Assembly: GCF_019219025.1 (NCBI RefSeq)
Contig: NZ_JAHUWN010000007.1
Coordinates: 62,001-126,000, forward strand
Origin: Bacillus sp. sid0103
GTDB taxonomy: Bacteria; Bacillota; Bacilli; Bacillales_B; DSM-18226
Direction: 5' to 3'
Length of the DNA stretch: 64,000 nt
Numbering within the stretch: position 1 is the first letter of the stretch; each line of letters opens with the position of its first letter. Position numbers and translations under genes: made by a program. Below the pieces are notes generated by a model. It was given only the letters and a program-made list of their open reading frames with translations. It did no database searches and was not told the origin of the DNA. This document shows, one piece after another, positions 1 to 64,000 of this stretch.

Positions 1-891
1 ACCGGATTCACAAACTTGCCCAGAGTGCGTCAAGAATCCGAATAAAATACCAGGAATGGTAATGCTCATGTCAGCATCCGGCAATACGATTGCAGGTGAT
101 TTCCCGCCTAACTCAAGCGTGACGCGTTTCACCGTTTTAGATGCCTGCTGCATAATGCGACTTCCTACTTCTGTAGAACCGGTAAAAGCCACTTTGTCCA
201 CACTTGGATGCGTGACAAGAGCTTCTCCAATGCTGGCACCAGGGCCTGATACAACATTGAATACACCTGCCGGTAATCCTGCCTCAACAGCCAATTCCGC
301 TAATTTCAAGGTAGATAGCGGTGTATTGGATGCTGGTTTGATTATGATCGAGTTACCCATAGCCAACGCAGGAGCAATTTTCCACATAGCTAAAATCATT
401 GGAAAGTTCCAAGCAGTAACAGCTGCTACAACCCCAAGCGGCTCTCGCCAGACTTGGTTATTGCTTGGTCCAGGAAATGGTACAGTAGGAAGAGACTCAA
501 CATACGGATACTCTACGGTAAACTTTGCCGTCTGCTGTAAGAGATCGACAATAGATAGGATGTCTAGGTTTGAAATCCGTCGAACTGTCGCTCCCGAACT
601 AATCGACTCTAAGTACCCCAATTCTTCAGCATGTTCAATGATCTTGTTTCCAAATTGGACAAGGACGTGAGCACGTTCTTGTGGAGATTTTTTAGCCCAT
701 ACTCCAGAATCAAAGGCCTGTCGAGCAGATGAAACGGCCGCCTCCACATCTTCTTTCCCAGCTTTCGCTACCTTAGCCACGACTTCACCAGTTGCAGGGT
801 TGATTACATCAAACGTTTCTCCGCTTATCGCTGGCTTCCACTCCCCATTTAAAAAGAGTGGAAATTCCAATGTTTGCACTGTTGATTCCAT
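1..891 (-). CDS. NAD(P)-dependent aldehyde dehydrogenase (partial, C-terminus beyond window)
   Basis: Oxidises an aldehyde to the acid with NAD(P)+. On the minus strand the ATG at 891 opens a frame that runs off the left edge, giving 297 of the usual 480-500 residues. The translation begins MESTVQTLEFPLFLNGEW and carries the ALDH landmarks: AWNFP in the cofactor domain, FTGSTEVG, the general-base glutamate in LELGGKSP, and the catalytic cysteine in SGQVCESG very near the cut edge. The gene starts 72 bp after the acyl-CoA ligase stop on the same strand, so the two are probably co-transcribed; the aldehyde substrate is not evident. The fold is certain, the specific substrate is not. Confidence 0.9.
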   Translation of the reverse strand, partial: MESTVQTLEFPLFLNGEWKPAISGETFDVINPATGEVVAKVAKAGKEDVEAAVSSARQAFDSGVWAKKSPQERAHVLVQFGNKIIEHAEELGYLESISSGATVRRISNLDILSIVDLLQQTAKFTVEYPYVESLPTVPFPGPSNNQVWREPLGVVAAVTAWNFPMILAMWKIAPALAMGNSIIIKPASNTPLSTLKLAELAVEAGLPAGVFNVVSGPGASIGEALVTHPSVDKVAFTGSTEVGSRIMQQASKTVKRVTLELGGKSPAIVLPDADMSITIPGILFGFLTHSGQVCESG

Positions 892-963
892 AGAAAGTCC
901 TCCTTGTTATTTACTCTTTAAAAATCCACCAATGTTTTTTAGACAAGTTCTCTATCAAACTAA

Positions 964-2478
964 TTAAACTTCCACTTGTTCAACCTGCAAAGCTCTTTTC
1001 AAAATTTTACCTGTACTGTTCTTAGGTAATTCCTTCATAAATTCCACTTGTTTTGGCAGCTTGTACTTTGCAAGCTTGTCTTGGCAGAAATAAAGGATGT
1101 CATCCATCGTGATACCATCATCATTAGTAACCACAAAAGCCTTCACGATCTCTCCGTATTCTTTATCCGGAATTCCGATCACGGCCGTTTCGACAATGGC
1201 CGGATGTTGGTATATTACCTCTTCGACTTCTCTCGGATAGACATTGTATCCGCCAACGAGGATCATATCTTTTTTACGGTCAACGATGTAAATGTATCCT
1301 TCATCATCCATTCGGGCCAGATCACCCGTATAAAACCATCCGTCTTTCAAAGCGGAAGATGTAGCTTCCGGCATTTCTAAATACCCCATCATCACATTAG
1401 GGCCGTTTACAATTAACTCGCCGATTTCGCCTCTTGGAACTTCCCTTCCATTCGAATCCACCACTTTATTCTTCACTTCCGGTATATCTATACCGACAGA
1501 GCCTGGTTTCCGTGTTCCCCGTAACGGATTGAAGGCTGTCACAGGAGCCGTTTCAGAAAGGCCATACCCCTCTAAAACGTGAACCTTATACTTCTCTTCG
1601 AATCTATGTAATAATTCGACTGGAATCGAAGCACCACCTGAAAAACAAACTCGTATCGATGAAAAGTCTTCTGCTGACGCTACTGGTACCTGTAACAAAA
1701 AGCTATACATGGTTGGAACTCCGGCAAAAATCGTCGCATTCTCTCTTCTAATCGTGTTGATCACTTCGGTTGGGCTAAATTTCGGAACAATAACAATGGC
1801 TGCCCCGCAAGCGATCGGAATGTTGATGCAAGTCGCGATACAAAACACATGGAACATCGGAAGAACCGCAATAATACGATCTTCTTCAGTGAACTCAGTA
1901 AGCTGGGACATCGAATCAGCATTAGATGCCAGATTTCGATGGGATAGCATGGCACCCTTCGGCTTTCCAGTTGTTCCTGAAGTATAAAGAATGACTGCTA
2001 AATCATCCTCATCGATGGAAAGGCTTTCAAAAACTTCTTTTGGTTCCTGAATGAGACGCTCCCAAGGCCATTCGAACTCGATTGACTCTGTATAGATAAC
2101 CAACTTCAATTGTTCTAGTTTCTCACTTAATGGCGATATTGTCGGTTCTGAAGAAGAATGAGCAATCACTGCCTTCGCTTGACTATTTGATAGAATATAA
2201 GCAATTTCTCCAGAAGTGTAGGCAGGATTAATCGGAACAACCACTGCGCCTGCCCGAAGAATCCCGAAGTAAGCAGTTACAAACTCAGGACAATTACCTA
2301 GTAATAGAGCGACTCTATCACCCTTTGTGATGCCTGCGGCTGATAGACCGGATGCAGCACATTCTACCAATTTATCTAGTTCTGCATATGTTTTACTTTG
2401 ATTCAGAAACGTATAGGCGGTGCGATTAGGAAATCTTGCTGCACTGTTCTTTAAATTCTCATTCAGATTCAAAGTCAT
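964..2478 (-). CDS. AMP-dependent acyl-CoA synthetase (long-chain fatty acid/4-coumarate-CoA ligase type)
   Basis: Activates a carboxylic acid to acyl-AMP and then to the CoA thioester. The 504 residues fit the ANL superfamily. Visible motifs are the P-loop YTSGTTGKPKG (about residues 165-175), the adenine-binding GYGLSETAP, the hinge region TGDLARMDDEGYIYIVDR, and the C-terminal catalytic lysine in KNSTGKILKR. The start at 2478 is preceded by AGAGGAAAAGG. It lies upstream of the aldehyde dehydrogenase and divergent from a LysR regulator, so the pair may degrade or activate an aldehyde or acid whose identity the sequence does not show. Confidence 0.9.
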   Translation of the reverse strand: MTLNLNENLKNSAARFPNRTAYTFLNQSKTYAELDKLVECAASGLSAAGITKGDRVALLLGNCPEFVTAYFGILRAGAVVVPINPAYTSGEIAYILSNSQAKAVIAHSSSEPTISPLSEKLEQLKLVIYTESIEFEWPWERLIQEPKEVFESLSIDEDDLAVILYTSGTTGKPKGAMLSHRNLASNADSMSQLTEFTEEDRIIAVLPMFHVFCIATCINIPIACGAAIVIVPKFSPTEVINTIRRENATIFAGVPTMYSFLLQVPVASAEDFSSIRVCFSGGASIPVELLHRFEEKYKVHVLEGYGLSETAPVTAFNPLRGTRKPGSVGIDIPEVKNKVVDSNGREVPRGEIGELIVNGPNVMMGYLEMPEATSSALKDGWFYTGDLARMDDEGYIYIVDRKKDMILVGGYNVYPREVEEVIYQHPAIVETAVIGIPDKEYGEIVKAFVVTNDDGITMDDILYFCQDKLAKYKLPKQVEFMKELPKNSTGKILKRALQVEQVEV

Positions 2479-2611
2479 CCTTTTCCTCTCTGTATTATTT
2501 TTTAGAAAATTAAGATTTTCTTGAATTTATTATATATATAATTTACACTTAAATAAATCAACCATTAATGAAGTTTATATAAGCTACACTTCTATATTTA
2601 AGGAGAAATCT

Positions 2612-3538
2612 ATGCATATCGAACAATTGGAGTACATTGTAAAGGTTGCAGAAACGGGATCTATTTCAATAGCAGCAGAAAACCTTCATGTTTCTCAATC
2701 GGGAATCAGTCAATCCATTACTAGATTAGAGGAGGAGTTGGGCGTTAAACTATTTAAACGCCACCGACGACTTGGTGCCGTTCCAACTAATGAAGGGAAA
2801 ACTTTAATTAAAAAGGCATATGAGGTATTAGTCCGACTACAAGAATTTAAAGAAGAAGCCCAATCTTTTAACACGATTATTTCCGGAAATTTAAAGCTAT
2901 CATCGATCCCTGGCTTTATGCTGTTCCTGTTAGAGCCTTTATCTTCTTTTAAAAACGCTTATCCAAATGTGAATATAGAAATCTCAGAAAAAGGCACTCA
3001 GCATATTATTGAGCTTGTCGAAAATAATCAGATTGACATTGGCCTTATCACGATTTACGAAGATTTAATAAAAAAAAGAGATGATTTAATATTTGAAGTT
3101 ATACATGAAGGAAAAATGAAGGTGTATGTCAGCAAATCGTCTCCTTTAGCGTTACATAAATCGATAACGCCTGAACAATTGATGACTCAAAGCATCATTC
3201 TATATAATGGGGATTATGTGAAACTCTTTGCCAATGATTTAATTAGTAAATTTGGGCCAATGAATATTTTATTTACCTCGGATAATACAGAAGTAATTAA
3301 AAAAGCGATTTTACAGGGATTAGGAATTAGTTTCGGGCAAGATTTTTCGATAAAAAATGATCCCTATGTATTAAGCGGTGAAATCGTTCCTATTGAAATA
3401 ATCAATTTCGAACAAGAAAAGATTGGATTAGGTTGGGTTCGCTCGGAGAAAAATCATTTTTCCATCAACACAAAGAAATTTTTAGAACATTTTAAATTCC
3501 ACTCCCGAATGCTGACGCATTCATCTACTAGTGATTAA
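2612..3538 (+). CDS. LysR-family transcriptional regulator
   Basis: A 308-residue LysR regulator. The N-terminal winged helix-turn-helix spans about residues 1-60 (MHIEQLEYIVKVAETGSIS, with AAENLHVSQSGISQSITRLE as recognition region), followed by a periplasmic-binding-like effector domain from about residue 88. AAGGAG lies 6 bp before the ATG. It is transcribed away from the acyl-CoA ligase across a 133-bp AT-rich gap, the classic arrangement for a LysR protein controlling the divergent operon and itself. The effector is unknown; an acyl-CoA or the aldehyde/acid substrate is a reasonable guess only. Confidence 0.92.
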   Translation: MHIEQLEYIVKVAETGSISIAAENLHVSQSGISQSITRLEEELGVKLFKRHRRLGAVPTNEGKTLIKKAYEVLVRLQEFKEEAQSFNTIISGNLKLSSIPGFMLFLLEPLSSFKNAYPNVNIEISEKGTQHIIELVENNQIDIGLITIYEDLIKKRDDLIFEVIHEGKMKVYVSKSSPLALHKSITPEQLMTQSIILYNGDYVKLFANDLISKFGPMNILFTSDNTEVIKKAILQGLGISFGQDFSIKNDPYVLSGEIVPIEIINFEQEKIGLGWVRSEKNHFSINTKKFLEHFKFHSRMLTHSSTSD

Positions 3539-3580
3539 TGTGAAAATGGATTGAACCCTTAAATTAAATCACAAACAAAT

Positions 3581-3612
3581 GCACCACCTTTTCTTGTTTT
3601 AAAAGGTGGTGC
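3581..3612 (+). terminator. Hairpin after the LysR gene
   Basis: A perfect 12-bp inverted repeat, GCACCACCTTTT at 3581-3592 and AAAAGGTGGTGC at 3601-3612, with an 8-nt loop. No strong T-run follows on the plus strand, so termination strength is uncertain; it may serve transcripts from either side. Confidence 0.55.
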
Positions 3613-3728
3613 TCCATTCAATCATAATCCCCTCTTTATAGCCAATCTATTTTTTTAGTTCTTATTTCCCTCTTAATCGTTCATTCATTCCAATATTGCC
3701 TCCTTTCTTTAATCTCTTTCGCATAATT

Positions 3729-3760
3729 AAAAAAATCCCCTTTCGCTTTTTTAGCGAAAG
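3729..3760 (-). terminator. Rho-independent terminator of the GH101 gene
   Basis: On the minus strand the stem CTTTCGCT/AGCGAAAG (3740-3747 and 3753-3760) is followed by GGGGA and a run of T (plus-strand A-run 3729-3735). It lies about 120 bp beyond the GH101 stop, past the decayed coding tail. Confidence 0.8.
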
Positions 3761-3787
3761 AGGAAGAACCTGTATAGTTTTAGCAGA

Positions 3788-3881
3788 CTAAAAATACTTT
3801 ATTGTGACAGAAGCAGTTTGGACGAAATCAGCGATTTCCTTTGGAGTCTTCAGTAAATGCTTTCAGTGATTTTAAATCTAG
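3788..3881 (-). pseudogene. Decayed C-terminal tail of the GH101 enzyme
   Basis: Directly after the TAA at 3882-3884 the same frame reads LDLKSLKAFTEDSKGNR before a stop. The neighbouring frame takes over as PKEIADFVQTASVTIKYF and stops at 3788. Read together these look like the remains of a short helical tail of the kind seen at the end of the GH43 protein at 62.5 kb. The tail has been cut off by one stop and one frameshift. This is an inference from translation; the catalytic part is unaffected. Confidence 0.5.
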
Positions 3882-6800
3882 TTATTCGCCAGTAGAAATT
3901 GTTGCATCTTTAACCTTCAACCCTGTGGCTAAACGTTCAATGCGAAGATTGTCTAAAACAAAAGTTCCTGCCCCGGTATCTCCATTCAAACTAGTTCCAT
4001 CATTGAAAATTCCAATATATGTTTGCCTATTCTCGGAACCAGTTACAGTAAACTCTGCAGTTTTGGTATTGATAGATGCCGGAAGCGTATTATTCAAACT
4101 TAGTCCATTGGCAACCATAATATCTCGTGCATCAATCTCTTGATCCCCTGAGATAAAGCGATAGGAATTGGCAGTAGTTTGATAGTCAAAGGATACTTTA
4201 TAGGTTACTCCTGGTTCAAAGTGGAAGTGCTGCGGAATGGTGCGATACACTAAGCCTTTGTTTCCAGTATTTACTTTAACGGACCAATTTCCTTCGATGA
4301 CATCATCTATTAATTTTTTGCCTGCCCATCCTTTTTGTGTATACGGTGCATGTAATTCAGACAAATGAATTCTGTTGTCTTCAACACCTTCCGTATTACC
4401 AATAACAAATGGGTAAATTCCTTGCGCGACCGTTTCAAAATCTTGTTCAAATACCCCAGGTGAAACATCATTTTTCAGAGATTTTTGAACGACTCGTATA
4501 TCATCAAATTTGGTATTTCCTTCACCGGCCTCACGGCTGAGAATTAATTCAGCCTTTTTAGATGTAGCCGTAAAGCTTACTTGCATCCTTTGCATTTTGC
4601 TATTGTACCCATCGTTCGTAGCATGTGAGTCTGCTTTTACAAAGTTCTTTTGCAGGCTCCGCACCGTGTAATTGCTTACATCTTTTCCCTCGCTACTTAC
4701 TTTTATTCCGGCTTTTACATCACTATTGTTTTCTACATAGACCTCTGCTACATAATCTTTGCCAGCTTCAAGGCCAGTAATGGTACGTGTAACGGTTGTA
4801 TAGCGAGAAGGACTTTCCATATTCAAATAATAGTCGCCGCTGCTTAAATTTCGGGCAGCGCCAGTTTGATTCGTTCTGATGACACTTACAGCATCTTTGT
4901 CACCAGCAACTTTTGTATCTTCATCTTTGACTGTTCCTGAATTGAATCCTGTGTCATAGACATGAGCACCTTTGCTCCAGTCTTCGATTTGTAAGCCCTT
5001 CTCCTTTTTTTCCGGTACGACAATATAAGGTGTAGCTGCCTCAGCCCTCAATGTTACTTGATTATTGACCACCTTGACTTTCTGCACATCTGTTCTACCC
5101 TGATCGGTCAATTTATATACATAAACTTTAGATATACCTGAATATTCATTTGGGAGCGTCCAAGTAGTTGTTCCGCCTTCCAAATTCCAGTGATAAAGTT
5201 TTTCGGAATTAGGTGTTGGAGTCTTGAAATCCTGTTCTACCCACGGAAGTAGATAAGTATGTCCATCAAGGACAACATCTCCATTAAGTGTAATGACACG
5301 TTCTCTGGAGTTGTCTTTTCTTGTTACAACAACATCATCCCCATTACTTGGGTCCGCCAATTTAATTTCCTTTTCCAAGTTTGTTTTGTTTTTATCACCT
5401 TCGACATCTGACCAATCTGTGACATAATACTTTTGTAAAAATTTAGTTGGAAGATTTGTATCGAATGTCATCCGAATAAACTGGTCAAAGCTCTTATCAG
5501 ATTGCCATCCCTCGAAGCCGGCTAATTCAAATCCGCCAAGCAATGGATGATCAGCCGTTCCGCCTGCTTCAGGCCAATTCAACACCCAAGAATCTTTTTG
5601 GTGATTGCTAATAAAGCGGAGTACTTCTGAGTTGATTCCTTTGCTGGCTGCCCCACCGTAGTTCTTATCCGTTGCCCAGTGCTGCCAGGTTGAATAATTG
5701 GCAATAGAAGTACCAAACTCGGTTGATACTCTCCAACCTCTATCCATAAATTGTTCTGCAACTCTATCAGATTCCCACTGGTCTTGATACCATACATCCA
5801 AATAAATAAAGTCAAGACCTGGTGCAGCAGCTTTCAATTCATCCAGTCTTTTTGCACGCGTCCCAGAATATAAATCTTTTAATTTATTGATAGTATAGGA
5901 TTGATCTAACCAGCCCCAGCCTTTGGAATTTGGACCATCAATAAAATCCTCACTAAAAGCTTTTGCTTCAGGATACGTTTCTTGGGCATTAATATGGACA
6001 CCAAATTCAGAATTGTACTTATGACCTTCACTAATAAGTGTTTTTAAATCGTCAGCACCACCCATCCGTTCACCGACATCACCATAATCCGGGTGCCCGC
6101 TGTCATGTCCTTCATTCGCATATCCTTTTAACAGAACAGCCTGGCCTAATCCATCTGTAGCGAGAGCTACCTTTTTAACATTATCCAATGTTTTTAAGAA
6201 TGGCTGTTGTACTTGTGATCCAAAATTCATAGCAATACGTGTGCCGACAAGATTGTTTACATCTTCTGATCCTTTTATGTCTTGCATAATTTCTCGGTAG
6301 GCAATCGCACCGTCCTGCCAGTCAATTTCATCATCTTTATTTAAATCGTCAGCAATAGCAATTTTCACAGTAGGTTTATTGAATTGAGGTTCCTGCATAA
6401 ATTCTCTTTGAGAATAAAGCAAGCTAGAACCAATACCGATGGCTTTCTTGCCATCTTGACTTTGATAACGATTTGCCACTAGGTTACGGTAGCCATTGAC
6501 TTCTGAACTTGACCATACACCTGCACTCAATGTGTCCGTTGACAGGAAAGCACTATAGTATCTTTCTGAAGTTCCAATGCCTCCCAAAGTTGAATCGACA
6601 GTGATATCGACATCCCCAGGTTTGGTCACATCACTGCTAAGATTCGTTAATTTTGCTTTAGCATTGGTTTGAGCTGAATTAACTGAGATAAAGTTCAAAT
6701 CGGCCAATTCAACCGTTTCAATTTTTGCACTTCTGGCGTTGTTGATTTCTTCAAAGGTATAGATCACTTTATTTTTTTGGACTTTTAAAGAAATTTTAAA

Positions 6801-8279
6801 TACAGCATCAAGGTTTTCATATTCATCGATTACCTTTAATGTATACAACGCTTCACTGTCACTCAGCTTTTCAAAGCTTACTTCTGGATAGTAAAGAGTG
6901 CCGTTCACTTTCAATCCGTAAACAGGAGATTTTTGTCCATCCATTACTTTATCGCCAACCCGGTATTCGATGACACGAGGGAATACCTGGTCAATAATGA
7001 CATCCATAAAGTCTGAGCTTAATGAATCTTCAACTGGTGGAGTATCTGGTGCTTTAGGTGGAACATATTCTTTAATTTTGATGTTTGAAATCGTAATGTT
7101 GGCAGCACCACGGCTTTTTTCAAATCCGAGTAAACCTGTTTTATCAACACCGCCTGATAATGTCCAGGAATTCACCTTTTTATCGTTAATGTATAAGGTA
7201 GCTACATCGTCCATGAATTTCATGAGTAAATGATAGGTTTTATTTGCTTCTAATGGCACGTTTGAGGACATCGCCGTCCAACTGTTTGCAGGACCAAAGG
7301 TTTCTCCAAAATACTGATTATTTTGATCTCCAGTACCTACATACGTGTATGCAGATGGATTTTGCACACGATAGATTAGACCAAAACGGTTCATGGAGCC
7401 AGTTGCTGGAGTAATATCAGCTTCAAAAATACCATTCTTAATTGCTTTCATTTTATTGTAGACAATTCGATTCTTTTGGGTAGAGGTAACATGGAAAGTT
7501 GCTGAACCATCTTGATTATAAGTAACGCTTCCGTCACCAGAGATGATTTTAAAATCACCTTCTTCAAGTTGGTTATCAGTAATGTCAACAAGTTCTCCTT
7601 CTCCCGGCACTTGACCTCCATCTCCTGAAGCATCTCCCAATTCAATGAGTACTTGGCTGTTTTTACCACCAAAAGCACCAAGTTTAACCGCTTCCTTACT
7701 TGTTAGCAGCTTATTTACATCATTTGATAAAGTAACCGGTCCAAATAAATCTTTTCCATCTAAGGTAACATTCAATGTGGCTCCGCTATAATTAATTTTA
7801 ATGGAATGTTTGCTCCCAGCTTCAGGAAGTGGGATGTTTGGTCTAGTTTGCAGCCAAGTTCCACTGCCTTGATATTTGTATTCATAGAACCAGCCGAGTG
7901 AGTCATACCCTACAAATACAAAGTTATTAGGGTCACTATAATGTGGATAGAAACCAAATCTGGTATCTGCCGCATTCAATTCGGGAATAAAGGTATATTC
8001 CATCGTTCCTGACTCTTTTGCTGCTTTATCCTTTTCTTGAAAAATAGCAGCTTTAACCCCATTGTCATTTCCAGCACCTGCTCCAAGCAATGCATAAGCC
8101 TTACCATTCTGGGTAACAATTTCATTTACTTCATTTCCTCCAGTTGAAATGGTAACCCATGGATTCGTTACTTCTGCTGTTGCACGTAACGGTGGAATGA
8201 ACCCCGTTAAAAATGTTGGCAAAAATAACACAAGTGCTAGCAGGGTATAAGTCAATCTCTTGTAATACTTTCTACCCAA
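3882..8279 (-). CDS. Secreted endo-alpha-N-acetylgalactosaminidase (GH101)
   Basis: Releases the core-1 disaccharide Gal-beta-1,3-GalNAc from Ser/Thr of mucin-type O-glycoproteins, outside the cell. The most likely start is TTG at 8279, 7 bp after AAAGGAGG; the longer ATG frame from 8357 lacks a site and runs into the promoter. From there the protein has 1465 residues: signal peptide (about 1-36), two lamin-G-like modules (about 40-215 and 230-405), the catalytic region (about 420-1090) and C-terminal carbohydrate-binding-like modules. The nucleophile should be Asp828 in FIYLDVW and the acid/base Glu854 in VSTEFG; SNHQKDSW and PLLGGFE are further GH101 landmarks. No cell-wall anchor is seen; the C-terminus seems shortened (see 3788-3881). 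It is expressed from its own promoter with cre and AraC-type sites at 8384-8434. Confidence 0.93.
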   Translation of the reverse strand: MGRKYYKRLTYTLLALVLFLPTFLTGFIPPLRATAEVTNPWVTISTGGNEVNEIVTQNGKAYALLGAGAGNDNGVKAAIFQEKDKAAKESGTMEYTFIPELNAADTRFGFYPHYSDPNNFVFVGYDSLGWFYEYKYQGSGTWLQTRPNIPLPEAGSKHSIKINYSGATLNVTLDGKDLFGPVTLSNDVNKLLTSKEAVKLGAFGGKNSQVLIELGDASGDGGQVPGEGELVDITDNQLEEGDFKIISGDGSVTYNQDGSATFHVTSTQKNRIVYNKMKAIKNGIFEADITPATGSMNRFGLIYRVQNPSAYTYVGTGDQNNQYFGETFGPANSWTAMSSNVPLEANKTYHLLMKFMDDVATLYINDKKVNSWTLSGGVDKTGLLGFEKSRGAANITISNIKIKEYVPPKAPDTPPVEDSLSSDFMDVIIDQVFPRVIEYRVGDKVMDGQKSPVYGLKVNGTLYYPEVSFEKLSDSEALYTLKVIDEYENLDAVFKISLKVQKNKVIYTFEEINNARSAKIETVELADLNFISVNSAQTNAKAKLTNLSSDVTKPGDVDITVDSTLGGIGTSERYYSAFLSTDTLSAGVWSSSEVNGYRNLVANRYQSQDGKKAIGIGSSLLYSQREFMQEPQFNKPTVKIAIADDLNKDDEIDWQDGAIAYREIMQDIKGSEDVNNLVGTRIAMNFGSQVQQPFLKTLDNVKKVALATDGLGQAVLLKGYANEGHDSGHPDYGDVGERMGGADDLKTLISEGHKYNSEFGVHINAQETYPEAKAFSEDFIDGPNSKGWGWLDQSYTINKLKDLYSGTRAKRLDELKAAAPGLDFIYLDVWYQDQWESDRVAEQFMDRGWRVSTEFGTSIANYSTWQHWATDKNYGGAASKGINSEVLRFISNHQKDSWVLNWPEAGGTADHPLLGGFELAGFEGWQSDKSFDQFIRMTFDTNLPTKFLQKYYVTDWSDVEGDKNKTNLEKEIKLADPSNGDDVVVTRKDNSRERVITLNGDVVLDGHTYLLPWVEQDFKTPTPNSEKLYHWNLEGGTTTWTLPNEYSGISKVYVYKLTDQGRTDVQKVKVVNNQVTLRAEAATPYIVVPEKKEKGLQIEDWSKGAHVYDTGFNSGTVKDEDTKVAGDKDAVSVIRTNQTGAARNLSSGDYYLNMESPSRYTTVTRTITGLEAGKDYVAEVYVENNSDVKAGIKVSSEGKDVSNYTVRSLQKNFVKADSHATNDGYNSKMQRMQVSFTATSKKAELILSREAGEGNTKFDDIRVVQKSLKNDVSPGVFEQDFETVAQGIYPFVIGNTEGVEDNRIHLSELHAPYTQKGWAGKKLIDDVIEGNWSVKVNTGNKGLVYRTIPQHFHFEPGVTYKVSFDYQTTANSYRFISGDQEIDARDIMVANGLSLNNTLPASINTKTAEFTVTGSENRQTYIGIFNDGTSLNGDTGAGTFVLDNLRIERLATGLKVKDATISTGE

Positions 8280-8383
8280 TTCCTCTCCTCCTTTGAAAAT
8301 AATAGTTTGATAGATGACGATGCCTTTTATATTGATAAAATTAACAATAAACACCACCTTCTACTTGTAATCTAGCTTACTTT

Positions 8384-8434
8384 TGTTAAAGCGCTTACAC
8401 AATAAAGATATTGTTCAAATTTTTAGTAATATTG
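8384..8434 (-). promoter_or_regulatory. GH101 control region: cre-like site plus 21-bp-spaced AraC-type direct repeats
   Basis: On the minus strand two copies of CAATAT (8429-8434 and 8408-8413) lie exactly 21 bp apart, followed by TTGTGTAAGCGCTTTAACA (8384-8402), a near-palindromic cre-like sequence. The same layout occurs before the galacto-N-biose transporter (37745-37801) and in a relic at 9943-9996. The likely reading is AraC activation at the repeats and CcpA repression at cre. Confidence 0.7.
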
Positions 8435-8451
8435 TTTTTTTAGTGAATTGC

Positions 8452-8490
8452 ATAAAAAAGCGAACAGTGCCTATCACTATTCGCGTTTTT
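8452..8490 (-). terminator. Terminator after the first agaS gene
   Basis: On the minus strand GCGAATAGTG pairs with CACTGTTCGC (one G-U pair) around a 4-nt loop and is followed by six T. It separates the SIS gene at 8576 from the GH101 promoter. Confidence 0.75.
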
Positions 8491-8575
8491 ATGAGAGCAT
8501 ATCCTATGGATCACGAATTTTCGGATAAGTACCCTGGTAATAATAATTCCATTTAAGTTTATTAAACTTACGAAT

Positions 8576-9778
8576 TCAGATTGAATAAGCAAGAGAACCG
8601 TCCTCCTTGCCTCCCTTATATTCGTAGATGGTTACGCCTTTAACCACTCGGTTAACCGTTCCTGTCGGTGAAGGGGTATCAGGTGTATTACCGACTTTTA
8701 CGGAAGCAAGCAGTGAGATCGTTTGCCCAATCATGACAAAAGGTAATGCTAAGTAAGCATCCGGTATGGATTGGGCATCTCTGTCGAATAAGAATGTGTT
8801 CCCGTCATAATTCGTTTTTCCATCGACCTCGATAGCACAAATGTTTTTGGCAATGTTATCTCGCTGCAATTCTTTTAATATATCTAAATCATATTGGCGT
8901 GTATAAGGATGATTGGAAACAAAAACACACACCAATGCTTTTTCATTGACGAATGACTTAGGAGCATGTCGGAATCCCAACGGGGAATCAAATGAGGTGA
9001 CAATTTTACCGGCTGTCAGCTCTAATATTTTCAACTGTGCTTCTCTCGCCAAGCCTTCTAAACTTCCGGAGCCAAGGTAAATGATCCTTTCAAAATCGCA
9101 ATCGATGATAGTTTGGATATCCGCTTCACGAAGAATGACACTTTCACCCATTTGGCGAATGATTTGGACAATCGCCCACTTTTCTTCGACAAACAGCGGA
9201 TCAAAAACGAGTAATGCCATTAGCGTCATGCACGAATAACTTCCGGTAATGGCAAATCCTTGATCATTTGCTCTATCGGGCATTAACAACAAAAGATTGT
9301 TTTCATCTCCTTTTGCCCTTTTCGCTAACTCACCATCATTTGCACAGGTAATCGTTAGCTGATATAAGTTCTTTACTAGTTGTTCAGCTAATTCTACGGC
9401 AGCCAAGCTTTCGGGGCTGATGCCGCTTCGCGCAAATGAAACCAACAAGGTTGGGAAATCTGCTTTAAAAAATTCATAGGGATTAGATACCAAAGTGGTT
9501 GTTGGAACACTCAGCAATTCCCACTTTTTTTCATCCACTTTTCCATTTAAATAAGGAAGGCACGTTTCACCGACATTGGCAGAGGTTGCAGCACCCGTAA
9601 AAATAACACGGATACGTTCATGCTGTTCAGCCAGTTTTTGTAAAAAAGCTTGAATCTCTACTCGTTTCTTCGTATACAATGAATAGGTTTCACTCCATAA
9701 ATCCGGTTGTTGCTTGATTTCCGATGTTGTAATCGATGCACCTAAAGACACTAATTTTTCTTGACTAAAAGTGAACAT
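8576..9778 (-). CDS. SIS-domain sugar isomerase, AgaS-like, with altered active-site motifs
   Basis: A 400-residue double-SIS protein of the AgaS type, which converts galactosamine-6-phosphate to tagatose-6-phosphate and ammonia. It is closely similar along its length to the protein at 13506-14672, but conserved sugar-phosphate positions differ. TGAGTSAYVGDT there is TGAATSANVGET here, SFARSGNSPES is SFARSGISPES, and GFRHGPKS is GFRHAPKS. The start MFTFSQEK has AGAGGAG 8 bp upstream. It follows a relic promoter (9943-9996) with an AraC/cre layout and precedes GH101. It could be a weakened duplicate or an enzyme of changed specificity; catalytic activity cannot be judged from sequence alone. 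Confidence 0.82.
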   Translation of the reverse strand: MFTFSQEKLVSLGASITTSEIKQQPDLWSETYSLYTKKRVEIQAFLQKLAEQHERIRVIFTGAATSANVGETCLPYLNGKVDEKKWELLSVPTTTLVSNPYEFFKADFPTLLVSFARSGISPESLAAVELAEQLVKNLYQLTITCANDGELAKRAKGDENNLLLLMPDRANDQGFAITGSYSCMTLMALLVFDPLFVEEKWAIVQIIRQMGESVILREADIQTIIDCDFERIIYLGSGSLEGLAREAQLKILELTAGKIVTSFDSPLGFRHAPKSFVNEKALVCVFVSNHPYTRQYDLDILKELQRDNIAKNICAIEVDGKTNYDGNTFLFDRDAQSIPDAYLALPFVMIGQTISLLASVKVGNTPDTPSPTGTVNRVVKGVTIYEYKGGKEDGSLAYSI

Positions 9779-9845
9779 ATTTTACGCTCCTCTTCCTATT
9801 TTCCAACATTCCCTTCACAAACGAATACCAGCAATTCCTCATAAC

Positions 9846-9914
9846 ATTTGACAGGCTATTAAACTATTAGATAACATGGCTGCCATTTGAGCCTACAAAA
9901 CTTTCTTTTTCATC
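9846..9914 (-). pseudogene. Relic of a sugar-binding lipoprotein N-terminus
   Basis: Nucleotides here match the first part of the binding-protein gene at 36352-37704. GACAGGCTATTAAACT, encoding the lipobox cysteine region there, recurs at 9850-9865, and the CTTTCTTTTTCATC block around the start codon recurs at 9901-9914. The frame is broken, leaving only the signal-peptide part. It belongs to the same relic as the AraC fragment that follows. Confidence 0.65.
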
Positions 9915-9942
9915 CTCTTTACTATTTTTAGAAAAAGTATAC

Positions 9943-9996
9943 AAATGAAAAAGCGTTTTCACAATAAACATCTTGTTTTGTTTTTTAGATATCTTG
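9943..9996 (-). promoter_or_regulatory. Retained AraC/cre promoter inside the relic
   Basis: Minus-strand CAAGAT repeats at 9991-9996 and 9970-9975 are 21 bp apart, then TTGTGA (-35), a 17-bp spacer holding AAACGCTTTTTCA (cre-like), and TATACT (-10). It is almost identical to the region before the transporter operon at 37.7 kb. Because the downstream gene is now the agaS-like gene at 8576-9778, this promoter probably drives that gene. Confidence 0.65.
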
Positions 9997-10235
9997 CAAA
10001 TACTATTTTGCCCATTCCTTCAAGAAATCCGTCGGTGTTTCACCAATTGAGTACTTCCTTCAAACGTGTATCCATGAAAGCAACTTTTTGCTTGAAGCTC
10101 CAACTACCCAATTTCAGATATATGAACCATTCCCGGCTTTTTTCCCAGTATACTTTGAACAGTCCATAAAAGTGTGACCAACCTATCTCCTTCACAATAC
10201 CGAAATGCAAGAACATGAAGAAAAATAAAGCAAAA
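9997..10235 (+). pseudogene. Relic of an AraC-family regulator C-terminus
   Basis: This stretch aligns with the DNA-binding end of the AraC gene at 37872-38750. Shared blocks include AAGAAATCCGTCGGTGTTTC (about 10022), CAACTACCCAATTTCAGATA (about 10102) and CTATCTCCTTCACAATAC (about 10183). Frameshifts and stops break the reading frame, and the whole N-terminal half is missing: the operator is joined straight to C-terminal sequence. It therefore marks a duplicated AraC-transporter junction that lost its middle. Confidence 0.75.
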
Positions 10236-10273
10236 AAATAAGGAAGCGCGAAAACTTTCCCCCGCGCTTCCTT
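10232..10273 (-). terminator. Terminator of the aga catabolic operon
   Basis: A perfect 11-bp stem AAGGAAGCGCG/CGCGCTTCCTT (10240-10250 and 10263-10273), followed on the minus strand by a run of seven T. It sits immediately after the aldolase gene. Confidence 0.88.
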
Positions 10274-10284
10274 TCCTTGCTTCC

Positions 10285-11274
10285 TTACCCTACGATTTTT
10301 TCAAACCACGGGCTTGCTGTCTCTTTCAAGACAATATTTAGTTCTTGGATATTTTTTTTGCCGGTATCTTGTAACCATGCTCGTGCGGATTGTTCCCCAT
10401 TTTCGGCAAAGGGAGCCACGCCATTTTTCCATGTTGCCCGGCCGCAGAGGACACCGTTGAAGGTTGAGCCGGATTCTTTGGCAAACTTCAATGTTTCCTG
10501 GAATAACTCTGCACTTACGCCGGCACTTAAGAAGATAAACGGCAGATCTGTTGCTTCACTTTGCTCTTTGAAATACGCAAATGCTTCTTCCTTGGTATAA
10601 GCTGTTTCGCCTTCCGCATATCCCTCCACAAACTTCATATCCACAGGAACTTCTACCTTCAAAACGTCCACCTTGTACTGTGGCTTGGAGAATTCTCTCA
10701 TTGCCTCAATGACTTTATGCGGCTTCACTTTGGCATACTCTAAACTTTTCACATCATCATTTTTGGCATCATATGTCACAATCTCGAGGAAAAACGGAAT
10801 GTCTTCTGCTGCACACTCAGACCCGACTCGTTCCATATAAACATGCTTATAGTCATTAATTTTTTCATCTTCATCCACATCATAGTACAGTAAGAATTTA
10901 ACCGCATCTGCTCCAGCTTCCTTCAATCCTCTAACAGACCATTCCGGCAATAAATCAGGCAAACGGCCCACGGCTGTTGCATCATAGCCTGTTTTTTCAT
11001 ATGCCACCAATAATCCAGCTTCAGGATGGCGGACCTTCGCAGCCGGCAAACCATATTCCGGATCCAATAGGATTGATGTCGCATAAGGTGTCAACTCTTC
11101 AGAAACCAATTCTTTAAAGCGGACGATTCCCTCGTCTCCGACAAAACTTGAATTTCCTGCCGAAATCATTTTCTTTAATGAACCCCGTTGATCAATCGCC
11201 AAAGCTCCGATAATCCCATTCTCATCCGATAAACGCTTAAGAGCCGCTACTTTATTTTTCGTTAATTCTAACAT
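10285..11274 (-). CDS. lacD: Tagatose-1,6-bisphosphate aldolase (LacD type)
   Basis: Splits tagatose-1,6-bisphosphate into dihydroxyacetone phosphate and glyceraldehyde-3-phosphate, the last step of the tagatose pathway. A class I aldolase of 329 residues, close to the usual 326. [14 protein letters not shown] lies near the N-terminus, the Schiff-base lysine should be that in [10 protein letters not shown], and [11 protein letters not shown] is the phosphate-binding region. I take the ATG at 11274 as start because AGGGGTGA lies about 6-7 bp upstream; the TTG two codons earlier abuts it. Last gene of the operon from the ROK kinase, followed by a strong terminator. Confidence 0.93.
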
Positions 11275-11340
11275 CGACAATCACCCCTATATCATCTATT
11301 CGTAAACTCACCTAGTTAAAAAAATTGGCTTTTATCTCAA

Positions 11341-12276
11341 TTAATCTATTTTCGTAACCTCTACCAACTCAAAAAATTGGCCGAAATTAGCTCGATCAAT
11401 ATAACCTGTTCCTGCTTGCATCGTATTGAGCAGGCCAGTCGTCATGGCTGTTTTCAGAACGTCTGGAACTGACTGCTTTCGATTTAATGCAACCGCTAAT
11501 CCGGCAACGGTGGCATCACCGGAGCCGACAGGGTTCATCACGTCAATCAAAGGAATGGTAACCCGGTAATAATCCGTACCATGCTTAACAAAGGCACCAT
11601 TCCCGCCCATCGAAACGACAACCCATTCAACCCCATGAAACCATTCATTGGTTAGTACTTGTTTCAAACTGCTAATGGTTTGTTCCACCTCTACACCCAG
11701 CAGCTGAGATAGCTCCGCTATATTCGGTTTAATCACAAATGGTTTTACCTTATGTCGCAAAACCTGTCTCAACGACTCCCCTGATGTATCAACAATCACT
11801 GGAATACCCATCTCTCGGCTCATTTCGACCATCCCACAGTAAAACCCAGGCTCAAGCCCTTTTGGTAAACTACCCGAAATCGTCACAAGTGAAGCAGCAG
11901 TCAGTAATTCACGATATTTTTCTAAAAAAGCTGCACTGTCTTCCGCTGAAAGTGTCGGTCCGGATTCTAAAATTTCCGTCTGCCTGCCACCATGGAGAAT
12001 GGCAATACAGTTTCTTGATTCTTGATTGATTTTTAAAAAATTATTTCCGATATCGCTTTTCGTCAATTCCTGAACAATATAGTCACCAATGTTTCCGCCA
12101 AGCACACCTGTCGCCAGGACGTCTTCTCCCATCTGTTTGACGACACGGGCCACATTTAAGCCTTTTCCACCGGCGGTTTTACAAACATGATCTACCCGAT
12201 TAACTTCATCCAGTTTGAATTCTTGAATCGGATAGGAAATATCCAAAGATGGATTCATCGTGATAGCTAAAATCAT
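11341..12276 (-). CDS. lacC: Tagatose-6-phosphate kinase (PfkB family)
   Basis: Phosphorylates tagatose-6-phosphate with ATP to the 1,6-bisphosphate. The 311 residues show both PfkB signatures: GGKGLNVARV near residue 38 and NPVGSGDATVAG near residue 240, where the aspartate is the catalytic base. The start overlaps the deacetylase stop by 4 bp (ATGA), so translation is coupled. Position between the deacetylase and the LacD aldolase supports tagatose-6-P rather than fructose-1-P as substrate, although PfkB sequences alone do not settle this. Confidence 0.9.
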   Translation of the reverse strand: MILAITMNPSLDISYPIQEFKLDEVNRVDHVCKTAGGKGLNVARVVKQMGEDVLATGVLGGNIGDYIVQELTKSDIGNNFLKINQESRNCIAILHGGRQTEILESGPTLSAEDSAAFLEKYRELLTAASLVTISGSLPKGLEPGFYCGMVEMSREMGIPVIVDTSGESLRQVLRHKVKPFVIKPNIAELSQLLGVEVEQTISSLKQVLTNEWFHGVEWVVVSMGGNGAFVKHGTDYYRVTIPLIDVMNPVGSGDATVAGLAVALNRKQSVPDVLKTAMTTGLLNTMQAGTGYIDRANFGQFFELVEVTKID

Positions 12277-13451
12277 CGCACTCCCTCTTTCCCAATCAAG
12301 TTTTCAGCTTGAAACCGGCAAACACCATCAAGATACGTCGCCATTAATTCGAGCTCCGGTGTCAGTACAATAAAATCCGCATCATGCCTGATTGCAATCT
12401 TTCCGCATTCCTTATCGATATCAATACTTTTCGCAGGTGCTGTACTTGCCATGTAGATGGCTTCCTCTGGGGTCGCGATCCCCCAAGCGACGACATTTTT
12501 GACAGCATCTTTTAATTGCAAAATACTGCCCGCTAAACTTCCGCTCTCCAAACGAGCCGCCCCGTTCTTTACTTCAACAGGGAATTCTCCGAGCTGATAG
12601 CTTCCTTCCGGCATGCCGCCTGCCATCATGCAATCAGTCACTATCACGGTTTCCTTCCTGCCGCGGGCATTCATTAAAATATTTGCGGCAGCAGGATGAA
12701 CGTGTTGTCCGTCACATATAATTTCGGCAAACACATTCGGCAGATTCATTGCGGCGCCAGCCATTCCCGGCTCACGATGGTGCAGCCCGCTCATGCCATT
12801 AAACGTATGAACAAAAATCGAAGCTCCCTTTTCAACCGCTTGTTTTGCCTCATTATAGGTCGCGTCACTATGAGCGAGCGCTACGGTAACCTGATTGTTC
12901 ACAGCAAGCTCAATAAATTCCGCTGCCCCCTTTCTTTCCGGAGCAAGCGCTATTTTTTTAATAAAATGTCCCGATAGCTTTTGCCATGTTTCCAGCATTT
13001 CGACCGAAGGGTCACAAAAATAATTCGTGTTTTGGGCACCTTTGTGTTTTTCTGTAAAAAATGGTCCTTCTAAAAAGATTCCTTTTATTTTGGCACCCTT
13101 CACCTTCGTATAATTTTCTCCAATCATCGCCACCACATCGTTCAACGATTCGGGCGCAGAGGTTAACGTAGTGGGCAAAAACGACGTCACGCCACATGAA
13201 AGCAGCCCATCGGAAATCTCCATCAATCCTTCAAAGTCATTGTTCATAACATCATGATTCCTAAAGCCATGAATATGTGTGTCAACTAAACCAGGAGCAA
13301 TCCATTGTCCGGCATAATCGATTACCTTAGCCGTTTCATTTGGCAGTGTCTCAAAAAAGGCACCAAATTTCCCGTCTTTTATTTCCAGGAATCCAGGACC
13401 TGCCACCCCATCCTCAAGAAAAAACTTGTCTGCGTAAACAAATAGTTCCAT
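12273..13451 (-). CDS. agaA: N-acetylgalactosamine-6-phosphate deacetylase (NagA/AgaA family)
   Basis: Removes acetate from GalNAc-6-P to give galactosamine-6-P for AgaS. An amidohydrolase of 392 residues with metal and substrate motifs in the usual order: VDTHIHGF, FLEGPF, LAHSDAT, HTFNGMSGLHHREPG, CDGQHVHP, and the catalytic aspartate in VTDCMMAGG. The ATG at 13451 follows AGAGGTG by 6 bp; a GTG three codons upstream overlaps that site and is less likely. NagA and AgaA enzymes look alike; the GalNAc assignment rests on neighbouring AgaS, tagatose kinase and aldolase genes. Confidence 0.9.
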   Translation of the reverse strand: MELFVYADKFFLEDGVAGPGFLEIKDGKFGAFFETLPNETAKVIDYAGQWIAPGLVDTHIHGFRNHDVMNNDFEGLMEISDGLLSCGVTSFLPTTLTSAPESLNDVVAMIGENYTKVKGAKIKGIFLEGPFFTEKHKGAQNTNYFCDPSVEMLETWQKLSGHFIKKIALAPERKGAAEFIELAVNNQVTVALAHSDATYNEAKQAVEKGASIFVHTFNGMSGLHHREPGMAGAAMNLPNVFAEIICDGQHVHPAAANILMNARGRKETVIVTDCMMAGGMPEGSYQLGEFPVEVKNGAARLESGSLAGSILQLKDAVKNVVAWGIATPEEAIYMASTAPAKSIDIDKECGKIAIRHDADFIVLTPELELMATYLDGVCRFQAENLIGKEGVR

Positions 13452-13505
13452 AATCTGCACCTCTATTTAGAAATGAGAAAGACTGAACTTCCCTTTCCCA
13501 CTGAA

Positions 13506-14672
13506 TTACTTGTATTCGTGGATCGTTACACCTTTTACAACACGATTGACCATTCCACTTGGTGAAGGAGTATCCGGTTTATTCCCGACTTTAATCGAAG
13601 CGATTAGGGCGAGCGTTTGTCCGACCATGACGTACGGCAGCGACAAGTAGGCATCTGGCACTGCGCTTGCGTCTCTGTCAAATAAGAACGTATCACCGGC
13701 ATAATTCGTGTCACCATCCACTGCAATTGCACAAATATAGCTGGCGATGTTATCCTGTCTCAATTCATTTAACATATCGAGATCGTAACGGCGTGTATAC
13801 GGTTGGTTGGAAACAAACACAAACACGATCGCTTTTTCATTCACAAATGATTTAGGACCGTGGCGGAATCCGAGTGATGAGTCAAAAGAAGTGGCAATTT
13901 CCCCGGCAGTTAACTCCAATATTTTTAATTGCGCTTCTCTCGCCAAGCCCTCAAAGCCTCCTGAGCCAAGATAAATGATACGTTCAAAGTCGGAAGTAAT
14001 CATTTTTTCAATATCAGCTTCTCTGCTAATAACACTTTCACCCAAGCGTTGTATCGTTTCGACAATGTTCAACTTTTCTTCAACTGACAGTGGATCAAAA
14101 ATGAGAAGTGCGGTTAAAGCCATGCATGTGTAGCTTCCCGTCATCGCAAAGCCTTGGTCATTGGACCTTTCAGGCATTAATAATAAGAGATTGCTCTCAT
14201 CCCCTTTTGCCCGTTGTGCCAACTTCCCATCTTTAGAGCAGGTGATTGTAATTTGGTAGAGTTCCGTTACCACTTGTGCCGCTAATTCCACTGTCGTAAC
14301 GCTTTCCGGGCTATTTCCGCTTCTGGCAAATGAAATCAATAATGTCGGGATATCTGCTTTTAAGAATTGGTAAGGATTTGACACGATTGCTGTTGTTGGA
14401 ACACTCATCAATTCCCACTGTTTTTCATCGACTTTTTCCTTTAAGTAGGGGGTAACAGTGTCACCAACATAGGCAGAAGTTCCAGCCCCTGTAAAAATAA
14501 CACGGACATGTTCATGCTTTTCTGTCAAGTTCTGCAAAAACGCTTCAATCTGCTGACGCTTCTCCTTATACAATGCAAGTGTTTCGCCCCATAATTCAGG
14601 CTGTTGTTTGATTTCCGCTGTTGTAATCGATGCCCCTAATGGTATTAATTTTTCCTGACTTAATGTAAACAA
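13506..14672 (-). CDS. agaS: Galactosamine-6-phosphate deaminase/isomerase AgaS (SIS domains)
   Basis: Converts galactosamine-6-phosphate to tagatose-6-phosphate with loss of ammonia. A 388-residue protein with two SIS domains and intact motifs FTGAGTSAYVGDT, ISFARSGNSPES and LGFRHGPKS. The likely start is TTG at 14672, 8 bp after AGAGGAG and matching the N-terminus of its paralogue (FTLSQEK against FTFSQEK); the GTG at 14681 directly abuts the ribosome binding site. It lies in the ROK-to-LacD operon and is probably the working AgaS of the pathway. Confidence 0.92.
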   Translation of the reverse strand: MFTLSQEKLIPLGASITTAEIKQQPELWGETLALYKEKRQQIEAFLQNLTEKHEHVRVIFTGAGTSAYVGDTVTPYLKEKVDEKQWELMSVPTTAIVSNPYQFLKADIPTLLISFARSGNSPESVTTVELAAQVVTELYQITITCSKDGKLAQRAKGDESNLLLLMPERSNDQGFAMTGSYTCMALTALLIFDPLSVEEKLNIVETIQRLGESVISREADIEKMITSDFERIIYLGSGGFEGLAREAQLKILELTAGEIATSFDSSLGFRHGPKSFVNEKAIVFVFVSNQPYTRRYDLDMLNELRQDNIASYICAIAVDGDTNYAGDTFLFDRDASAVPDAYLSLPYVMVGQTLALIASIKVGNKPDTPSPSGMVNRVVKGVTIHEYK

Positions 14673-14759
14673 ATGTAACACTCCTCTTATTTTTTGGGGT
14701 ATTTTCTTAAAAATGTGTTTTTTACCTGGTTAAACTCCTAAAAAGTCATAATGTAGTTT

Positions 14760-14876
14760 AGGTTCACAACTTAGATACAAGTTAGTCTGATTTATCAGCG
14801 ATTTTTCTAGTTTATCAGCTAATTCAATCACTTTATTGGCGAATTTTCCCAGTTTATCGGCAATCAATAAAAACAA
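14760..14876 (-). repeat. Imperfect short repeats with an open frame after the ROK kinase
   Basis: Units resembling GATAAACTRGAAAAATCG or GCYGATAAA recur three to four times on the minus strand. The frame directly after the ROK stop stays open for about 50 codons, with a heptad-like stretch (ADKLGKFANKVIELADKLEK) and no ribosome binding site. It may be an intergenic repeat of Bacillus type or read-through coding; nothing shows it is a gene. Confidence 0.4.
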
Positions 14877-14879
14877 GTC

Positions 14880-15791
14880 TTATTTTTTGTTCTGTTCGAA
14901 TACCCGTAATCCTGCACCAACAACGCCATTATCCTGCTTGATTGTGCTGATCGACATGTGACTTAAGAGATGCTGTTGTTCAGGGATTTGGTACGATCTC
15001 AGTTTTTCCTTTATGATGTCAAGCAGAAAAGGGTTATTGGCGATGACACTGCCCCCGAATACCACTTTATGCGGGTCTAGTAAGCATGAAATCGCATAGA
15101 GGCCTTGGGCCCAATTGTCCGTCACATCATCGATGATGGGCTGATACTCACTTGCCCCATCCTTATAGCGCTCAAAGACATCTTTGGTGGTCAGATGCGC
15201 CACTTGCAATTCCTTTTGTACTAACTTTTCTATCGCAGGTCCGGAAGACGCAGATTCAAGCCGTTCCATTTTCTGCCCAACAGCCTTCGAAAGGACAGGG
15301 ATCAAGCCAAGCTCTCCGGCAAATCCAGCCCCTCGGAAAAATGAACCATGATGAATGATCGAGCAAGAGATGCCCGTACTAATCGTCACGTAGACAAACG
15401 TTTCATCGCTTTTTGCCTGGGCTGCCTTCCACTCGGCAAAGGCCGCCATATAAACATCATTGTCGATCGTAATCGCCTGGAGTCCAAATTGCTCCCGTAA
15501 CCGGGCAGTGACAGGAAACTGGGTCCATGGTAAATTATTTTGATAAACCGCAATTCCCTGCTCTCGATCCACCTTGCCAGGTACGCCGACACCAATACCT
15601 TCCATGTCCACTAGCGAATAAGTGGAATCTTCAAGAACTTGTTCTACTGTTTCTACCACTTTAGCAAACATCTTTTCTCTGTCAGAAGGATCACTTTTTA
15701 CCTCCGCACGCTTGAGCAATTCCCCTGTTTCCGAAATGATGCCCGCCGCAACCTTTGTCCCGCCAATATCAATTCCAATTGCCATTTTCAT
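14880..15791 (-). CDS. ROK-family sugar kinase (candidate GalNAc kinase)
   Basis: Phosphorylates a free sugar, probably at the 6-position. The 303 residues have the ATP-binding GIDIGGTKVAAG at the N-terminus, TIDNDVYMAAFAEW with the catalytic aspartate, and SSGPAIEKL. The usual ROK zinc ligands are missing: GELGLIP has Leu where His is expected, and there is no CxCGxxGC. First gene of the operon ending in lacD. Since GH112 produces unphosphorylated GalNAc inside the cell, a GalNAc 6-kinase is the role the pathway needs; glucose, fructose or GlcNAc kinase remain possible. Confidence 0.85.
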   Translation of the reverse strand: MKMAIGIDIGGTKVAAGIISETGELLKRAEVKSDPSDREKMFAKVVETVEQVLEDSTYSLVDMEGIGVGVPGKVDREQGIAVYQNNLPWTQFPVTARLREQFGLQAITIDNDVYMAAFAEWKAAQAKSDETFVYVTISTGISCSIIHHGSFFRGAGFAGELGLIPVLSKAVGQKMERLESASSGPAIEKLVQKELQVAHLTTKDVFERYKDGASEYQPIIDDVTDNWAQGLYAISCLLDPHKVVFGGSVIANNPFLLDIIKEKLRSYQIPEQQHLLSHMSISTIKQDNGVVGAGLRVFEQNKK

Positions 15792-15996
15792 GTGCCTTTA
15801 CCTCTACTGTCCATTTTGATTTATGGTGTACTTGCTCATCTGTTGAAAAAATTGGTTTTATCGAGAAAACGAGTTTTCTTCAAAAAATCCCTTCTACGCA
15901 CTATCTAACGTTGGGTTGTTGGTACAAGTTGAAAGGAAGAAAAACTCATAGAAACTAGACTATGGGAATAATAATCTGATTGTTGTAAGTAATTCT

Positions 15997-16030
15997 ATTA
16001 TATCTTCCCCACTTTAGGGTCAACCCAACA
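15997..16030 (-). promoter_or_regulatory. Promoter of the ROK-agaS-agaA-lacC-lacD operon with TGGGTTGAC element
   Basis: Minus strand: TTGACC (-35, 16018-16023), 15-bp spacer, TATAAT (-10, 15997-16002), with GTTGGG just upstream so that the -35 is embedded in TTGGGTTGACCC. The same element occurs at 25021, 31137 and 32017 before other genes of the island. Confidence 0.7.
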
Positions 16031-16031
16031 G

Positions 16032-16079
16032 ATAAAAACATTTAATGCTGCCGAATCCATCTGCATTAAATGTTTTTAT
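16032..16079. terminator. Bidirectional-looking terminator after the PTS operon
   Basis: A perfect 17-bp inverted repeat, ATAAAAACATTTAATGC (16032-16048) and GCATTAAATGTTTTTAT (16063-16079), with a 14-nt loop and T-rich arms both ways. It lies between the EIIA gene and the promoter of the next operon. Confidence 0.78.
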
Positions 16080-16203
16080 TTTCAGGTATAGAAGATCGAC
16101 AACCTAGTCACCCTTACATTATTCAGCTGTAACTCCGTTTTATCATGGGGTGACAGGCACCTATAGTTCGACGTATAGATTAATCTTCCCTCACTTGCTT
16201 TCA

Positions 16204-16626
16204 TTAAATGCCTGCCCCTTTGAAACTTGGACGCTCTGTCTTTTGAAAACCTTTAATCGCTTGTTTACCAGTATTGATCGCTAAATCTCTTAAACTATCG
16301 ATCTGAAGTCCGTCCTTTAGTAAAGCAGTTTCGATGACCATAGCCAGATTTGTTCCGCCAACCACAACTGAATTTTCCTTCCCATTTGTAAGCGAGACAG
16401 CTGTTTTAAACGGAGAACCACCAACTAAATCACATAAGACTAAGATAGATTCACATTCTTGTAATCTTGCAAAAGCTTCAAGCAGCTTTTTCTCAAGGTC
16501 GCCTGTCGAATCGCTTTCAAGAAAATCCACGTATTCCACATTGGGTTGATCTCCAGCGATTAGTTTAACTGAAGATTGAAGACCCGTTGCAAACGATCCA
16601 TGACCGCTTATGATCAAACCGTTCAT
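16204..16626 (-). CDS. agaF: PTS mannose-family EIIA component (GalNAc/hexosamine type)
   Basis: Cytoplasmic phosphocarrier of the mannose-type PTS; HPr phosphorylates it and it passes phosphate to EIIB. The 140-residue protein has the phosphorylated histidine in ISGHGSFATG (about residue 9) and LCDLVGGSPFKTA. Last gene of the EIIB-EIIC-EIID-EIIA operon, 28 bp after EIID. GalNAc as substrate is inferred from the adjacent aga genes. Confidence 0.9.
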   Translation of the reverse strand: MNGLIISGHGSFATGLQSSVKLIAGDQPNVEYVDFLESDSTGDLEKKLLEAFARLQECESILVLCDLVGGSPFKTAVSLTNGKENSVVVGGTNLAMVIETALLKDGLQIDSLRDLAINTGKQAIKGFQKTERPSFKGAGI

Positions 16627-16654
16627 TTTAAAAAGCCTCCTAACATGCTAAATA

Positions 16655-17524
16655 TTATAAAATGGTTCCAAAAGGAAATGGAATTTTACCAATAATACCA
16701 ATGATAACGGTAATGATAATTAGCTTAACTGGAGAAAATCCCTTTTTTAATAGGTAGTACATTAATAATGTATAGGCTAAAGGCAATAGATTTGGCATGA
16801 CTTTATCAAGTAAATCCTTTTGCAGGGCAATTTTTGCCTTACCAGCATGGACCACTAAACTTGATTCTAGCTTTACGAATGAGGCAATCAATGCGCCGAC
16901 AACTGTTAACCCTACAATCGATGCAGCATGTGCTACTTTTTTAGTATTTTCCTTTAGAGAACTGATGGCATTTGTTCCGGCATTATAACCGTAATGCATT
17001 AATCCAAATCTAAGCGCAAAATGAACTGCGTTAAAGATTAATAAGAAGATCACTGCCCCCATAGGGTTTCCATCTTGCCCTAGCGAGGCACCTATTCCAA
17101 CGCAAATGGGAAGGAGGGTCAGCCAGAAAAGGGCATCACCAATTCCGCCAAGTGGTCCCATCATGGCTACTCGAATGGCTCTAATCGTATTTCTGTTTTG
17201 TTTCTTTTCCTCCATTGCGAGGACAATCCCCATAATAATGTTTACAAGGAATGGATGCGTGTTGAAAAATTCCATATGACTTTTCATCGATTCACTTAAA
17301 TCGTGCTTATTTTTGTGAATCTTTTTCAAACCTGGTAAGATCGAATATAACCATCCTGCGGCCTGCATTCTTTCATAGTTAAACGATGCTTGTAGTAAAA
17401 GGGATCGCCACACCATTTTGTTTAAATCTTTTTTGGACATGTCCTGATCTGTGGCACCATCTTGATAATAATCCGGACTGCTCGTATGGTTTATTGTCGT
17501 ATCTACTAATTGTTTAGATTCCAC
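16655..17524 (-). CDS. agaE: PTS mannose-family EIID component
   Basis: Membrane subunit that forms the transport channel together with EIIC. The 289 residues have the EIID features: LNKMVWRSLLLQASFNYERMQ near residue 35, GPLGGIGDALFW in the middle and several membrane segments in the second half. It starts with GTG after AAGGGGGG and overlaps the EIIC gene by 11 bp, indicating coupled translation. Confidence 0.92.
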   Translation of the reverse strand: MESKQLVDTTINHTSSPDYYQDGATDQDMSKKDLNKMVWRSLLLQASFNYERMQAAGWLYSILPGLKKIHKNKHDLSESMKSHMEFFNTHPFLVNIIMGIVLAMEEKKQNRNTIRAIRVAMMGPLGGIGDALFWLTLLPICVGIGASLGQDGNPMGAVIFLLIFNAVHFALRFGLMHYGYNAGTNAISSLKENTKKVAHAASIVGLTVVGALIASFVKLESSLVVHAGKAKIALQKDLLDKVMPNLLPLAYTLLMYYLLKKGFSPVKLIIITVIIGIIGKIPFPFGTIL

Positions 17525-18287
17525 GTTTTTGAACCCCCCTTACTGATCCATTACCAGTATTTGCTTTAAAGTAATCGTAAAGCGCGATGGCCATTCCAAT
17601 TAAAGCAACAGCAATGACTGGCATGTTCATATATGTGACTAAAATAAATCCGACGATAAGAAAGGCAACATATTGTTTTTTTAACATAATCTTTAATAGC
17701 ATCGCAAAGCCGATAGCGGCCATCATTCCACCGGCAGCACCAAGTCCGCTAATAAGCCATTTTGGTAAAACCTCTACAACTCCTTTGGCAGCATCTGCAC
17801 CAAAATAAATTGGTAAGAAAGCAATAACAAAATAGAATACAAATAATGTAAGAATCCCCAAATAATTGATTCGTTCGATTCCCTTTGTATTCGCCTCTTG
17901 TGCATATTGATCAGCTTTATGCATAACCGGCGAAAAAGCAGTAAACATGAGTGTGATACACGCCTGAACGGCAACTGCAAACGGAACAGCAACTCCGATT
18001 GCCACTTTTGGCTCTTGTCCTGTCAGAATCGCAAACGACGTTCCGATTATTCCCCCAATAACAACGTTTGGCGGCTGTGCCCCAGCCAGCGGCACCATAC
18101 CTGCCCACACTAACTCAATGGCAGCACCTGTCATAACCCCTGTTTTTACATCCCCTAAAATCAAGCCAATGATGACACCGGTTACAATTGGTCGGTGAAT
18201 GTGGAACAACCCGTTAAACAGGTCTATTCCTGCAATTCCAGCCCAAATGGCAACTAATAAGGCTTGAAGCAGCATATGATTATCCAT
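17514..18287 (-). CDS. agaW: PTS mannose-family EIIC component
   Basis: Sugar-translocating membrane subunit of the mannose-type PTS. The 257 residues are largely hydrophobic, with GIDLFNGLFHIHRPIVTG near the N-terminus and GAAIELVWAGMVPLAGAQPPN, both typical of EIIC of the Man/Aga/Sor group. It begins 16 bp after the EIIB stop and overlaps EIID. Together with EIIB and EIIA it would deliver GalNAc or galactosamine as the 6-phosphate. Confidence 0.92.
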   Translation of the reverse strand: MDNHMLLQALLVAIWAGIAGIDLFNGLFHIHRPIVTGVIIGLILGDVKTGVMTGAAIELVWAGMVPLAGAQPPNVVIGGIIGTSFAILTGQEPKVAIGVAVPFAVAVQACITLMFTAFSPVMHKADQYAQEANTKGIERINYLGILTLFVFYFVIAFLPIYFGADAAKGVVEVLPKWLISGLGAAGGMMAAIGFAMLLKIMLKKQYVAFLIVGFILVTYMNMPVIAVALIGMAIALYDYFKANTGNGSVRGVQKRGI

Positions 18288-18303
18288 CTATTCTCACTTC
18301 TTT

Positions 18304-18777
18304 CTATAAATGTTTATAAATATCATCTGGTCTTTCATCCGGAACGCGGCGTACCTCGAGTTTCACTCCTAAGTCACGCAGCTTCCTAAGGGCTCTTTTA
18401 TCATCTTCATCAACGGAAACGGTGGAGAATAATTGCGTTTTTCCTTGGGAAAAATGCATATTCCCAATATTTACTTCTTCAATTGGCACGCCGCCCTCCA
18501 CAAGTCGTGATACATCTTGTGGTGTTTTTACAACTAAAAAGATATACTGATCATCCGCTGCATTGTGGATCACATCAATGGTTGTTTGGATTGAGAAAAA
18601 GCGAATTCCGATTGACCCCGGAACAACCATTTCCATTAAATCCTGTTGTACCTCATCTTCGGACACTTCATCATTTGCGACTACAATTAAATTAGCTCCT
18701 AAATGATTAACCCATGTAACCCCAACTTGGCCATGAACTAATCGGTTGTCGATTCTTGTTAGCAAAATATTCGGCAT
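18304..18777 (-). CDS. agaV: PTS mannose-family EIIB component
   Basis: Takes phosphate from EIIA and gives it to the incoming sugar. The 157 residues begin MPNILLTRIDNRLVHGQVG, with the phosphorylated histidine at position 15. The start at 18777 follows AGGGGG by 7 bp; an upstream ATG at 18834 would add 19 residues coded by an agaS relic and is rejected. First intact PTS gene after the GntR regulator. Confidence 0.93.
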   Translation of the reverse strand: MPNILLTRIDNRLVHGQVGVTWVNHLGANLIVVANDEVSEDEVQQDLMEMVVPGSIGIRFFSIQTTIDVIHNAADDQYIFLVVKTPQDVSRLVEGGVPIEEVNIGNMHFSQGKTQLFSTVSVDEDDKRALRKLRDLGVKLEVRRVPDERPDDIYKHL

Positions 18778-18805
18778 GATATTACCCCCTAGTAAAATAA
18801 TTGAT

Positions 18806-18937
18806 GAATTGGATATATTTAACTCCTTTAACAACCCAGTTTACCATTCCAGATGGTAAACTGGGTTATCTGGAGCTATTCCCAAATGAATCGAATTAAA
18901 TAATGCAAAAAACTGACCATAAAGCAAATAGTTCAAA
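18806..18937 (-). pseudogene. agaS: Relic of a third agaS gene (C-terminal end)
   Basis: Minus-strand frames here read FFALFNSIHLGIAPDNP and, after a frameshift, SLPSGMVNWVVKGVKYI. These line up with TLALIASIKVGNKPDTP-SPSGMVNRVVKGVTIHEY at the end of the intact AgaS at 13.5 kb. An agaS gene therefore once stood between the GntR regulator and the PTS genes and has been almost wholly deleted. A perfect 15-bp inverted repeat (18833-18847/18853-18867) lies inside it. Confidence 0.7.
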
Positions 18938-18996
18938 ACAAGACCCACATGATGTAATTACGTAGATACGTCATTACCAGTTAAGGCACACCTAGA

Positions 18997-19722
18997 TTAA
19001 TTTTCTAGGCGAACATGGTATTTAAACTTATCACCTCTGGCGATGGTATTCGTATACTCAATCACCTTATCTACCCCATGTGTTAATCGTTCAATACGTA
19101 AAGACGGCAAGGATGGAGGCATCTTTAGTAACTTTGCCTCTTTCTCATCTGTCATTACTGGCATAAATAACTCATCTGCCATTGTAATTTCTGTTTGAAA
19201 ACGATGTCTAAAAATCTCGTATAAAGCTGTCTGTTCTAGGTCTTCTTTTGTTATACCCGGGAATAAATCATAGGGGACAAAAGAAGTTTCAAGCATCATT
19301 GGTATATCATCAGCAATCCGCAATCTCGAAAAACAGTAAACCTTACTGCCCTCACCAACTAAAAGCTTATTACTAATCTTTCGGTCGGCCTCAAGAACAC
19401 CAAACGATAAAACCTTTGAGATAGGAACTTTACCCAACTTTTTCATTTCTTCTGTAAAGGAATAAAATTTGACCAGTTCTTGATTAACTTTTTTCGGTGA
19501 GACAAAAGTACCTTTTCCATGCACTTTATAGATATATCCGTCTTTCTCGAGCTCGTTTATCGCTTGACGAACGGTTGTCCGAGATAAATCGTACTGTTGG
19601 CATATTTCCCTCTCAGAAGGTAATTGCCCATTTTCCCCTATTTCATCTTCCATTTTATTCATTAAAATATCCATTAACTGCAGATAAAGTGGAATTCTGC
19701 TAGTCTTATCAATACGAGTCAT
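18997..19722 (-). CDS. GntR/UTRA-family regulator of the PTS operon
   Basis: A 241-residue HutC-subfamily repressor. The winged helix spans about residues 10-75 (SEREICQQYDLSRTTVRQAINEL), and the UTRA effector domain follows, ending YTNTIARGDKFKYHV. UTRA domains of this kind usually sense a sugar phosphate, here perhaps GalNAc-6-P or GalN-6-P. The ATG has AGGAGG 6 bp upstream. It is first in the PTS operon and its own promoter carries the operator-like TGGTTATTACCA (19752-19763), suggesting autoregulation. Confidence 0.9.
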   Translation of the reverse strand: MTRIDKTSRIPLYLQLMDILMNKMEDEIGENGQLPSEREICQQYDLSRTTVRQAINELEKDGYIYKVHGKGTFVSPKKVNQELVKFYSFTEEMKKLGKVPISKVLSFGVLEADRKISNKLLVGEGSKVYCFSRLRIADDIPMMLETSFVPYDLFPGITKEDLEQTALYEIFRHRFQTEITMADELFMPVMTDEKEAKLLKMPPSLPSLRIERLTHGVDKVIEYTNTIARGDKFKYHVRLEN

Positions 19723-19751
19723 GTCTCCCCTCCTAGTTGCAAGTGGTAGTG

Positions 19752-19791
19752 TGGTTATTACCAGTATATCCCCCTCTCAACTCCTTGTAAA
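19752..19791 (-). promoter_or_regulatory. Promoter and operator of the GntR-PTS operon
   Basis: Minus strand: TTTACA (-35, 19786-19791), 17-bp spacer, TATACT (-10, 19763-19768). The palindrome TGGTTATTACCA (19752-19763) touches the -10. Half-sites GTCATTACCAGTT recur at 18970-18982 and at about 24860, before the PTS genes and GH31. Confidence 0.72.
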
Positions 19792-19823
19792 GGTTATCAA
19801 CAAAAATATTTTAGGAATATTTT

Positions 19824-19952
19824 ATGCATTGTGGAGGAAATGAAGGTATTCCCTACCGCTTAGAACTAGGGAGAGAATGGTATAACAATATGGGTTATGA
19901 AGGTATAAAGCTTAACTTCAATCCAAAGGAAATATATAAAGTTGAAGTTTAA
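19824..19952 (+). CDS. Short open frame of unknown identity or gene remnant
   Basis: A 42-codon frame on the plus strand with AGGA 7 bp before the ATG. It contains GIPYRLELGREWYNNMGYEG, a composition unlike random translation. It overlaps the upstream region of the divergent GntR promoter. I do not recognise a family; it may be the last piece of a lost gene. Confidence 0.25.
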   Translation: MHCGGNEGIPYRLELGREWYNNMGYEGIKLNFNPKEIYKVEV

Positions 19953-19956
19953 GATG

Positions 19957-19991
19957 AAAGGGAAGTATACTAATGTTGGTCTGCTTCCCTT
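19957..19991 (-). terminator. Possible terminator after the GH31 gene
   Basis: AAGGGAAG (19958-19965) pairs with CTTCCCTT (19984-19991). On the minus strand a short TTTCATCTT follows. The 18-nt loop and weak T-run make it a modest candidate. Confidence 0.45.
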
Positions 19992-20026
19992 AATAGCCTC
20001 TGCCTCTGCTTGTTTTAATTTTAGTT

Positions 20027-23000
20027 CTAATTTTCTACATAAGCTGGATTCTTCGCATAAAATTCAACCTCTGCAACAGACAACATAAGTGGTCCACTAT
20101 GTGATTCCTCAAAGATGATCGTTATCTTTGAAAATTTTGTACCAGACGGTATAGCAGCTTCCGCAAGATTGAATGTTACCGAGTTATCGCTAACTCCAAC
20201 ATCCTTTGCACCTAAATCATATTCCTCTCCAGCTTCAGTATATGCTTTGGCACGCAGTTTTTTTATTTTTCCGTTCGTATATTGCGGGCGATTATAAACT
20301 ATAAATTTAGTCATTTCTTGTGGTTTATTAAAGGTAAAATCCATGGTTACCGGCAGTGAAATTCCATCATTTTCAGTGAGACTCCATTTCAATTCCGCTA
20401 ATGAACTCTCGCTTATCACACCGTCAATCAACTTGGCAAAAGCTGCTGCACCGCCTTGCATCTTTTCTCCTTCACCAGTAACCGCCATATCTTTATTCGA
20501 TAATTGCAGTTCCTTTGGCTCTTGTGGTTGTTCAACATCTCCAGGTTCTTGGCCAGGATTTAAAACCTCTCCTATTTTATCAACTGTGTCATAGGCTGTA
20601 TTAATCAGTAAAGATCTTGTTATCGGCATATCGAAATAAATATCTTTCTTAGCTTTTAACTTAATCGTGGCTAATGTCTTCGTACCTTCTAGTGTATTTT
20701 GCGTTCCCTTGTTAGAAAATGCTGCCATAATTCGTTGTTCAGCATTTCCAATACCAGCAAGTGTGGAGTAATTTAACATATTGGAGGTTTCATTCGCTGG
20801 CGAAACAATATTTTCACCACAAGTCCCATCAGGTTTACACTCTTTTATTACTTCATATTTGTTCGGATCCAGCTTTAATTCTAAGTTGAATGCATTGATA
20901 TCCTTTAATCCTGCCCCTATTATTTCTACTGAAAATTCTTCACCTGCTTTTAACTGCTGCTTACTAGGTCTAATATCCAATAATCCAGCAACCGGCCTGC
21001 CTGTTGCATGAAGTGGTTTTTCACCCAATTGTGATGCTACATACATTAAATCGTAGGCATCAATTACACCATTGAAATTAATATCAACCTTTGATACCTG
21101 TCCCCAAGCTGTATCAGTTTGATCAACACCCATATAGCTTGCAAAGAAGAGCAGGTCATCTTCATCAATTACTCCATTTGGTATATTTTCCCCAACAACC
21201 ATTCCTGCAGTTTTATCCTTTTTGTATGGTCTAAATTCCTGTGCACTCCCAAAGCCACCTACAGAACTTGTAATGGTCAACTTAATATACCTTGCAGTAC
21301 TATTTTCCTTAAAATCTATGACTTTTGTTTCCTTATTTCTCTCAAATGTTCCATCAGTGATGATATTTTTATATGTTTTGCCATCTAGACTTACGTCTAA
21401 ATTGTATTTTAATATTGTCCCATTCCCTGCATCAGGTCTTGGAACATACTCGAGCTTATCTAATTCATAAGCTAGCTTCATATCAATCTCAAAGGTATGT
21501 GGCAGTTTATTGCCCGAATCTCCCCATGCAGTATGCCACAATGTTTCATCCTTTCCATCGACAGCTAAAGATGCTTCTTGCCCCGGCTGTTGACTATTTG
21601 CTTTTGCTGTCATATTCTTAGGGACATTTCTGTATCGGTCAAGCTTCGTTCTTACTTTGATCTCATCGCTCCAGCCTGATGAGCCTTTTGTATTCGTCGC
21701 TCTTATTTTATAAGAATACTCTGTATCAGATACTAATCCTGAATGAAGATAGAATGGTGCTTGCTGACTATCACTAGATTGAAACACATTTGTATGAACA
21801 ATACCATTAATCATTAAATCATAGGTTACATTCGAACCCTCAACTTTGTCCCAATTTAATTTAATATTCCGGTCTGTAATGTTGGCCTCTTCAGAACCAA
21901 GCCCTGTTGGAATAGTTGGTACTTCTTTATCTACTACATCCTTCTTTTGAGTATTATCGAAGCCATTGACTGTAAAAGTTATTTTATTTTTCGTGATATC
22001 TGTTTTCCCTACTTTAATATATAGCTTTGGTGATGTAATAATGGCAGTCTGTTCAAATGGTGAGCCTTTTGTCGAATATTTGTTAAGGTTTGGCTGTTCA
22101 TTATAGAAGTACACGTTTTCTGAGTTCTTATATTCCTCTTCATTCGTAGCTTTTCTTAATGTCACATCTTTATTTCCAACCTTAACCGTAATATCCCTTG
22201 GATTTACACGTGTATTAACAATCACTTCTGTGCCCCTGTTTTTAACCATACCTTTATAGCCCTTTCCTTTTGTGGTATTAACGGTTATAACAGCTTTTTC
22301 CTTGATTACTTTTGAAGTGACCTTCGTTGTTGTATTTTTCTTTTCCTTATACTCAACGGTTTTACCATCGTCTTCATATAAGGTAAACTCTGATTTTCCC
22401 GATGGATAGACATCAAATATTCTATTTTCAGAACCATTTAATTCATTAATAGAGTTGTTTTCTGGTGCCATTGGAATAATTGCACCTGCCTTAACAAATA
22501 CGGGAGTCTTCCATAGTGGAGCGCTAAAGTTATGAAGAACCGAACCTCCCTGATATTGCTCACCTGTAAAATAATCGATCCAAATTTGATCTTTATCTGG
22601 AAGATAAATATCGTTCCTTACTTCAGCTGAATTAGAGTTTCCATCATATATTGGTGCCACTAATAGATTTGGCCCCCACATATATTGATATTGTGTTTGA
22701 GTCCCGTACGTATAAGGATCATTCGGATATTCTAACATCATCCCTCTAACCATTGGCATGGATTTTTCTGTTGATTCCTCAGCAATCGTGTAGATATAAG
22801 GCATCATTTGTGACTTTAATTTTAAATACATTCTATTAATCGATGCATAGGGTTCACCATAATTCCAAGGGTTTTTAGACTTACTATAATCAGTACCTCC
22901 CGATGCCCAGCCGTCCATATCGATTTGGATAGGAGTGAATGCTTTCCATTGGAAATCACGTGTCTGTACTTTTGGATCTCCGCCAAATATACCATCCATA

Positions 23001-24460
23001 TCTGAGCCAACGTTTGGATTTCCTGATAAGCCTGCGCCAATGTAGGTAGGGATATGCATTCTTATGTATTCCCAATTACCGCCATATTGGTCGCCTGACC
23101 ATAATGTAGCATAACGCTGAGTACCAGCCCATCCATCTAGCGAAATAACAAATGGACGTGCACCACCTGAATTTTCTTCTTTTTGAATTCCTTCTGCTGC
23201 TTGGCGTGTTGCATTTAAGGCCATGGAATATCCTTGCCCAACCCATGCAACATCAGTTTTTATTGCTTTTACACCAGCTTTAACTTCCCCGTCGAGGTCT
23301 CTGCGTAAAGGGCTATCATCAGGTAGATTAGGGTCTGGATAGAGATTGCTTTGAGTCCATAAGCCTACCTCTACTTTTTGATCATTTGCTTTATCAACAA
23401 ATTGCTCCAAATTGCCCAGTCCGCCATAACCGCATCCATAACCGTCATTTGGTAAAAACCATCCTAAAGGCATATCGTTATCGACATATTGATTTAAAGT
23501 ATTTAATCCATTAGTTAGGAGTGTTCGTTGGTCCTTATGACCATTATGAGTTCCATTAAAACAGTCAGCATGCCCTAAATAGAAACCGTATTTTGGCATA
23601 AGGGCCGGTTTCCCCGTTAATTCTGTATATTCGTTAATAATTTTTGGCATTGAATTATCTACAAAATAATACGCGTCAAATCTATCTTCATTGTGAGTAA
23701 AGGCAGCTGTTTTTGTAAAATCATAAGCGCCTGGCTTAAAGGTATTTCGCATGACTCCGTAGCCTTCAGTGCTTAAATAGAAAGGGACTGGGCTTGATGC
23801 AGCTCCTGCATCCCAACCTCCGCCGATTGCAATTTTAATGGAATTATTCTTATGGGCATAAAACCCGTTCTGTTGACCTCCACCATAAAAATATTCGTTT
23901 TCCTTTGTATCGAGGGTTTGAACTGTACTTCCGTTTGAATGCTTTAGCGGTTCACTTTCACTCCAAAGAATCTTTGCTCTTTTTTTATCATATAGGCTCA
24001 TCTTTGAAGTAGCTTTATCTACTCTTAATTCCAAACCATCAGTAGATATTTTATAGACATTGTTATCACTTTCATCGACCTTAATGTCAATTTCTCCATA
24101 TTGCTTTTTGTAATCGTTAACATTTTTGTCGATAATTTTCGTCACATGCTCTGCTTTGTCGGGAGTTGGATATTCTTCAAAAATACCCTTTGGGTCCAAA
24201 TGTAATCGAAAAACATTATTTTTAAGGAAGTTAATTTTTATTTTTTCTCCTGTTTCTAAGTCAAAGTACACGTTATTTCTTTCTTTCGTAATCTTAGTTA
24301 CTTTTCCTATAGTCTTATAGGTTTGATTGGTAGAAACATTATTAATTGAGTACTCCTTATCCGTTGTAGCAGCAGATGCTGTTGGAAGCATAGAAAACAA
24401 CATACCCACTGATAAGCACAAGCTCACCAGTTTTTTTAACCTAGCTTGACGTCTTAACAT
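20027..24460 (-). CDS. Secreted modular GH31 glycosidase, alpha-N-acetylgalactosaminidase type, with dockerin- and cohesin-like modules
   Basis: Likely removes terminal alpha-linked GalNAc from glycoproteins outside the cell. The 1477 residues are: signal peptide (1-31), GH31 N-terminal and catalytic barrel (about 45-700), FN3 (about 847-938), discoidin/CBM32-like (about 946-1079), dockerin-like pair (about 1085-1147; VDINFNGVIDAYD is a clear EF-hand loop), a cohesin-like beta domain (about 1158-1300), and a second discoidin-like domain (about 1320-1472). The nucleophile should be Asp403 in KTDVAWVG and the acid/base Asp457 in WSGDQYGG. GGAGGT lies 6 bp before the ATG. The GalNAc assignment follows resemblance to that GH31 subfamily plus the aga context; other alpha-glycosidase activity is possible. 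Confidence 0.87.
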   Translation of the reverse strand: MLRRQARLKKLVSLCLSVGMLFSMLPTASAATTDKEYSINNVSTNQTYKTIGKVTKITKERNNVYFDLETGEKIKINFLKNNVFRLHLDPKGIFEEYPTPDKAEHVTKIIDKNVNDYKKQYGEIDIKVDESDNNVYKISTDGLELRVDKATSKMSLYDKKRAKILWSESEPLKHSNGSTVQTLDTKENEYFYGGGQQNGFYAHKNNSIKIAIGGGWDAGAASSPVPFYLSTEGYGVMRNTFKPGAYDFTKTAAFTHNEDRFDAYYFVDNSMPKIINEYTELTGKPALMPKYGFYLGHADCFNGTHNGHKDQRTLLTNGLNTLNQYVDNDMPLGWFLPNDGYGCGYGGLGNLEQFVDKANDQKVEVGLWTQSNLYPDPNLPDDSPLRRDLDGEVKAGVKAIKTDVAWVGQGYSMALNATRQAAEGIQKEENSGGARPFVISLDGWAGTQRYATLWSGDQYGGNWEYIRMHIPTYIGAGLSGNPNVGSDMDGIFGGDPKVQTRDFQWKAFTPIQIDMDGWASGGTDYSKSKNPWNYGEPYASINRMYLKLKSQMMPYIYTIAEESTEKSMPMVRGMMLEYPNDPYTYGTQTQYQYMWGPNLLVAPIYDGNSNSAEVRNDIYLPDKDQIWIDYFTGEQYQGGSVLHNFSAPLWKTPVFVKAGAIIPMAPENNSINELNGSENRIFDVYPSGKSEFTLYEDDGKTVEYKEKKNTTTKVTSKVIKEKAVITVNTTKGKGYKGMVKNRGTEVIVNTRVNPRDITVKVGNKDVTLRKATNEEEYKNSENVYFYNEQPNLNKYSTKGSPFEQTAIITSPKLYIKVGKTDITKNKITFTVNGFDNTQKKDVVDKEVPTIPTGLGSEEANITDRNIKLNWDKVEGSNVTYDLMINGIVHTNVFQSSDSQQAPFYLHSGLVSDTEYSYKIRATNTKGSSGWSDEIKVRTKLDRYRNVPKNMTAKANSQQPGQEASLAVDGKDETLWHTAWGDSGNKLPHTFEIDMKLAYELDKLEYVPRPDAGNGTILKYNLDVSLDGKTYKNIITDGTFERNKETKVIDFKENSTARYIKLTITSSVGGFGSAQEFRPYKKDKTAGMVVGENIPNGVIDEDDLLFFASYMGVDQTDTAWGQVSKVDINFNGVIDAYDLMYVASQLGEKPLHATGRPVAGLLDIRPSKQQLKAGEEFSVEIIGAGLKDINAFNLELKLDPNKYEVIKECKPDGTCGENIVSPANETSNMLNYSTLAGIGNAEQRIMAAFSNKGTQNTLEGTKTLATIKLKAKKDIYFDMPITRSLLINTAYDTVDKIGEVLNPGQEPGDVEQPQEPKELQLSNKDMAVTGEGEKMQGGAAAFAKLIDGVISESSLAELKWSLTENDGISLPVTMDFTFNKPQEMTKFIVYNRPQYTNGKIKKLRAKAYTEAGEEYDLGAKDVGVSDNSVTFNLAEAAIPSGTKFSKITIIFEESHSGPLMLSVAEVEFYAKNPAYVEN

Positions 24461-24998
24461 ATTCTACCTCCGAATGTAATAATGGTTTACTGAAAATGAA
24501 TTCCGATTGACTTTAACTCTTCGTATGAATAATTGGCCTTATACAATTCCTAGTGGATCCAATTGGAAGAAAAGAAAGACAGTCCCCTTAAAAACTCTAA
24601 AACTTGCAATTTGTCCTATTCACGGATAATTTGGCTTGCAAAAAATATCATTTATCTCCATCCCCCTTTTATATTTTTTTATATATTTATATTTTTAAAT
24701 ATATAAGCGTAATTAAGTGAGACCTTTATAAAGCATTAATATGTGGTTTTTGTATAATGAAAAATGAAATTTGGTATAATAGCAGATCAAGTAATATCTG
24801 TATGTAATGGAATTGGTGGTTGTGAAATGATCGTTGGTGAACTACAAGTGGTTGTGTTGTCATTACCAGTTTAGTACTACGTTGCCCTTTTATTTCACTT
24901 GCTACCTACTAGGATGTTTTACTGTTTTTATTACTAATAGAAGATCCATCGCCTCCTCCCTTTCAGTCTAAATTTAGGTAATTTTCTTACAGTTTTAC
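24461..24998 (-). other. Long leader between the GH31 promoter and its start codon
   Basis: About 530 bp without a convincing gene. It contains an AT-rich 10-bp inverted repeat, TATATATTTA/TAAATATATA, near 24680-24705. It also contains a GntR-type half-site GTCATTACCAGTTT near 24860, almost identical to one before the PTS genes. No riboswitch fold was recognised. Confidence 0.4.
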
Positions 24999-25029
24999 TT
25001 TATAATAAATCGGGTTGATGGGTCAACCC
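24999..25029 (-). promoter_or_regulatory. GH31 promoter with palindromic GGGTTGA element
   Basis: Minus strand: TTGACC (-35, 25021-25026), 16-bp spacer, TATAAA (-10, 24999-25004). The -35 lies inside the inverted repeat GGGTTGACCCATCAACCC (25012-25029). This is the most symmetrical of the four TGGGTTGAC sites. Confidence 0.68.
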
Positions 25030-25075
25030 AATTACATAAATTTCCTACAAAAGTAATACTTTCCTATTAGCTAGA

Positions 25076-25121
25076 GAAAAAACAATACATACGGCCGTAC
25101 CCGACCGCATGTATTGTTTTT
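25076..25121 (-). terminator. Terminator of the ABC importer operon upstream of GH31
   Basis: AAAACAATACAT and ATGTATTGTTTT form the long stem, with a GC-rich CGGTC/GGCCG core and a short loop. On the minus strand a T-run follows. It sits directly after the permease stop at 25120. Confidence 0.82.
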
Positions 25122-25953
25122 ATTTTCCGCCTGTGACGGCAATTCCTTCAATAAATTGCTTCTGCAGGAAGATAAATAGGATCAGCATTGGCAAGATCGC
25201 TAAAAAGGAACCGGCCATAAGAATCGGGTAGTTGGTCAGATATTGGCCTTGAAGTGATGACAATCCTACTGAAAGGGTCATCGATTCCGGAGAGCTATTG
25301 ACAATCATTGGCCACATCAATTCATTCCAGCTCCAAAGGGTGGTAAAAATCCCTAACGCAATCAGACCAGGCTTTGCTAGCGGAAGCATAATTCTCCAGT
25401 AAATTTGAAAATGGTTACAGCCGTCAAGCCGGGCAGCCTCTTCTAATTCCTTTGGAAGCCCCATAAAGAATTGCCGTAAGAGGAACGTACCGAATGCACT
25501 AAACAAACCTGGGACAATCACAGCTTGCAATGAATTCAACCAGCCTAATTTCACCATAATCATATATTGCGGCAGTAAAAACACTTGCCCCGGCACCATT
25601 AACACGGTTAACGCTAATAAAAACAGGAAGTTCCTGCCGGGAAATTCAATCCGGGCAAAAGCATAGGCGGCTAACGAACATAGAAACAACTGGCCGACGG
25701 TCCGCAGCACCGTAATAATGATTGTATTATACATAAATTTGAAAAATGGTAAGAGTCCAAATACTTCTTTGTAGTTCCCCCATTGGAAATCCTTTGGAAT
25801 AAAAACGGGCGGAACATGAATGGACTCAGCATAGGTTTTTAACGAGGTGAGGATCATCCATAGAAAAGGCAATACCATTGCCACCGCTCCCACAATCAGG
25901 ATGAAATGGATAAGGAATGTTTTTCTTGTTACAAGCTGTCTCGTTCTTTCCAA
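25120..25953 (-). CDS. ABC sugar transporter permease (MalG type)
   Basis: Inner-membrane permease of a carbohydrate uptake ABC transporter. About 277 residues with six predicted membrane segments and the EAA loop ELEEAARLDGCNHFQIYWRIMLPLAKPG, which docks the ATPase. A TTG at 25953 lies 9 bp after AAAGGAA and is preferred over the GTG at 25962 that touches it. Partner of the permease at 25968 and binding protein at 26977. No ATPase gene is present in the cluster. Confidence 0.9.
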   Translation of the reverse strand: MERTRQLVTRKTFLIHFILIVGAVAMVLPFLWMILTSLKTYAESIHVPPVFIPKDFQWGNYKEVFGLLPFFKFMYNTIIITVLRTVGQLFLCSLAAYAFARIEFPGRNFLFLLALTVLMVPGQVFLLPQYMIMVKLGWLNSLQAVIVPGLFSAFGTFLLRQFFMGLPKELEEAARLDGCNHFQIYWRIMLPLAKPGLIALGIFTTLWSWNELMWPMIVNSSPESMTLSVGLSSLQGQYLTNYPILMAGSFLAILPMLILFIFLQKQFIEGIAVTGGK

Positions 25954-25967
25954 TGGTAACACTTCCT

Positions 25968-26915
25968 TTAATCATAATGAACCCACTTTTTCTGTAAGAC
26001 CATTTGAATCGCAGTAATAATCAGAATAACAATTAACAAGAGAATAGCGATGGCTGCCGCATATCCCTTATCATTTAATACAAAGGCATGCTGATAGAAT
26101 AAATAAACAATCGACTGTGTACTTTCTAACGCCGTACTGCTTTTTCCAATCATCATGAAAATCAAGTCAAACACTTGGAACGCTCCGATTAGAGACATGA
26201 TTGACACAAAGAAAATAACAGGAGATAGTAGTGGCAAGGTAATTTTAAAGAACACCCTGATGGGACCTGCGCCATCAATTTCTGCTGCTTCGTAATACAT
26301 TTTTGGAATCCCTTGCAGCCCGGAGAGGAAAATGACCATGTTATAGCCGATTCCACTCCAAATCGCGACAACAATAATTGAATATATGGCAATTTTCGGA
26401 TCACTTACCCACTGCGGCCCCTTGATTCCGATTAAGGATAAAAGATAGTTTAGTAGTCCGTAATCAGAATTATAAAGCCATTTCCACACCATCGCGATAG
26501 CAGCCGGCATCGTAATCACGGGTAAAAAATACAATGTTCGATAAACAGATTTCCCTTTGATTTTTTGATTCAAAAGAACCGCTACAATAATCGACAGGAA
26601 AATTCCGATTGGCACAGTAAAAATAATATAAATACCGGTGTTTTTAAATGATTGTAAAAGGGTTGCATCCTCCAGCACCCGTTTATAGTTCGTTAACCCT
26701 GTCCACTCATACTGTCCAAATGCGCCCCATTCGGTAAAACTAAAGTAAAAGGTCTGGATGATGGGCCACAAGTAAAAAATAAACAAACCTAACATAGTAG
26801 GTGCAATCATCACATAAGCCCAAAAGTAATCGGAACGTTTCCTTGTTTTTGTTAAGCTGGAAATCGTTAATTTTTTCGTTGCTTTCACTTCAGCCTGTAG
26901 AGGAATTTGTTTCAC
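25968..26915 (-). CDS. ABC sugar transporter permease (MalF type)
   Basis: The second permease, 315 residues from GTG at 26915, which has AAAGGGAGGGA upstream; a longer frame from 26999 would overlap the binding-protein gene and is rejected. Six membrane segments and the EAA loop YYEAAEIDGAGPIRVFFKITLPLL are visible. It is separated from the binding protein by a 61-bp gap with a hairpin. Confidence 0.9.
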   Translation of the reverse strand: MKQIPLQAEVKATKKLTISSLTKTRKRSDYFWAYVMIAPTMLGLFIFYLWPIIQTFYFSFTEWGAFGQYEWTGLTNYKRVLEDATLLQSFKNTGIYIIFTVPIGIFLSIIVAVLLNQKIKGKSVYRTLYFLPVITMPAAIAMVWKWLYNSDYGLLNYLLSLIGIKGPQWVSDPKIAIYSIIVVAIWSGIGYNMVIFLSGLQGIPKMYYEAAEIDGAGPIRVFFKITLPLLSPVIFFVSIMSLIGAFQVFDLIFMMIGKSSTALESTQSIVYLFYQHAFVLNDKGYAAAIAILLLIVILIITAIQMVLQKKWVHYD

Positions 26916-26939
26916 AGCATTCCCTCCCTTTAAGAAATT

Positions 26940-26966
26940 GAAGAGAAGAACTACATTCCTCTCTTC
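26940..26966 (-). terminator. Hairpin between binding-protein and permease genes
   Basis: GAAGAGA (26940-26946) and TCTCTTC (26960-26966). Probably a processing or attenuation stem; the other two importer operons of the window also have one at the same place. Confidence 0.5.
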
Positions 26967-26976
26967 ATTTTTTCTA

Positions 26977-28233
26977 CTACTTCTTAGATAGCGCATCATT
27001 TGCTTTTTTCGTTAACTCTTTTACTGCATCCTCAACACTTACTTCTTCGCTCCAAGCCTTTTTCAGGATATCTGTTTCATATTGCCATATTTCCCCTGTA
27101 TTTTTCACACTTGGAAGTGGAATAGAGTATTCTGCGCCATCAATGAAGGCTTGAAGATTTAAATTTGGAACTGCGTCTTTCCAAGCATCTTGTGTACCGT
27201 TATACGCAGGAATAACCGTTCCTGTTTTCGCGTATACATCTGCTGATTCTTTAGAGCCAAGGAACTGAACAAACTTCCATGCCGCATCTTTATGTTTCGT
27301 ATTCGCAGCAATCACATTGGATAAACCGTGAATCGCTACTGCGCGTTTTTTCCCTTTAGGAACAACAGCAACATTTAAATCAGGATTTTTCTTATATTCT
27401 GGAACCATCCAAGGTCCATCGAACATCATCGCTATTTTTCCTGAAGAGAATAATTCAGAAGCAGCAGTTTCTGTCATTTGTGCCTGTGTTGGTGACAAGC
27501 CTTCTTTAATGAAGCTAATATTGTATTTCAGTGCCTCGATTGCTTCAGGCTGATCGAATCCAACCGACTTGCCATCCTTAGAAATGATATGGCCGCCATT
27601 TTGCCAAATGAAATCATAATATCCGCCTTGATTGCCCATTACAGAAGCATAACCCCAAATACCTTTGTCTTTGTTTGTCAGCTGTTTCGCAACTTCTTTT
27701 AACTTATTCCAATCCCAAGTGTCATCCGGATATGGCACACCTGCATCATCAAAGATTTTTTTGTTGTACCATAAGCCGGTTGTATCGTAATCTTTTGGAA
27801 TTCCATACACTTTGCCATCAACAGTATAAAGTTCAATTAATGATTTCGGATAATTGTCTAAGCTATAGTTATCCTTTTTAGCCATGTCGCTTAATGGAAG
27901 GATGACCTTACCCTCTGCATATTGAACAACGTGAGCACCATTCATCCAAAGAACATCAGGCAAAGCGCCGCCCGTTGCAGCCGTTTCAAGCTTTTGAAAG
28001 TACTGTCCATAAGGAGAAATCTCTGTTTTAACTTTGATGTTCGGATACTTTTCGTTAAATAATTTGATAATCTCTTCAATAGCAGGGACTTGTTTTTTAT
28101 CCCAAAAGCCATAGGTAATTTCAACTTTTCCATCTTTTGCATCACTTGATGCTTTATCATTATCACTGCAGCCAGCCAGCCCTAGCAAACCTAGAACTAC
28201 GATTAAAAGCATTATTAGCCATTTTTTCATCAT
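26977..28233 (-). CDS. ABC sugar-binding lipoprotein
   Basis: Extracellular solute-binding protein, 418 residues from the first ATG of the ATG-ATG pair at 28233, with AAGGAAGGGA just upstream. A lipoprotein signal ends in GLLGLAGC, so the mature protein is tethered by the cysteine. The body is of the maltose-binding type (family 1). A LacI-type operator GGATAACGTTAACC lies 111 bp upstream. The ligand is unknown; neighbours suggest a GalNAc-containing glycan or glycopeptide. Confidence 0.9.
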   Translation of the reverse strand: MMKKWLIMLLIVVLGLLGLAGCSDNDKASSDAKDGKVEITYGFWDKKQVPAIEEIIKLFNEKYPNIKVKTEISPYGQYFQKLETAATGGALPDVLWMNGAHVVQYAEGKVILPLSDMAKKDNYSLDNYPKSLIELYTVDGKVYGIPKDYDTTGLWYNKKIFDDAGVPYPDDTWDWNKLKEVAKQLTNKDKGIWGYASVMGNQGGYYDFIWQNGGHIISKDGKSVGFDQPEAIEALKYNISFIKEGLSPTQAQMTETAASELFSSGKIAMMFDGPWMVPEYKKNPDLNVAVVPKGKKRAVAIHGLSNVIAANTKHKDAAWKFVQFLGSKESADVYAKTGTVIPAYNGTQDAWKDAVPNLNLQAFIDGAEYSIPLPSVKNTGEIWQYETDILKKAWSEEVSVEDAVKELTKKANDALSKK

Positions 28234-28343
28234 ATTTCCCTTCCTTCGAATAGAGTTTAGTAGATTTCTAACCAAATCACTTCTTAAAACTTAAGGGTTT
28301 TTCTCTCGATAAAAAAATTATTCGCATACCATTAAAATGTGTT

Positions 28344-28357
28344 GGATAACGTTAACC
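28344..28357. promoter_or_regulatory. LacI-type operator before the importer operon
   Basis: GGATAACGTTAACC is a 14-bp near-perfect palindrome centred on CG, typical of LacI-family operators. A weaker AACGTT-centred site lies at about 28367-28380. The LacI gene at 29837-30886 is the obvious candidate to bind it. Confidence 0.6.
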
Positions 28358-28466
28358 ACCTCCAATAACAACGTTTTCCCATTACATTTTTTCCCCATAA
28401 CCTTTGTTCTTAACGTATGACTTTTTATTGCAACACTACGAAAACCGCAGTGTGAACAATCGTTTC

Positions 28467-29741
28467 TTAAGCCTTGATGTTTTCTAGCAAACTCTTATAA
28501 TAATCATCGATATTAATAGATTGACCCTCATTTAGCCTTGAGTCTTCAGCGGCAAATGCTATGAGGTGGCTTCTTACGGATGCAGAGGCGGAAGACACGC
28601 TGTGCCCGTTATTTCCAAATTGAATTTCCTGGAGGAAGGTCCTCATGATACCGTTATCGCCGCCGCCGTGTCCGCCCACAGGGTTGTCGAATTTGATGAC
28701 GGTTTCGTGCTTGGTGAGGAAATTAAAAATTGAAATGCTATTTTCTTCCATATTTCCACGGATTTCTCCTTTTGTTCCCATAATTTGAACAATCCGTGTC
28801 TGCTCTCTCGTGAAGCCGCACATACTAAATGTTGCAGTTGCTCCGCCCTCGAATTCCATGTTGACTACCTGATGGTCGACGACATTATTATCTGAGCGGT
28901 ATACGCATTTTCCATATGGCGTTTCCTGTAATGCTTTGACAATGCCTTCATTCGTATAATCTTCGGTGAATTTCTTGGCCCAGCCTTTTCCTTCGCCAAG
29001 ATAATACCTGCCAGCATGGAATGAACATTCTAGTTCAGCAGGACAGCCATCCAAACAACGCTGTGGAGCGCCAAAAGGGGCATTCTCTTCTTTAAAATGC
29101 ATTAGCGAACCATAGGAACTAATGCGCTTACATTTCTTGCCCATAACAAAAGAAATGATATCCATATCATGACAGGATTTCTGCAGGATCATCGGACTCG
29201 ATTTTTCTTTATTATTCCAATTACCACGAACAAAGCTATGGGACATGTGCATTACTTCTACATTTTCATTTAATTGCAGCGATACGACCTCGCCAATTTC
29301 TCCTTTGGCAATCACCTTTTTAATCGTTGACCAAAATTCGGTATACCTCAGTACATGGCCGATGGTCAGCTGCCGGTTATACTTTTTCGCAGCCTGTTCC
29401 ATTGCGATACATTCCAGCGGATCCGGCGACATTGGTTTTTCCAACAGAACATGATAACCGAGCTCCAACGCTCTCATCGTTGGTTTAAAGTGATCCCGGT
29501 CAAGCGTACAGATAATCGCAATGTCGGAAATTTTTTGGTCGGAATCCAACACCTCTTCCCACGAATCATAACAATGTTCATCCGGAATATCGTGCGCTTG
29601 TTGTAGTTTCGTTCTTCTTTCGATGCCTGGTTCTGCCACGCCGACAATCTTCAATTCATTCGGATAGGTCAAGGCATATGGCGCATAAGCTCGTGCCCCT
29701 CTGTCACCTGCTCCAATAATAATCGCTGTCATGGTTTTCAT
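28467..29741 (-). CDS. Gfo/Idh/MocA-family oxidoreductase
   Basis: NAD(P)-dependent dehydrogenase-type protein of 424 residues. It has the Rossmann motif IIGAGDRGARA at the N-terminus, the EKPMSPDPLE cofactor loop, and a C-terminal substrate domain with HDMDIISFVMG. An insertion RCLDGCPAELEC (about residue 220) has three cysteines and may bind metal. A GH109-like glycosidase role (same fold) is possible but not indicated by specific motifs. It lies upstream of the importer and downstream of the LacI gene, so it probably modifies the imported sugar. Confidence 0.85.
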   Translation of the reverse strand: MKTMTAIIIGAGDRGARAYAPYALTYPNELKIVGVAEPGIERRTKLQQAHDIPDEHCYDSWEEVLDSDQKISDIAIICTLDRDHFKPTMRALELGYHVLLEKPMSPDPLECIAMEQAAKKYNRQLTIGHVLRYTEFWSTIKKVIAKGEIGEVVSLQLNENVEVMHMSHSFVRGNWNNKEKSSPMILQKSCHDMDIISFVMGKKCKRISSYGSLMHFKEENAPFGAPQRCLDGCPAELECSFHAGRYYLGEGKGWAKKFTEDYTNEGIVKALQETPYGKCVYRSDNNVVDHQVVNMEFEGGATATFSMCGFTREQTRIVQIMGTKGEIRGNMEENSISIFNFLTKHETVIKFDNPVGGHGGGDNGIMRTFLQEIQFGNNGHSVSSASASVRSHLIAFAAEDSRLNEGQSINIDDYYKSLLENIKA

Positions 29742-29836
29742 TTAAGTCTCTCCTCTCATTCATTCACTGCATTTTTGCATATCGTTTTCCTGTATTAATC
29801 CAAACGTTTTCCAAGTGATGTTTAAAAAAGAACCAT

Positions 29837-30886
29837 TTAGGTTCGCTTTATATTAGTTGATTCACGAAGGACTAATTCAAATGGTAAAATAAGCTTGATT
29901 GGCAGTTTAATTTTCTCTTCTGCCATTTCCATAATGGTTTTAGCCGCCATTCTTCCCATTTCATATTTAGGGATTTCTACCGTTGATAGCTGTGGTGTTG
30001 AATATTTTCCCATTTCAATATTATCCACACCAAAGAAAGCGATGTCCTCTGGAATTCTAAGATTATTTTCTATGACGGCTCTCATGGCAGCGATGGCCAT
30101 CATATCACTGGCACAAACCATAGCTGTTGGCAAATGAGCAGAATCCCTTTTAATTAGCTGGTTCATTTCCTCGTAGCTATTTTCCATTTTCCACTTCGTA
30201 TTGATGACCCAATCAGGCCGGACAGCAAGTCCCGCTTCTTTCATGGCAGATTGATACCCTTTAAAACGATATTCAGCAAACAAATCTTCAAAATTTTCAT
30301 TAACTCCGCCGCCAATAAACCCGATTTCCCGATGTCCTTGGCTGACTAAATGCTGTACCACCATTTTAATAGCAGCCACGCGGTTGTAATCGACAACAGC
30401 CATATTCTTATCTGTATAGAAAAAGTCCAATCCGACCAACGGGATCGTTTGCTGTATGTAGTCAATCAGGCTGTCATCAATCCTATCGATCAGCAGAAGT
30501 CCTTCAATCCCTAAGTCATGAATCGTATTAAGAAGCAGCGCCTCGTTTTCAAGCTCATCCTTGGTAATACTGATAAGGGTGTAATCATTAGCTGTTAGTG
30601 TATCGTAAATACCTGTATAAATTTTGGCAAAGTATGGGTTAATTTCCGCTTGTCTTGGATTGGCAACCCAGCCAATTTTCATTGTTCTTATGTTACTCTT
30701 CTTTTCCTTCTTGGTAACTAAATTTCGAGCATGCTGATTTGGTACATAGCCTAACTCCTTAACAGCCTCCCAAATTTTCGCTTTTGTTTCCTGGTTAACA
30801 TTTCGAGTCTGATCATTTTGAATGACTCTCGAAACAGTAGAGATCGAAACGCCTACATATTCCGCAATATCCTTTAATCTTGCCAC
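29837..30886 (-). CDS. LacI-family transcriptional regulator
   Basis: A 349-residue repressor. The N-terminal helix-turn-helix and hinge are ARLKDIAEYVGVSISTVSRV, followed by a periplasmic-binding-type effector domain with FFGVDNIEMGKYSTPQLSTVEI near the end. GTG start with AGAGGTG upstream. First gene of a possible unit with the oxidoreductase and importer; a CG-centred palindrome before the importer is its likely operator. Confidence 0.92.
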   Translation of the reverse strand: MARLKDIAEYVGVSISTVSRVIQNDQTRNVNQETKAKIWEAVKELGYVPNQHARNLVTKKEKKSNIRTMKIGWVANPRQAEINPYFAKIYTGIYDTLTANDYTLISITKDELENEALLLNTIHDLGIEGLLLIDRIDDSLIDYIQQTIPLVGLDFFYTDKNMAVVDYNRVAAIKMVVQHLVSQGHREIGFIGGGVNENFEDLFAEYRFKGYQSAMKEAGLAVRPDWVINTKWKMENSYEEMNQLIKRDSAHLPTAMVCASDMMAIAAMRAVIENNLRIPEDIAFFGVDNIEMGKYSTPQLSTVEIPKYEMGRMAAKTIMEMAEEKIKLPIKLILPFELVLRESTNIKRT

Positions 30887-30925
30887 TAATAAAACACCTC
30901 TTAATTATGTGTTAAGTACTTGCAT

Positions 30926-30954
30926 AAATAGGATAACAAATTTTTATCCTATTT
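30926..30954. promoter_or_regulatory. Inverted repeat upstream of the LacI gene
   Basis: AAATAGGATAA (30926-30936) and TTATCCTATTT (30944-30954), a perfect 11-bp repeat with a 7-nt spacer, 40 bp before the start codon. It could be a leader hairpin or an operator. Confidence 0.45.
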
Positions 30955-31112
30955 CGAAAATATCTTGTAAATTTTTATTATGTCCTGTAAAAGAGGCGTT
31001 GTTTTCTAAAAGAATATGTCCAATAAATTGAGAAGTTAATAGGTTGAAAGTGCAGGTCTTTTTCAAAAAAGATTCTTCCAGTTAGTCTTAACTGAAAATT
31101 TCAACTAATAAG

Positions 31113-31150
31113 AATATACTCTTTCCCTAGTTAACCTGTCAACCCATCAA
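31113..31150 (-). promoter_or_regulatory. Promoter upstream of the LacI gene with TGGGTTGAC element
   Basis: Minus strand: TTGACA (-35, 31137-31142) preceded by GATGGG, 18-bp spacer, TATATT (-10, 31113-31118). The stretch 30955-31112 holds nothing else recognisable. Confidence 0.6.
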
Positions 31151-31218
31151 CTTAAATTAATTTATTAGATTTCTCAGAATTCTATTGAACTCAATGAAAC
31201 TTTTAGTAATTTCAGCCT

Positions 31219-31950
31219 TTACGTTAGTTCCGTATAAAAGCGGCAACGATCGCCTCGGACAATGGATCTACAAAATTCAACAGGAACACCATTAACATCA
31301 TAGGCTGTTCGTTCAAGCAACAGTGCCGGAAGACCTTCTTCCGTTTGTAAATATTTACTTTCCTCAGAACGAATGAGGACTGGTTCAAACGCCTCTTTAG
31401 CTCTAGTTACCACGATATTAAATTCTTGTGTAAATAAATCATATAAGGATACTTCGCCAACCTTTTTAAGCTGTTCTATATTTGAAATCAAGTTTTTCGG
31501 AATAAAAGACGATTCCAAAATATAAGGTTCATTGTTGGCACAACGAAGGCGTTTCATTTCAATGACCTTCTCGTCTTCCCCAAGCTGCAACGCTTCCCGG
31601 ATTTTTGTAGTTGGTTTAGCTTCCTCTATTTTTAGAATGATATCTTTGGGGTTCATTCCCTTTTCTTTTAATACTTTGCTAAAACTGTAAAACCCCATCA
31701 ATGACTGCTGCAATTTTGGTTTAGCCACAAAGGTACCTTTTCCTTGAATTCGGTAAAGGATCCCTTCTTGAACTAGCTCCTCAATTGCCTTTTTAGCGGT
31801 GTTACGGCTCACACCGAATTGATCCATCAATTGATTTTCAGATGGGATTTTATCACCATGTGTCCAAAGTCCCTTTTCAATAGAATCCTTAAGCCTTTCC
31901 ATTAATTGATGATAAAGTGGAATTAGACTTTCATACTGCAGTGGTTCCAT
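31219..31950 (-). CDS. GntR/UTRA-family regulator
   Basis: A 243-residue HutC-type repressor. The winged helix has PSENQLMDQFGVSRNTAKKAIEEL, and the C-terminal UTRA domain ends VEFCRSIVRGDRCRFYTEL. The ATG at 31950 follows AAAGGGTGG by 9 bp; an in-frame ATG 11 codons earlier has no site. Its own promoter (31995-32030) contains TTGGGTTGAC, which also sits at the ROK operon, GH31 and LacI promoters. I infer that this protein is the common regulator of those four units. Confidence 0.88.
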   Translation of the reverse strand: MEPLQYESLIPLYHQLMERLKDSIEKGLWTHGDKIPSENQLMDQFGVSRNTAKKAIEELVQEGILYRIQGKGTFVAKPKLQQSLMGFYSFSKVLKEKGMNPKDIILKIEEAKPTTKIREALQLGEDEKVIEMKRLRCANNEPYILESSFIPKNLISNIEQLKKVGEVSLYDLFTQEFNIVVTRAKEAFEPVLIRSEESKYLQTEEGLPALLLERTAYDVNGVPVEFCRSIVRGDRCRFYTELT

Positions 31951-31994
31951 TATAATAAGCCACCCTTTCAAGCATACTAACATTCTTTTAAAAA

Positions 31995-32030
31995 ATTATA
32001 TCACCCACTCTTGTAGTGTCAACCCAACAG
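31995..32030 (-). promoter_or_regulatory. Promoter of the second GntR gene with TGGGTTGAC element
   Basis: Minus strand: TTGACA (-35, 32017-32022) preceded by TGTTGGG, 16-bp spacer, TATAAT (-10, 31995-32000). Strong consensus boxes. Confidence 0.72.
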
Positions 32031-32082
32031 GTATATAGAAATTTGGATTATTTTTAATTTTCTTAAGAAAATCTTCCTCGCT

Positions 32083-32138
32083 AAAAAAGTAAAACTTTAT
32101 CGAGCGTTTAAACCAGCTCAATAAAGTTTTACTTTTTT
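32083..32138 (-). terminator. Terminator of the galacto-N-biose operon
   Basis: On the minus strand AAGTAAAACTTTATTGAGC pairs with GCTCGATAAAGTTTTACTT (one mismatch) around a 10-nt loop, then a T-run follows. It ends the transcript after the small membrane protein. Confidence 0.85.
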
Positions 32139-32305
32139 TAAATGTATTTTCGATTGTAATCATAAAGAAGTCCTAAAAGACCGGCTAATCCGATTAACAT
32201 GATGCCCAGTTCGAGTTTACCGGCTGTCTTTTGGTCGTTGATAATCAAAGCTAGACAAATGATAAACACAACAATTTTAATAACGACTATAATATTAGCT
32301 TTCAT
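32138..32305 (-). CDS. Small membrane protein (55 aa) coupled to the GH112 gene
   Basis: A 55-residue frame with two hydrophobic segments (about 4-22 and 31-47), separated by NDQKTAGKLE and ending YDYNRKYI. It overlaps the end of the GH112 gene by 11 bp (ATGAAAGCTAA), with GGGAGG 10 bp upstream of its ATG, and is followed directly by a terminator. The codon-level overlap and good site argue that it is real. Function is unknown; a partner of the importer or of GH112 is possible. Confidence 0.72.
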   Translation of the reverse strand: MKANIIVVIKIVVFIICLALIINDQKTAGKLELGIMLIGLAGLLGLLYDYNRKYI

Positions 32306-34466
32306 TTAGGAATTCCTCCCACCGGATTTCACTAGGTGCCAACGTCACTACTTTACTGTTGCCTTCTCCGTCAAAGACAACCGTTGTTTGCTCCTTCATC
32401 GAATTGTTGACAATCGCCATTTTTCGAATAGATGGGTAGGCATGGACTTCACAATGGATGTTGCTGGCATGCCATTTATGGAATTCCTCCTCTTTATGGG
32501 CCGCATAGTATAACGCCCGCATCAACATCCTTGTGTTTTCCTCACTGTATGGGAGCCCCGCGATATAGACGGCCCTGCCTTCACCAAATGGATGACTGGA
32601 AAGGTGAACTTCTCCATTTGAATACTCAATAATTTCCGTGTCCTCTGACAATGCATAAATATTTTTCATTCCTTCACCAAAATCAAACTGGGTGCTGTCA
32701 GCAGAAATAAAATGCATTTCGACAGGAGTGACAAAATATTTATCTGTGGACAAACTGAATCCTAGTTCTTTGTCAACACCTAAGACATTCGCCAATTGGA
32801 AATAATGGCCTTCATGGTGGCAGGCTGTCGGTTCGCCAATTCCTATGAAGCCCCCGCCGTTATAAATCCAGGCTCTGATTGTCGTGACTAACTTTTCATT
32901 TGTCCAATGAGCTCCCCCGGAAAAAGCGGTTCCAGCGTCTCCGGCATTAATAATGACATCAACATCCTCAGGCACCCCATCATTGATGACATCATCAAAG
33001 CTAATGAAGGAAACATCCACGGCAGCGCCGCTCATGGATTCTAATATGCCTAAATAAGAATAAATTTGTTTATACCATAAGGCATGGGCAACCATATGTG
33101 TCTGCCAAGTTCTCAGCTTGCCCCAAGAATTCAAAATCGCAACTTTAAGACCGCTATAAGGTGTAATGCCTTTGATCGTGTCGTAGATTTCACGGAATTC
33201 CTCGGTCACTTTTTCAATATAGGAAACAAAATCCGGAAATTGATAGGCCAAGCTCAAATAACCGCCGTAACCAATCCGATCAACAGGATTCCTTAATAAC
33301 GCTCTTCGGGCCGTTATCCAGTTTTCATTGGCTTCAATCACAGGGTTGTTCCCTTCATAAAACGTGTCCGGGAAGAAATAAGGTAAGAATCGTCCTTCTG
33401 TATAACGGACATGCGGGATATCGGCAATCATACGTAATGTGGCTCCGCCGCCGACACTGCCGACCACTGCATCTAATCCGATATTTTCAAAGTATTTTCC
33501 ATACGGTTCCGTACCAATCCAGTTATCGCCAAGGAACATCATCGCTTCTTTCCCGCTTTCATGAACAATGTCCACGAGCTTCTTCGCTTCTTCGGCGACA
33601 AACTTTTGCACAAAATCCATATAATCTAAAAAGGCTGGCGTGGGAATTCGAAAGGAAGTATTGTAATAGCCTTGGTCAACGATGTCTTCCGGTCTTAAAC
33701 AGTAGCCTTTTTCTTGTTCAAAGGCATCCATCGCAGCCACTGAAACACTCGCACCATAACCAAACCAATCGACAAATTTTTCTTTGCCTAGATTATTGAA
33801 CACAAGGGTAAAATGGTAGAAAAACGTTGTGAATCGCACGACATCCGTGTCCGGATTTTCTATCAGCCATTGTTTTAAATAGGTATTCATAAATTCATTC
33901 GAGTGTGGCTGCCTGACATCAAAAGGAATGTCATGTGGCTTATCGCCCCAGTCGTTGGTGATATGATTGTACATTTGTGTTGGATCCCAAATGGCATAAA
34001 CTAAGAAGGATACCGTGTATTCGTGCCAAGGAATCGCCTTCGTAATGTAGACCCGATTTGCCGCTTCGTTTACGTCCCACTCATTAACATCAACCACTTC
34101 ACCGGTTGTCCGGTCGATGACCTCCCAGTATTTCTTCGGATCATGGAGGTAATCAGGTCTCACTTGTTCCTCAAAATAGCCCTTCATAAAATCAATTTCC
34201 AGTTCGTCCGTAAGTGCAGTGTTGAACAAGCTCATTAAATAAAGCTGTTGGCATTCATCCATGTGATTCTCCGCGAACTCATTATTGCCGCGGGCAACAA
34301 AATAGGTCGTATAAATTTTCGCATCCAATTGCTTTATTGTCTCATCCAGTTTCGTTCCATCACTATCTCGAATGGCATCCGCGCCCCATCGTTCCATCAA
34401 TTCTTGTGTTTCCTTTAGAAAGTTTTCCTCACTTGGCAAGGTAACGCGACCTTTTCTCTTTTCCAT
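32295..34466 (-). CDS. Galacto-N-biose/lacto-N-biose phosphorylase (GH112)
   Basis: Cleaves Gal-beta-1,3-GalNAc (or GlcNAc) with phosphate to alpha-galactose-1-phosphate and free HexNAc in the cytoplasm. The 723 residues match GH112 in length. The general acid should be Asp314 in MFLGDNWIGTEPYG; DWFGYGASVSVAAMD and DAVVGSVGGGATLRM are other family stretches. AGGAGG precedes the ATG, 10 bp after the permease stop. No signal peptide. With GH101 in the same regulon, galacto-N-biose is the natural substrate; GNB/LNB preference cannot be read with certainty. Confidence 0.94.
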   Translation of the reverse strand: MEKRKGRVTLPSEENFLKETQELMERWGADAIRDSDGTKLDETIKQLDAKIYTTYFVARGNNEFAENHMDECQQLYLMSLFNTALTDELEIDFMKGYFEEQVRPDYLHDPKKYWEVIDRTTGEVVDVNEWDVNEAANRVYITKAIPWHEYTVSFLVYAIWDPTQMYNHITNDWGDKPHDIPFDVRQPHSNEFMNTYLKQWLIENPDTDVVRFTTFFYHFTLVFNNLGKEKFVDWFGYGASVSVAAMDAFEQEKGYCLRPEDIVDQGYYNTSFRIPTPAFLDYMDFVQKFVAEEAKKLVDIVHESGKEAMMFLGDNWIGTEPYGKYFENIGLDAVVGSVGGGATLRMIADIPHVRYTEGRFLPYFFPDTFYEGNNPVIEANENWITARRALLRNPVDRIGYGGYLSLAYQFPDFVSYIEKVTEEFREIYDTIKGITPYSGLKVAILNSWGKLRTWQTHMVAHALWYKQIYSYLGILESMSGAAVDVSFISFDDVINDGVPEDVDVIINAGDAGTAFSGGAHWTNEKLVTTIRAWIYNGGGFIGIGEPTACHHEGHYFQLANVLGVDKELGFSLSTDKYFVTPVEMHFISADSTQFDFGEGMKNIYALSEDTEIIEYSNGEVHLSSHPFGEGRAVYIAGLPYSEENTRMLMRALYYAAHKEEEFHKWHASNIHCEVHAYPSIRKMAIVNNSMKEQTTVVFDGEGNSKVVTLAPSEIRWEEFLNES

Positions 34467-34476
34467 ATAAATCCTC

Positions 34477-35358
34477 CTAATCTTTTAATCCGCCAAGGGT
34501 CATCCCTTGTGTCAATTTCTTTTGAACAATGATATATAAAATCAAGGTCGGCAGCATGACGAGAACCATTCCCGCATACATTTGGCCGTAATTAGCAGCA
34601 GATTTTTGAGCTGCCATTAAGTTCATTAACCCAACAGGCAAGGTCTTATTTGGACCTGGAATCAATGTCAACGCAATAATGTATTCATTCCAAAATGCCA
34701 GGAAGTTGAATAAGATGACGGCTATGATACTGGGCCGGGCCATTGGAATCATAATCGAAATCATCGTTTTGAAATATCCGGCCCCATCGACCAACGCAGC
34801 TTCCTCATACGTAGACGGCAGCGATTGGAAATAACTAGACAACAAGTAAATGGTAAATGGCAAAGCGGTCGCTGCATAAACTACAGCTAAAATAAATAAA
34901 TTGTCTAGTAGGACTCCATCCCCAAATTGTCCTCGTAAAAAGGTATCCCCATCCAATAACATCAAGAAAATCGGAACGACAATGTAGTTCACGTTGATAA
35001 ATAAGCCTGCTTTAAACAAGGTATTTATAAATTGACTGCCTCTAAAGGTGTATCTGGCCAATACATACGCTGCTGGTAAAGCAACAACTAATAAGATAAG
35101 AAGCGCCAAGGCAGTCACCATGACCGAATTTAACATATACGTGCCCATGTTGGCCTTTTCAAATGCATCTATGAAGTTTTGAAAATAGAAACCTTTTGGC
35201 ATGGCCCACGGACTTCCATAAAATTCTTTGTTTTGCTTTAGTGAAGCTAAGAAAACCCATGCAACCGGGATAATAATTGAAATTGCTAATGTGATCAGTG
35301 TGACAAAGATAAATATACGATAAACTTTTTCTGCACTCATGCCTTTGTGTTTTTTCAT
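34477..35358 (-). CDS. ABC transporter permease (MalG type), galacto-N-biose importer
   Basis: Permease of 293 residues with six membrane segments and the EAA loop YEEAALVDGAGYFKTMISIMIPMARPS. It lies between the second permease and GH112 in one operon, so import of the GH112 substrate is the likely role. The cluster lacks an ATPase gene. Confidence 0.92.
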   Translation of the reverse strand: MKKHKGMSAEKVYRIFIFVTLITLAISIIIPVAWVFLASLKQNKEFYGSPWAMPKGFYFQNFIDAFEKANMGTYMLNSVMVTALALLILLVVALPAAYVLARYTFRGSQFINTLFKAGLFINVNYIVVPIFLMLLDGDTFLRGQFGDGVLLDNLFILAVVYAATALPFTIYLLSSYFQSLPSTYEEAALVDGAGYFKTMISIMIPMARPSIIAVILFNFLAFWNEYIIALTLIPGPNKTLPVGLMNLMAAQKSAANYGQMYAGMVLVMLPTLILYIIVQKKLTQGMTLGGLKD

Positions 35359-35372
35359 TATTCATGGACCCC

Positions 35373-36263
35373 CTAATACTCCAGCACGTCCCGTTTTGTG
35401 ACGCGGCTGACAATAGCCGATAATGCGAATGAGAATATGAAGATGACCACTCCAATTGCCATACCGTAACCATACGAAGAATTGGTGTAAGCCTGCTTAT
35501 ACATATAGCTTAAAAATACTTCCGTCGATCCGTCAGGCCCGCCGCCAGTCATCGCTTGGACAAGAAGAAAACTTAAATTAATCGTACTAATAATGAAGAA
35601 GGTTAACGTGGTCCGAATGTTATTCCAAATCAACGGCAAGGTAATACTGAAAAATTGTCTGATTTGTCCTGCCCCTTCCAAAGCAGATGCTTCATAAAAG
35701 CTTTCCGGGATACTCGCCATACTGGACATATACATGACCATATAATAGCCAACCGCTTGCCAAACGAGCGCGCCGCCAATACTGAAGATGGCTATTTTTT
35801 GATCACCTAGCCACATTTTTTGAAGGTTCTCAAGGTTAAATAAAGCAAGTAGATTATTCAACAAACCTGTGTTTGGATCATAAACCGCAGAAAAAATCCC
35901 AGCAATGACCACTACGGATAAGATATTAGGGATATAGAAAATAATCCGGAACAAGCTGTTGCCTTTCATCTTTTCTCTCGTTAACAAAGTGGCAAACAAG
36001 ATTGCCAGCACCATGGTGATGAGTGTAACGATAACAATCAATACAATACTGTTTTGAAGTGATCGAAAGAAGTTCATATCATTCCATAAAATTTTGAAAT
36101 TATCGAGCCCGACAAATACCTTATTATTAGAAAATCCGCCCCACTTATATAAGGACATCCTGAATACCTGAATTGTAGGAATAATCATAAAAATGGTTAG
36201 CAAAATCAGTGCGGGTACCGTACAAACAAAGATAAAAATCCTTTTTTCTATCGTTTTATTCAT
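35373..36263 (-). CDS. ABC transporter permease (MalF type), galacto-N-biose importer
   Basis: Permease of 296 residues from ATG 36263, 6 bp after AGAGGTG; the GTG three codons earlier overlaps the site. The EAA loop FYEASALEGAGQIRQFFSITLPLI and six membrane segments are visible. Separated from the binding-protein gene by a gap with a strong hairpin. Confidence 0.92.
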   Translation of the reverse strand: MNKTIEKRIFIFVCTVPALILLTIFMIIPTIQVFRMSLYKWGGFSNNKVFVGLDNFKILWNDMNFFRSLQNSIVLIVIVTLITMVLAILFATLLTREKMKGNSLFRIIFYIPNILSVVVIAGIFSAVYDPNTGLLNNLLALFNLENLQKMWLGDQKIAIFSIGGALVWQAVGYYMVMYMSSMASIPESFYEASALEGAGQIRQFFSITLPLIWNNIRTTLTFFIISTINLSFLLVQAMTGGGPDGSTEVFLSYMYKQAYTNSSYGYGMAIGVVIFIFSFALSAIVSRVTKRDVLEY

Positions 36264-36283
36264 TGCTATCACCTCTACTAATA

Positions 36284-36319
36284 AATATAACGGTGAGAAG
36301 AGTTACTCACCGTTATATT
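36284..36319 (-). terminator. Hairpin between binding-protein and permease genes
   Basis: A perfect 14-bp inverted repeat, AATATAACGGTGAG (36284-36297) and CTCACCGTTATATT (36306-36319), with an 8-nt loop and no T-run. Likely stabilises the upstream binding-protein mRNA or partly terminates. Confidence 0.6.
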
Positions 36320-36351
36320 AGTGAACTATAAAACTACTAGTTTATTTTATT

Positions 36352-37704
36352 TTATTTTATTGCCGACCGTAATTGGTCACTCACTTTTTCAACGGATTTT
36401 TGCCAATCTTTCACTTTTTTATCACCTGAAACAATGCTGTCGATGGATCTGAATAATGTATCTGCCATGCTGACTCCCTCAACAGCTTCTGTTGCAGCAA
36501 ATCCACCCATACCAGCTTTTGCTCCGGAATCATAGATACTATAGAAGAGTTTATTGTCACCAGTCAGCTTTTCAGAGATACCTTCGATTGGTTGAATCGC
36601 ACCAGCTTCTGCAAAAATAGCTGCTGCTTTATCTGAATACACAAAAGTTAAGAAGTCTTTCGCTGCATCTTTATTTTTAGCTTGAGCAGGTACCCACATT
36701 TGTTCGAAGAACGTAAATGCGTAACGGTCACCGCCATTTTCAATAGCCGGCAACGCTGTCATTCCCCATACAAAGCCATCAGCTCTTGGGGCATCTTTCA
36801 TTTCACCAACGACCCACGTACCATTTGGCATGAACAGTGCTTTATTATCGAGAATCAATTGTTGGTTTTTCGTGTAATCTTTGTCATTTGCATTGGCAAC
36901 TGTTGTTGGCTCAGTGTATTTCGCTAATTTACCGACAATTTCAAATGCTTTCGTTGCTTCAGGAGATTCCCAAATGCCATCTTCGTATTTCATCGCTTTA
37001 TTGTAGAATTCCGGACCGCCAACTTCTAATAATAAAGAATAGAAGAATGCATCAAAGTAACCGGTCGTAGGATACGTGAACAAAGAGATTCCTTCTGCTT
37101 TCGCTTTATCGCCCAACGCCCACATCTCATCCCAGGTCTTTGGTACTTCCCAGCCTTTTTCTTTTAACAAGGCGGCATTATAGAATAATCCTGTTGGACT
37201 ATAAAACATCGGTGCCATATACGTTTTGCCGTCGTTATAAGGACTAGTGGCAAGTGTATCAGTAAAACCTGGTACTAGCTTATCCTTAACTTTGGCATCT
37301 TCACCAAAAACCTTCTTATCAAAAACATCAGTAATATCTTCTAATGCCTTATCCTTAATCAATGTTTCTGTTAAGGCCAATTTCCTCCCGGTTCCCAATA
37401 ACACTACATCCGGATAGTTTCCGGCTTTCATATTCGGACTAATCGCATCCTCGAGATTTTTATCTACCGTCAACTCCACGTTGACATTTTGATTGGCATC
37501 CTCATAAGCATCGATCACTTTAGTCCACATATCTTTCCCATAAGCAGATTCAAGCGCCGCCACTTGAAGGGTTTGTTTATTACCCGAATCTTTACCATCC
37601 TTAGAGTCATCACCATTTGTAGTTTCGCTATTCTGACAGGCTATTAAACTAAGGGATAACCACGCTGTCATTCCTGACAACAAAAACTTCTTTTTCATCT
37701 TCAT
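36352..37704 (-). CDS. Sugar-binding lipoprotein, galacto-N-biose importer
   Basis: Extracellular binding protein of 450 residues from ATG 37704 (GAGGAGGG upstream; the longer frame from 37821 would include the promoter). The lipoprotein signal ends LSLIAC before QNSE. The mature part is of family-1 type with GWEVPKTWDEMWALGDKAK. It is first in the operon with two permeases, GH112 and a small membrane protein. A relic of its N-terminus survives at 9846-9914. Confidence 0.92.
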   Translation of the reverse strand: MKMKKKFLLSGMTAWLSLSLIACQNSETTNGDDSKDGKDSGNKQTLQVAALESAYGKDMWTKVIDAYEDANQNVNVELTVDKNLEDAISPNMKAGNYPDVVLLGTGRKLALTETLIKDKALEDITDVFDKKVFGEDAKVKDKLVPGFTDTLATSPYNDGKTYMAPMFYSPTGLFYNAALLKEKGWEVPKTWDEMWALGDKAKAEGISLFTYPTTGYFDAFFYSLLLEVGGPEFYNKAMKYEDGIWESPEATKAFEIVGKLAKYTEPTTVANANDKDYTKNQQLILDNKALFMPNGTWVVGEMKDAPRADGFVWGMTALPAIENGGDRYAFTFFEQMWVPAQAKNKDAAKDFLTFVYSDKAAAIFAEAGAIQPIEGISEKLTGDNKLFYSIYDSGAKAGMGGFAATEAVEGVSMADTLFRSIDSIVSGDKKVKDWQKSVEKVSDQLRSAIK

Positions 37705-37744
37705 TTTGACCCTCCTCTTTATTTTCACTTTATAGGTAAAGTAT

Positions 37745-37801
37745 ACGAAATAAAAAAACGCTTTCACAACAAACATCTTGTCCAGTTTTTTAGATATCTT
37801 G
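37745..37801 (-). promoter_or_regulatory. Galacto-N-biose operon control region: AraC-type repeats, cre-like site and promoter
   Basis: Minus strand: CAAGAT repeats at 37796-37801 and 37775-37780 (21 bp apart), then TTGTGA (-35), an 18-bp spacer beginning AAGCGTTTTTT (cre-like), and TATACT (-10, near 37741). The regulator gene starts 71 bp away on the other strand. Confidence 0.72.
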
Positions 37802-37871
37802 TTTTCATTGTAATAATTCACTAAAAATCCTATAATTCAGGTATCAGATTGCAGATGAAGGAGGGAATCAT

Positions 37872-38750
37872 TTGTCAAATGAGATTTATGAGGTTCCGCA
37901 ATCGCAACGAGGCCATCTTCCAGTAAAACTTCTCTATGTAACAAAATCAAAATATGACAAAGATTGGCATAGTACCAACCATACACATCATTTTACAGAA
38001 TTATTGTATATTACCAAAGGCAAAGGGACTTTTATCTTTTCCAATCAAGAAGTTCCTGTTAAAGAGCATGATGTAATTGTTATCAATCCGAATATTGAAC
38101 ACACGGAAAAGTCTGGTGTCGATCATCCGCTCGAATACATTGCACTGGGTATCCAAGGGCTCGCCTTTTCGTCTCCAGATGATCCGGGTTTACAAGTCAC
38201 TTTTTTAAATTTTAAACAAGAGGAAAAGGTCTATCTCTTATACCTCCAGCAATTAGTGGAGGAAGTGGAAAACCAAAAGGAAGATTTTGAATTGATCATA
38301 CAAAATATATTAGAAATTTTGTTGCTTAAAATGATGAGAAAAAAAGCTTTTAACTTGGAGAAGACCTCTACTAAAAAGATCAGTAAAGATGTGGCTTTTA
38401 TCAAAAATTACATTAAGCAGTTTTTTCGCGAAGAGATCAATCTGGATACGTTAGCAGAGGCTGGTCATATCAATAAATACTATCTTTCCCATTCCTTTAA
38501 GAAATCCGTCGGTGTTTCACCGATTGAATATCTAATACAAACCCGCATTAGGGAAAGTAAAATTTTGTTAGAAACCACCAACTACCCAATTTCAGATATC
38601 TCAACCATTATCGGCTTTTCTTCCCAGTCATTCTTTGCACAATCCTTTAAACGAGTAACGAATCTATCTCCTTCACAATACAGAAATGCTAAAAACTCTA
38701 ACAAAAAAAAGACCGAAATCAAAAAGCAACAAAAAAATAAACGCACATAA
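37872..38750 (+). CDS. AraC-family transcriptional regulator
   Basis: A 292-residue activator. The N-terminal cupin sugar-sensing domain (about 20-110) has HTHHFTELLYITKGKGTF, and the C-terminal pair of helix-turn-helix motifs (about 180-275) has INLDTLAEAGHINKYYLSHSF and SDISTIIGFSSQSFFAQSFKR. TTG start with GAAGGAGGG 5 bp upstream. Divergent from the galacto-N-biose operon. The 21-bp-spaced CAAKAT repeats before that operon and before GH101 are its likely sites. Confidence 0.92.
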   Translation: MSNEIYEVPQSQRGHLPVKLLYVTKSKYDKDWHSTNHTHHFTELLYITKGKGTFIFSNQEVPVKEHDVIVINPNIEHTEKSGVDHPLEYIALGIQGLAFSSPDDPGLQVTFLNFKQEEKVYLLYLQQLVEEVENQKEDFELIIQNILEILLLKMMRKKAFNLEKTSTKKISKDVAFIKNYIKQFFREEINLDTLAEAGHINKYYLSHSFKKSVGVSPIEYLIQTRIRESKILLETTNYPISDISTIIGFSSQSFFAQSFKRVTNLSPSQYRNAKNSNKKKTEIKKQQKNKRT

Positions 38751-38807
38751 CTAGTAAATTATTTATTTGCACCTATTAAGAAGTTCGAAAACAAATAATT
38801 ACGAAAA

Positions 38808-38831
38808 GGCTCAGTCATAATAGACTGAGCC
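38808..38831 (+). terminator. Terminator after the AraC gene
   Basis: GGCTCAGTC (38808-38816) and GACTGAGCC (38823-38831), a perfect 9-bp stem with a 6-nt loop, then CATTTTACC. Flanking A and T runs could let it act both ways. Confidence 0.7.
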
Positions 38832-38973
38832 CATTTTACCTAAATTTATTTTAATCTTTTTATTTCTGTGAAAGCATCTTCCAATAAAAGGACCCGGAGG
38901 TTGTATTATGTGCATCACTAATATATAACTTTACCAATATTATAACAATAGAAAAAGGACCCTTTCTAGGCCC

Positions 38974-39783
38974 TTATCTGTTCGTTTGTACCATCTTACC
39001 TTTTATCAGTTCTACTTGGTTGCGCCACTTTATTTTTAATAGGAAGACAAATAGATTTCCTTTCAGCGTTTGCGGAATAAAGCTTCGATACTCTGTCACT
39101 TCTTTTCCTCCAAAGCTTCTTTTAAATTGATTAATATTTTGCTGATCCTTATTGTTTTCATCCAATGATATTCCATAAAAGTCATATAATTGATAGTTTT
39201 CCTTTTTAAAAAATAGAATATCATGCCAATGTAGATACCGATTGGCACGGCCCACATCATTTTTTGGTACTTCGGTATTAGTTAACCTTACGGAGCCGGA
39301 GTAAAACATACCAGCACGCTTACCATCTGCAATATATAAATGTCCTGCCAGTTTATCCCCATTCTTATGATAAACATAGGTAATAAAGAGTTTTCCATTA
39401 CCTGCTATTCCGTTTATGCGCTCTTCCTGGAATAATTCTATTCCTTTTTCTTTAGCATAGGCGTTAAAAAAGAGTTTAAAGTCCTCTAAATCAATAGCAT
39501 TGGGGTTTGTAATGACTCGTATAGTTAAACCATCTCTTTCAGCTTTGTTAATTTGATAGCGAGTTGATTTATTAAGTTCAGTTCGTAATTGTTCTTCTGT
39601 CTTATGCAGTTCAATAAACAGTGTTCGAGTTTCTTTATGCAGCGTATTCCACTTTGCCGCCTCGATTATCCCTGGCTGTTGAAAAAACACATGGACGTCT
39701 GTTTTCTGCAGTTCCACCGAATCTTCCACTTTTCCGTATATCTCATTTATATTAAAAAACAGTTTCTTCCATCTTATATTCAT
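38974..39783 (-). CDS. FemAB-like/GNAT-fold acyltransferase of the exopolysaccharide locus
   Basis: A 269-residue protein from ATG 39783. RTLFIELHKTEEQLRTELNK and STRYQINKAERDGLTIR resemble the FemAB/peptidoglycan-bridge type of acyltransferase, and AGHLYIADGKRAGMFYSGS is the second half of the fold. Its start lies inside the end of the deacetylase gene, so it is the last gene of the locus. It may add an acyl or aminoacyl group to a polysaccharide or to the cell wall; this is inference from fold and place. Confidence 0.72.
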   Translation of the reverse strand: MNIRWKKLFFNINEIYGKVEDSVELQKTDVHVFFQQPGIIEAAKWNTLHKETRTLFIELHKTEEQLRTELNKSTRYQINKAERDGLTIRVITNPNAIDLEDFKLFFNAYAKEKGIELFQEERINGIAGNGKLFITYVYHKNGDKLAGHLYIADGKRAGMFYSGSVRLTNTEVPKNDVGRANRYLHWHDILFFKKENYQLYDFYGISLDENNKDQQNINQFKRSFGGKEVTEYRSFIPQTLKGNLFVFLLKIKWRNQVELIKGKMVQTNR

Positions 39784-40783
39784 TTCTCTCTTCCTTTTCA
39801 TGAGTTATTTCCAAGGCCAACTCATTCATATTCCTGCTCCTGAATCCATATGTTTTTTGCAAATGTAAAAAATGCTCCAATATCTTCTCCAGGAACGCCA
39901 GATTTTCACATGTATTCCTGCCAAAATCATGTGGATGCCACCATAGGTGATAAGACTTGCCCTGTTGGGCTGCGCAGGTCATATCGCTTAGAATTCGTTT
40001 CAATCGCATGCCTTCAAGCCACTTTAATCTATCCGAGCATCTAGCTAAATACCTGCTTGATGGAATATTAAGTGGCAGATCATCAGAGGATTGCTGTGGC
40101 AACTCAAAAGTCTGGTGGCCGAATATATTTATATATCTATCTAAAAGACGTAAGGCCCGTTTCATATACCTTTTTTTCTCCGTAGATTGCAGGCGGTACA
40201 CCCATCTATCCTCATTCCCACGATAAGCTCTTATTCCTAGTCGTTTGCACTCTTTTATATAATTTACATTGATTTGATTGCGGGGAAAAACAATCGACTT
40301 TATTTCCCTGCCTTGCTGCAGGCTAATTTGCTGAGCAAGATGAAGGTCGGCTGAAAACTGCTCTATTGTTTGCCCCTCTTCCAAGCAGTAGTAATGGGAA
40401 AAGGTATGCGTAGCTATCTCTTGGTCTGGTGTTGCGGCAATACGCTTAATTAAATAAGGAGCAAAAAATAGATCCTTGTCTTTTTCATCTATTGGATTGT
40501 TTTCAAAGTAATGGTAGGAGGATAGTTTTTTATTATAGTAGGCTGGTTTTTGGACGGGAACGAAACTTGCTAATTCTTCTATGTTTTTACAATAAATCAT
40601 TCCAACAATCGCCCATGTGGCATGAATTTGATATTGCGTAAACATATCCAACAAGGACAAAACAACATTATGTGCTCCACGGATATTTTGTTCATACTGC
40701 TCTTTTTTATATACATCGTGAACACCCCAAAACAGCTCAAAATCTAGGGAAATAATGAAAGTACCATGCTTATCACTTTTCAT
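39752..40783 (-). CDS. Polysaccharide deacetylase family protein
   Basis: A NodB-type enzyme of 343 residues that would de-N-acetylate the polysaccharide. ISLDFELFWG carries the catalytic/metal aspartate region, HATWAIVGMIY the next strand, and ATHTFSHYY is the HxxxH-like metal motif; SYHLWWHPHDFG is near the C-terminus. No signal peptide is seen, so it may act in the cytoplasm or at the membrane. It overlaps the FemAB-like gene. Confidence 0.85.
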   Translation of the reverse strand: MKSDKHGTFIISLDFELFWGVHDVYKKEQYEQNIRGAHNVVLSLLDMFTQYQIHATWAIVGMIYCKNIEELASFVPVQKPAYYNKKLSSYHYFENNPIDEKDKDLFFAPYLIKRIAATPDQEIATHTFSHYYCLEEGQTIEQFSADLHLAQQISLQQGREIKSIVFPRNQINVNYIKECKRLGIRAYRGNEDRWVYRLQSTEKKRYMKRALRLLDRYINIFGHQTFELPQQSSDDLPLNIPSSRYLARCSDRLKWLEGMRLKRILSDMTCAAQQGKSYHLWWHPHDFGRNTCENLAFLEKILEHFLHLQKTYGFRSRNMNELALEITHEKEERNEYKMEETVF

Positions 40784-40850
40784 TGGAAGACAACTCCTTC
40801 ATATAATGCTCTATATCTTATTCATCTTTTTCCTATATTCACCTTTCTTT

Positions 40851-42140
40851 TTAGCCATCAGACACCACCTTGTTCTCAGAAGCGGGATGCAGTATCTCGG
40901 CGGGCTTAATACTAATTACATTGCGAATATTAAAAACAAATATAGAAATCTCCGCGATGATAACAGCCCATACCATACCAAATTCCTGAAACAAAATCGT
41001 GAGAGGGATGGAAAAAACAACAAAAACAATAGCTGCCACAGAATAACCTTTATTTAAAACATGTGATAAATTAACCGCATGCATGATTCTTGCCATTAAG
41101 GTATTGGCAGTCGATAAGAATACAACAATAGCAAACACCTCGATCAGTGAGATAATAGCGGAGTCCTTTTTACCAGAAACGATCGCTGCGATTGGGGTTG
41201 AGAATACAAATAAGGTGATACCGATTATAGTGGAGAACAATAACCCTATCCCTAACAGCTTCCTTTTATATAAGTAGAATTGTCCCCTCTTATTTTCATA
41301 CAAATCGCATAAATACGGATATAGCGCTTGGGTAAAGGGCTGCGTTAAACCATAAAAAGCTCCTTGGACTTTTTCCCCCATCCCATAAATTCCTGTAGCA
41401 CGGCTTCCGGATATAAATCCTAAAAGAATTATTGGACCCTGGCTATAAAAGTTAATCCATAGGGTTGTCATAAAGATATGTTTTCCACGGTTAAGTTCAT
41501 CTTTTATTTTTTTGATATCGCGGACTGCCTTATAATTTATCTTCAATTTTATCTTTACGAAAAGAATAGAAATGATGGCAGGTAGGATGAAATAAAAGGT
41601 TTGAAAAATCACTGCAAGGTTTAGGTCGTTAGTATTTTTTATAAAAATAAAAATTAACAGGGTCACGAATGCTTTCACAATTATATTGAAATAAGTAATG
41701 TACTTCATTCTTTCCAGACCTTGGTACAGCCAAAGAGGAAATAGAGTGTTGCCAATGATAATAAGAAAGCTTAAAAGAAAGGCCGTTCTGTGTTCACTGA
41801 AAAAAGGCACCGTTATAACAAGACTGAAGTAGACAATCCCCACTATTAAGACGAGGATCATTTTAATTGTTAGAATCATGTTGTAAATATCATTTACCTT
41901 ATCCATCCTGTGCTTATGAATCGAAATATCCTTTGTTCCCGAAATATTAAAACCATAGTCTATAAAAATAGTTAAAAATTGCATCATGCCAACGCAAAAT
42001 AACAGTACTCCGTAATTTCCCACACCTAACGTTCTTATTAAGTACGGAAATGTAATTAAAGGAAACAGGTAATTGCTTCCCTGCAGCACGATCAAGGAAA
42101 TTATGTTTCCGACTAATCGATTTCCCCATATTTTTCTCAT
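40851..42140 (-). CDS. Wzx-type polysaccharide flippase
   Basis: A 429-residue membrane protein with about 12 hydrophobic segments. It starts KIWGNRLVGNIISLIVLQGSN, with YLFPLITFPYLIRTLGVGNYG, typical of the oligosaccharide flippase family. It moves undecaprenyl-linked repeat units across the membrane. Its start overlaps the polymerase stop by 4 bp (ATGA). Confidence 0.9.
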   Translation of the reverse strand: MRKIWGNRLVGNIISLIVLQGSNYLFPLITFPYLIRTLGVGNYGVLLFCVGMMQFLTIFIDYGFNISGTKDISIHKHRMDKVNDIYNMILTIKMILVLIVGIVYFSLVITVPFFSEHRTAFLLSFLIIIGNTLFPLWLYQGLERMKYITYFNIIVKAFVTLLIFIFIKNTNDLNLAVIFQTFYFILPAIISILFVKIKLKINYKAVRDIKKIKDELNRGKHIFMTTLWINFYSQGPIILLGFISGSRATGIYGMGEKVQGAFYGLTQPFTQALYPYLCDLYENKRGQFYLYKRKLLGIGLLFSTIIGITLFVFSTPIAAIVSGKKDSAIISLIEVFAIVVFLSTANTLMARIMHAVNLSHVLNKGYSVAAIVFVVFSIPLTILFQEFGMVWAVIIAEISIFVFNIRNVISIKPAEILHPASENKVVSDG

Positions 42141-43468
42141 TGGATTTCCCCTTTTAAAGCAGTAGCAGGTTCCTTTTTAAAAAATATGAGATAATAACAA
42201 AGTGCAATTAAAACCCAAAAATGTCTCCAGTGAAGAGCATCAACAACGATAATGTTAACCAGCGTCCCCACTAATGAGCATAAAAGGACTAAATAAAGAT
42301 TAAAATCCCTTCTATCGTGAGAAAGACTTCGTTTCAGTAAAACGCCAGTAAGAAATAAGAAAAACAGTATCAGAAAAATACCGGAAAACCAGCCGTATTC
42401 CGCAAATAACCTTAAATAGGTATTATGAGTATCCATATAATAGATGGACGTAATTTCTCCTGGCCCAATTCCGAAAGGATGATTTTCTGCAACTTTCAAA
42501 GTGAAATAATTAGCGCCAAACCTGTCATTATCATAGGATTGAAGTGTTGTTCGATCCTTTAACTGGTTCATGAAATTTAAACCAGGGAATATAAAAGGGA
42601 TGGATAACAAAACCGAAAATGGTACCAGAAGAAACTTGATGACAAAACCTAGCCTAAGCTGTCTTTTTAAGATTTTAACTCCAGCATACAGGGCCAAGGC
42701 AATGGCAAAGTTAATCCATCCTGCACGCGACATCGCCAATACAAGAGCACCGACCATTAAGACAATAGAAAGAAATTTAAATATTTTAGACTTAAATAAG
42801 TTTGGAGCTACACTGTCCTCGATTACTAACAAAATGGCAATGACTACAAAAGGACTAAAGATATTGGGATCCTGAAAAAAACCTTCGAGACGGTTGCCTC
42901 GGCCCTGGCTTTTGCCAGCCAGGTAACCAATCACTCCCAGCATACTATTCACAACGGCGCCCACTACATATCCTTTCAGAAAATAAACAAGCTGTTTATC
43001 ATTTTTGATAATTAATACAAGAGAGAAAGCACTGAGCACTAAATAGACCGTAATTAAATGCCATGCTGCGGCCTTATGGATATTAATTGAAAAGAATATG
43101 GAGAACGTCCCAAACAAAACAAATAAAAAAAGCATAAGTAAGAGAAAGTTGTTCAACATTTCCCTATTAAAAGGAATCCTCTTTACTAAAAATAAAAGAA
43201 TCATTAGGCAAAACATAATTTCATATGGAGATGGATCATTGAGTTGAAAACCAACACTTAACGCAAACAGAAATAATAATTTCTCCCATTTTAAAAGAAA
43301 CAAAACAACAAAGCCTGCAGCTCCAATGAAAGCAAATAGAATCACTGGATAAATAGTATTATTTGGTATATGAATAAAGACTGTCAGATACACAGCCATA
43401 CATCCTAACAGCAAAGACAGCAGCGCAATGAGCATGGTTTTGGAAAAATAATTTTTCATCTGATACAT
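42137..43468 (-). CDS. Wzy-type polysaccharide polymerase (O-antigen ligase family)
   Basis: A 443-residue membrane protein with about 12 hydrophobic segments. A large outer loop contains DRTTLQSYDNDRFGANYF, and NHPFGIGPGEI and DTHNTYLRLFAEYG match the Wzy_C/ligase region. It would join repeat units outside the membrane. Part of the Wzx/Wzy-dependent exopolysaccharide system here. Confidence 0.87.
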   Translation of the reverse strand: MYQMKNYFSKTMLIALLSLLLGCMAVYLTVFIHIPNNTIYPVILFAFIGAAGFVVLFLLKWEKLLFLFALSVGFQLNDPSPYEIMFCLMILLFLVKRIPFNREMLNNFLLLMLFLFVLFGTFSIFFSINIHKAAAWHLITVYLVLSAFSLVLIIKNDKQLVYFLKGYVVGAVVNSMLGVIGYLAGKSQGRGNRLEGFFQDPNIFSPFVVIAILLVIEDSVAPNLFKSKIFKFLSIVLMVGALVLAMSRAGWINFAIALALYAGVKILKRQLRLGFVIKFLLVPFSVLLSIPFIFPGLNFMNQLKDRTTLQSYDNDRFGANYFTLKVAENHPFGIGPGEITSIYYMDTHNTYLRLFAEYGWFSGIFLILFFLFLTGVLLKRSLSHDRRDFNLYLVLLCSLVGTLVNIIVVDALHWRHFWVLIALCYYLIFFKKEPATALKGEIQ

Positions 43469-43544
43469 TATTTCAACTCCGTTATTTGGACGTTCCTTTA
43501 ATTTTTGTTATTTGCCCCGAGTAGCTGCCTTGTCCAATAAGTCC

Positions 43545-44657
43545 TTATTTTTCATAAACTTCTTCCAGCCTATTGATCATATTCTGGATATGAAACTTTT
43601 CTTTAAATAGTTGATAACTATTTTTTTGAAACCTATCAATCTCAGATTTATCATTTATTAGTTTGTAAAGATAAGCTGCTGCTTGAGACACATCGCCTGG
43701 AGTATAGAGATATCCGTTATACCTATGAATAACGAGCTCATTATTCCCTTCGACATTGGACGCGACAATCGGCTTTTTCATTGCCATAGCCTCAATAATG
43801 GAATAGGGCAAAGCCTCGTGCAGCGAAGTTGATAAATAAATATCAATTTCACTTAAGAATGGATCTATGGAACTAAGAAACCCGCAATACTTGATTTGAG
43901 GAATTTCCTTTATTGCTTCCAAAAATTCCTCTTTAAAATAATCTCCGTCTCCTGCATACCAAACCTCAACATTAGGATGTAGTCCCACAATCAATATGGC
44001 TATTTCAAGAAAGGTTTTTGGATCCTTCGACTGGTCAAACCTTGCCAAAGTACCAACAACTATTTTTCTATTTCCCTTAGTAATTAGACGCCCTCCAAGC
44101 TCTTTCTCCTCAACTCCATTATAAATAACCTCGCTTTTATGCGAACAAAAAACATTATAGTGAAGCCCAATAGCCTGCTCCCCTTTTGATACGTTAATCG
44201 TATAATCCGTGATTTTGCCCAGATATTTTTCAATTAAGCCAAATACTCGTTTTTTTTGTTTATTAATGTATGGATACTGCATGATATAGCCGTGTGGAGT
44301 ATAAATAATTTTCCTGGATTTATAAAAGAGGGCAGCCAGCCTGCCGGCGCCACCTGCTTTTGAACTATGGCAGTGGATGATTTCAGGCTGGAAATCTTTA
44401 ATAATACTATTTAATTGCATGATTGCTTTTAAATCCTGAAAAACCTTAACTTCCCTTACAAAAGCAGAAATGGGATAGAACGTAAATCTTTCTATATTTT
44501 TATGGGCAAAATCCAAAAATATTTCATCGGTCCGATTTTCTCCATAAGCAATGGCAATTTCAAATTTTTCCGGTGAAAGATATTGCAAAATATTGATAAT
44601 ATGTTTGCGAACGCCCCCACTAAGGGTTTCACAAATAATTAACACTTTTTTTCTCAT
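43545..44657 (-). CDS. Glycosyltransferase family 4
   Basis: A retaining GT-B enzyme of 370 residues. GGVRKHIINIL lies near the N-terminus, VVGTLARFDQSKDPKTFLEI opens the nucleotide-sugar domain, and the EX7E motif is EALPYSIIE in SLHEALPYSIIEAMAMKKPI. Cytoplasmic; adds one sugar of the repeat unit. The donor is unknown. Confidence 0.92.
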   Translation of the reverse strand: MRKKVLIICETLSGGVRKHIINILQYLSPEKFEIAIAYGENRTDEIFLDFAHKNIERFTFYPISAFVREVKVFQDLKAIMQLNSIIKDFQPEIIHCHSSKAGGAGRLAALFYKSRKIIYTPHGYIMQYPYINKQKKRVFGLIEKYLGKITDYTINVSKGEQAIGLHYNVFCSHKSEVIYNGVEEKELGGRLITKGNRKIVVGTLARFDQSKDPKTFLEIAILIVGLHPNVEVWYAGDGDYFKEEFLEAIKEIPQIKYCGFLSSIDPFLSEIDIYLSTSLHEALPYSIIEAMAMKKPIVASNVEGNNELVIHRYNGYLYTPGDVSQAAAYLYKLINDKSEIDRFQKNSYQLFKEKFHIQNMINRLEEVYEK

Positions 44658-44736
44658 AGTCCATCCCCAATTTTTATATGAGTTAATATGAACGACCCAT
44701 TTTTGATATTAGATAGAGGTTTACTTAAGAAAAGTA

Positions 44737-45678
44737 CTAAAAATGTAAAAGCCTTTTTTTGAACAAATAATACATCTTCAAAAGCATCTTTTTATTTAAA
44801 AGTGTGCCAAGGTAAATTAAATATACTTTTATAGAAAACGGATAAGCTTTTATAGCAAAGTTAAGGAAATCCCGACCCTTGTTGATTATGATCCTATTCT
44901 GGCCGACGATTCCTATTCTAACCATCACTTTTGCCATATTTACGTGAAGTACATGAAAATCCTTTTTGTTTAACTGTATTATTAAAGAAGAGTACTTTTT
45001 ATAAAAGGCCTGATGGCCCGCTAGAACAGATTTTATATTCGTGGTAATTCTGCCTTCATCATGTTCGTTATATAAAACAACAGCTTCTTCCACTACACCA
45101 AATTCAGTAATTTGGGCCAGCCTCACATACAAATCCCAATCCTGGCAGCTTGGCAATTCAGGATCGAAACTCCCTGCTTCTAAAAGAAGGTTTTTCTTTA
45201 TTAGAACCGTTGATGCCGTGCCTATACAATTTTTCTTTAGAATTTCGGTTAACAGGTTTCCACTAAGATGAGGATTAACCTCGGACCGTACCGATGTCCC
45301 TGATACATTTTTATATCCTGTATAAACAATGCCTACATTGCTGTTGTTTTTAAATACTTCCATTTGTTTTTCTAGTTTAGTTGGAAGCCATTGATCATCT
45401 GAGTCAAGAAAGGCAATAAATTCACCTGTAGCTCTTTCAATCCCAGAATTTCTTGCTTGGGATCCCCCTTTGTTATACTCATGTCTAACATAAACAATCC
45501 GTGTATCCCTATCATTTTCTATTCGGTTTTGGGTATTATCAGTAGAGCAATCATCGACAATAATAATTTCAAGGTTTTTATAGGTTTGGTTCCTTAAGCT
45601 GTCTATCGCTTCCATAACTAGTTTTTCTCTATTAAAGGTAGGAATAATTACACTAATTTTTTCTGGCAGATTATTCAT
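44737..45678 (-). CDS. Glycosyltransferase family 2
   Basis: An inverting GT-A enzyme of 313 residues. SVIIPTFNREKLV is at the N-terminus, VDDCSTDNT binds nucleotide, and FLDSDDQW holds the metal-binding DxD; CQDWDLYVRL follows. Adds a sugar to the lipid-linked repeat unit; donor not determinable. Confidence 0.92.
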   Translation of the reverse strand: MNNLPEKISVIIPTFNREKLVMEAIDSLRNQTYKNLEIIIVDDCSTDNTQNRIENDRDTRIVYVRHEYNKGGSQARNSGIERATGEFIAFLDSDDQWLPTKLEKQMEVFKNNSNVGIVYTGYKNVSGTSVRSEVNPHLSGNLLTEILKKNCIGTASTVLIKKNLLLEAGSFDPELPSCQDWDLYVRLAQITEFGVVEEAVVLYNEHDEGRITTNIKSVLAGHQAFYKKYSSLIIQLNKKDFHVLHVNMAKVMVRIGIVGQNRIIINKGRDFLNFAIKAYPFSIKVYLIYLGTLLNKKMLLKMYYLFKKRLLHF

Positions 45679-45702
45679 AAAAAATTATCACACTTTCCGC
45701 TT

Positions 45703-46392
45703 TTAGTATGCACCTTTTTTTAAAACCACCACAGCTAAAGTTCGAAGCAAAATTTTGATATCTAAATACATGGACTGGTGATAAACATAATAAAGTTCCA
45801 AATCCACTCTTTCCGGATAACCTATATCACTTCTTCCACACACTTGCCAGTAGCCGGTCATGCCTGGTTTCACAGCAAGGAGGTCTTGCCTTTTATGTTT
45901 ATACTCTTTTAATTCCTCTTCAACAATTGGGCGGGGACCAACTAAACTCATTTCCCCTTTTAAAACATTTATTAATTGAGGAAGCTCATCCAGACTGAAT
46001 TTTCGCAAAATACGGCCTAATCTTGTAATTCTGGGATCTTCATCCTGTTCAAGCTTATAATTGTTATTAATATATTTTTGATATAACACCTTATTCCTTT
46101 TTAGGATTTCATCCGCATTAACCACCATGGACCGTAACTTATAAATATAAAAGAGCTTTTCATTCTTTCCATAACGCTGCTGTTTAAAAAATAACGGCCC
46201 TTTGGAATCACCAAAGCTGTACATAATACTTATAACAATAAAAAGGGGCGATGAAATGATTAATCCTAAAATGGCTCCGATTATATCGAGACTGCGTTTT
46301 CCGAATAGATATATTGATGAAATTTTAGCCTTTTTTGTTACTGCTGCAGTTTTTGAAGGAGCGGCTTCAACTTGAGAAGTTTCTATACTCAT
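45703..46392 (-). CDS. Initiating undecaprenyl-phosphate sugar-phosphate transferase
   Basis: Transfers the first sugar phosphate to undecaprenyl phosphate. The 229 residues are of the short form: one membrane segment (about 35-58) and the catalytic domain with LFFKQQRYGKNEKLFYIYKLRSM, RITRLGRILRKFSLDELPQL and SLVGPRP. It lacks the four-helix N-terminal part of WcaJ-like forms. Adjacent to UDP-glucose dehydrogenase. Confidence 0.92.
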   Translation of the reverse strand: MSIETSQVEAAPSKTAAVTKKAKISSIYLFGKRSLDIIGAILGLIISSPLFIVISIMYSFGDSKGPLFFKQQRYGKNEKLFYIYKLRSMVVNADEILKRNKVLYQKYINNNYKLEQDEDPRITRLGRILRKFSLDELPQLINVLKGEMSLVGPRPIVEEELKEYKHKRQDLLAVKPGMTGYWQVCGRSDIGYPERVDLELYYVYHQSMYLDIKILLRTLAVVVLKKGAY

Positions 46393-46429
46393 AATGTATA
46401 TCCCCCACTGCCTTATGCTTATTTAAGAG

Positions 46430-47746
46430 TTACACGTAAGTCTTACATTCAACGTTTTTAATGGCCGGCCTGCCCACTGAATGATATTCAATTTTGTGAT
46501 CCCTCAGTGCCTCGAGATCAAAACAATTCCTACCATCGATCAAAAGTGGATATGCCATTGATTCAAATAACTTTGGGTCCAAATTCTTAACCTCATCCCA
46601 CTCAGTAACAATTAATGCTGCATTGCAGCCGAGAATAGCTTCCGCAGCAGTTTTGGCATACTGCACCCTAGAATATAAGATTGATTTCGCTTTCTCCATA
46701 GCAACCGGATCATACACAACAACAAACGCCCCGAGACTTACAAGTTCTTCAATGATTACGATGGACGCCGCTTCTCTCATATCATCGGTATTCGGTTTAA
46801 ATGCCAGGCCAAGGACAGCAATTCTCTTTCCTTCTAGCGAATCCAAACGGTTCTTTAATTTTCTTAAAAGGAGGCCTTGCTGTTGTTTGTTAACATTGAC
46901 TACACCCGTTAGCAATTCAAAATCATAGTTCACATTACCGGCAATTTGGATAAGTGCCTTTGTATCTTTCGGAAAACAGGAACCACCGTAGCCAATGCCC
47001 GCTTTTAGAAATTGGTTTCCGATGCGCTGGTCGAGGCCCATGCCATGGGCTACTTCCTCCACATTTGCACCCACACGCTCACAAATATTTGAAATTTCAT
47101 TGATAAAGCTAATTTTTGTGGCAAGAAAAGCGTTCGAAGCATACTTAATCATTTCGGCACTTCGAATATCGGTTTTATATATCTTTACGCCAAATGGCTT
47201 ATTTATTTCTTCTATAATACTTGCAGCTTCCTCACTATCGGCTCCTATAACAATACGGTCACCATGGAAGGAATCATGAATCGCTGACCCTTCTCTTAAA
47301 AACTCAGGATTTGAAACAATTTCTACTTTTACATCATTTATTAGATTTGTATTGATTATCTGTTTAAGTCTATCGTTTGTACCAACCGGGACAGTGCTTT
47401 TAGTAACTACAATTGTGTCCCGATTTATGTGTTTTGCGATATCAAGTGCTGCTTGAATGACAAAACTAAGATTAGCGGAACCATCTTCATTTTCAGGTGT
47501 TCCAACAGCAATATAAATTACCTCAGTCTCCCCTAATCCTTCTGTCGTAAAGAACAAACGGTTTGCTTCAATATTCTTTATCATTAATTTGCTTAAAGAC
47601 TGCTCATAGATAGGTGAGATCCCCTGTTTCATCATCTCAACCTTTGCTTCATCTATATCTATACAGGTTACATGATGGCCAATTTCAGAAAGGCTGACAC
47701 CCGTCACAAGACCAACATAACCCGTACCAACCACAGTAATTTTCAT
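46430..47746 (-). CDS. ugd: UDP-glucose 6-dehydrogenase
   Basis: Makes UDP-glucuronate from UDP-glucose with two NAD+, implying an acidic polysaccharide. 438 residues with GTGYVGLVTG (NAD), NPEFLREGSA, and the catalytic cysteine in GYGGSCFPKDT. GGAGG precedes the ATG. It is the first gene after a terminator and a galU relic, so it may have its own promoter. Confidence 0.95.
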   Translation of the reverse strand: MKITVVGTGYVGLVTGVSLSEIGHHVTCIDIDEAKVEMMKQGISPIYEQSLSKLMIKNIEANRLFFTTEGLGETEVIYIAVGTPENEDGSANLSFVIQAALDIAKHINRDTIVVTKSTVPVGTNDRLKQIINTNLINDVKVEIVSNPEFLREGSAIHDSFHGDRIVIGADSEEAASIIEEINKPFGVKIYKTDIRSAEMIKYASNAFLATKISFINEISNICERVGANVEEVAHGMGLDQRIGNQFLKAGIGYGGSCFPKDTKALIQIAGNVNYDFELLTGVVNVNKQQQGLLLRKLKNRLDSLEGKRIAVLGLAFKPNTDDMREAASIVIIEELVSLGAFVVVYDPVAMEKAKSILYSRVQYAKTAAEAILGCNAALIVTEWDEVKNLDPKLFESMAYPLLIDGRNCFDLEALRDHKIEYHSVGRPAIKNVECKTYV

Positions 47747-47797
47747 ATTTTCTCCTCCAGTTGATAGGGTTTATTTTGCTGTGTTTTCCAAGATTGC

Positions 47798-48002
47798 TAA
47801 ATTAGAAGGAGCAGTTCCTCGAACGGCTTCTCAGCTTGTACAATATCATCACCTAAAAGAACTGCAAATGGCTAATTGCCAATAAATTTACGTGTGCACC
47901 ATACCGCATGGCCTAAGGCTCATCTAGACTTATGTAATGAATTTCTACATTATCGGGTACCAAGACCTGCTGATGGGATAATTGTTTTTTTATTTTTGTC
48001 AA
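47798..48002 (-). pseudogene. galU: Relic of UTP-glucose-1-phosphate uridylyltransferase (galU)
   Basis: Minus-strand frames starting with TTG at 48002 read TKIKKTIIPSAGLGTR and then a stop; further on come IHYI, GHAVW and AVLLGDDIVQAEKPFEELL in other frames. These are the order and wording of GalU, but large parts are missing. UDP-glucose for the dehydrogenase must come from another galU. Confidence 0.8.
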
Positions 48003-48122
48003 TCAGTTTTCCCCCCTAGTAATATAGAAATCTTGTATTAATTCGATTGTCATGTGCCTTAGCTCCTATATGGCTATTTCAATCTATGAAAGTATTTTTT
48101 AAAATATTACAATGATAAAAAT

Positions 48123-48158
48123 TAATAAAATAAAATGACTACGGTAATTACCGAAGTC
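48123..48158 (-). terminator. Terminator after the BY-kinase gene
   Basis: GACTACGGTAATTACCGAAGTC (48137-48158) is a 22-bp palindrome with one symmetrical mismatch pair; on the minus strand an ATTTTATTTTA tract follows. It may separate the kinase pair from the ugd transcript. Confidence 0.75.
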
Positions 48159-48200
48159 ACTTCTTTGAGTAGAATTGGACTGTCCATATTTAGGGTAAGT

Positions 48201-48884
48201 TTAGTTATAATAGTCCGATTCTTTCTTGTCCGAATCATTTAAGATCGCTCCGAGTATCTTTCCCTCAGCGGCATTTAGCACTTCAATTGCTTTCTGTGCC
48301 GGGTCAAACTCTGTGCATTTACTGCGGACCACCAAAACGGATCCATCACATATATTGGCCAAAATTTGAGCATCTGTCACAACTAAAATGGGGGGCGTAT
48401 CAAACAGAATAATGTCATAAAAATGCCGCGCTTCTTCAATCAAAGCATTCATTCTTTTTGAAGCAAGCAATTCAGATGGATTGGGCGGGATTGGCCCGCT
48501 GGTAAGGATATTCAGATTTTCAACCTCACTTGTAATAACAGCCTCTACAAGTGTTGCCCCGCCTGCCAAAATATTACTAAGTCCCCTGGAATTATCCACA
48601 CGGAAGGTATAATGGACCGTTGGCTTCCGCAAATCTGCATCTATAAGTAAAACCGATTTGCCTTGCTGGGCATAGACAACAGCTAGATTTGCAGCTGTCA
48701 TCGACTTCCCTTCACCAGGAGAAGCTGAGGTTACGAGTATGGTTTTTACATCCTCACCCACGGATGAAAACTGAATATTGGTCCTGACTGTCCGGTACTG
48801 TTCAGAAATAGAAGAACGCGGGCTAAGCTTTGTAATTAAATAACGCATTGTTGTATTTTTAATTTGCTTCTTACGACGCACCAT
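48201..48884 (-). CDS. ywqD: Bacterial tyrosine kinase (CpsD/YwqD family)
   Basis: A cytoplasmic BY-kinase of about 227 residues that controls polysaccharide export. Walker A is SASPGEGKSM, Walker A' is VLLIDADLRKP, and Walker B lies in YDIILFDTPP. The C-terminal tyrosine cluster is short (SDYYN). It overlaps its membrane activator by 14 bp. ATG 48884 and the adjacent TTG 48887 are both possible starts. Confidence 0.92.
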   Translation of the reverse strand: MVRRKKQIKNTTMRYLITKLSPRSSISEQYRTVRTNIQFSSVGEDVKTILVTSASPGEGKSMTAANLAVVYAQQGKSVLLIDADLRKPTVHYTFRVDNSRGLSNILAGGATLVEAVITSEVENLNILTSGPIPPNPSELLASKRMNALIEEARHFYDIILFDTPPILVVTDAQILANICDGSVLVVRSKCTEFDPAQKAIEVLNAAEGKILGAILNDSDKKESDYYN

Positions 48885-49623
48885 CAAGCATTGCTCCTTT
48901 TTTATTTTGAACAGATTGCGTTTCGTGGATTTTAATTATTTCTTTATCCCCAATATGGGAAATCACACCCAGAACAGGTGTCTGCAATTTTTTCAAAATA
49001 TCATCTTCTGTTTTAATCTTGTTGTTCAAGTATTCTATTAAAAAGGCTATCCCTACACCTGCCATGGCACCTAAAATCATGGCGACAGCAATGTTCAGAA
49101 TTTTATTCGGCGAAACGGGTCTTGGATTAGAAGGCACTTGAGCATCGGATAAAATTTTCACATTATCTACATTCATCAGATCAGGGATTTCTAACTGAAA
49201 AATACTAACAATCGTATTGGCAATATTTGCGGCAAGTTTTGGATCATTATCCGTCACAAGTACGGTAACCACCTGCGAACTCTCTGCACTGGAAATTTCG
49301 ATTTTTTTTGCTAAAGTATTACTTGGTATTTTCAGATTTAATTCCTCATCTACACGGTCTAGAATCCTGGGGCTTAGAATGATAGCCTTATAGGTATTGA
49401 TTAATTCCACATTTGTCCGTATGTCGTTCTCAGAAAACACCTGTCCAGGAGCCGGATTCTTTTGATTAACCAGAAACTGAGAGCTATTTTGGTACACAGG
49501 CTTTAGGAAAAAAAAACTAATAACTGCCGCTGTAATCGCTGCTCCTAAAGTCAGAGATATAATAAGCCACAACCACTTCCTGAAAACCTTAAATCCCTCT
49601 CTTAAGGAAAGCTTTTCTTCCAT
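48871..49623 (-). CDS. ywqC: Wzz-domain kinase modulator (CapA/YwqC family)
   Basis: A 250-residue membrane protein that activates the BY-kinase and takes part in chain-length control. Two membrane segments (about 19-40 and 172-194) flank an outer domain with QFLVNQKNPAPGQVFSENDI and SNPRPVSPNK, the proline-rich part before the second helix. GGAGGT precedes the ATG. First gene of the locus. Confidence 0.92.
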   Translation of the reverse strand: MEEKLSLREGFKVFRKWLWLIISLTLGAAITAAVISFFFLKPVYQNSSQFLVNQKNPAPGQVFSENDIRTNVELINTYKAIILSPRILDRVDEELNLKIPSNTLAKKIEISSAESSQVVTVLVTDNDPKLAANIANTIVSIFQLEIPDLMNVDNVKILSDAQVPSNPRPVSPNKILNIAVAMILGAMAGVGIAFLIEYLNNKIKTEDDILKKLQTPVLGVISHIGDKEIIKIHETQSVQNKKGAMLDGAS

Positions 49624-49960
49624 TGATCTACCTCCATTGAATTAGTGTCATTCGGCTTGGGTCTATTCATATTATGTTTGTCCATTGATTTTAATGACCT
49701 GGACATATGGAATGGGCCGGGAAGCCTACATTTTTCTAATTATGACGGTTCATATTCAGTTAATGACAGCATACTCATTAACGGTAGCCCTTTAGTTTTG
49801 CATCAATCTTGCATCAATTGCTATCTAATTCGGACGGACCTCAATTACTGCTAGTGCAGTCTTTTCTCCTTACATAGTAATTAAGTTCCAGATTCTTGAG
49901 CTTTTTATAGATATGCTTCAAATGTTTTAAAGACTATATGATCGGAAAGGGGAATGGTCA
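49624..49960. other. Divergent promoter region of the exopolysaccharide locus
   Basis: A 337-bp gap between the modulator gene (minus) and the LCP gene (plus). I see no gene, strong hairpin or clear consensus promoter; it must contain the two divergent promoters. Confidence 0.4.
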
Positions 49961-50902
49961 ATGAAAAAAATTTTATTAATAGTCACAAGTATCATTGCTG
50001 TAATAGCAATTGGAATTGGCGGATATGTCTTTTATTTATATAATTCCGTAAAAGATACAGCGAGTGAAATGCATGAAACCATAAAGTTGAACAGGCCGCA
50101 GATTAAACCCGTAATCAGCCAGAACAGTCAGTCCACACAGACTGCCCAATCCCCTCAGCCTATCTCCTTACTGCTTATGGGAGTAGATGAGTGGGCTGGT
50201 GACAGGGGCCGCTCTGATACATTAATTGCCATGACTTTGAACCCTAAAAATGACACCATGCAAATGATAAGCATCCCACGTGATACAAGAACAGAAATTA
50301 TCGGAAAGGGTACAATAGATAAAATAAATCACGCCTATGCATTTGGAGGACCTAAAATGGCAATAGAAACGGTTGAAAACTTCACAGGTATACAAATGGA
50401 TTATTATATCCGGGTGAATATGAGGGCATTGAAAGCCCTTGTAAATGCTGTTGGCGGGGTTAAAATTCAAAATGACTTGGATTGGTTTGATGAAGGATAC
50501 TATGAAAAAGGGTATCATTATAAAAAGGGTGATTTAGAACTTAATGGGGATAAAGCACTAGGATACGTTAGAATGAGACACTTGGATCCAGATGGCGATT
50601 TTGGCAGGAACAAACGCCAACGTCAAATCATTACTGCAATTCTTGCCAAGGCTACAAGCATTTCATCTGTCACCCGCTTTAACGATATTCTGAAAGCTAT
50701 GGGAGATAATGTAAAAACAAATATGACCTTTGATGAAATGATGAATATACAAAAAAACTATCGTGAATGTATAAATAATATTTCAGAGTATGAAATCCAG
50801 GGTACTGGCGGAAAGATTGACGGTATTTATTATTTAAATGTATCTAAAGAAGAAAGAGAAAAGGTCACTCATATGTTAAAAGACAATTTAGTTAAATATT
50901 AA
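49961..50902 (+). CDS. LCP-family (LytR-CpsA-Psr) polymer ligase
   Basis: Attaches undecaprenyl-linked polymers to peptidoglycan. The 313 residues have one N-terminal membrane segment (about 5-27) and the LCP domain with LLMGVDEW, RSDTLIAMTLNPKN, SIPRDTRTEI, KINHAYAFGG and YVRMRHLDPDGDFGRNKRQRQ; the arginines and aspartates bind the pyrophosphate. Its place next to the polysaccharide genes suggests it anchors this polymer. Confidence 0.93.
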   Translation: MKKILLIVTSIIAVIAIGIGGYVFYLYNSVKDTASEMHETIKLNRPQIKPVISQNSQSTQTAQSPQPISLLLMGVDEWAGDRGRSDTLIAMTLNPKNDTMQMISIPRDTRTEIIGKGTIDKINHAYAFGGPKMAIETVENFTGIQMDYYIRVNMRALKALVNAVGGVKIQNDLDWFDEGYYEKGYHYKKGDLELNGDKALGYVRMRHLDPDGDFGRNKRQRQIITAILAKATSISSVTRFNDILKAMGDNVKTNMTFDEMMNIQKNYRECINNISEYEIQGTGGKIDGIYYLNVSKEEREKVTHMLKDNLVKY

Positions 50903-51049
50903 AGGGGCATCTTGTAAAACTATAAAAAGAACAACCGAGGGAACGTCTAATCACAAAAAATATCTCTCTTTTATTGAAAACTGTGTAAGACTCCCTCATA
51001 CCTTATCTTAGTATCTCTCCGGGTGACAGATATATTTTTATCAATATGA

Positions 51050-51754
51050 CTATTCAACATCTGTAGGTGAAGATAGTTTATCTTCATATTTGTCTACAAA
51101 AAGGTAACCACCGCTATTTACCACAGCATAATAAATTTCTTCTAATCGTAAATTTCTTCTTTTGAATTCAGCTTCAATCCACTCACGATTATAGATGCCG
51201 GAAGCGTTCTTTTCAATGATTTTCCCGTCCATTATTAGTTCAATTGGTAGCGACTCCGATGAATTGGGCAAATTTAAATCTTTTTTTATTACATTTTGAA
51301 ACGGTACCTTTTTAAGAATAGATAATTCCCCGTTCACTTCTAGTAATGCGTATTCCACTTCAAATATATTAAAGATATTCTTTTCCCTCAAAAGCTGATT
51401 AAGATCGTCAATCGAGAACTTTACCTTTTTCATATTCTTGTCAAGTAATTTTCCTTTTTCTATTAGCACGGTAGGTCTACCAGATAACCATTTTCTAAAA
51501 CTTCGACTCCTCGAAGATAACACCATGAACAAATAAAAAATTAAAACTAATACAAGAAATGAAATCAGCATTTCTTTGAACTTTAAATTCGTATCAAACC
51601 CCATGTTAGCTATAAAGGAACCAATCGTAACGGATAAGGCAAAGCTATAGTGGTTTTTATGAGAGTTAATGTGCTTTCCAATAGCCAGAGTAACGAGTAT
51701 TAAAAGCATAAAGCTGACACCCGTTCTCAGAATTGGTATAAGTGTATCTTCCAT
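51050..51754 (-). CDS. DUF421 (YetF-type) membrane protein
   Basis: A 234-residue protein with three N-terminal membrane segments (within about 7-82) and a soluble part with GRPTVLIEKGKLLDKNMKK and FNIFEVEYALLEVNGELS, the YetF pattern. Function of the family is poorly known. AGGAG precedes the ATG. Not obviously part of the polysaccharide locus. Confidence 0.85.
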   Translation of the reverse strand: MEDTLIPILRTGVSFMLLILVTLAIGKHINSHKNHYSFALSVTIGSFIANMGFDTNLKFKEMLISFLVLVLIFYLFMVLSSRSRSFRKWLSGRPTVLIEKGKLLDKNMKKVKFSIDDLNQLLREKNIFNIFEVEYALLEVNGELSILKKVPFQNVIKKDLNLPNSSESLPIELIMDGKIIEKNASGIYNREWIEAEFKRRNLRLEEIYYAVVNSGGYLFVDKYEDKLSSPTDVE

Positions 51755-51923
51755 TTAAATCTCCTGTTTACTTATATGGTTATTAACCATCTTGTCTTTA
51801 AAAGACACTGGTTTCGTTCTCTTAGAACAGAATCCATTTAGAATTCTTGATCAAATCATAAAATATCCACTTTTAATTAATTTATCTTTCCAATTAGCTA
51901 TTTTATTTATCCATCTATTTCAT

Positions 51924-51956
51924 TTAAAAAGCCCACTTAATATTATTAAGCGAGCT
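51924..51956 (-). terminator. Second terminator beyond the multi-CBM gene
   Basis: On the minus strand AGCTCGCTTAAT pairs with ATTAAGTGGGCT (two G-U pairs), followed by TTTTTAAA. Confidence 0.65.
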
Positions 51957-52062
51957 ACGAATTGAACAGTTTACTGATCAGTCCTAATCAGTCTTACATC
52001 CCAATCTCAAACAGAAAAGATTATAAATATACTAATTCCTTTTCTGCTAAATCATCACTAAC

Positions 52063-52108
52063 TAAAAAGGACCTCAACATGGCCGATAACACGACTTTTT
52101 TGAGGTCA
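52063..52108 (-). terminator. Terminator of the multi-CBM glycosidase gene
   Basis: GACCTCAA pairs with TTGAGGTC (about 52069-52107) with a long loop; CTTTTTAG follows on the minus strand. Confidence 0.65.
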
Positions 52109-52121
52109 CATTTAATTATTT

Positions 52122-55099
52122 TTATTTTTCTTTTTTATCTACAACAGTCGGTTGTCCATAGATCTCGAATTTGTCAAACGCAGGTGTATATTGTTTTGGT
52201 ACCATTACGGTATCAACAAATGGTGCTGTTCCAGATCCATTGCTTCCTCCATAAGGATTAGCACCACCGTCATAGGTGTTATTATTATAAAATTTAATGC
52301 TATTTTTACCCTTTTTAAGATTAACGTCAATGGTAACCGTCGCAAACTGCTGCCATGAAATAGTATTTTTAAAATACACTGTTTCTGACTCGCCGCCATT
52401 TACGGATATTTGTGCATACCGTTCCACCACATTATTATTGTACGAATGCGACCCAGAATACTCACCGTTTGCATATTGGACTACGAGCTTATAGCGACCT
52501 GCTTCTGGGACTTCTACTTCAGTAAGCTCCAAGTTTCTTTCATTACCGTCATAGGAAGTAATACCATTTACATATTTGCCGCCTGATGCATATTTTGCAA
52601 ACGCATCATCACGGATTAATGATGGATCTCCTTCTGCAGGTTCACCAACCACTTTAGCATTTTCTGCTTCCTCTGAATAAATTGGATCACTATTTACATA
52701 GGATGCATTAAGATAATCTAAGCTTAGTTTCGCACTGGATTGAATATCGATTAAATTAATTCCTTCACGTAAGAACATCCGTACTTTGGTGCTCTGCCAT
52801 TTTCCATTGGTATTATTTACTGGTATGTTCAGTGCATTCTTTCGATCATGGTCAATAGTAAGATCACCTGTATTTTGAGTAGAATATCTTACGGTTACAT
52901 CGTACATCCCGTCTTCTTGAACACTCATAACAAAACGAGTTTTTGCGTCAGATGACTTACTGTTTGGTGAATGGCCCGATCGATTCGTATTACTGCTTGA
53001 ATTGTCATGATAGCCTGTGACATAGCCTGCACCTTCAAAGCCTGGTGCTTTGCTCTCTCTTCTTAAGTTGCTGTCATAATCGGCAAATTCTGCCTGTACA
53101 CGGTAATTTGGCTTCGCCCCGATTTCTCCATTATAATTAAGCTCAATGGCGTCAAGAGTTGCTGCTCCCTGCCCCATTTCACCTGTATCCTGGTTGTATT
53201 TGCTGATTGCGATTGAATGTGTACCCTCTTTTAATTCAACGAATTGAGTAGCCATCCCTAACTGTTCCCAACTGTAATCGGCTCTTAACGTTACCTTAAA
53301 GGATGGCTGGTCATCAATTTTAACAAAGAATTCAGAATTCTGTCTTTGCGAGGAGGTACCGCCACCGGATTGTGCTGGTAGGTTGGCTGTTGAACCACTC
53401 CCTTCAACAATATCCAATTTATAATTTCCGTCTTTCGGAACTGTAACACTAGTAAACTTAACTACACTATCATTATAGTCAATACCGCCAATAAGTTGTC
53501 CATTAGAGGCAGCACGCCCACTATTAACCCTTGGATAAAAGCTTGCGGGATTTTGAACGTGGTTTCTAATTTCCGCATTTTCCGCCTCATACCTCTTAAA
53601 CCATGTTGTGTTAGAAGAAGAGTCCACCGCCTCGGTAATGACGGCATAATAGCTTTCCAAATTGTCAGTTTGAACTGGCAATGTAACATTTCCATTTTCA
53701 ACATCAAAATTACCATCCACTATTTGGGTTGGCTCTGCTAAAAATCCAGTCAGTCCTGTATAACCAGCACGCCATACCGTTACATGCACCTTTTTAGCAT
53801 TTTCTAGAAAACTAGGACTATTTTGGTCGCCAGTAATATTTTTAAACACAATGTTACTTTCACCGGTCGTACCGCCAAATAGGATGTTTGCTTGTTTCTT
53901 ATTATCATCAATTGTAGAGAGCCCATATAAGCCAGACCCAAAAGAGTCCCCCTCTGCATTACTTTTTACAACGTTTACTTTAGCCATGTCCCCTTGCATA
54001 TCCGCATACCACTTGTATAGCCACCACGCTCCGTTTGGTTCGTTTTGGCCTGCTAATAAGGATTTGCAGTATTCCAATAAGGGAGAGCTCCCGTTATTTT
54101 TAACTCATCATACCGTGCAATATATTGGATAAGCGAACCGCCGTTTGCAATTTCCGCCGTTGACGCATATTCATTTATATCAACTGGAATCGGGAACGGG
54201 CTCTTTCGATCTGGATATTTCGCTGCATATTGTGGAGCATACTTAGCCTCAAGTGCTCGATATAGCTCCAGATTACTTTTGGCATTGTTATACGATTTAT
54301 TCGATAATAAATGCCAAGAAACGGTATTTGGTAAACAATCATTATCAATACAGAATCGGATAAAAGATTCAAAGGCGTTGGCCTGGTAGAATAAGAAATT
54401 AGGTCCAGAAATTTTGGCACCTGGATCAATTTTCTTAATTGCCTGATAAACGGCTAACCAATCATGATTAAATGTATCTCTTGACTGCTCACCCTGCGCA
54501 GTAGTAGCATTGATGTTTGGATAACGAGTCCCATTTTGTTCCGGTTCGTTGTAAGGCACATAAATGAATTTGTCATCGGGATTCTGACCTGGGTTCTTTT
54601 GTGCCCAGTCATCTTTATAAGCCTTTATTTGAGTGGTAATTGGAGTAACTGCTTCATTAATATATTGTTCTGGAGTCCTTGATGGATAATACCAGCGGCC
54701 ATAGTAATCCTGCATGTAAATCTGAATATTATTTCCTCCAGCTTCAAAGAAATAATCGGCCACTCTCAGCCCATCACCGGAAGGATGCTGGACCCCATTA
54801 GGAGCCTTTTGCAAAATATGTGATGGTTTTATTGGGATAAGCGTGTTAATATCTGGGACGTTCGGTTCACTCAAACCATAAAGCGCAGCACTTGCCCCGT
54901 GATTGATTTTACCGAGTGAACGATCGGCCAAATCAACTGTGATTTTTGCGGGTGATGTAGAAGCAATGGATGTTGCAGTCGTAGCAGTAGTGGATGTCGC
55001 AGAAACATTTGATGAAAAAATTGGAGCCATTGTTGTCATTAACGAGCCAGCGAGAACATAGGATAATACCTTTTTTCTCTTTTTCATTTTCTTAAACAT
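52122..55099 (-). pseudogene. Secreted clan GH-A-like glycosidase with three carbohydrate-binding modules, frameshifted
   Basis: Two overlapping frames form one protein of about 990 residues. The first (55099 to 54053) has a signal peptide (MFKKMKKRKKVLSYVLAGSL), VPYNEPEQNG with a likely acid/base glutamate and VDINEYAS with a likely nucleophile, and ends GALPYWNTANPY. The second (from about 54077 to 52122) continues LLAGQNEPNGAWWLYKWY and has three CBM6/35-like modules (starting near YEAENAEIRN, VQAEFADYDS and SEEAENAKVV). One missing base near 54060 explains the break. The product could be a pseudogene or a sequencing error. I do not recognise the exact GH family; an enzyme on galactose-containing polymers would fit the GH36 neighbour. 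Confidence 0.72.
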
Positions 55100-55228
55100 A
55101 TGTTTTATCCCCTTTTATCATTTAATAAAACAGCATCCATAACCCTTTTTTACTACAGACTAGACTAGTTATGTATCCTTAAAGCTATAGACATCACCAC
55201 CTTAAATAAAAGAATTGATGTTTAGAAT

Positions 55229-57352
55229 CTATTGTTTTAAGTGAACTTCAAATAGTCTTGCAGCATTCCTTTTTGGGATTTTAACTGTTAATGTCCCACT
55301 ATGCTTGTTCCATTGATAGTCTGCATCACCTTTTGATGGATAAGCTAATTTCACTTCTACTTCCCTATCTATTAAATGTTTTAAGGGTATTAAGGTGTTT
55401 TCATCACTAGAATCCAATCTCCACACGGCAAGAAAATTCTTGTTTTCATGTCTCAGGCCAAAACTCATCCATGGATCTCCAATATTCGGAATTCCAGTTG
55501 GCCAATACGGGATACCTGTTGCAATATATTGACGAATTTTTTTATAGTATTCTATTGCCTCTTTAACTAAAAGGAACCGTTCCGAACTTATTTCAGCGAG
55601 ATGGCCGCTTTGATGAATGCGAAGCAATAAACTATTAACCATGTTAAAAATAACTTCCTCTTTATCACCCTCTTTTAAGGGATATGACCATACTGCACAT
55701 TGTTCTGGTGTTACCAGGGAAGTGGCTGCAGCTGCGATCGCACCATTTTTTATATAGTCCGTTTGGTCACTGCTGGATTGAATACTATGACGGCTTAATA
55801 AACTATAATCCATCCGCATCCCGCCACTGCCGCAGTTCTCTATTACCAAATCAGGATATTTTGCAAATATTTGATCAAGCCAATTTAAATAAGCGCGATT
55901 ATGTTCAAGTAAACCATCACCCATTGAATCTGCATGATAGTCTGTTCCAACACCAGCATTAATGTTATAGTCCATTTTGATGTAACCAACACCATACTCA
56001 GTTACTAATCTATCAATAACACCGGTTGCAAAATCGGTAACCTCTGGATTACGGTAGTCTAATTGATATCGGGAATGATCGATCACTCTCTTCCCATGGC
56101 GTAAGAAAAACCATTCATCTGAAACTTTGCTGGCAAGTGGACAATTAATCCCCATTACTTCTAACTCTAACCAAAGGCCAGGTACCATTCCTTTGCTTCG
56201 AATATAGTTCAAAACCTCTGTTATTCCATTGGGAAAGCGGACTTTAGAAGGAAGCCACTCACCTACTCCATCCCACCAATAACCATCTGAATACCAGCCA
56301 CTATCCACACAAAAATATTCGCATCCAGCATCTGATGCTGCATCGATAAGCGGCAGCAGTTTTTCTGTAGTTGGATCACCGAATAAACAATTCATATAAT
56401 CATTAAAAATTACAGGAAGATGTATATTATCACTATTTGGACGACGGATTCTTCTTCTGTACACAGTCATATCTGAGATTGCTTTTTCAAACCCTCCGGT
56501 AATGGCTCCTATTGCAACAGGTACGGAAACAAATGTTTCTCCCGGTATTAGCTCTTTCCACCACTGATTTTCGCTTTCTGTTGGACCACTTAATTGTAAA
56601 TAGAGCGAATCGGCAATATCGCTAATTTCCCAGTGCCAAGAACCGTGATGTTCGATTTGCCAAATAAACCCTGTCCCAGTCTCGCTATTTTCTAAAAAGG
56701 CCGTGGGAGCATATTGTGAAGTTGACCATGTTCCAGTACTGGAATATGATAATCTTTTCATTGAAAATTCATTAACTGTGTAGAGTCCTAAATCAGTCAG
56801 GGAATAGCGATGCCATTGTGCTTCCCCATACCATGTGTTGTGAGGGATATGTAGGTTTATTTTTTCTTCTCTGCTAGTTATCCCTTCTTTATCGATACCT
56901 GTATAGGCGAAAGAAGAAACATACTCAATACCAACTGGTTTATCGCCTTTATGAACGACCTCTGTCCAAGTCCTTACAACCGGAATTCCGTTGAAAAATT
57001 GCCATAGTGAAGATACCTCTACATTTGTTATTTCATCTATAAATTCAAAAACAAGCTTACGTCCGTCAGAATTTACCGTATCCATAAAATCTTTAAATTT
57101 TAAGCGTCTCCCTGGATTAGTTCCAGTATGCTTTGACCCATGATGATCGTTTTGATTTTCACCAGAGAAATGAATTTCAACAAGGCGGTATTTACTTCTT
57201 TTCTTATCATCCCAATTTAGATACTCAATTGAAGGATTAGATGAAAAATGTAGAAATCTAACATCTTTGTCTTCGGTGACTTCAAATGCAAGGTGAATTT
57301 CGTTTTCTTCAATTTTGATTATTTTTTCTACTTTTTCTATTACTTCTGACAT
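55229..57352 (-). CDS. GH36 alpha-galactosidase or related alpha-N-acetylgalactosaminidase
   Basis: A cytoplasmic glycosidase (no signal peptide) of 707 residues. The nucleophile should be Asp461 in GYIKMDYNINAG and the acid/base Asp529 in SSSDQTDY; PGLWLELEVM and ENCGSGGMRMDY are GH36 stretches. MDYN instead of the common WDMN places it in a divergent branch, so alpha-galactose or alpha-GalNAc specificity is open. It follows the permeases of an importer by 12 bp, so it acts on the imported oligosaccharide. Confidence 0.88.
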   Translation of the reverse strand: MSEVIEKVEKIIKIEENEIHLAFEVTEDKDVRFLHFSSNPSIEYLNWDDKKRSKYRLVEIHFSGENQNDHHGSKHTGTNPGRRLKFKDFMDTVNSDGRKLVFEFIDEITNVEVSSLWQFFNGIPVVRTWTEVVHKGDKPVGIEYVSSFAYTGIDKEGITSREEKINLHIPHNTWYGEAQWHRYSLTDLGLYTVNEFSMKRLSYSSTGTWSTSQYAPTAFLENSETGTGFIWQIEHHGSWHWEISDIADSLYLQLSGPTESENQWWKELIPGETFVSVPVAIGAITGGFEKAISDMTVYRRRIRRPNSDNIHLPVIFNDYMNCLFGDPTTEKLLPLIDAASDAGCEYFCVDSGWYSDGYWWDGVGEWLPSKVRFPNGITEVLNYIRSKGMVPGLWLELEVMGINCPLASKVSDEWFFLRHGKRVIDHSRYQLDYRNPEVTDFATGVIDRLVTEYGVGYIKMDYNINAGVGTDYHADSMGDGLLEHNRAYLNWLDQIFAKYPDLVIENCGSGGMRMDYSLLSRHSIQSSSDQTDYIKNGAIAAAATSLVTPEQCAVWSYPLKEGDKEEVIFNMVNSLLLRIHQSGHLAEISSERFLLVKEAIEYYKKIRQYIATGIPYWPTGIPNIGDPWMSFGLRHENKNFLAVWRLDSSDENTLIPLKHLIDREVEVKLAYPSKGDADYQWNKHSGTLTVKIPKRNAARLFEVHLKQ

Positions 57353-57364
57353 TTTGAAACCTCC

Positions 57365-58210
57365 CTAACCTTTAACAGAACCAGCAGTCATACCTTCTAT
57401 CAAATATTTTTGTAAATAGATAAACATGATTACGATTGGAAGAACAGCTAAAACCGATGCAGACATGATACTACCCCAATCAGTCGAATATAGCCCTTTG
57501 AAAAGAGTGATACCCGGGGTTAAGGTACGATGTGCTTCATCATTGATGAAAACATATCCAAACATGAATTCATTCCATGCATTAACAAACGCAAACAAAG
57601 CAGTTGCTACAAGGCTTGGAATGGAAATAGGAAGGATAATCTGAAAAATAATCCTAACCCGGGCACAGCCATCTATCTCAGCTGCTTCCTCTAATTCATA
57701 TGGGATTGAATCAAAGAATCCTTTTAACATAAAAGTGCACAATGGAACCATAAACGTGGTGTATGCTAAAATCATTGATGCGTAAGTATCCAGCAACCCA
57801 AACCTTTGCATGAGGATATAAAGAGGAACTAACAATAATACTCCCGGAATCATTTGAGATAATAGCATCGTTACATTTACAACTTTGACCCCTTTAAATC
57901 TCTGGAATCTACTCAATGCATAACCAGCAAAGATGGAAACCAAGATGGAGATAATAGTCGTAGTAAGTGCAACTATTAAACTATTAACAAAAAACGTTAA
58001 AAATTTCGTGTTAACTAGAACATTTTCAAAATGTGAAAACGTTGGATTATTAATGAAGAAACTGGGATGGCTGGTCCGAATTTGCTCTGTTGGTTTTAAT
58101 GACGTGACCAACATCCATAGAAACGGGAACACACAGAAAATTGAGAATGCTATAAGAACGATATAAGTAACAATTTTACTGATTAACATCCCTCTCTTAC
58201 TCAGTAGCAT
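57365..58210 (-). CDS. ABC sugar transporter permease (MalG type)
   Basis: Permease of 281 residues with six membrane segments and the EAA loop YELEEAAEIDGCARVRIIFQIILPISIPS. GAAGGAG lies upstream of the ATG. One operon with the partner permease, binding protein and GH36 gene. Confidence 0.92.
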   Translation of the reverse strand: MLLSKRGMLISKIVTYIVLIAFSIFCVFPFLWMLVTSLKPTEQIRTSHPSFFINNPTFSHFENVLVNTKFLTFFVNSLIVALTTTIISILVSIFAGYALSRFQRFKGVKVVNVTMLLSQMIPGVLLLVPLYILMQRFGLLDTYASMILAYTTFMVPLCTFMLKGFFDSIPYELEEAAEIDGCARVRIIFQIILPISIPSLVATALFAFVNAWNEFMFGYVFINDEAHRTLTPGITLFKGLYSTDWGSIMSASVLAVLPIVIMFIYLQKYLIEGMTAGSVKG

Positions 58211-58234
58211 ATGTTTTTCACTCCTTCCATTGGT

Positions 58235-59185
58235 TTAGACTCTATTTTTTCTGGCATTATAATAATAATTGACAACAAAAATCGCGATCATAAACCCAAT
58301 CATCATGGAGGCCAATGCTGAAGCAGATCCAACATCAAACTGTTTCATTGCATATCGATATATCATAATGGGTAGAGTTTCAGTAGCGTTCAGTGGTCCG
58401 CCTTCGGTCATTACCCAGATAAAGTCAAAGTTAATGGCTGTCCAGATAAGGTGGATAAAAATTAAAACAACCGATACAGGTTTTAATTGCGGGAGAACAA
58501 TTTTAAAAAATCTCTTCATCACGCCAGCCCCATCTATTGCGGCTGCTTCTAATAATTCTTTAGGTATTGACTGCATTGCTGCCAGTAAACAAATCGTATA
58601 ATACGGAAAACTTCTCCAAATGTTAACAAATGTTACGGTTAGTAAGGCTGAATTTAATTCACCTAACCAATAATATGGTTTATCTAAGATCCCAAACTTT
58701 GTGAGCAGAAAATTAATAATTCCATAGTCAGGGGTTAACATCCATGTCCATGTCATTCCTGCGATTACGATGGGAACAACCCAAGGTATAATAATCAACC
58801 CACGAAAAATGGCTCTTCCTTTTATTTGTTGATTTAATGCTATCGCTGAAATTAATCCTAAAGCAAACTCTCCTGCTACTGAAAGGACTGTCCAGATGGC
58901 TGTATTAGATAGTGCTTTGGGAAAATTTTCATCGTGAATAACATTTTTGTAATTTTCCAATCCTGAAAAAGAAGTTTGTATTGTGTTTACAAGATTTTTA
59001 AAATGAAAACTGTCCCATACAACATTAATCAGAGGGAGTGCAATTAAGGTAAGAAAGAAAAGGATTGCAGGAAAAACGTATAAATAAGCATGAATCATAT
59101 TCTTTTTTTCTTTGGAAATTCCAATTTTAACAGTTTCTTTGTTTACTCTGAATTCTTTATTAACTTGCTTTGATTCTAAGTTCAA
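58235..59185 (-). CDS. ABC sugar transporter permease (MalF type)
   Basis: Permease of 316 residues from a TTG start that follows GGGAGGT. The EAA loop is LLEAAAIDGAGVMKRFFKIVLPQLKPV; six membrane segments. No ATPase gene in the cluster. Confidence 0.92.
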   Translation of the reverse strand: MNLESKQVNKEFRVNKETVKIGISKEKKNMIHAYLYVFPAILFFLTLIALPLINVVWDSFHFKNLVNTIQTSFSGLENYKNVIHDENFPKALSNTAIWTVLSVAGEFALGLISAIALNQQIKGRAIFRGLIIIPWVVPIVIAGMTWTWMLTPDYGIINFLLTKFGILDKPYYWLGELNSALLTVTFVNIWRSFPYYTICLLAAMQSIPKELLEAAAIDGAGVMKRFFKIVLPQLKPVSVVLIFIHLIWTAINFDFIWVMTEGGPLNATETLPIMIYRYAMKQFDVGSASALASMMIGFMIAIFVVNYYYNARKNRV

Positions 59186-59250
59186 GAGTATCTACCTCCC
59201 TCTCTCAATACAGGCTTGCATCTATCAAATAGGATAATAGTATGTAATGA

Positions 59251-59288
59251 GAGAGCAAGTATTGCTTGTGTTCTTATACAATACTTGC
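59251..59288 (-). terminator. Hairpin between binding-protein and permease genes
   Basis: A perfect 12-bp repeat, GAGCAAGTATTG (59251-59262) and CAATACTTGCTC (59277-59288), with a 14-nt loop and no T-run. Same place and likely role as the hairpins of the other two importer operons. Confidence 0.65.
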
Positions 59289-59304
59289 TCCTTTATGAAA
59301 TAAA

Positions 59305-60603
59305 TTATTTACCGCTTAATTCTCCAGATTTTTCCAAATCACTATTAATTGCTTGTGATAACCACTCGGCAACCTTTTTAGGATTTTCTTTTTGAAGCAA
59401 TGCTTTTGCCAAAGCATCCTCCATACTTTTTGTAACAGCGCCCAATGAAATCTCAGGATACGTTACACCTGTTGATGCTAAATCGGTAAAACCTTTACCC
59501 CATTGGCTTTCACTGACAACATCTGTACGGGGGGAGTTAGTTGGGCGAATATTAGATTGCCATTCTTTGCCTAAAATATAGCTCGCAAATTCCCATGTTT
59601 CTTTAGGATGTTTACTATCTTTGTATAAGTATAATGGGCTGATTTCTAAGAAGGTTGCAGGTTTTTCTTTGTAAGGAGGGGCTGCTACTTTTACATCTTT
59701 CATTTCTTTAGGATTTTGTTTTGCTCGATCTTCAATCCATGGTCCGTTTACAACCATTGCATATTGCCCAATGGAGAAGTTAGTATCTTCTTCTTCCCAT
59801 CCCCATGCTTTTGCATCTGCTGGAATAACACCTTTGTCTTGTAGGTCTTGATAAAACTTAAATACTTCCGCTGCTTTTGCAAGTTGATCAGGATTATCTT
59901 TCCAAGTATTTTTGTACTTACCATCTTCCATTTTTTCAGCAATTTTTACATCATTTGAAGCTAAATATGCTAGGAGTTCTTGAGGGGAACGAACACCTTT
60001 TCCGGCAATACCAAACGCTTCTTTACCAGTAGCTTTTTTAATTTGATCTGCCACATTGAGTAAGTCTTCAAACGTTTTTGGTGGTTCTTGTATGCCTGCT
60101 GCCTTTAACATGTCTTCATGATATAAAAGCGCTCGAATTCCTAAATATTGCGGAAGAGCAGTAACTTTCCCTTCGTATGTTATGGCTTTCATAACATTGG
60201 GATAAATTTTATCTTTATCAGCCCAATTATTTACATAAGGGCTTAAATCCTGCAAAGCGCCCATTTTGTTAAATTCTCCAAACCATTCGCTTAATCCCCA
60301 ACTTAGATCTGGAGCAGCCCCACCACTGATTGCTGCAACTAATTTATCGTGGAGAGCATCAAAAGTAATAACTTGAGTGTTAATTTTAATATTTGGATGT
60401 TCTTCTTCAAACTTTTGAATTTGCGCTTTTGTTTTTCGTTCCTCTTCCGAACCTGGTGCCCACGATGTCCAATAATTAATCGTTACTTTTCCACTTTTAT
60501 CTGTGGATGTTTCTTGAGACTTATTACAACCAGCCAAAAAAGTTGATAATGCAAGTACTAGCATAAATACCATTGATAAATACTTTTTTTTCGCCATGAT
60601 CAT
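59305..60603 (-). CDS. ABC sugar-binding lipoprotein
   Basis: Extracellular binding protein of 432 residues. Lipoprotein signal ending TFLAGC; KVTINYWTSWAPGSEEE opens a family-1 binding domain. GGGAGA lies 4 bp before this ATG and 10 bp before a second one at 60597, so the first two codons are uncertain. First gene of the GH36 importer operon. Confidence 0.92.
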   Translation of the reverse strand: MIMAKKKYLSMVFMLVLALSTFLAGCNKSQETSTDKSGKVTINYWTSWAPGSEEERKTKAQIQKFEEEHPNIKINTQVITFDALHDKLVAAISGGAAPDLSWGLSEWFGEFNKMGALQDLSPYVNNWADKDKIYPNVMKAITYEGKVTALPQYLGIRALLYHEDMLKAAGIQEPPKTFEDLLNVADQIKKATGKEAFGIAGKGVRSPQELLAYLASNDVKIAEKMEDGKYKNTWKDNPDQLAKAAEVFKFYQDLQDKGVIPADAKAWGWEEEDTNFSIGQYAMVVNGPWIEDRAKQNPKEMKDVKVAAPPYKEKPATFLEISPLYLYKDSKHPKETWEFASYILGKEWQSNIRPTNSPRTDVVSESQWGKGFTDLASTGVTYPEISLGAVTKSMEDALAKALLQKENPKKVAEWLSQAINSDLEKSGELSGK

Positions 60604-60654
60604 GTCTCTCCCTAATAGTTTTATAGAATATTAAATATTGCTAAATACAAATAT

Positions 60655-60668
60655 TGTAAGCGTAACCA
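60655..60668. promoter_or_regulatory. cre-like site before the GH36 importer operon
   Basis: TGTAAGCGTAACCA agrees with the CcpA site consensus except for one position and lies 52 bp before the binding-protein start. Catabolite repression is likely. Confidence 0.55.
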
Positions 60669-60883
60669 CTTTACACAAAAATGATACAACTAAATCTAAG
60701 AAACAAATTAATTTTCAATCATTAGGGAAAATATGTAACTTCAAATGGTAATTACATAGAATCACCTCCTGTTTTTCCTTCTTTATAAATTGGCTCTATT
60801 AAACTAGGCTGTTGATTTCCGCTCCAGGCGCTTCAAGCAACTTGGCTATAAAATCAACAGTGACCTTTAATACAGCCTAAAAA

Positions 60884-61915
60884 TTAACAATCAATAGCAC
60901 CACTGCTTTGTCGGATGATTAGTTTAGTTGGAAGTGTTACTTTTAATGGAAGTTTCCTTCCATTAATCCTATCGAGCAACAACTTAACTCCTGTTTGTCC
61001 CATCTCTTTTGTAAATACTTTCACAGTTGTTAATGGGGTACTTGCAAATCTCGCCATTTCAATATCATCGAAACTTACAATGGCTACATCATTTGGGACA
61101 GAAAGCTTTGCTTCCTGAAGTGCTTTTAATGCCCCAATCGCCATTGGATCACTCGATATAAAGAAAGCTTCTGGATAATCATTTTGTTCAATAGCTTTCT
61201 TCATCAATTCATACCCTTGAGACATCGTATACTCACCAACGAACGTATAGTTGGGATTATATAATCCTTTTTCTTTCATTAGAGTTTCATAAGTTGTTAG
61301 ACGTTTATCTTCAATGGCTATGGTTTCATTTTTCAAATATTCAATATCAACTCCACCTATATAACCAATCCGCTTGTACCCTTGATCCAATAAATGCAGC
61401 AAAGCTGTTTCGGTAGATTTAACAAAATCAATGACAACAGAGTCATAAAGATCTTCATCAGGAGAATGGTGGATATATACAACGTTTTCAATCTGATCAC
61501 TTACTGCTTTCAAAGCCTTTTCACTGATTTTCCCAACAATAATTATTCCGCCTAAATCTCTGATCAGGTGATTAGAACTAATATCATTCCACCGAAACAT
61601 GAAAGTCGAAGTTATACCTTGGTTCAGTAATTCCTCTTCGACTCCTTGTCTAATCGACAGGAAGTACGGATCTGCCATCTCTTCTTCTAATGTCTTGGAA
61701 AGTAAAATCCCCACACTAATCCGTGGTTTGTCTGCTTCCTGAAATTGTTCAATGCGCCTTTCCAAGATTGTCTTATATCCTAATTCCTTTGCAGCTTGAA
61801 GTATACGTTCTCTTGTTTCTTCTAAAACTGTAATCTTTTGATCATTATTTAAAACTCTTGAAACAGTTGCAGGTGATACTTGAGACAATGCTGCTATTTC
61901 CTTAATTGTAGCCAT
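60884..61915 (-). CDS. LacI-family transcriptional regulator
   Basis: A 343-residue repressor. TIKEIAALSQVSPATVSRVLN is the helix-turn-helix and hinge start; IVSFDDIEMARFASTPLTTV is the effector-domain signature. GGAG precedes the ATG. It stands before the GH36 importer operon and after the GH43 gene, and probably controls one or both. Confidence 0.92.
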   Translation of the reverse strand: MATIKEIAALSQVSPATVSRVLNNDQKITVLEETRERILQAAKELGYKTILERRIEQFQEADKPRISVGILLSKTLEEEMADPYFLSIRQGVEEELLNQGITSTFMFRWNDISSNHLIRDLGGIIIVGKISEKALKAVSDQIENVVYIHHSPDEDLYDSVVIDFVKSTETALLHLLDQGYKRIGYIGGVDIEYLKNETIAIEDKRLTTYETLMKEKGLYNPNYTFVGEYTMSQGYELMKKAIEQNDYPEAFFISSDPMAIGALKALQEAKLSVPNDVAIVSFDDIEMARFASTPLTTVKVFTKEMGQTGVKLLLDRINGRKLPLKVTLPTKLIIRQSSGAIDC

Positions 61916-62176
61916 TATTAAACATCTCCACTAAATTTTTTACTAACAAAACCTTATATTCACTAACTTATTTACTAACTATAATTGTATATTATCAGAG
62001 GTTGTAAGTGTTTTCAATCGTTTTTTTGATTTTTCCGATAAATTTTTACCGATAAAACCCTTTTATTTAAAGATTTTTATCTTTAATAGTTAATTCGAAC
62101 AAAATATAATCAGTAAATATTTTACCTAATTAAATAATTATCGATAAATTATTTACTAAGTGTCTGTTTTAGCCAT
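61916..62176. promoter_or_regulatory. Upstream region of the LacI gene with CGATAAA sites
   Basis: TTTACCGATAAA (62045-62056) is a CG-centred near-palindrome; TTATCGATAA (62138-62147) is perfect; TTTCCGATAAA is at about 62033. These resemble LacI-type operators and may serve autoregulation. No gene is seen. Confidence 0.45.
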
Positions 62177-62249
62177 AAAAAAATCCCCTCCAAGTAATAG
62201 TGTAACACATGCAATTTACATGGTTTTTTACACTGTCTACTTAATGGGG
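62177..62249 (-). terminator. Terminator of the GH43 gene
   Basis: On the minus strand CCCCATTAAGTAGACAGTGTAA pairs imperfectly with TTACACTATTACTTGGAGGGG, followed by ATTTTTTTAT. About 240 bp of featureless sequence separate it from the stop codon. Confidence 0.65.
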
Positions 62250-62491
62250 ATCATAGAATCTAAAATACTTCATACTAATTGTTAAAACCTGACTACAGGT
62301 TTGTATTTAATTATTTTGGGTAGATTTAACACCTGCCGTACCTCCTTTTTCTCCTTTCATTATGTCTTGAACAAAAGCATATTAAATGACTTTACAAATG
62401 GTTAAGATGCCTTCAGGATTAAACAACCTATGTTTAACCCCGAGCATCAAAGTAATAAATTTTTAGGTTACTACCTAATTATATATTCAAG

Positions 62492-64000
62492 CTATTTTAA
62501 GTAGAGCTTATCAGACAAGGAATTCAAAATATTTGCCTGTTTTTCAGTAATTGTATTCCCGATTTGGGCAGACAGTTCATTTACATACGCCTTTAGTTTA
62601 CCGTCTACGGCCTGTTTGTTACCTTTAGCGGCCGCTTCTTTTGCTGACTGGAGTTTTGCAACAAGTGAATGCGACACCCCATCCTTACTTACAAAAGATT
62701 GAGTCAATCGGCTTAAACTATCAAAATCGACTGTTACCGTAAATTCGGTTTCAACTACCGCTGTATTTCCGGCTTTGTCAGTAGCCGAAGCCACGAGTTT
62801 ATGAACACCAACCCCGAAGTCATAAGCATATCCTTCAGTGCTTGGACAATTCACGGAAGCAAGCCCTGACAAATCATCAGCTGCACTGCAGGTAATCGCT
62901 ATCTTAGCATCAACTGGATAGGTACCATCATTACCGATAAATTGAATCACAGGAGGAGTAATATCTTTCTTGACATGAACCTCACTAACGGCCATATAGC
63001 CTCCATCAACTGTCGTTGCAGTGATCTTTGCTATACCTTCCTTAAATGCGGTAACATTCCCATTTTCATCTACAGCAGCTACTTCTTCATTATTGCTAGA
63101 CCACAGGACCTCTTTATTAACTGCCTCATTAGGTGTTACAATTGCAGACACCCGTTCTTTTTGTCCTTGTACTAGCTCCAATTTTTCCTTATCTACCGTA
63201 ACGCCTGATACTTTTTGAATGGGATCTTCGTTTTTAACTTTGGGAACATTTGCAAGTAAAGCCTCGTGTTCCCGTTTTGTAACTGGCATTACTGTACCAT
63301 GACGAGGGCGTGAAGGTAACTTATAGTCTGTAGACATTTTCCACTCACCAGACTGTAAATTTGTAGTTTCAAAAGGCACATACCCTTTACCGCCAAATTC
63401 ATCTATAAACATGTACCACTTTTCTTCTGTATTCGATTTAAAGATGGTTGGTCCCTCACCAGCACCGATTGAACCTTTTCCGATACCTTCTTTAATCAGA
63501 TCGAAAGTAGGATCCAGAACCGAATCACCAACCTCTGCAAAAATAAACTTACCGTTTGGAGAAGATGTTGTGTTGTTCCTTTCATCTTTTGTAAAACGAT
63601 AGATTTTTCCGTCATGCTTAATGATGGTGGTATCAATAACTGAATATCCATAATCCATATAAACTTTTGGTTCAGTAAACGTATAGAAATCTCTTGTTTT
63701 GCTATACATCATTTTGTTATAAGTAGAGCCGCTATGCGCTTCATTGTCATACAATTTGGATGCCCAGTACACAATATACTCACCAGTCGTGTCATCATAC
63801 GTAACTTCCGGAGCCCATGTATTTCCAGCCTCTTTTGGAGATACTTCTACCATTCTTTGCTCTGACCAATTAATTAAATCAGTAGATTCCCACACCATTA
63901 TAGAGCGGCTGCCTGTCCTTTGGGATCTGTCCCAATTCCAATCTCCATTAATCTTTAAATCTGTGGAAATTAAATAGAACTTATCACCTTCAGGGGAACG
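62492..64000 (-). CDS. Secreted GH43-type glycosidase with bacterial Ig-like domain (partial, N-terminus beyond window)
   Basis: The frame runs off the right edge; 502 residues are visible. The GH43 beta-propeller part has NWDRSQRTGSRSIMVWESTD, AGNTWAPEVTYD and GAGEGPTIFKS (the last holding a likely catalytic glutamate), up to about residue 245. A BIG2 domain follows (VSGVTVDKEKLELVQGQKER), then an Ig-like module with PPVIQFIGNDGTYPV, and a helical FIVAR-like tail ending SDKLYLK. Arabinofuranosidase, xylosidase or galactanase-type activity cannot be told apart here. Confidence 0.85.
   Translation of the reverse strand, partial: RSPEGDKFYLISTDLKINGDWNWDRSQRTGSRSIMVWESTDLINWSEQRMVEVSPKEAGNTWAPEVTYDDTTGEYIVYWASKLYDNEAHSGSTYNKMMYSKTRDFYTFTEPKVYMDYGYSVIDTTIIKHDGKIYRFTKDERNNTTSSPNGKFIFAEVGDSVLDPTFDLIKEGIGKGSIGAGEGPTIFKSNTEEKWYMFIDEFGGKGYVPFETTNLQSGEWKMSTDYKLPSRPRHGTVMPVTKREHEALLANVPKVKNEDPIQKVSGVTVDKEKLELVQGQKERVSAIVTPNEAVNKEVLWSSNNEEVAAVDENGNVTAFKEGIAKITATTVDGGYMAVSEVHVKKDITPPVIQFIGNDGTYPVDAKIAITCSAADDLSGLASVNCPSTEGYAYDFGVGVHKLVASATDKAGNTAVVETEFTVTVDFDSLSRLTQSFVSKDGVSHSLVAKLQSAKEAAAKGNKQAVDGKLKAYVNELSAQIGNTITEKQANILNSLSDKLYLK

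What the first reader, a model, noticed from the sequence alone, without database searches (positions are those of the whole stretch)
3788..38750. A complete core-1 mucin O-glycan route in a Bacillaceae-like genome
One 35-kb island has a secreted GH101, an importer with GH112, a GalNAc-type PTS, a ROK kinase, deacetylase, AgaS, tagatose kinase and aldolase, plus a GH31 of the alpha-GalNAcase type. GH101 and GH112 are best known from host-associated bifidobacteria, clostridia and streptococci. Here both feed one pathway: GNB import and phosphorolysis inside, and free GalNAc through the PTS. The catalytic residues are visible in all enzymes.
Basis: partly seen in the sequence, partly recalled or inferred. 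Interest (0 to 1): 0.75.

Follow-up and report, generated by a model that had tools for sequence, protein, structure and literature searches.

The report
Soil bacterium's mucin-sugar eating island
A Neobacillus-type bacterium carries a gene island that appears to clip a common sugar unit off animal mucus proteins, bring it into the cell and burn it; the enzymes are of known kinds and related bacteria carry the same core genes, but one conserved import-plus-enzyme block in the middle has no known function and may be a new way of releasing the sugar.

Summary
Window 3882-38750 encodes a secreted GH101, an ABC importer with GH112, a GalNAc-type PTS, a ROK kinase, deacetylase, AgaS-like protein, LacC, LacD and a secreted GH31 closest to the solved E. 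faecalis alpha-GalNAcase. The core-1 reading (GNB cut outside, imported, phosphorolysed; GalNAc-6-P to tagatose) is well supported, but not unusual for Bacillaceae. In 193 genomes of one family GH112 is in 19, GH101 in 20, both in 16, within 16 kb in 13 of the 16. Two genomes with GH101 but no GH112 carry a GH35-type gene in the GH112 slot. GalT, needed for Gal-1-P, is in 19 of 19 GH112 genomes but not among 47 window proteins scanned.

Its LacI-Gfo-SBP-permease-permease core recurs; 18 of 27 loci examined have this importer with ROK and AgaS genes. I propose a third entry route: import of a GalNAc glycoside, release of GalNAc by the Gfo/Idh protein, ROK phosphorylation. That is inference. No activity was tested.

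The parts
3882..8279 (-). GH101 endo-alpha-N-acetylgalactosaminidase, secreted (longest ORF reaches 8357; likely TTG start at 8279)
   Evidence: Pfam; PDB 3ecq; RBS and start
8576..9778 (-). second AgaS-like sugar-phosphate isomerase/deaminase
   Evidence: TIGR02815 420.7 bits, below its cut-off 529.2
10285..11280 (-). LacD tagatose-1,6-bisphosphate aldolase
   Evidence: TIGR01232 480.1 over cut-off 432.2
11341..12276 (-). LacC tagatose-6-phosphate kinase
   Evidence: TIGR01231 412.2 over cut-off 409.55; NF010033 412.3 below 469
12273..13460 (-). NagA/AgaA-type N-acetylhexosamine-6-phosphate deacetylase
   Evidence: TIGR00221 293.8 over cut-off 225.65; NF008371 below cut-off
13506..14681 (-). 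AgaS-like galactosamine-6-phosphate isomerase/deaminase
   Evidence: TIGR02815 445.1 bits, below its cut-off 529.2
14880..15791 (-). ROK kinase, proposed GalNAc 6-kinase
   Evidence: PF00480; position in the conserved operon
16204..16626 (-). GalNAc PTS IIA (AgaF)
   Evidence: NF040761 over cut-off
16655..17524 (-). GalNAc-type PTS IID
   Evidence: PF03613; NF040760 418.8, below cut-off 500
17514..18287 (-). GalNAc PTS IIC (AgaW)
   Evidence: NF040757 over cut-off
18304..18834 (-). GalNAc PTS IIB
   Evidence: NF008508 over cut-off
18997..19722 (-). GntR/UTRA regulator
   Evidence: Pfam
20027..24460 (-). secreted GH31 alpha-GalNAcase-type enzyme with an FN3 and two CBM32-like stretches, and dockerin-like and cohesin-like segments
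   Evidence: PDB 6m76, 4lpl, 4uap matches; FN3 and F5/F8 type C in Pfam; dockerin/cohesin read by eye
25120..25962 (-). ABC permease (second importer)
   Evidence: PF00528
25968..26999 (-). ABC permease (second importer)
   Evidence: PF00528
26977..28275 (-). ABC solute-binding lipoprotein (second importer)
   Evidence: PF01547; lipobox
28467..29741 (-). Gfo/Idh/MocA protein, proposed NAD-dependent GalNAc-glycoside-cleaving or -oxidising enzyme
   Evidence: PF01408; model and fold matches; neighbourhood
29837..30886 (-). LacI regulator
   Evidence: Pfam; near the Gfo gene in 25 of 27 loci
31219..31983 (-). second GntR/UTRA regulator
   Evidence: Pfam; 12-of-12 promoter-like site at 32022-31995
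32295..34466 (-). [quoted passage not shown]
   Evidence: TIGR02336; PDB 3wfz/2zus
34477..35358 (-). ABC permease of the GNB importer
   Evidence: Pfam
35373..36272 (-). ABC permease of the GNB importer
   Evidence: Pfam
36352..37821 (-). ABC solute-binding protein of the GNB importer (longest ORF; the lipobox at residues 59-62 suggests a later start)
   Evidence: TIGR03850 bind_CPR_0540 705.5 over cut-off 299; lipobox
37872..38750 (+). AraC-type regulator, divergent
   Evidence: Pfam; kept beside the importer in relatives

Best explanation
The island is a catabolic locus of a Neobacillus-type bacterium for mucin-type O-glycans. Inferred steps: secreted GH101 releases galacto-N-biose (Gal-beta1,3-GalNAc) from core-1 glycans; the ABC importer 34477-37821 brings it in; GH112 phosphorolyses it to Gal-1-P (to a GalT encoded elsewhere) and GalNAc; the ROK kinase makes GalNAc-6-P. 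Secreted GH31 trims alpha-GalNAc, and the PTS imports free GalNAc as GalNAc-6-P. The deacetylase, AgaS-like protein, LacC and LacD then yield triose phosphates. A second ABC importer with a Gfo/Idh protein is a third entry arm for a GalNAc glycoside whose cleavage also feeds the ROK kinase. Gene presence, family and neighbourhood conservation are shown; substrates, activities and the order of steps are inferred.
For: Family assignments and aligned catalytic acids. GH101 and GH112 are both in 16 of 193 genomes (3 GH112 only, 4 GH101 only, 170 neither; Fisher p 5e-17, not corrected for kinship), within 16 kb in 13 of the 16. In L005, L006 and L014, ROK, AgaS and LacC/LacD genes follow GH112 within 10 kb on the same strand, as expected if the ROK protein phosphorylates GalNAc freed by GH112. 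The GH112 slot of the importer operon holds a GH35-type gene in G135 and G161 (Pfam run on the L161 copy only), as expected if the imported sugar is a beta-galactoside. GalT is in 19 of 19 GH112 genomes and within 20 kb of GH112 in 7 of 19. Of 27 Gfo loci examined, 18 have the orthologous ABC importer plus ROK plus AgaS.
Against: No activity, growth or expression data. Both AgaS-like proteins and PTS IID fall below NCBIfam cut-offs, and LacC and the deacetylase pass one equivalog model each and miss another. GNB against LNB preference was not read from GH112. A GH31_18 of another species acted on pNP-alpha-GalNAc but not on mucin, gastric mucin glycans, blood group A, Tn antigen or fetuin (PMC13096917, passages), so the natural substrate of this GH31 is open. 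Genomes with GH112 but no detected GH101 exist (3 of 19; 6 of 21; the sets overlap). The Gfo arm is separable from the GNB arm: 12 of 19 GH112 genomes have a close Gfo copy, within 20 kb of GH112 in 6 of 19, and 18 of 30 Gfo genomes lack GH112. The window's own genome is not held, so its GalT was not seen.
Confidence: 0.8

Rival explanations
1. The Gfo/Idh block is not a glycosidase route but an oxidoreductase side branch: it oxidises an imported glycoside or the released sugar at a ring hydroxyl, and cleavage is done by another enzyme encoded elsewhere.
For: Most of the fold matches shown are dehydrogenases; 5uhw, 6o15, 6z3c and 6a3g lie within 1 Z unit of the glycosidase 8qc5. In several genomes the same gene lies near GH35, GH2, sulfatase, PL8 lyase or GH29 genes and not near ROK and AgaS (L133, L134, L151, L160 by Pfam; L159 by N-terminal sequence only).
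Against: 18 of 27 loci keep it with the importer, ROK and AgaS, and no other glycosidase lies in the window's LacI-to-permease block.
Confidence: 0.5
2. The substrate is not mucin core-1 but another galactosyl-hexosamine source such as lacto-N-biose units, or GalNAc-containing bacterial polymers or glycosaminoglycans; the island is a general amino-sugar locus.
For: GH112 members differ in acceptor preference, GNB, LNB or L-rhamnose (PMC8950772, passages). Gfo relatives also lie near a PL8 lyase and sulfatases.
Against: GH101, GH31 of the alpha-GalNAcase type, a GalNAc PTS and the tagatose route lie together in one island; GH101 and GH112 co-occur.
Confidence: 0.12
3. The island is a recent import from gut bacteria and not a resident trait.
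For: GH101 and GH112 are well known from gut and host-associated bacteria (general knowledge; PMC5583593 passages).
Against: The 12 nearest GH112 relatives are Bacillaceae-type records at 84-92% identity, while the Lachnospiraceae and other clostridial records kept are about 65-74%; 18 of 22 Bacillaceae-type loci keep the AraC/importer/GH112 order. No tree was built.
Confidence: 0.05

Closest known systems
GNB/LNB pathway of Bifidobacterium longum (GH101 EngBF, ABC importer, GH112 GLNBP, N-acetylhexosamine 1-kinase; pathway layout recalled)
   Same: Extracellular GH101, ABC import, intracellular GH112 close to 2zus/3wfz.
   Different: No kinase of the N-acetylhexosamine 1-kinase kind was seen among the 47 window proteins scanned; a ROK kinase and the deacetylase/AgaS/LacC/LacD route are present.
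Clostridium perfringens GNB phosphorylase locus (recalled beyond the family name; that locus was not examined here)
   Same: The importer's binding protein matches TIGR03850, named after CPR_0540, far above its cut-off; GH31 accessory modules match the solved entries 4lpl and 4uap (C. perfringens origin recalled).
   Different: In five other Clostridium loci (L067, L068, L073, L078, L080) the binding-protein match lies after GH112; here it is first.
aga GalNAc regulons (AgaPTS, AgaA, AgaS and tagatose-route genes)
   Same: PTS subunits of Aga type, deacetylase, AgaS-like protein, tagatose kinase and aldolase; compare PMC5583593 (passages).
   Different: Here joined to an ABC/GH112 arm, a ROK kinase and a Gfo/Idh arm.
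NAD-dependent glycoside hydrolases 8qc5, 8qc8 (sulfoquinovosidases; CAZy family GH188 recalled)
   Different: Sequence identity only 16-18%; plain dehydrogenases tie; substrate unknown.

Membership tests
GH101 | GH101 catalytic domain with its accessory domains | tested here: met
   Six GH101-architecture Pfam domains, all over gathering cut-off
GH101 | catalytic Asp and Glu | tested here: met
   D854 and E880 align with the acids of 3ecq (roles recalled)
GH101 | member of the pneumococcal SpGH101 model NF040533 | tested here: not met
   923.4 bits against 2900; filed as GH101, not as SpGH101
GH101 | releases Gal-beta1,3-GalNAc from core-1 glycoprotein | not testable with these tools
   needs assay
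GH112 beta-1,3-galactosyl-N-acetylhexosamine phosphorylase | TIGR02336 equivalog score | tested here: met
   1074.2 against 560.3
GH112 beta-1,3-galactosyl-N-acetylhexosamine phosphorylase | general acid Asp | tested here: met
   D314 aligned with position 313 of 3wfz (role recalled)
GH112 beta-1,3-galactosyl-N-acetylhexosamine phosphorylase | GNB rather than LNB or Gal-Rha preference | not tested
   specificity residues were not examined; only gene context bears on it
GH31 alpha-GalNAcase subfamily (GH31_18) | closest solved relative is an alpha-GalNAcase, catalytic Asp pair kept | tested here: met
   6m76/7f7r/7f7q at E 6.8e-228 to 7.1e-227, the next GH31 at 3.9e-50; D403 and D457
GalNAc PTS (Aga type) | NCBIfam equivalog cut-offs for all four subunits | tested here: inconclusive
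   IIA, IIC and IIB over cut-off, IID below
AgaS family (TIGR02815) | curated cut-off 529.2 | tested here: not met
   445.1 and 420.7, full-length matches; therefore called AgaS-like
GH109 (Gfo/Idh-type alpha-GalNAcase) | GH109 C-terminal domain PF21252 | tested here: inconclusive
   Not among the Gfo protein's Pfam hits at E 0.001; 0 of 12 genomes matched but no control genome rang; no row naming GH109 among those shown
Gfo/Idh/MocA superfamily | Rossmann domain plus GFO C domain and EKP motif | tested here: met
   PF01408, PF22725, PF02894; E101 K102 P103 invariant in 30 aligned sequences

The most novel reading that the evidence does not exclude
The recurring LacI-Gfo/Idh-SBP-permease-permease operon is a third GalNAc entry system: it imports a GalNAc glycoside (for example GalNAc-alpha-Ser/Thr or a GalNAc disaccharide), and the Gfo/Idh protein is an unrecognised NAD+-dependent, redox-assisted glycosidase that releases GalNAc for the ROK kinase. 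It would be a new family beside the known NAD-dependent glycosidases.
Probability: 0.3. Interest if true: 0.6.

Novelty: new variant of a known kind. Interest (0 to 1): 0.38.

Why it matters
If true, core-1 O-glycan catabolism is a recurring trait of Bacillaceae, kept as a linked set of genes, which bears on who recycles animal glycoproteins and offers a source of O-glycan enzymes. The recurring Gfo/Idh arm gives a specific, cheap test for a possible new class of NAD-dependent GalNAc-releasing enzyme.

Tried and rejected
GH109 membership of the Gfo protein: no positive evidence from Pfam, PDB sequence searches or the fold rows shown. This does not exclude it: one search showed 60 of 106 matches, searches showed 50 rows each, and one search had no control that rang. 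A shared GntR operator: only scattered imperfect palindromes, not pursued. Catabolite-repression boxes: 12 one-mismatch sites against a mean of 4.15 in shuffles (0 of 100 shuffles reached 12), none exact; 7 of the 12 are in the island, six of these seven inside genes, and two pairs are the same palindrome read on both strands. A looser core AANCGNTT occurs 7 times between genes against 3.9 expected by length (gene limits were set by hand, with later starts for GH101 and the GNB binding protein, so the box at 37756 lies inside that longest ORF); I read 8389, 9951 and 37756 as possible LacI or CcpA boxes, no more. Promoter-like sites are 54 against 42.7 (sd 5.9) and 56 against 57.6 (sd 8.4); terminator-like sites 17 against 13.6 (sd 4.6) and 28 against 13.4 (sd 4.1). 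Papers: ten searches gave no title or abstract start in the listings that describes this island or the Gfo arm; of the papers I opened four (PMC11861894, PMC8950772, PMC5583593, PMC13096917) and saw passages only. The library holds open-licence papers only.
Full report
Observation. The window carries one run of genes from 3882 to 38750, on the minus strand except the AraC gene, with the named enzymes as long open frames. Pfam and NCBIfam support GH101, GH112, GalNAc-type PTS subunits, a ROK kinase, NagA-type deacetylase, AgaS-like protein, LacC and LacD. The GH31 has the E. faecalis alpha-GalNAcase as its nearest solved relative by a wide margin. GH101 and GH112 align with 3ecq and 3wfz, and the expected acids are in place (residue roles recalled). 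Weak points: PTS IID and both AgaS-like proteins fall below their curated cut-offs, LacC and the deacetylase pass one equivalog model and miss another, and a simple search did not find the ROK zinc motif.

There is a second AgaS-like gene (8576-9778). Between GH31 and GH112 lies a block of two permeases, a solute-binding lipoprotein, a Gfo/Idh/MocA protein, a LacI and a GntR regulator (25120-31983).

Host and commonness. A flanking AMP-binding (acyl-CoA synthetase-like) protein is up to 89% identical to proteins in the genus set of the Neobacillus drentensis record; 14 of 61 genomes matched at E 1e-200. The Gfo protein is 97% identical to a N. drentensis protein. The host is therefore probably a Neobacillus; its own genome is not held. 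A scan of the species-genome collection matched 281 stretches, 278 encoding a GH112 relative; the best 80 were kept, and the best 17 are Bacillaceae-type records (one labelled Paenibacillus). Of 22 Bacillaceae-type loci (L001-L017, L020, L029, L037, L039, L042), 18 keep the order AraC, binding protein, permease, permease, GH112; L029 has GH101 between AraC and the binding protein, and L004, L011 and L013 begin inside or after that run. In 193 genomes of one family GH112 is in 19, GH101 in 20 and both in 16; in these 16 the two lie within 16 kb in 13, 63 kb apart in one and on different contigs in two. Of the 21 GH112-bearing genomes first reached from the loci, 15 have GH101. The Fisher value is not corrected for relatedness.

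Support for the pathway. In L005, L006 and L014 ROK, AgaS and LacC/LacD genes follow GH112 within 10 kb on the same strand, the order expected if GalNAc freed by GH112 is phosphorylated by the ROK protein. In G135 and G161, which have GH101 but no GH112, the GNB-type importer genes are followed by an 847-aa gene in the GH112 slot (L153, L161). Pfam calls the L161 copy GH35; the L153 copy starts almost identically but was not scanned. The other two GH101-only genomes (G054, G162) were not examined. GalT was found in 19 of 19 GH112 genomes and within 20 kb of GH112 in 7. No GalT is among the 47 window proteins scanned with Pfam.

The Gfo/Idh arm. A protein search gave 7928 relatives among 7998 scored candidates, with 120 listed, so the wider family is very large. 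In the 193-genome family a close copy (E 1e-150) is in 30 genomes, 32 copies (in many genomes only 9 candidates were scored). I fetched one locus each for 27 of the 30. Within 11.5 kb on the same strand, LacI is near it in 25 of 27, the orthologous ABC importer in 20, ROK plus AgaS in 20, and importer plus ROK plus AgaS in 18. Without ROK plus AgaS are L133, L134, L151, L153 (cut by the fetched stretch), L157 (GH31 next to the importer), L159 and L160; L154 and L163 have ROK and AgaS without the orthologous importer. Several of these lie near GH35, GH2, sulfatase, PL8 lyase or GH29 genes. Outside that family six more loci were fetched and not counted: L138 and L139 have Gfo, importer, ROK, AgaS and PTS together; L137 has AgaS, deacetylase and another importer nearby; L142 has Gfo and importer; L136 and L144 have no such neighbours. 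In L142, a gut Lachnospiraceae genome (Gfo 42-45% identical), the block adjoins a 639-aa protein over the DUF5696 and GH101 cut-offs and below the GH129 cut-off.

The arm is separable from the GNB arm: 12 of 19 GH112 genomes have a close Gfo copy, within 20 kb of GH112 in 6 of 19. Of 25 GH112-bearing genomes searched first, 11 have a copy of at least 64% identity.

Regulation. Terminator-like hairpins follow lacD (10273-10240), agaS2 (8484-8460) and GH101 (3764-3736); a perfect promoter-like site precedes the second GntR gene. LacI- or CcpA-like boxes lie at 8389, 9951 and 37756. None of this is evidence of function.

Verdict. A real, well-formed core-1 O-glycan island of a known kind that recurs in Bacillaceae, with a recurring, unassigned Gfo/Idh arm that is the one point of possible novelty.

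Noticed in passing
window 52122-61915: A second glycan locus: LacI, binding protein, two permeases and a protein with a Melibiase domain nearest to solved alpha-galactosidases, plus a 348-aa protein without a Pfam hit and a 651-aa one with weak CBM hits.
   Followed up: partly
window 20027-24460, residues about 1086-1290 of the protein: The secreted GH31 carries dockerin-like and cohesin-like segments between its CBM32-like stretches, read by eye; not called by Pfam at E 0.001.
   Followed up: no
window 38974-50902: A surface-polysaccharide locus (glycosyltransferases, O-antigen-ligase-like and Wzz proteins, UDP-sugar dehydrogenase, LytR-CpsA-Psr) directly beside the island.
   Followed up: no
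G002, G150 (loci L097, L158): A second, about 40% identical GH101 type of about 1186 aa lies within 8 kb of the first GH101 in two genomes.
   Followed up: no
L153, L161: A GH35-type gene occupies the GH112 slot of the GNB importer operon in two genomes without GH112 (Pfam on L161 only).
   Followed up: partly
L151, L159, L160, L162: Sulfatases (L151, L160 by Pfam; L159 by its N-terminal sequence only) and a radical-SAM protein (L162) lie close to Gfo/Idh homologues, hinting at sulfated glycans.
   Followed up: no
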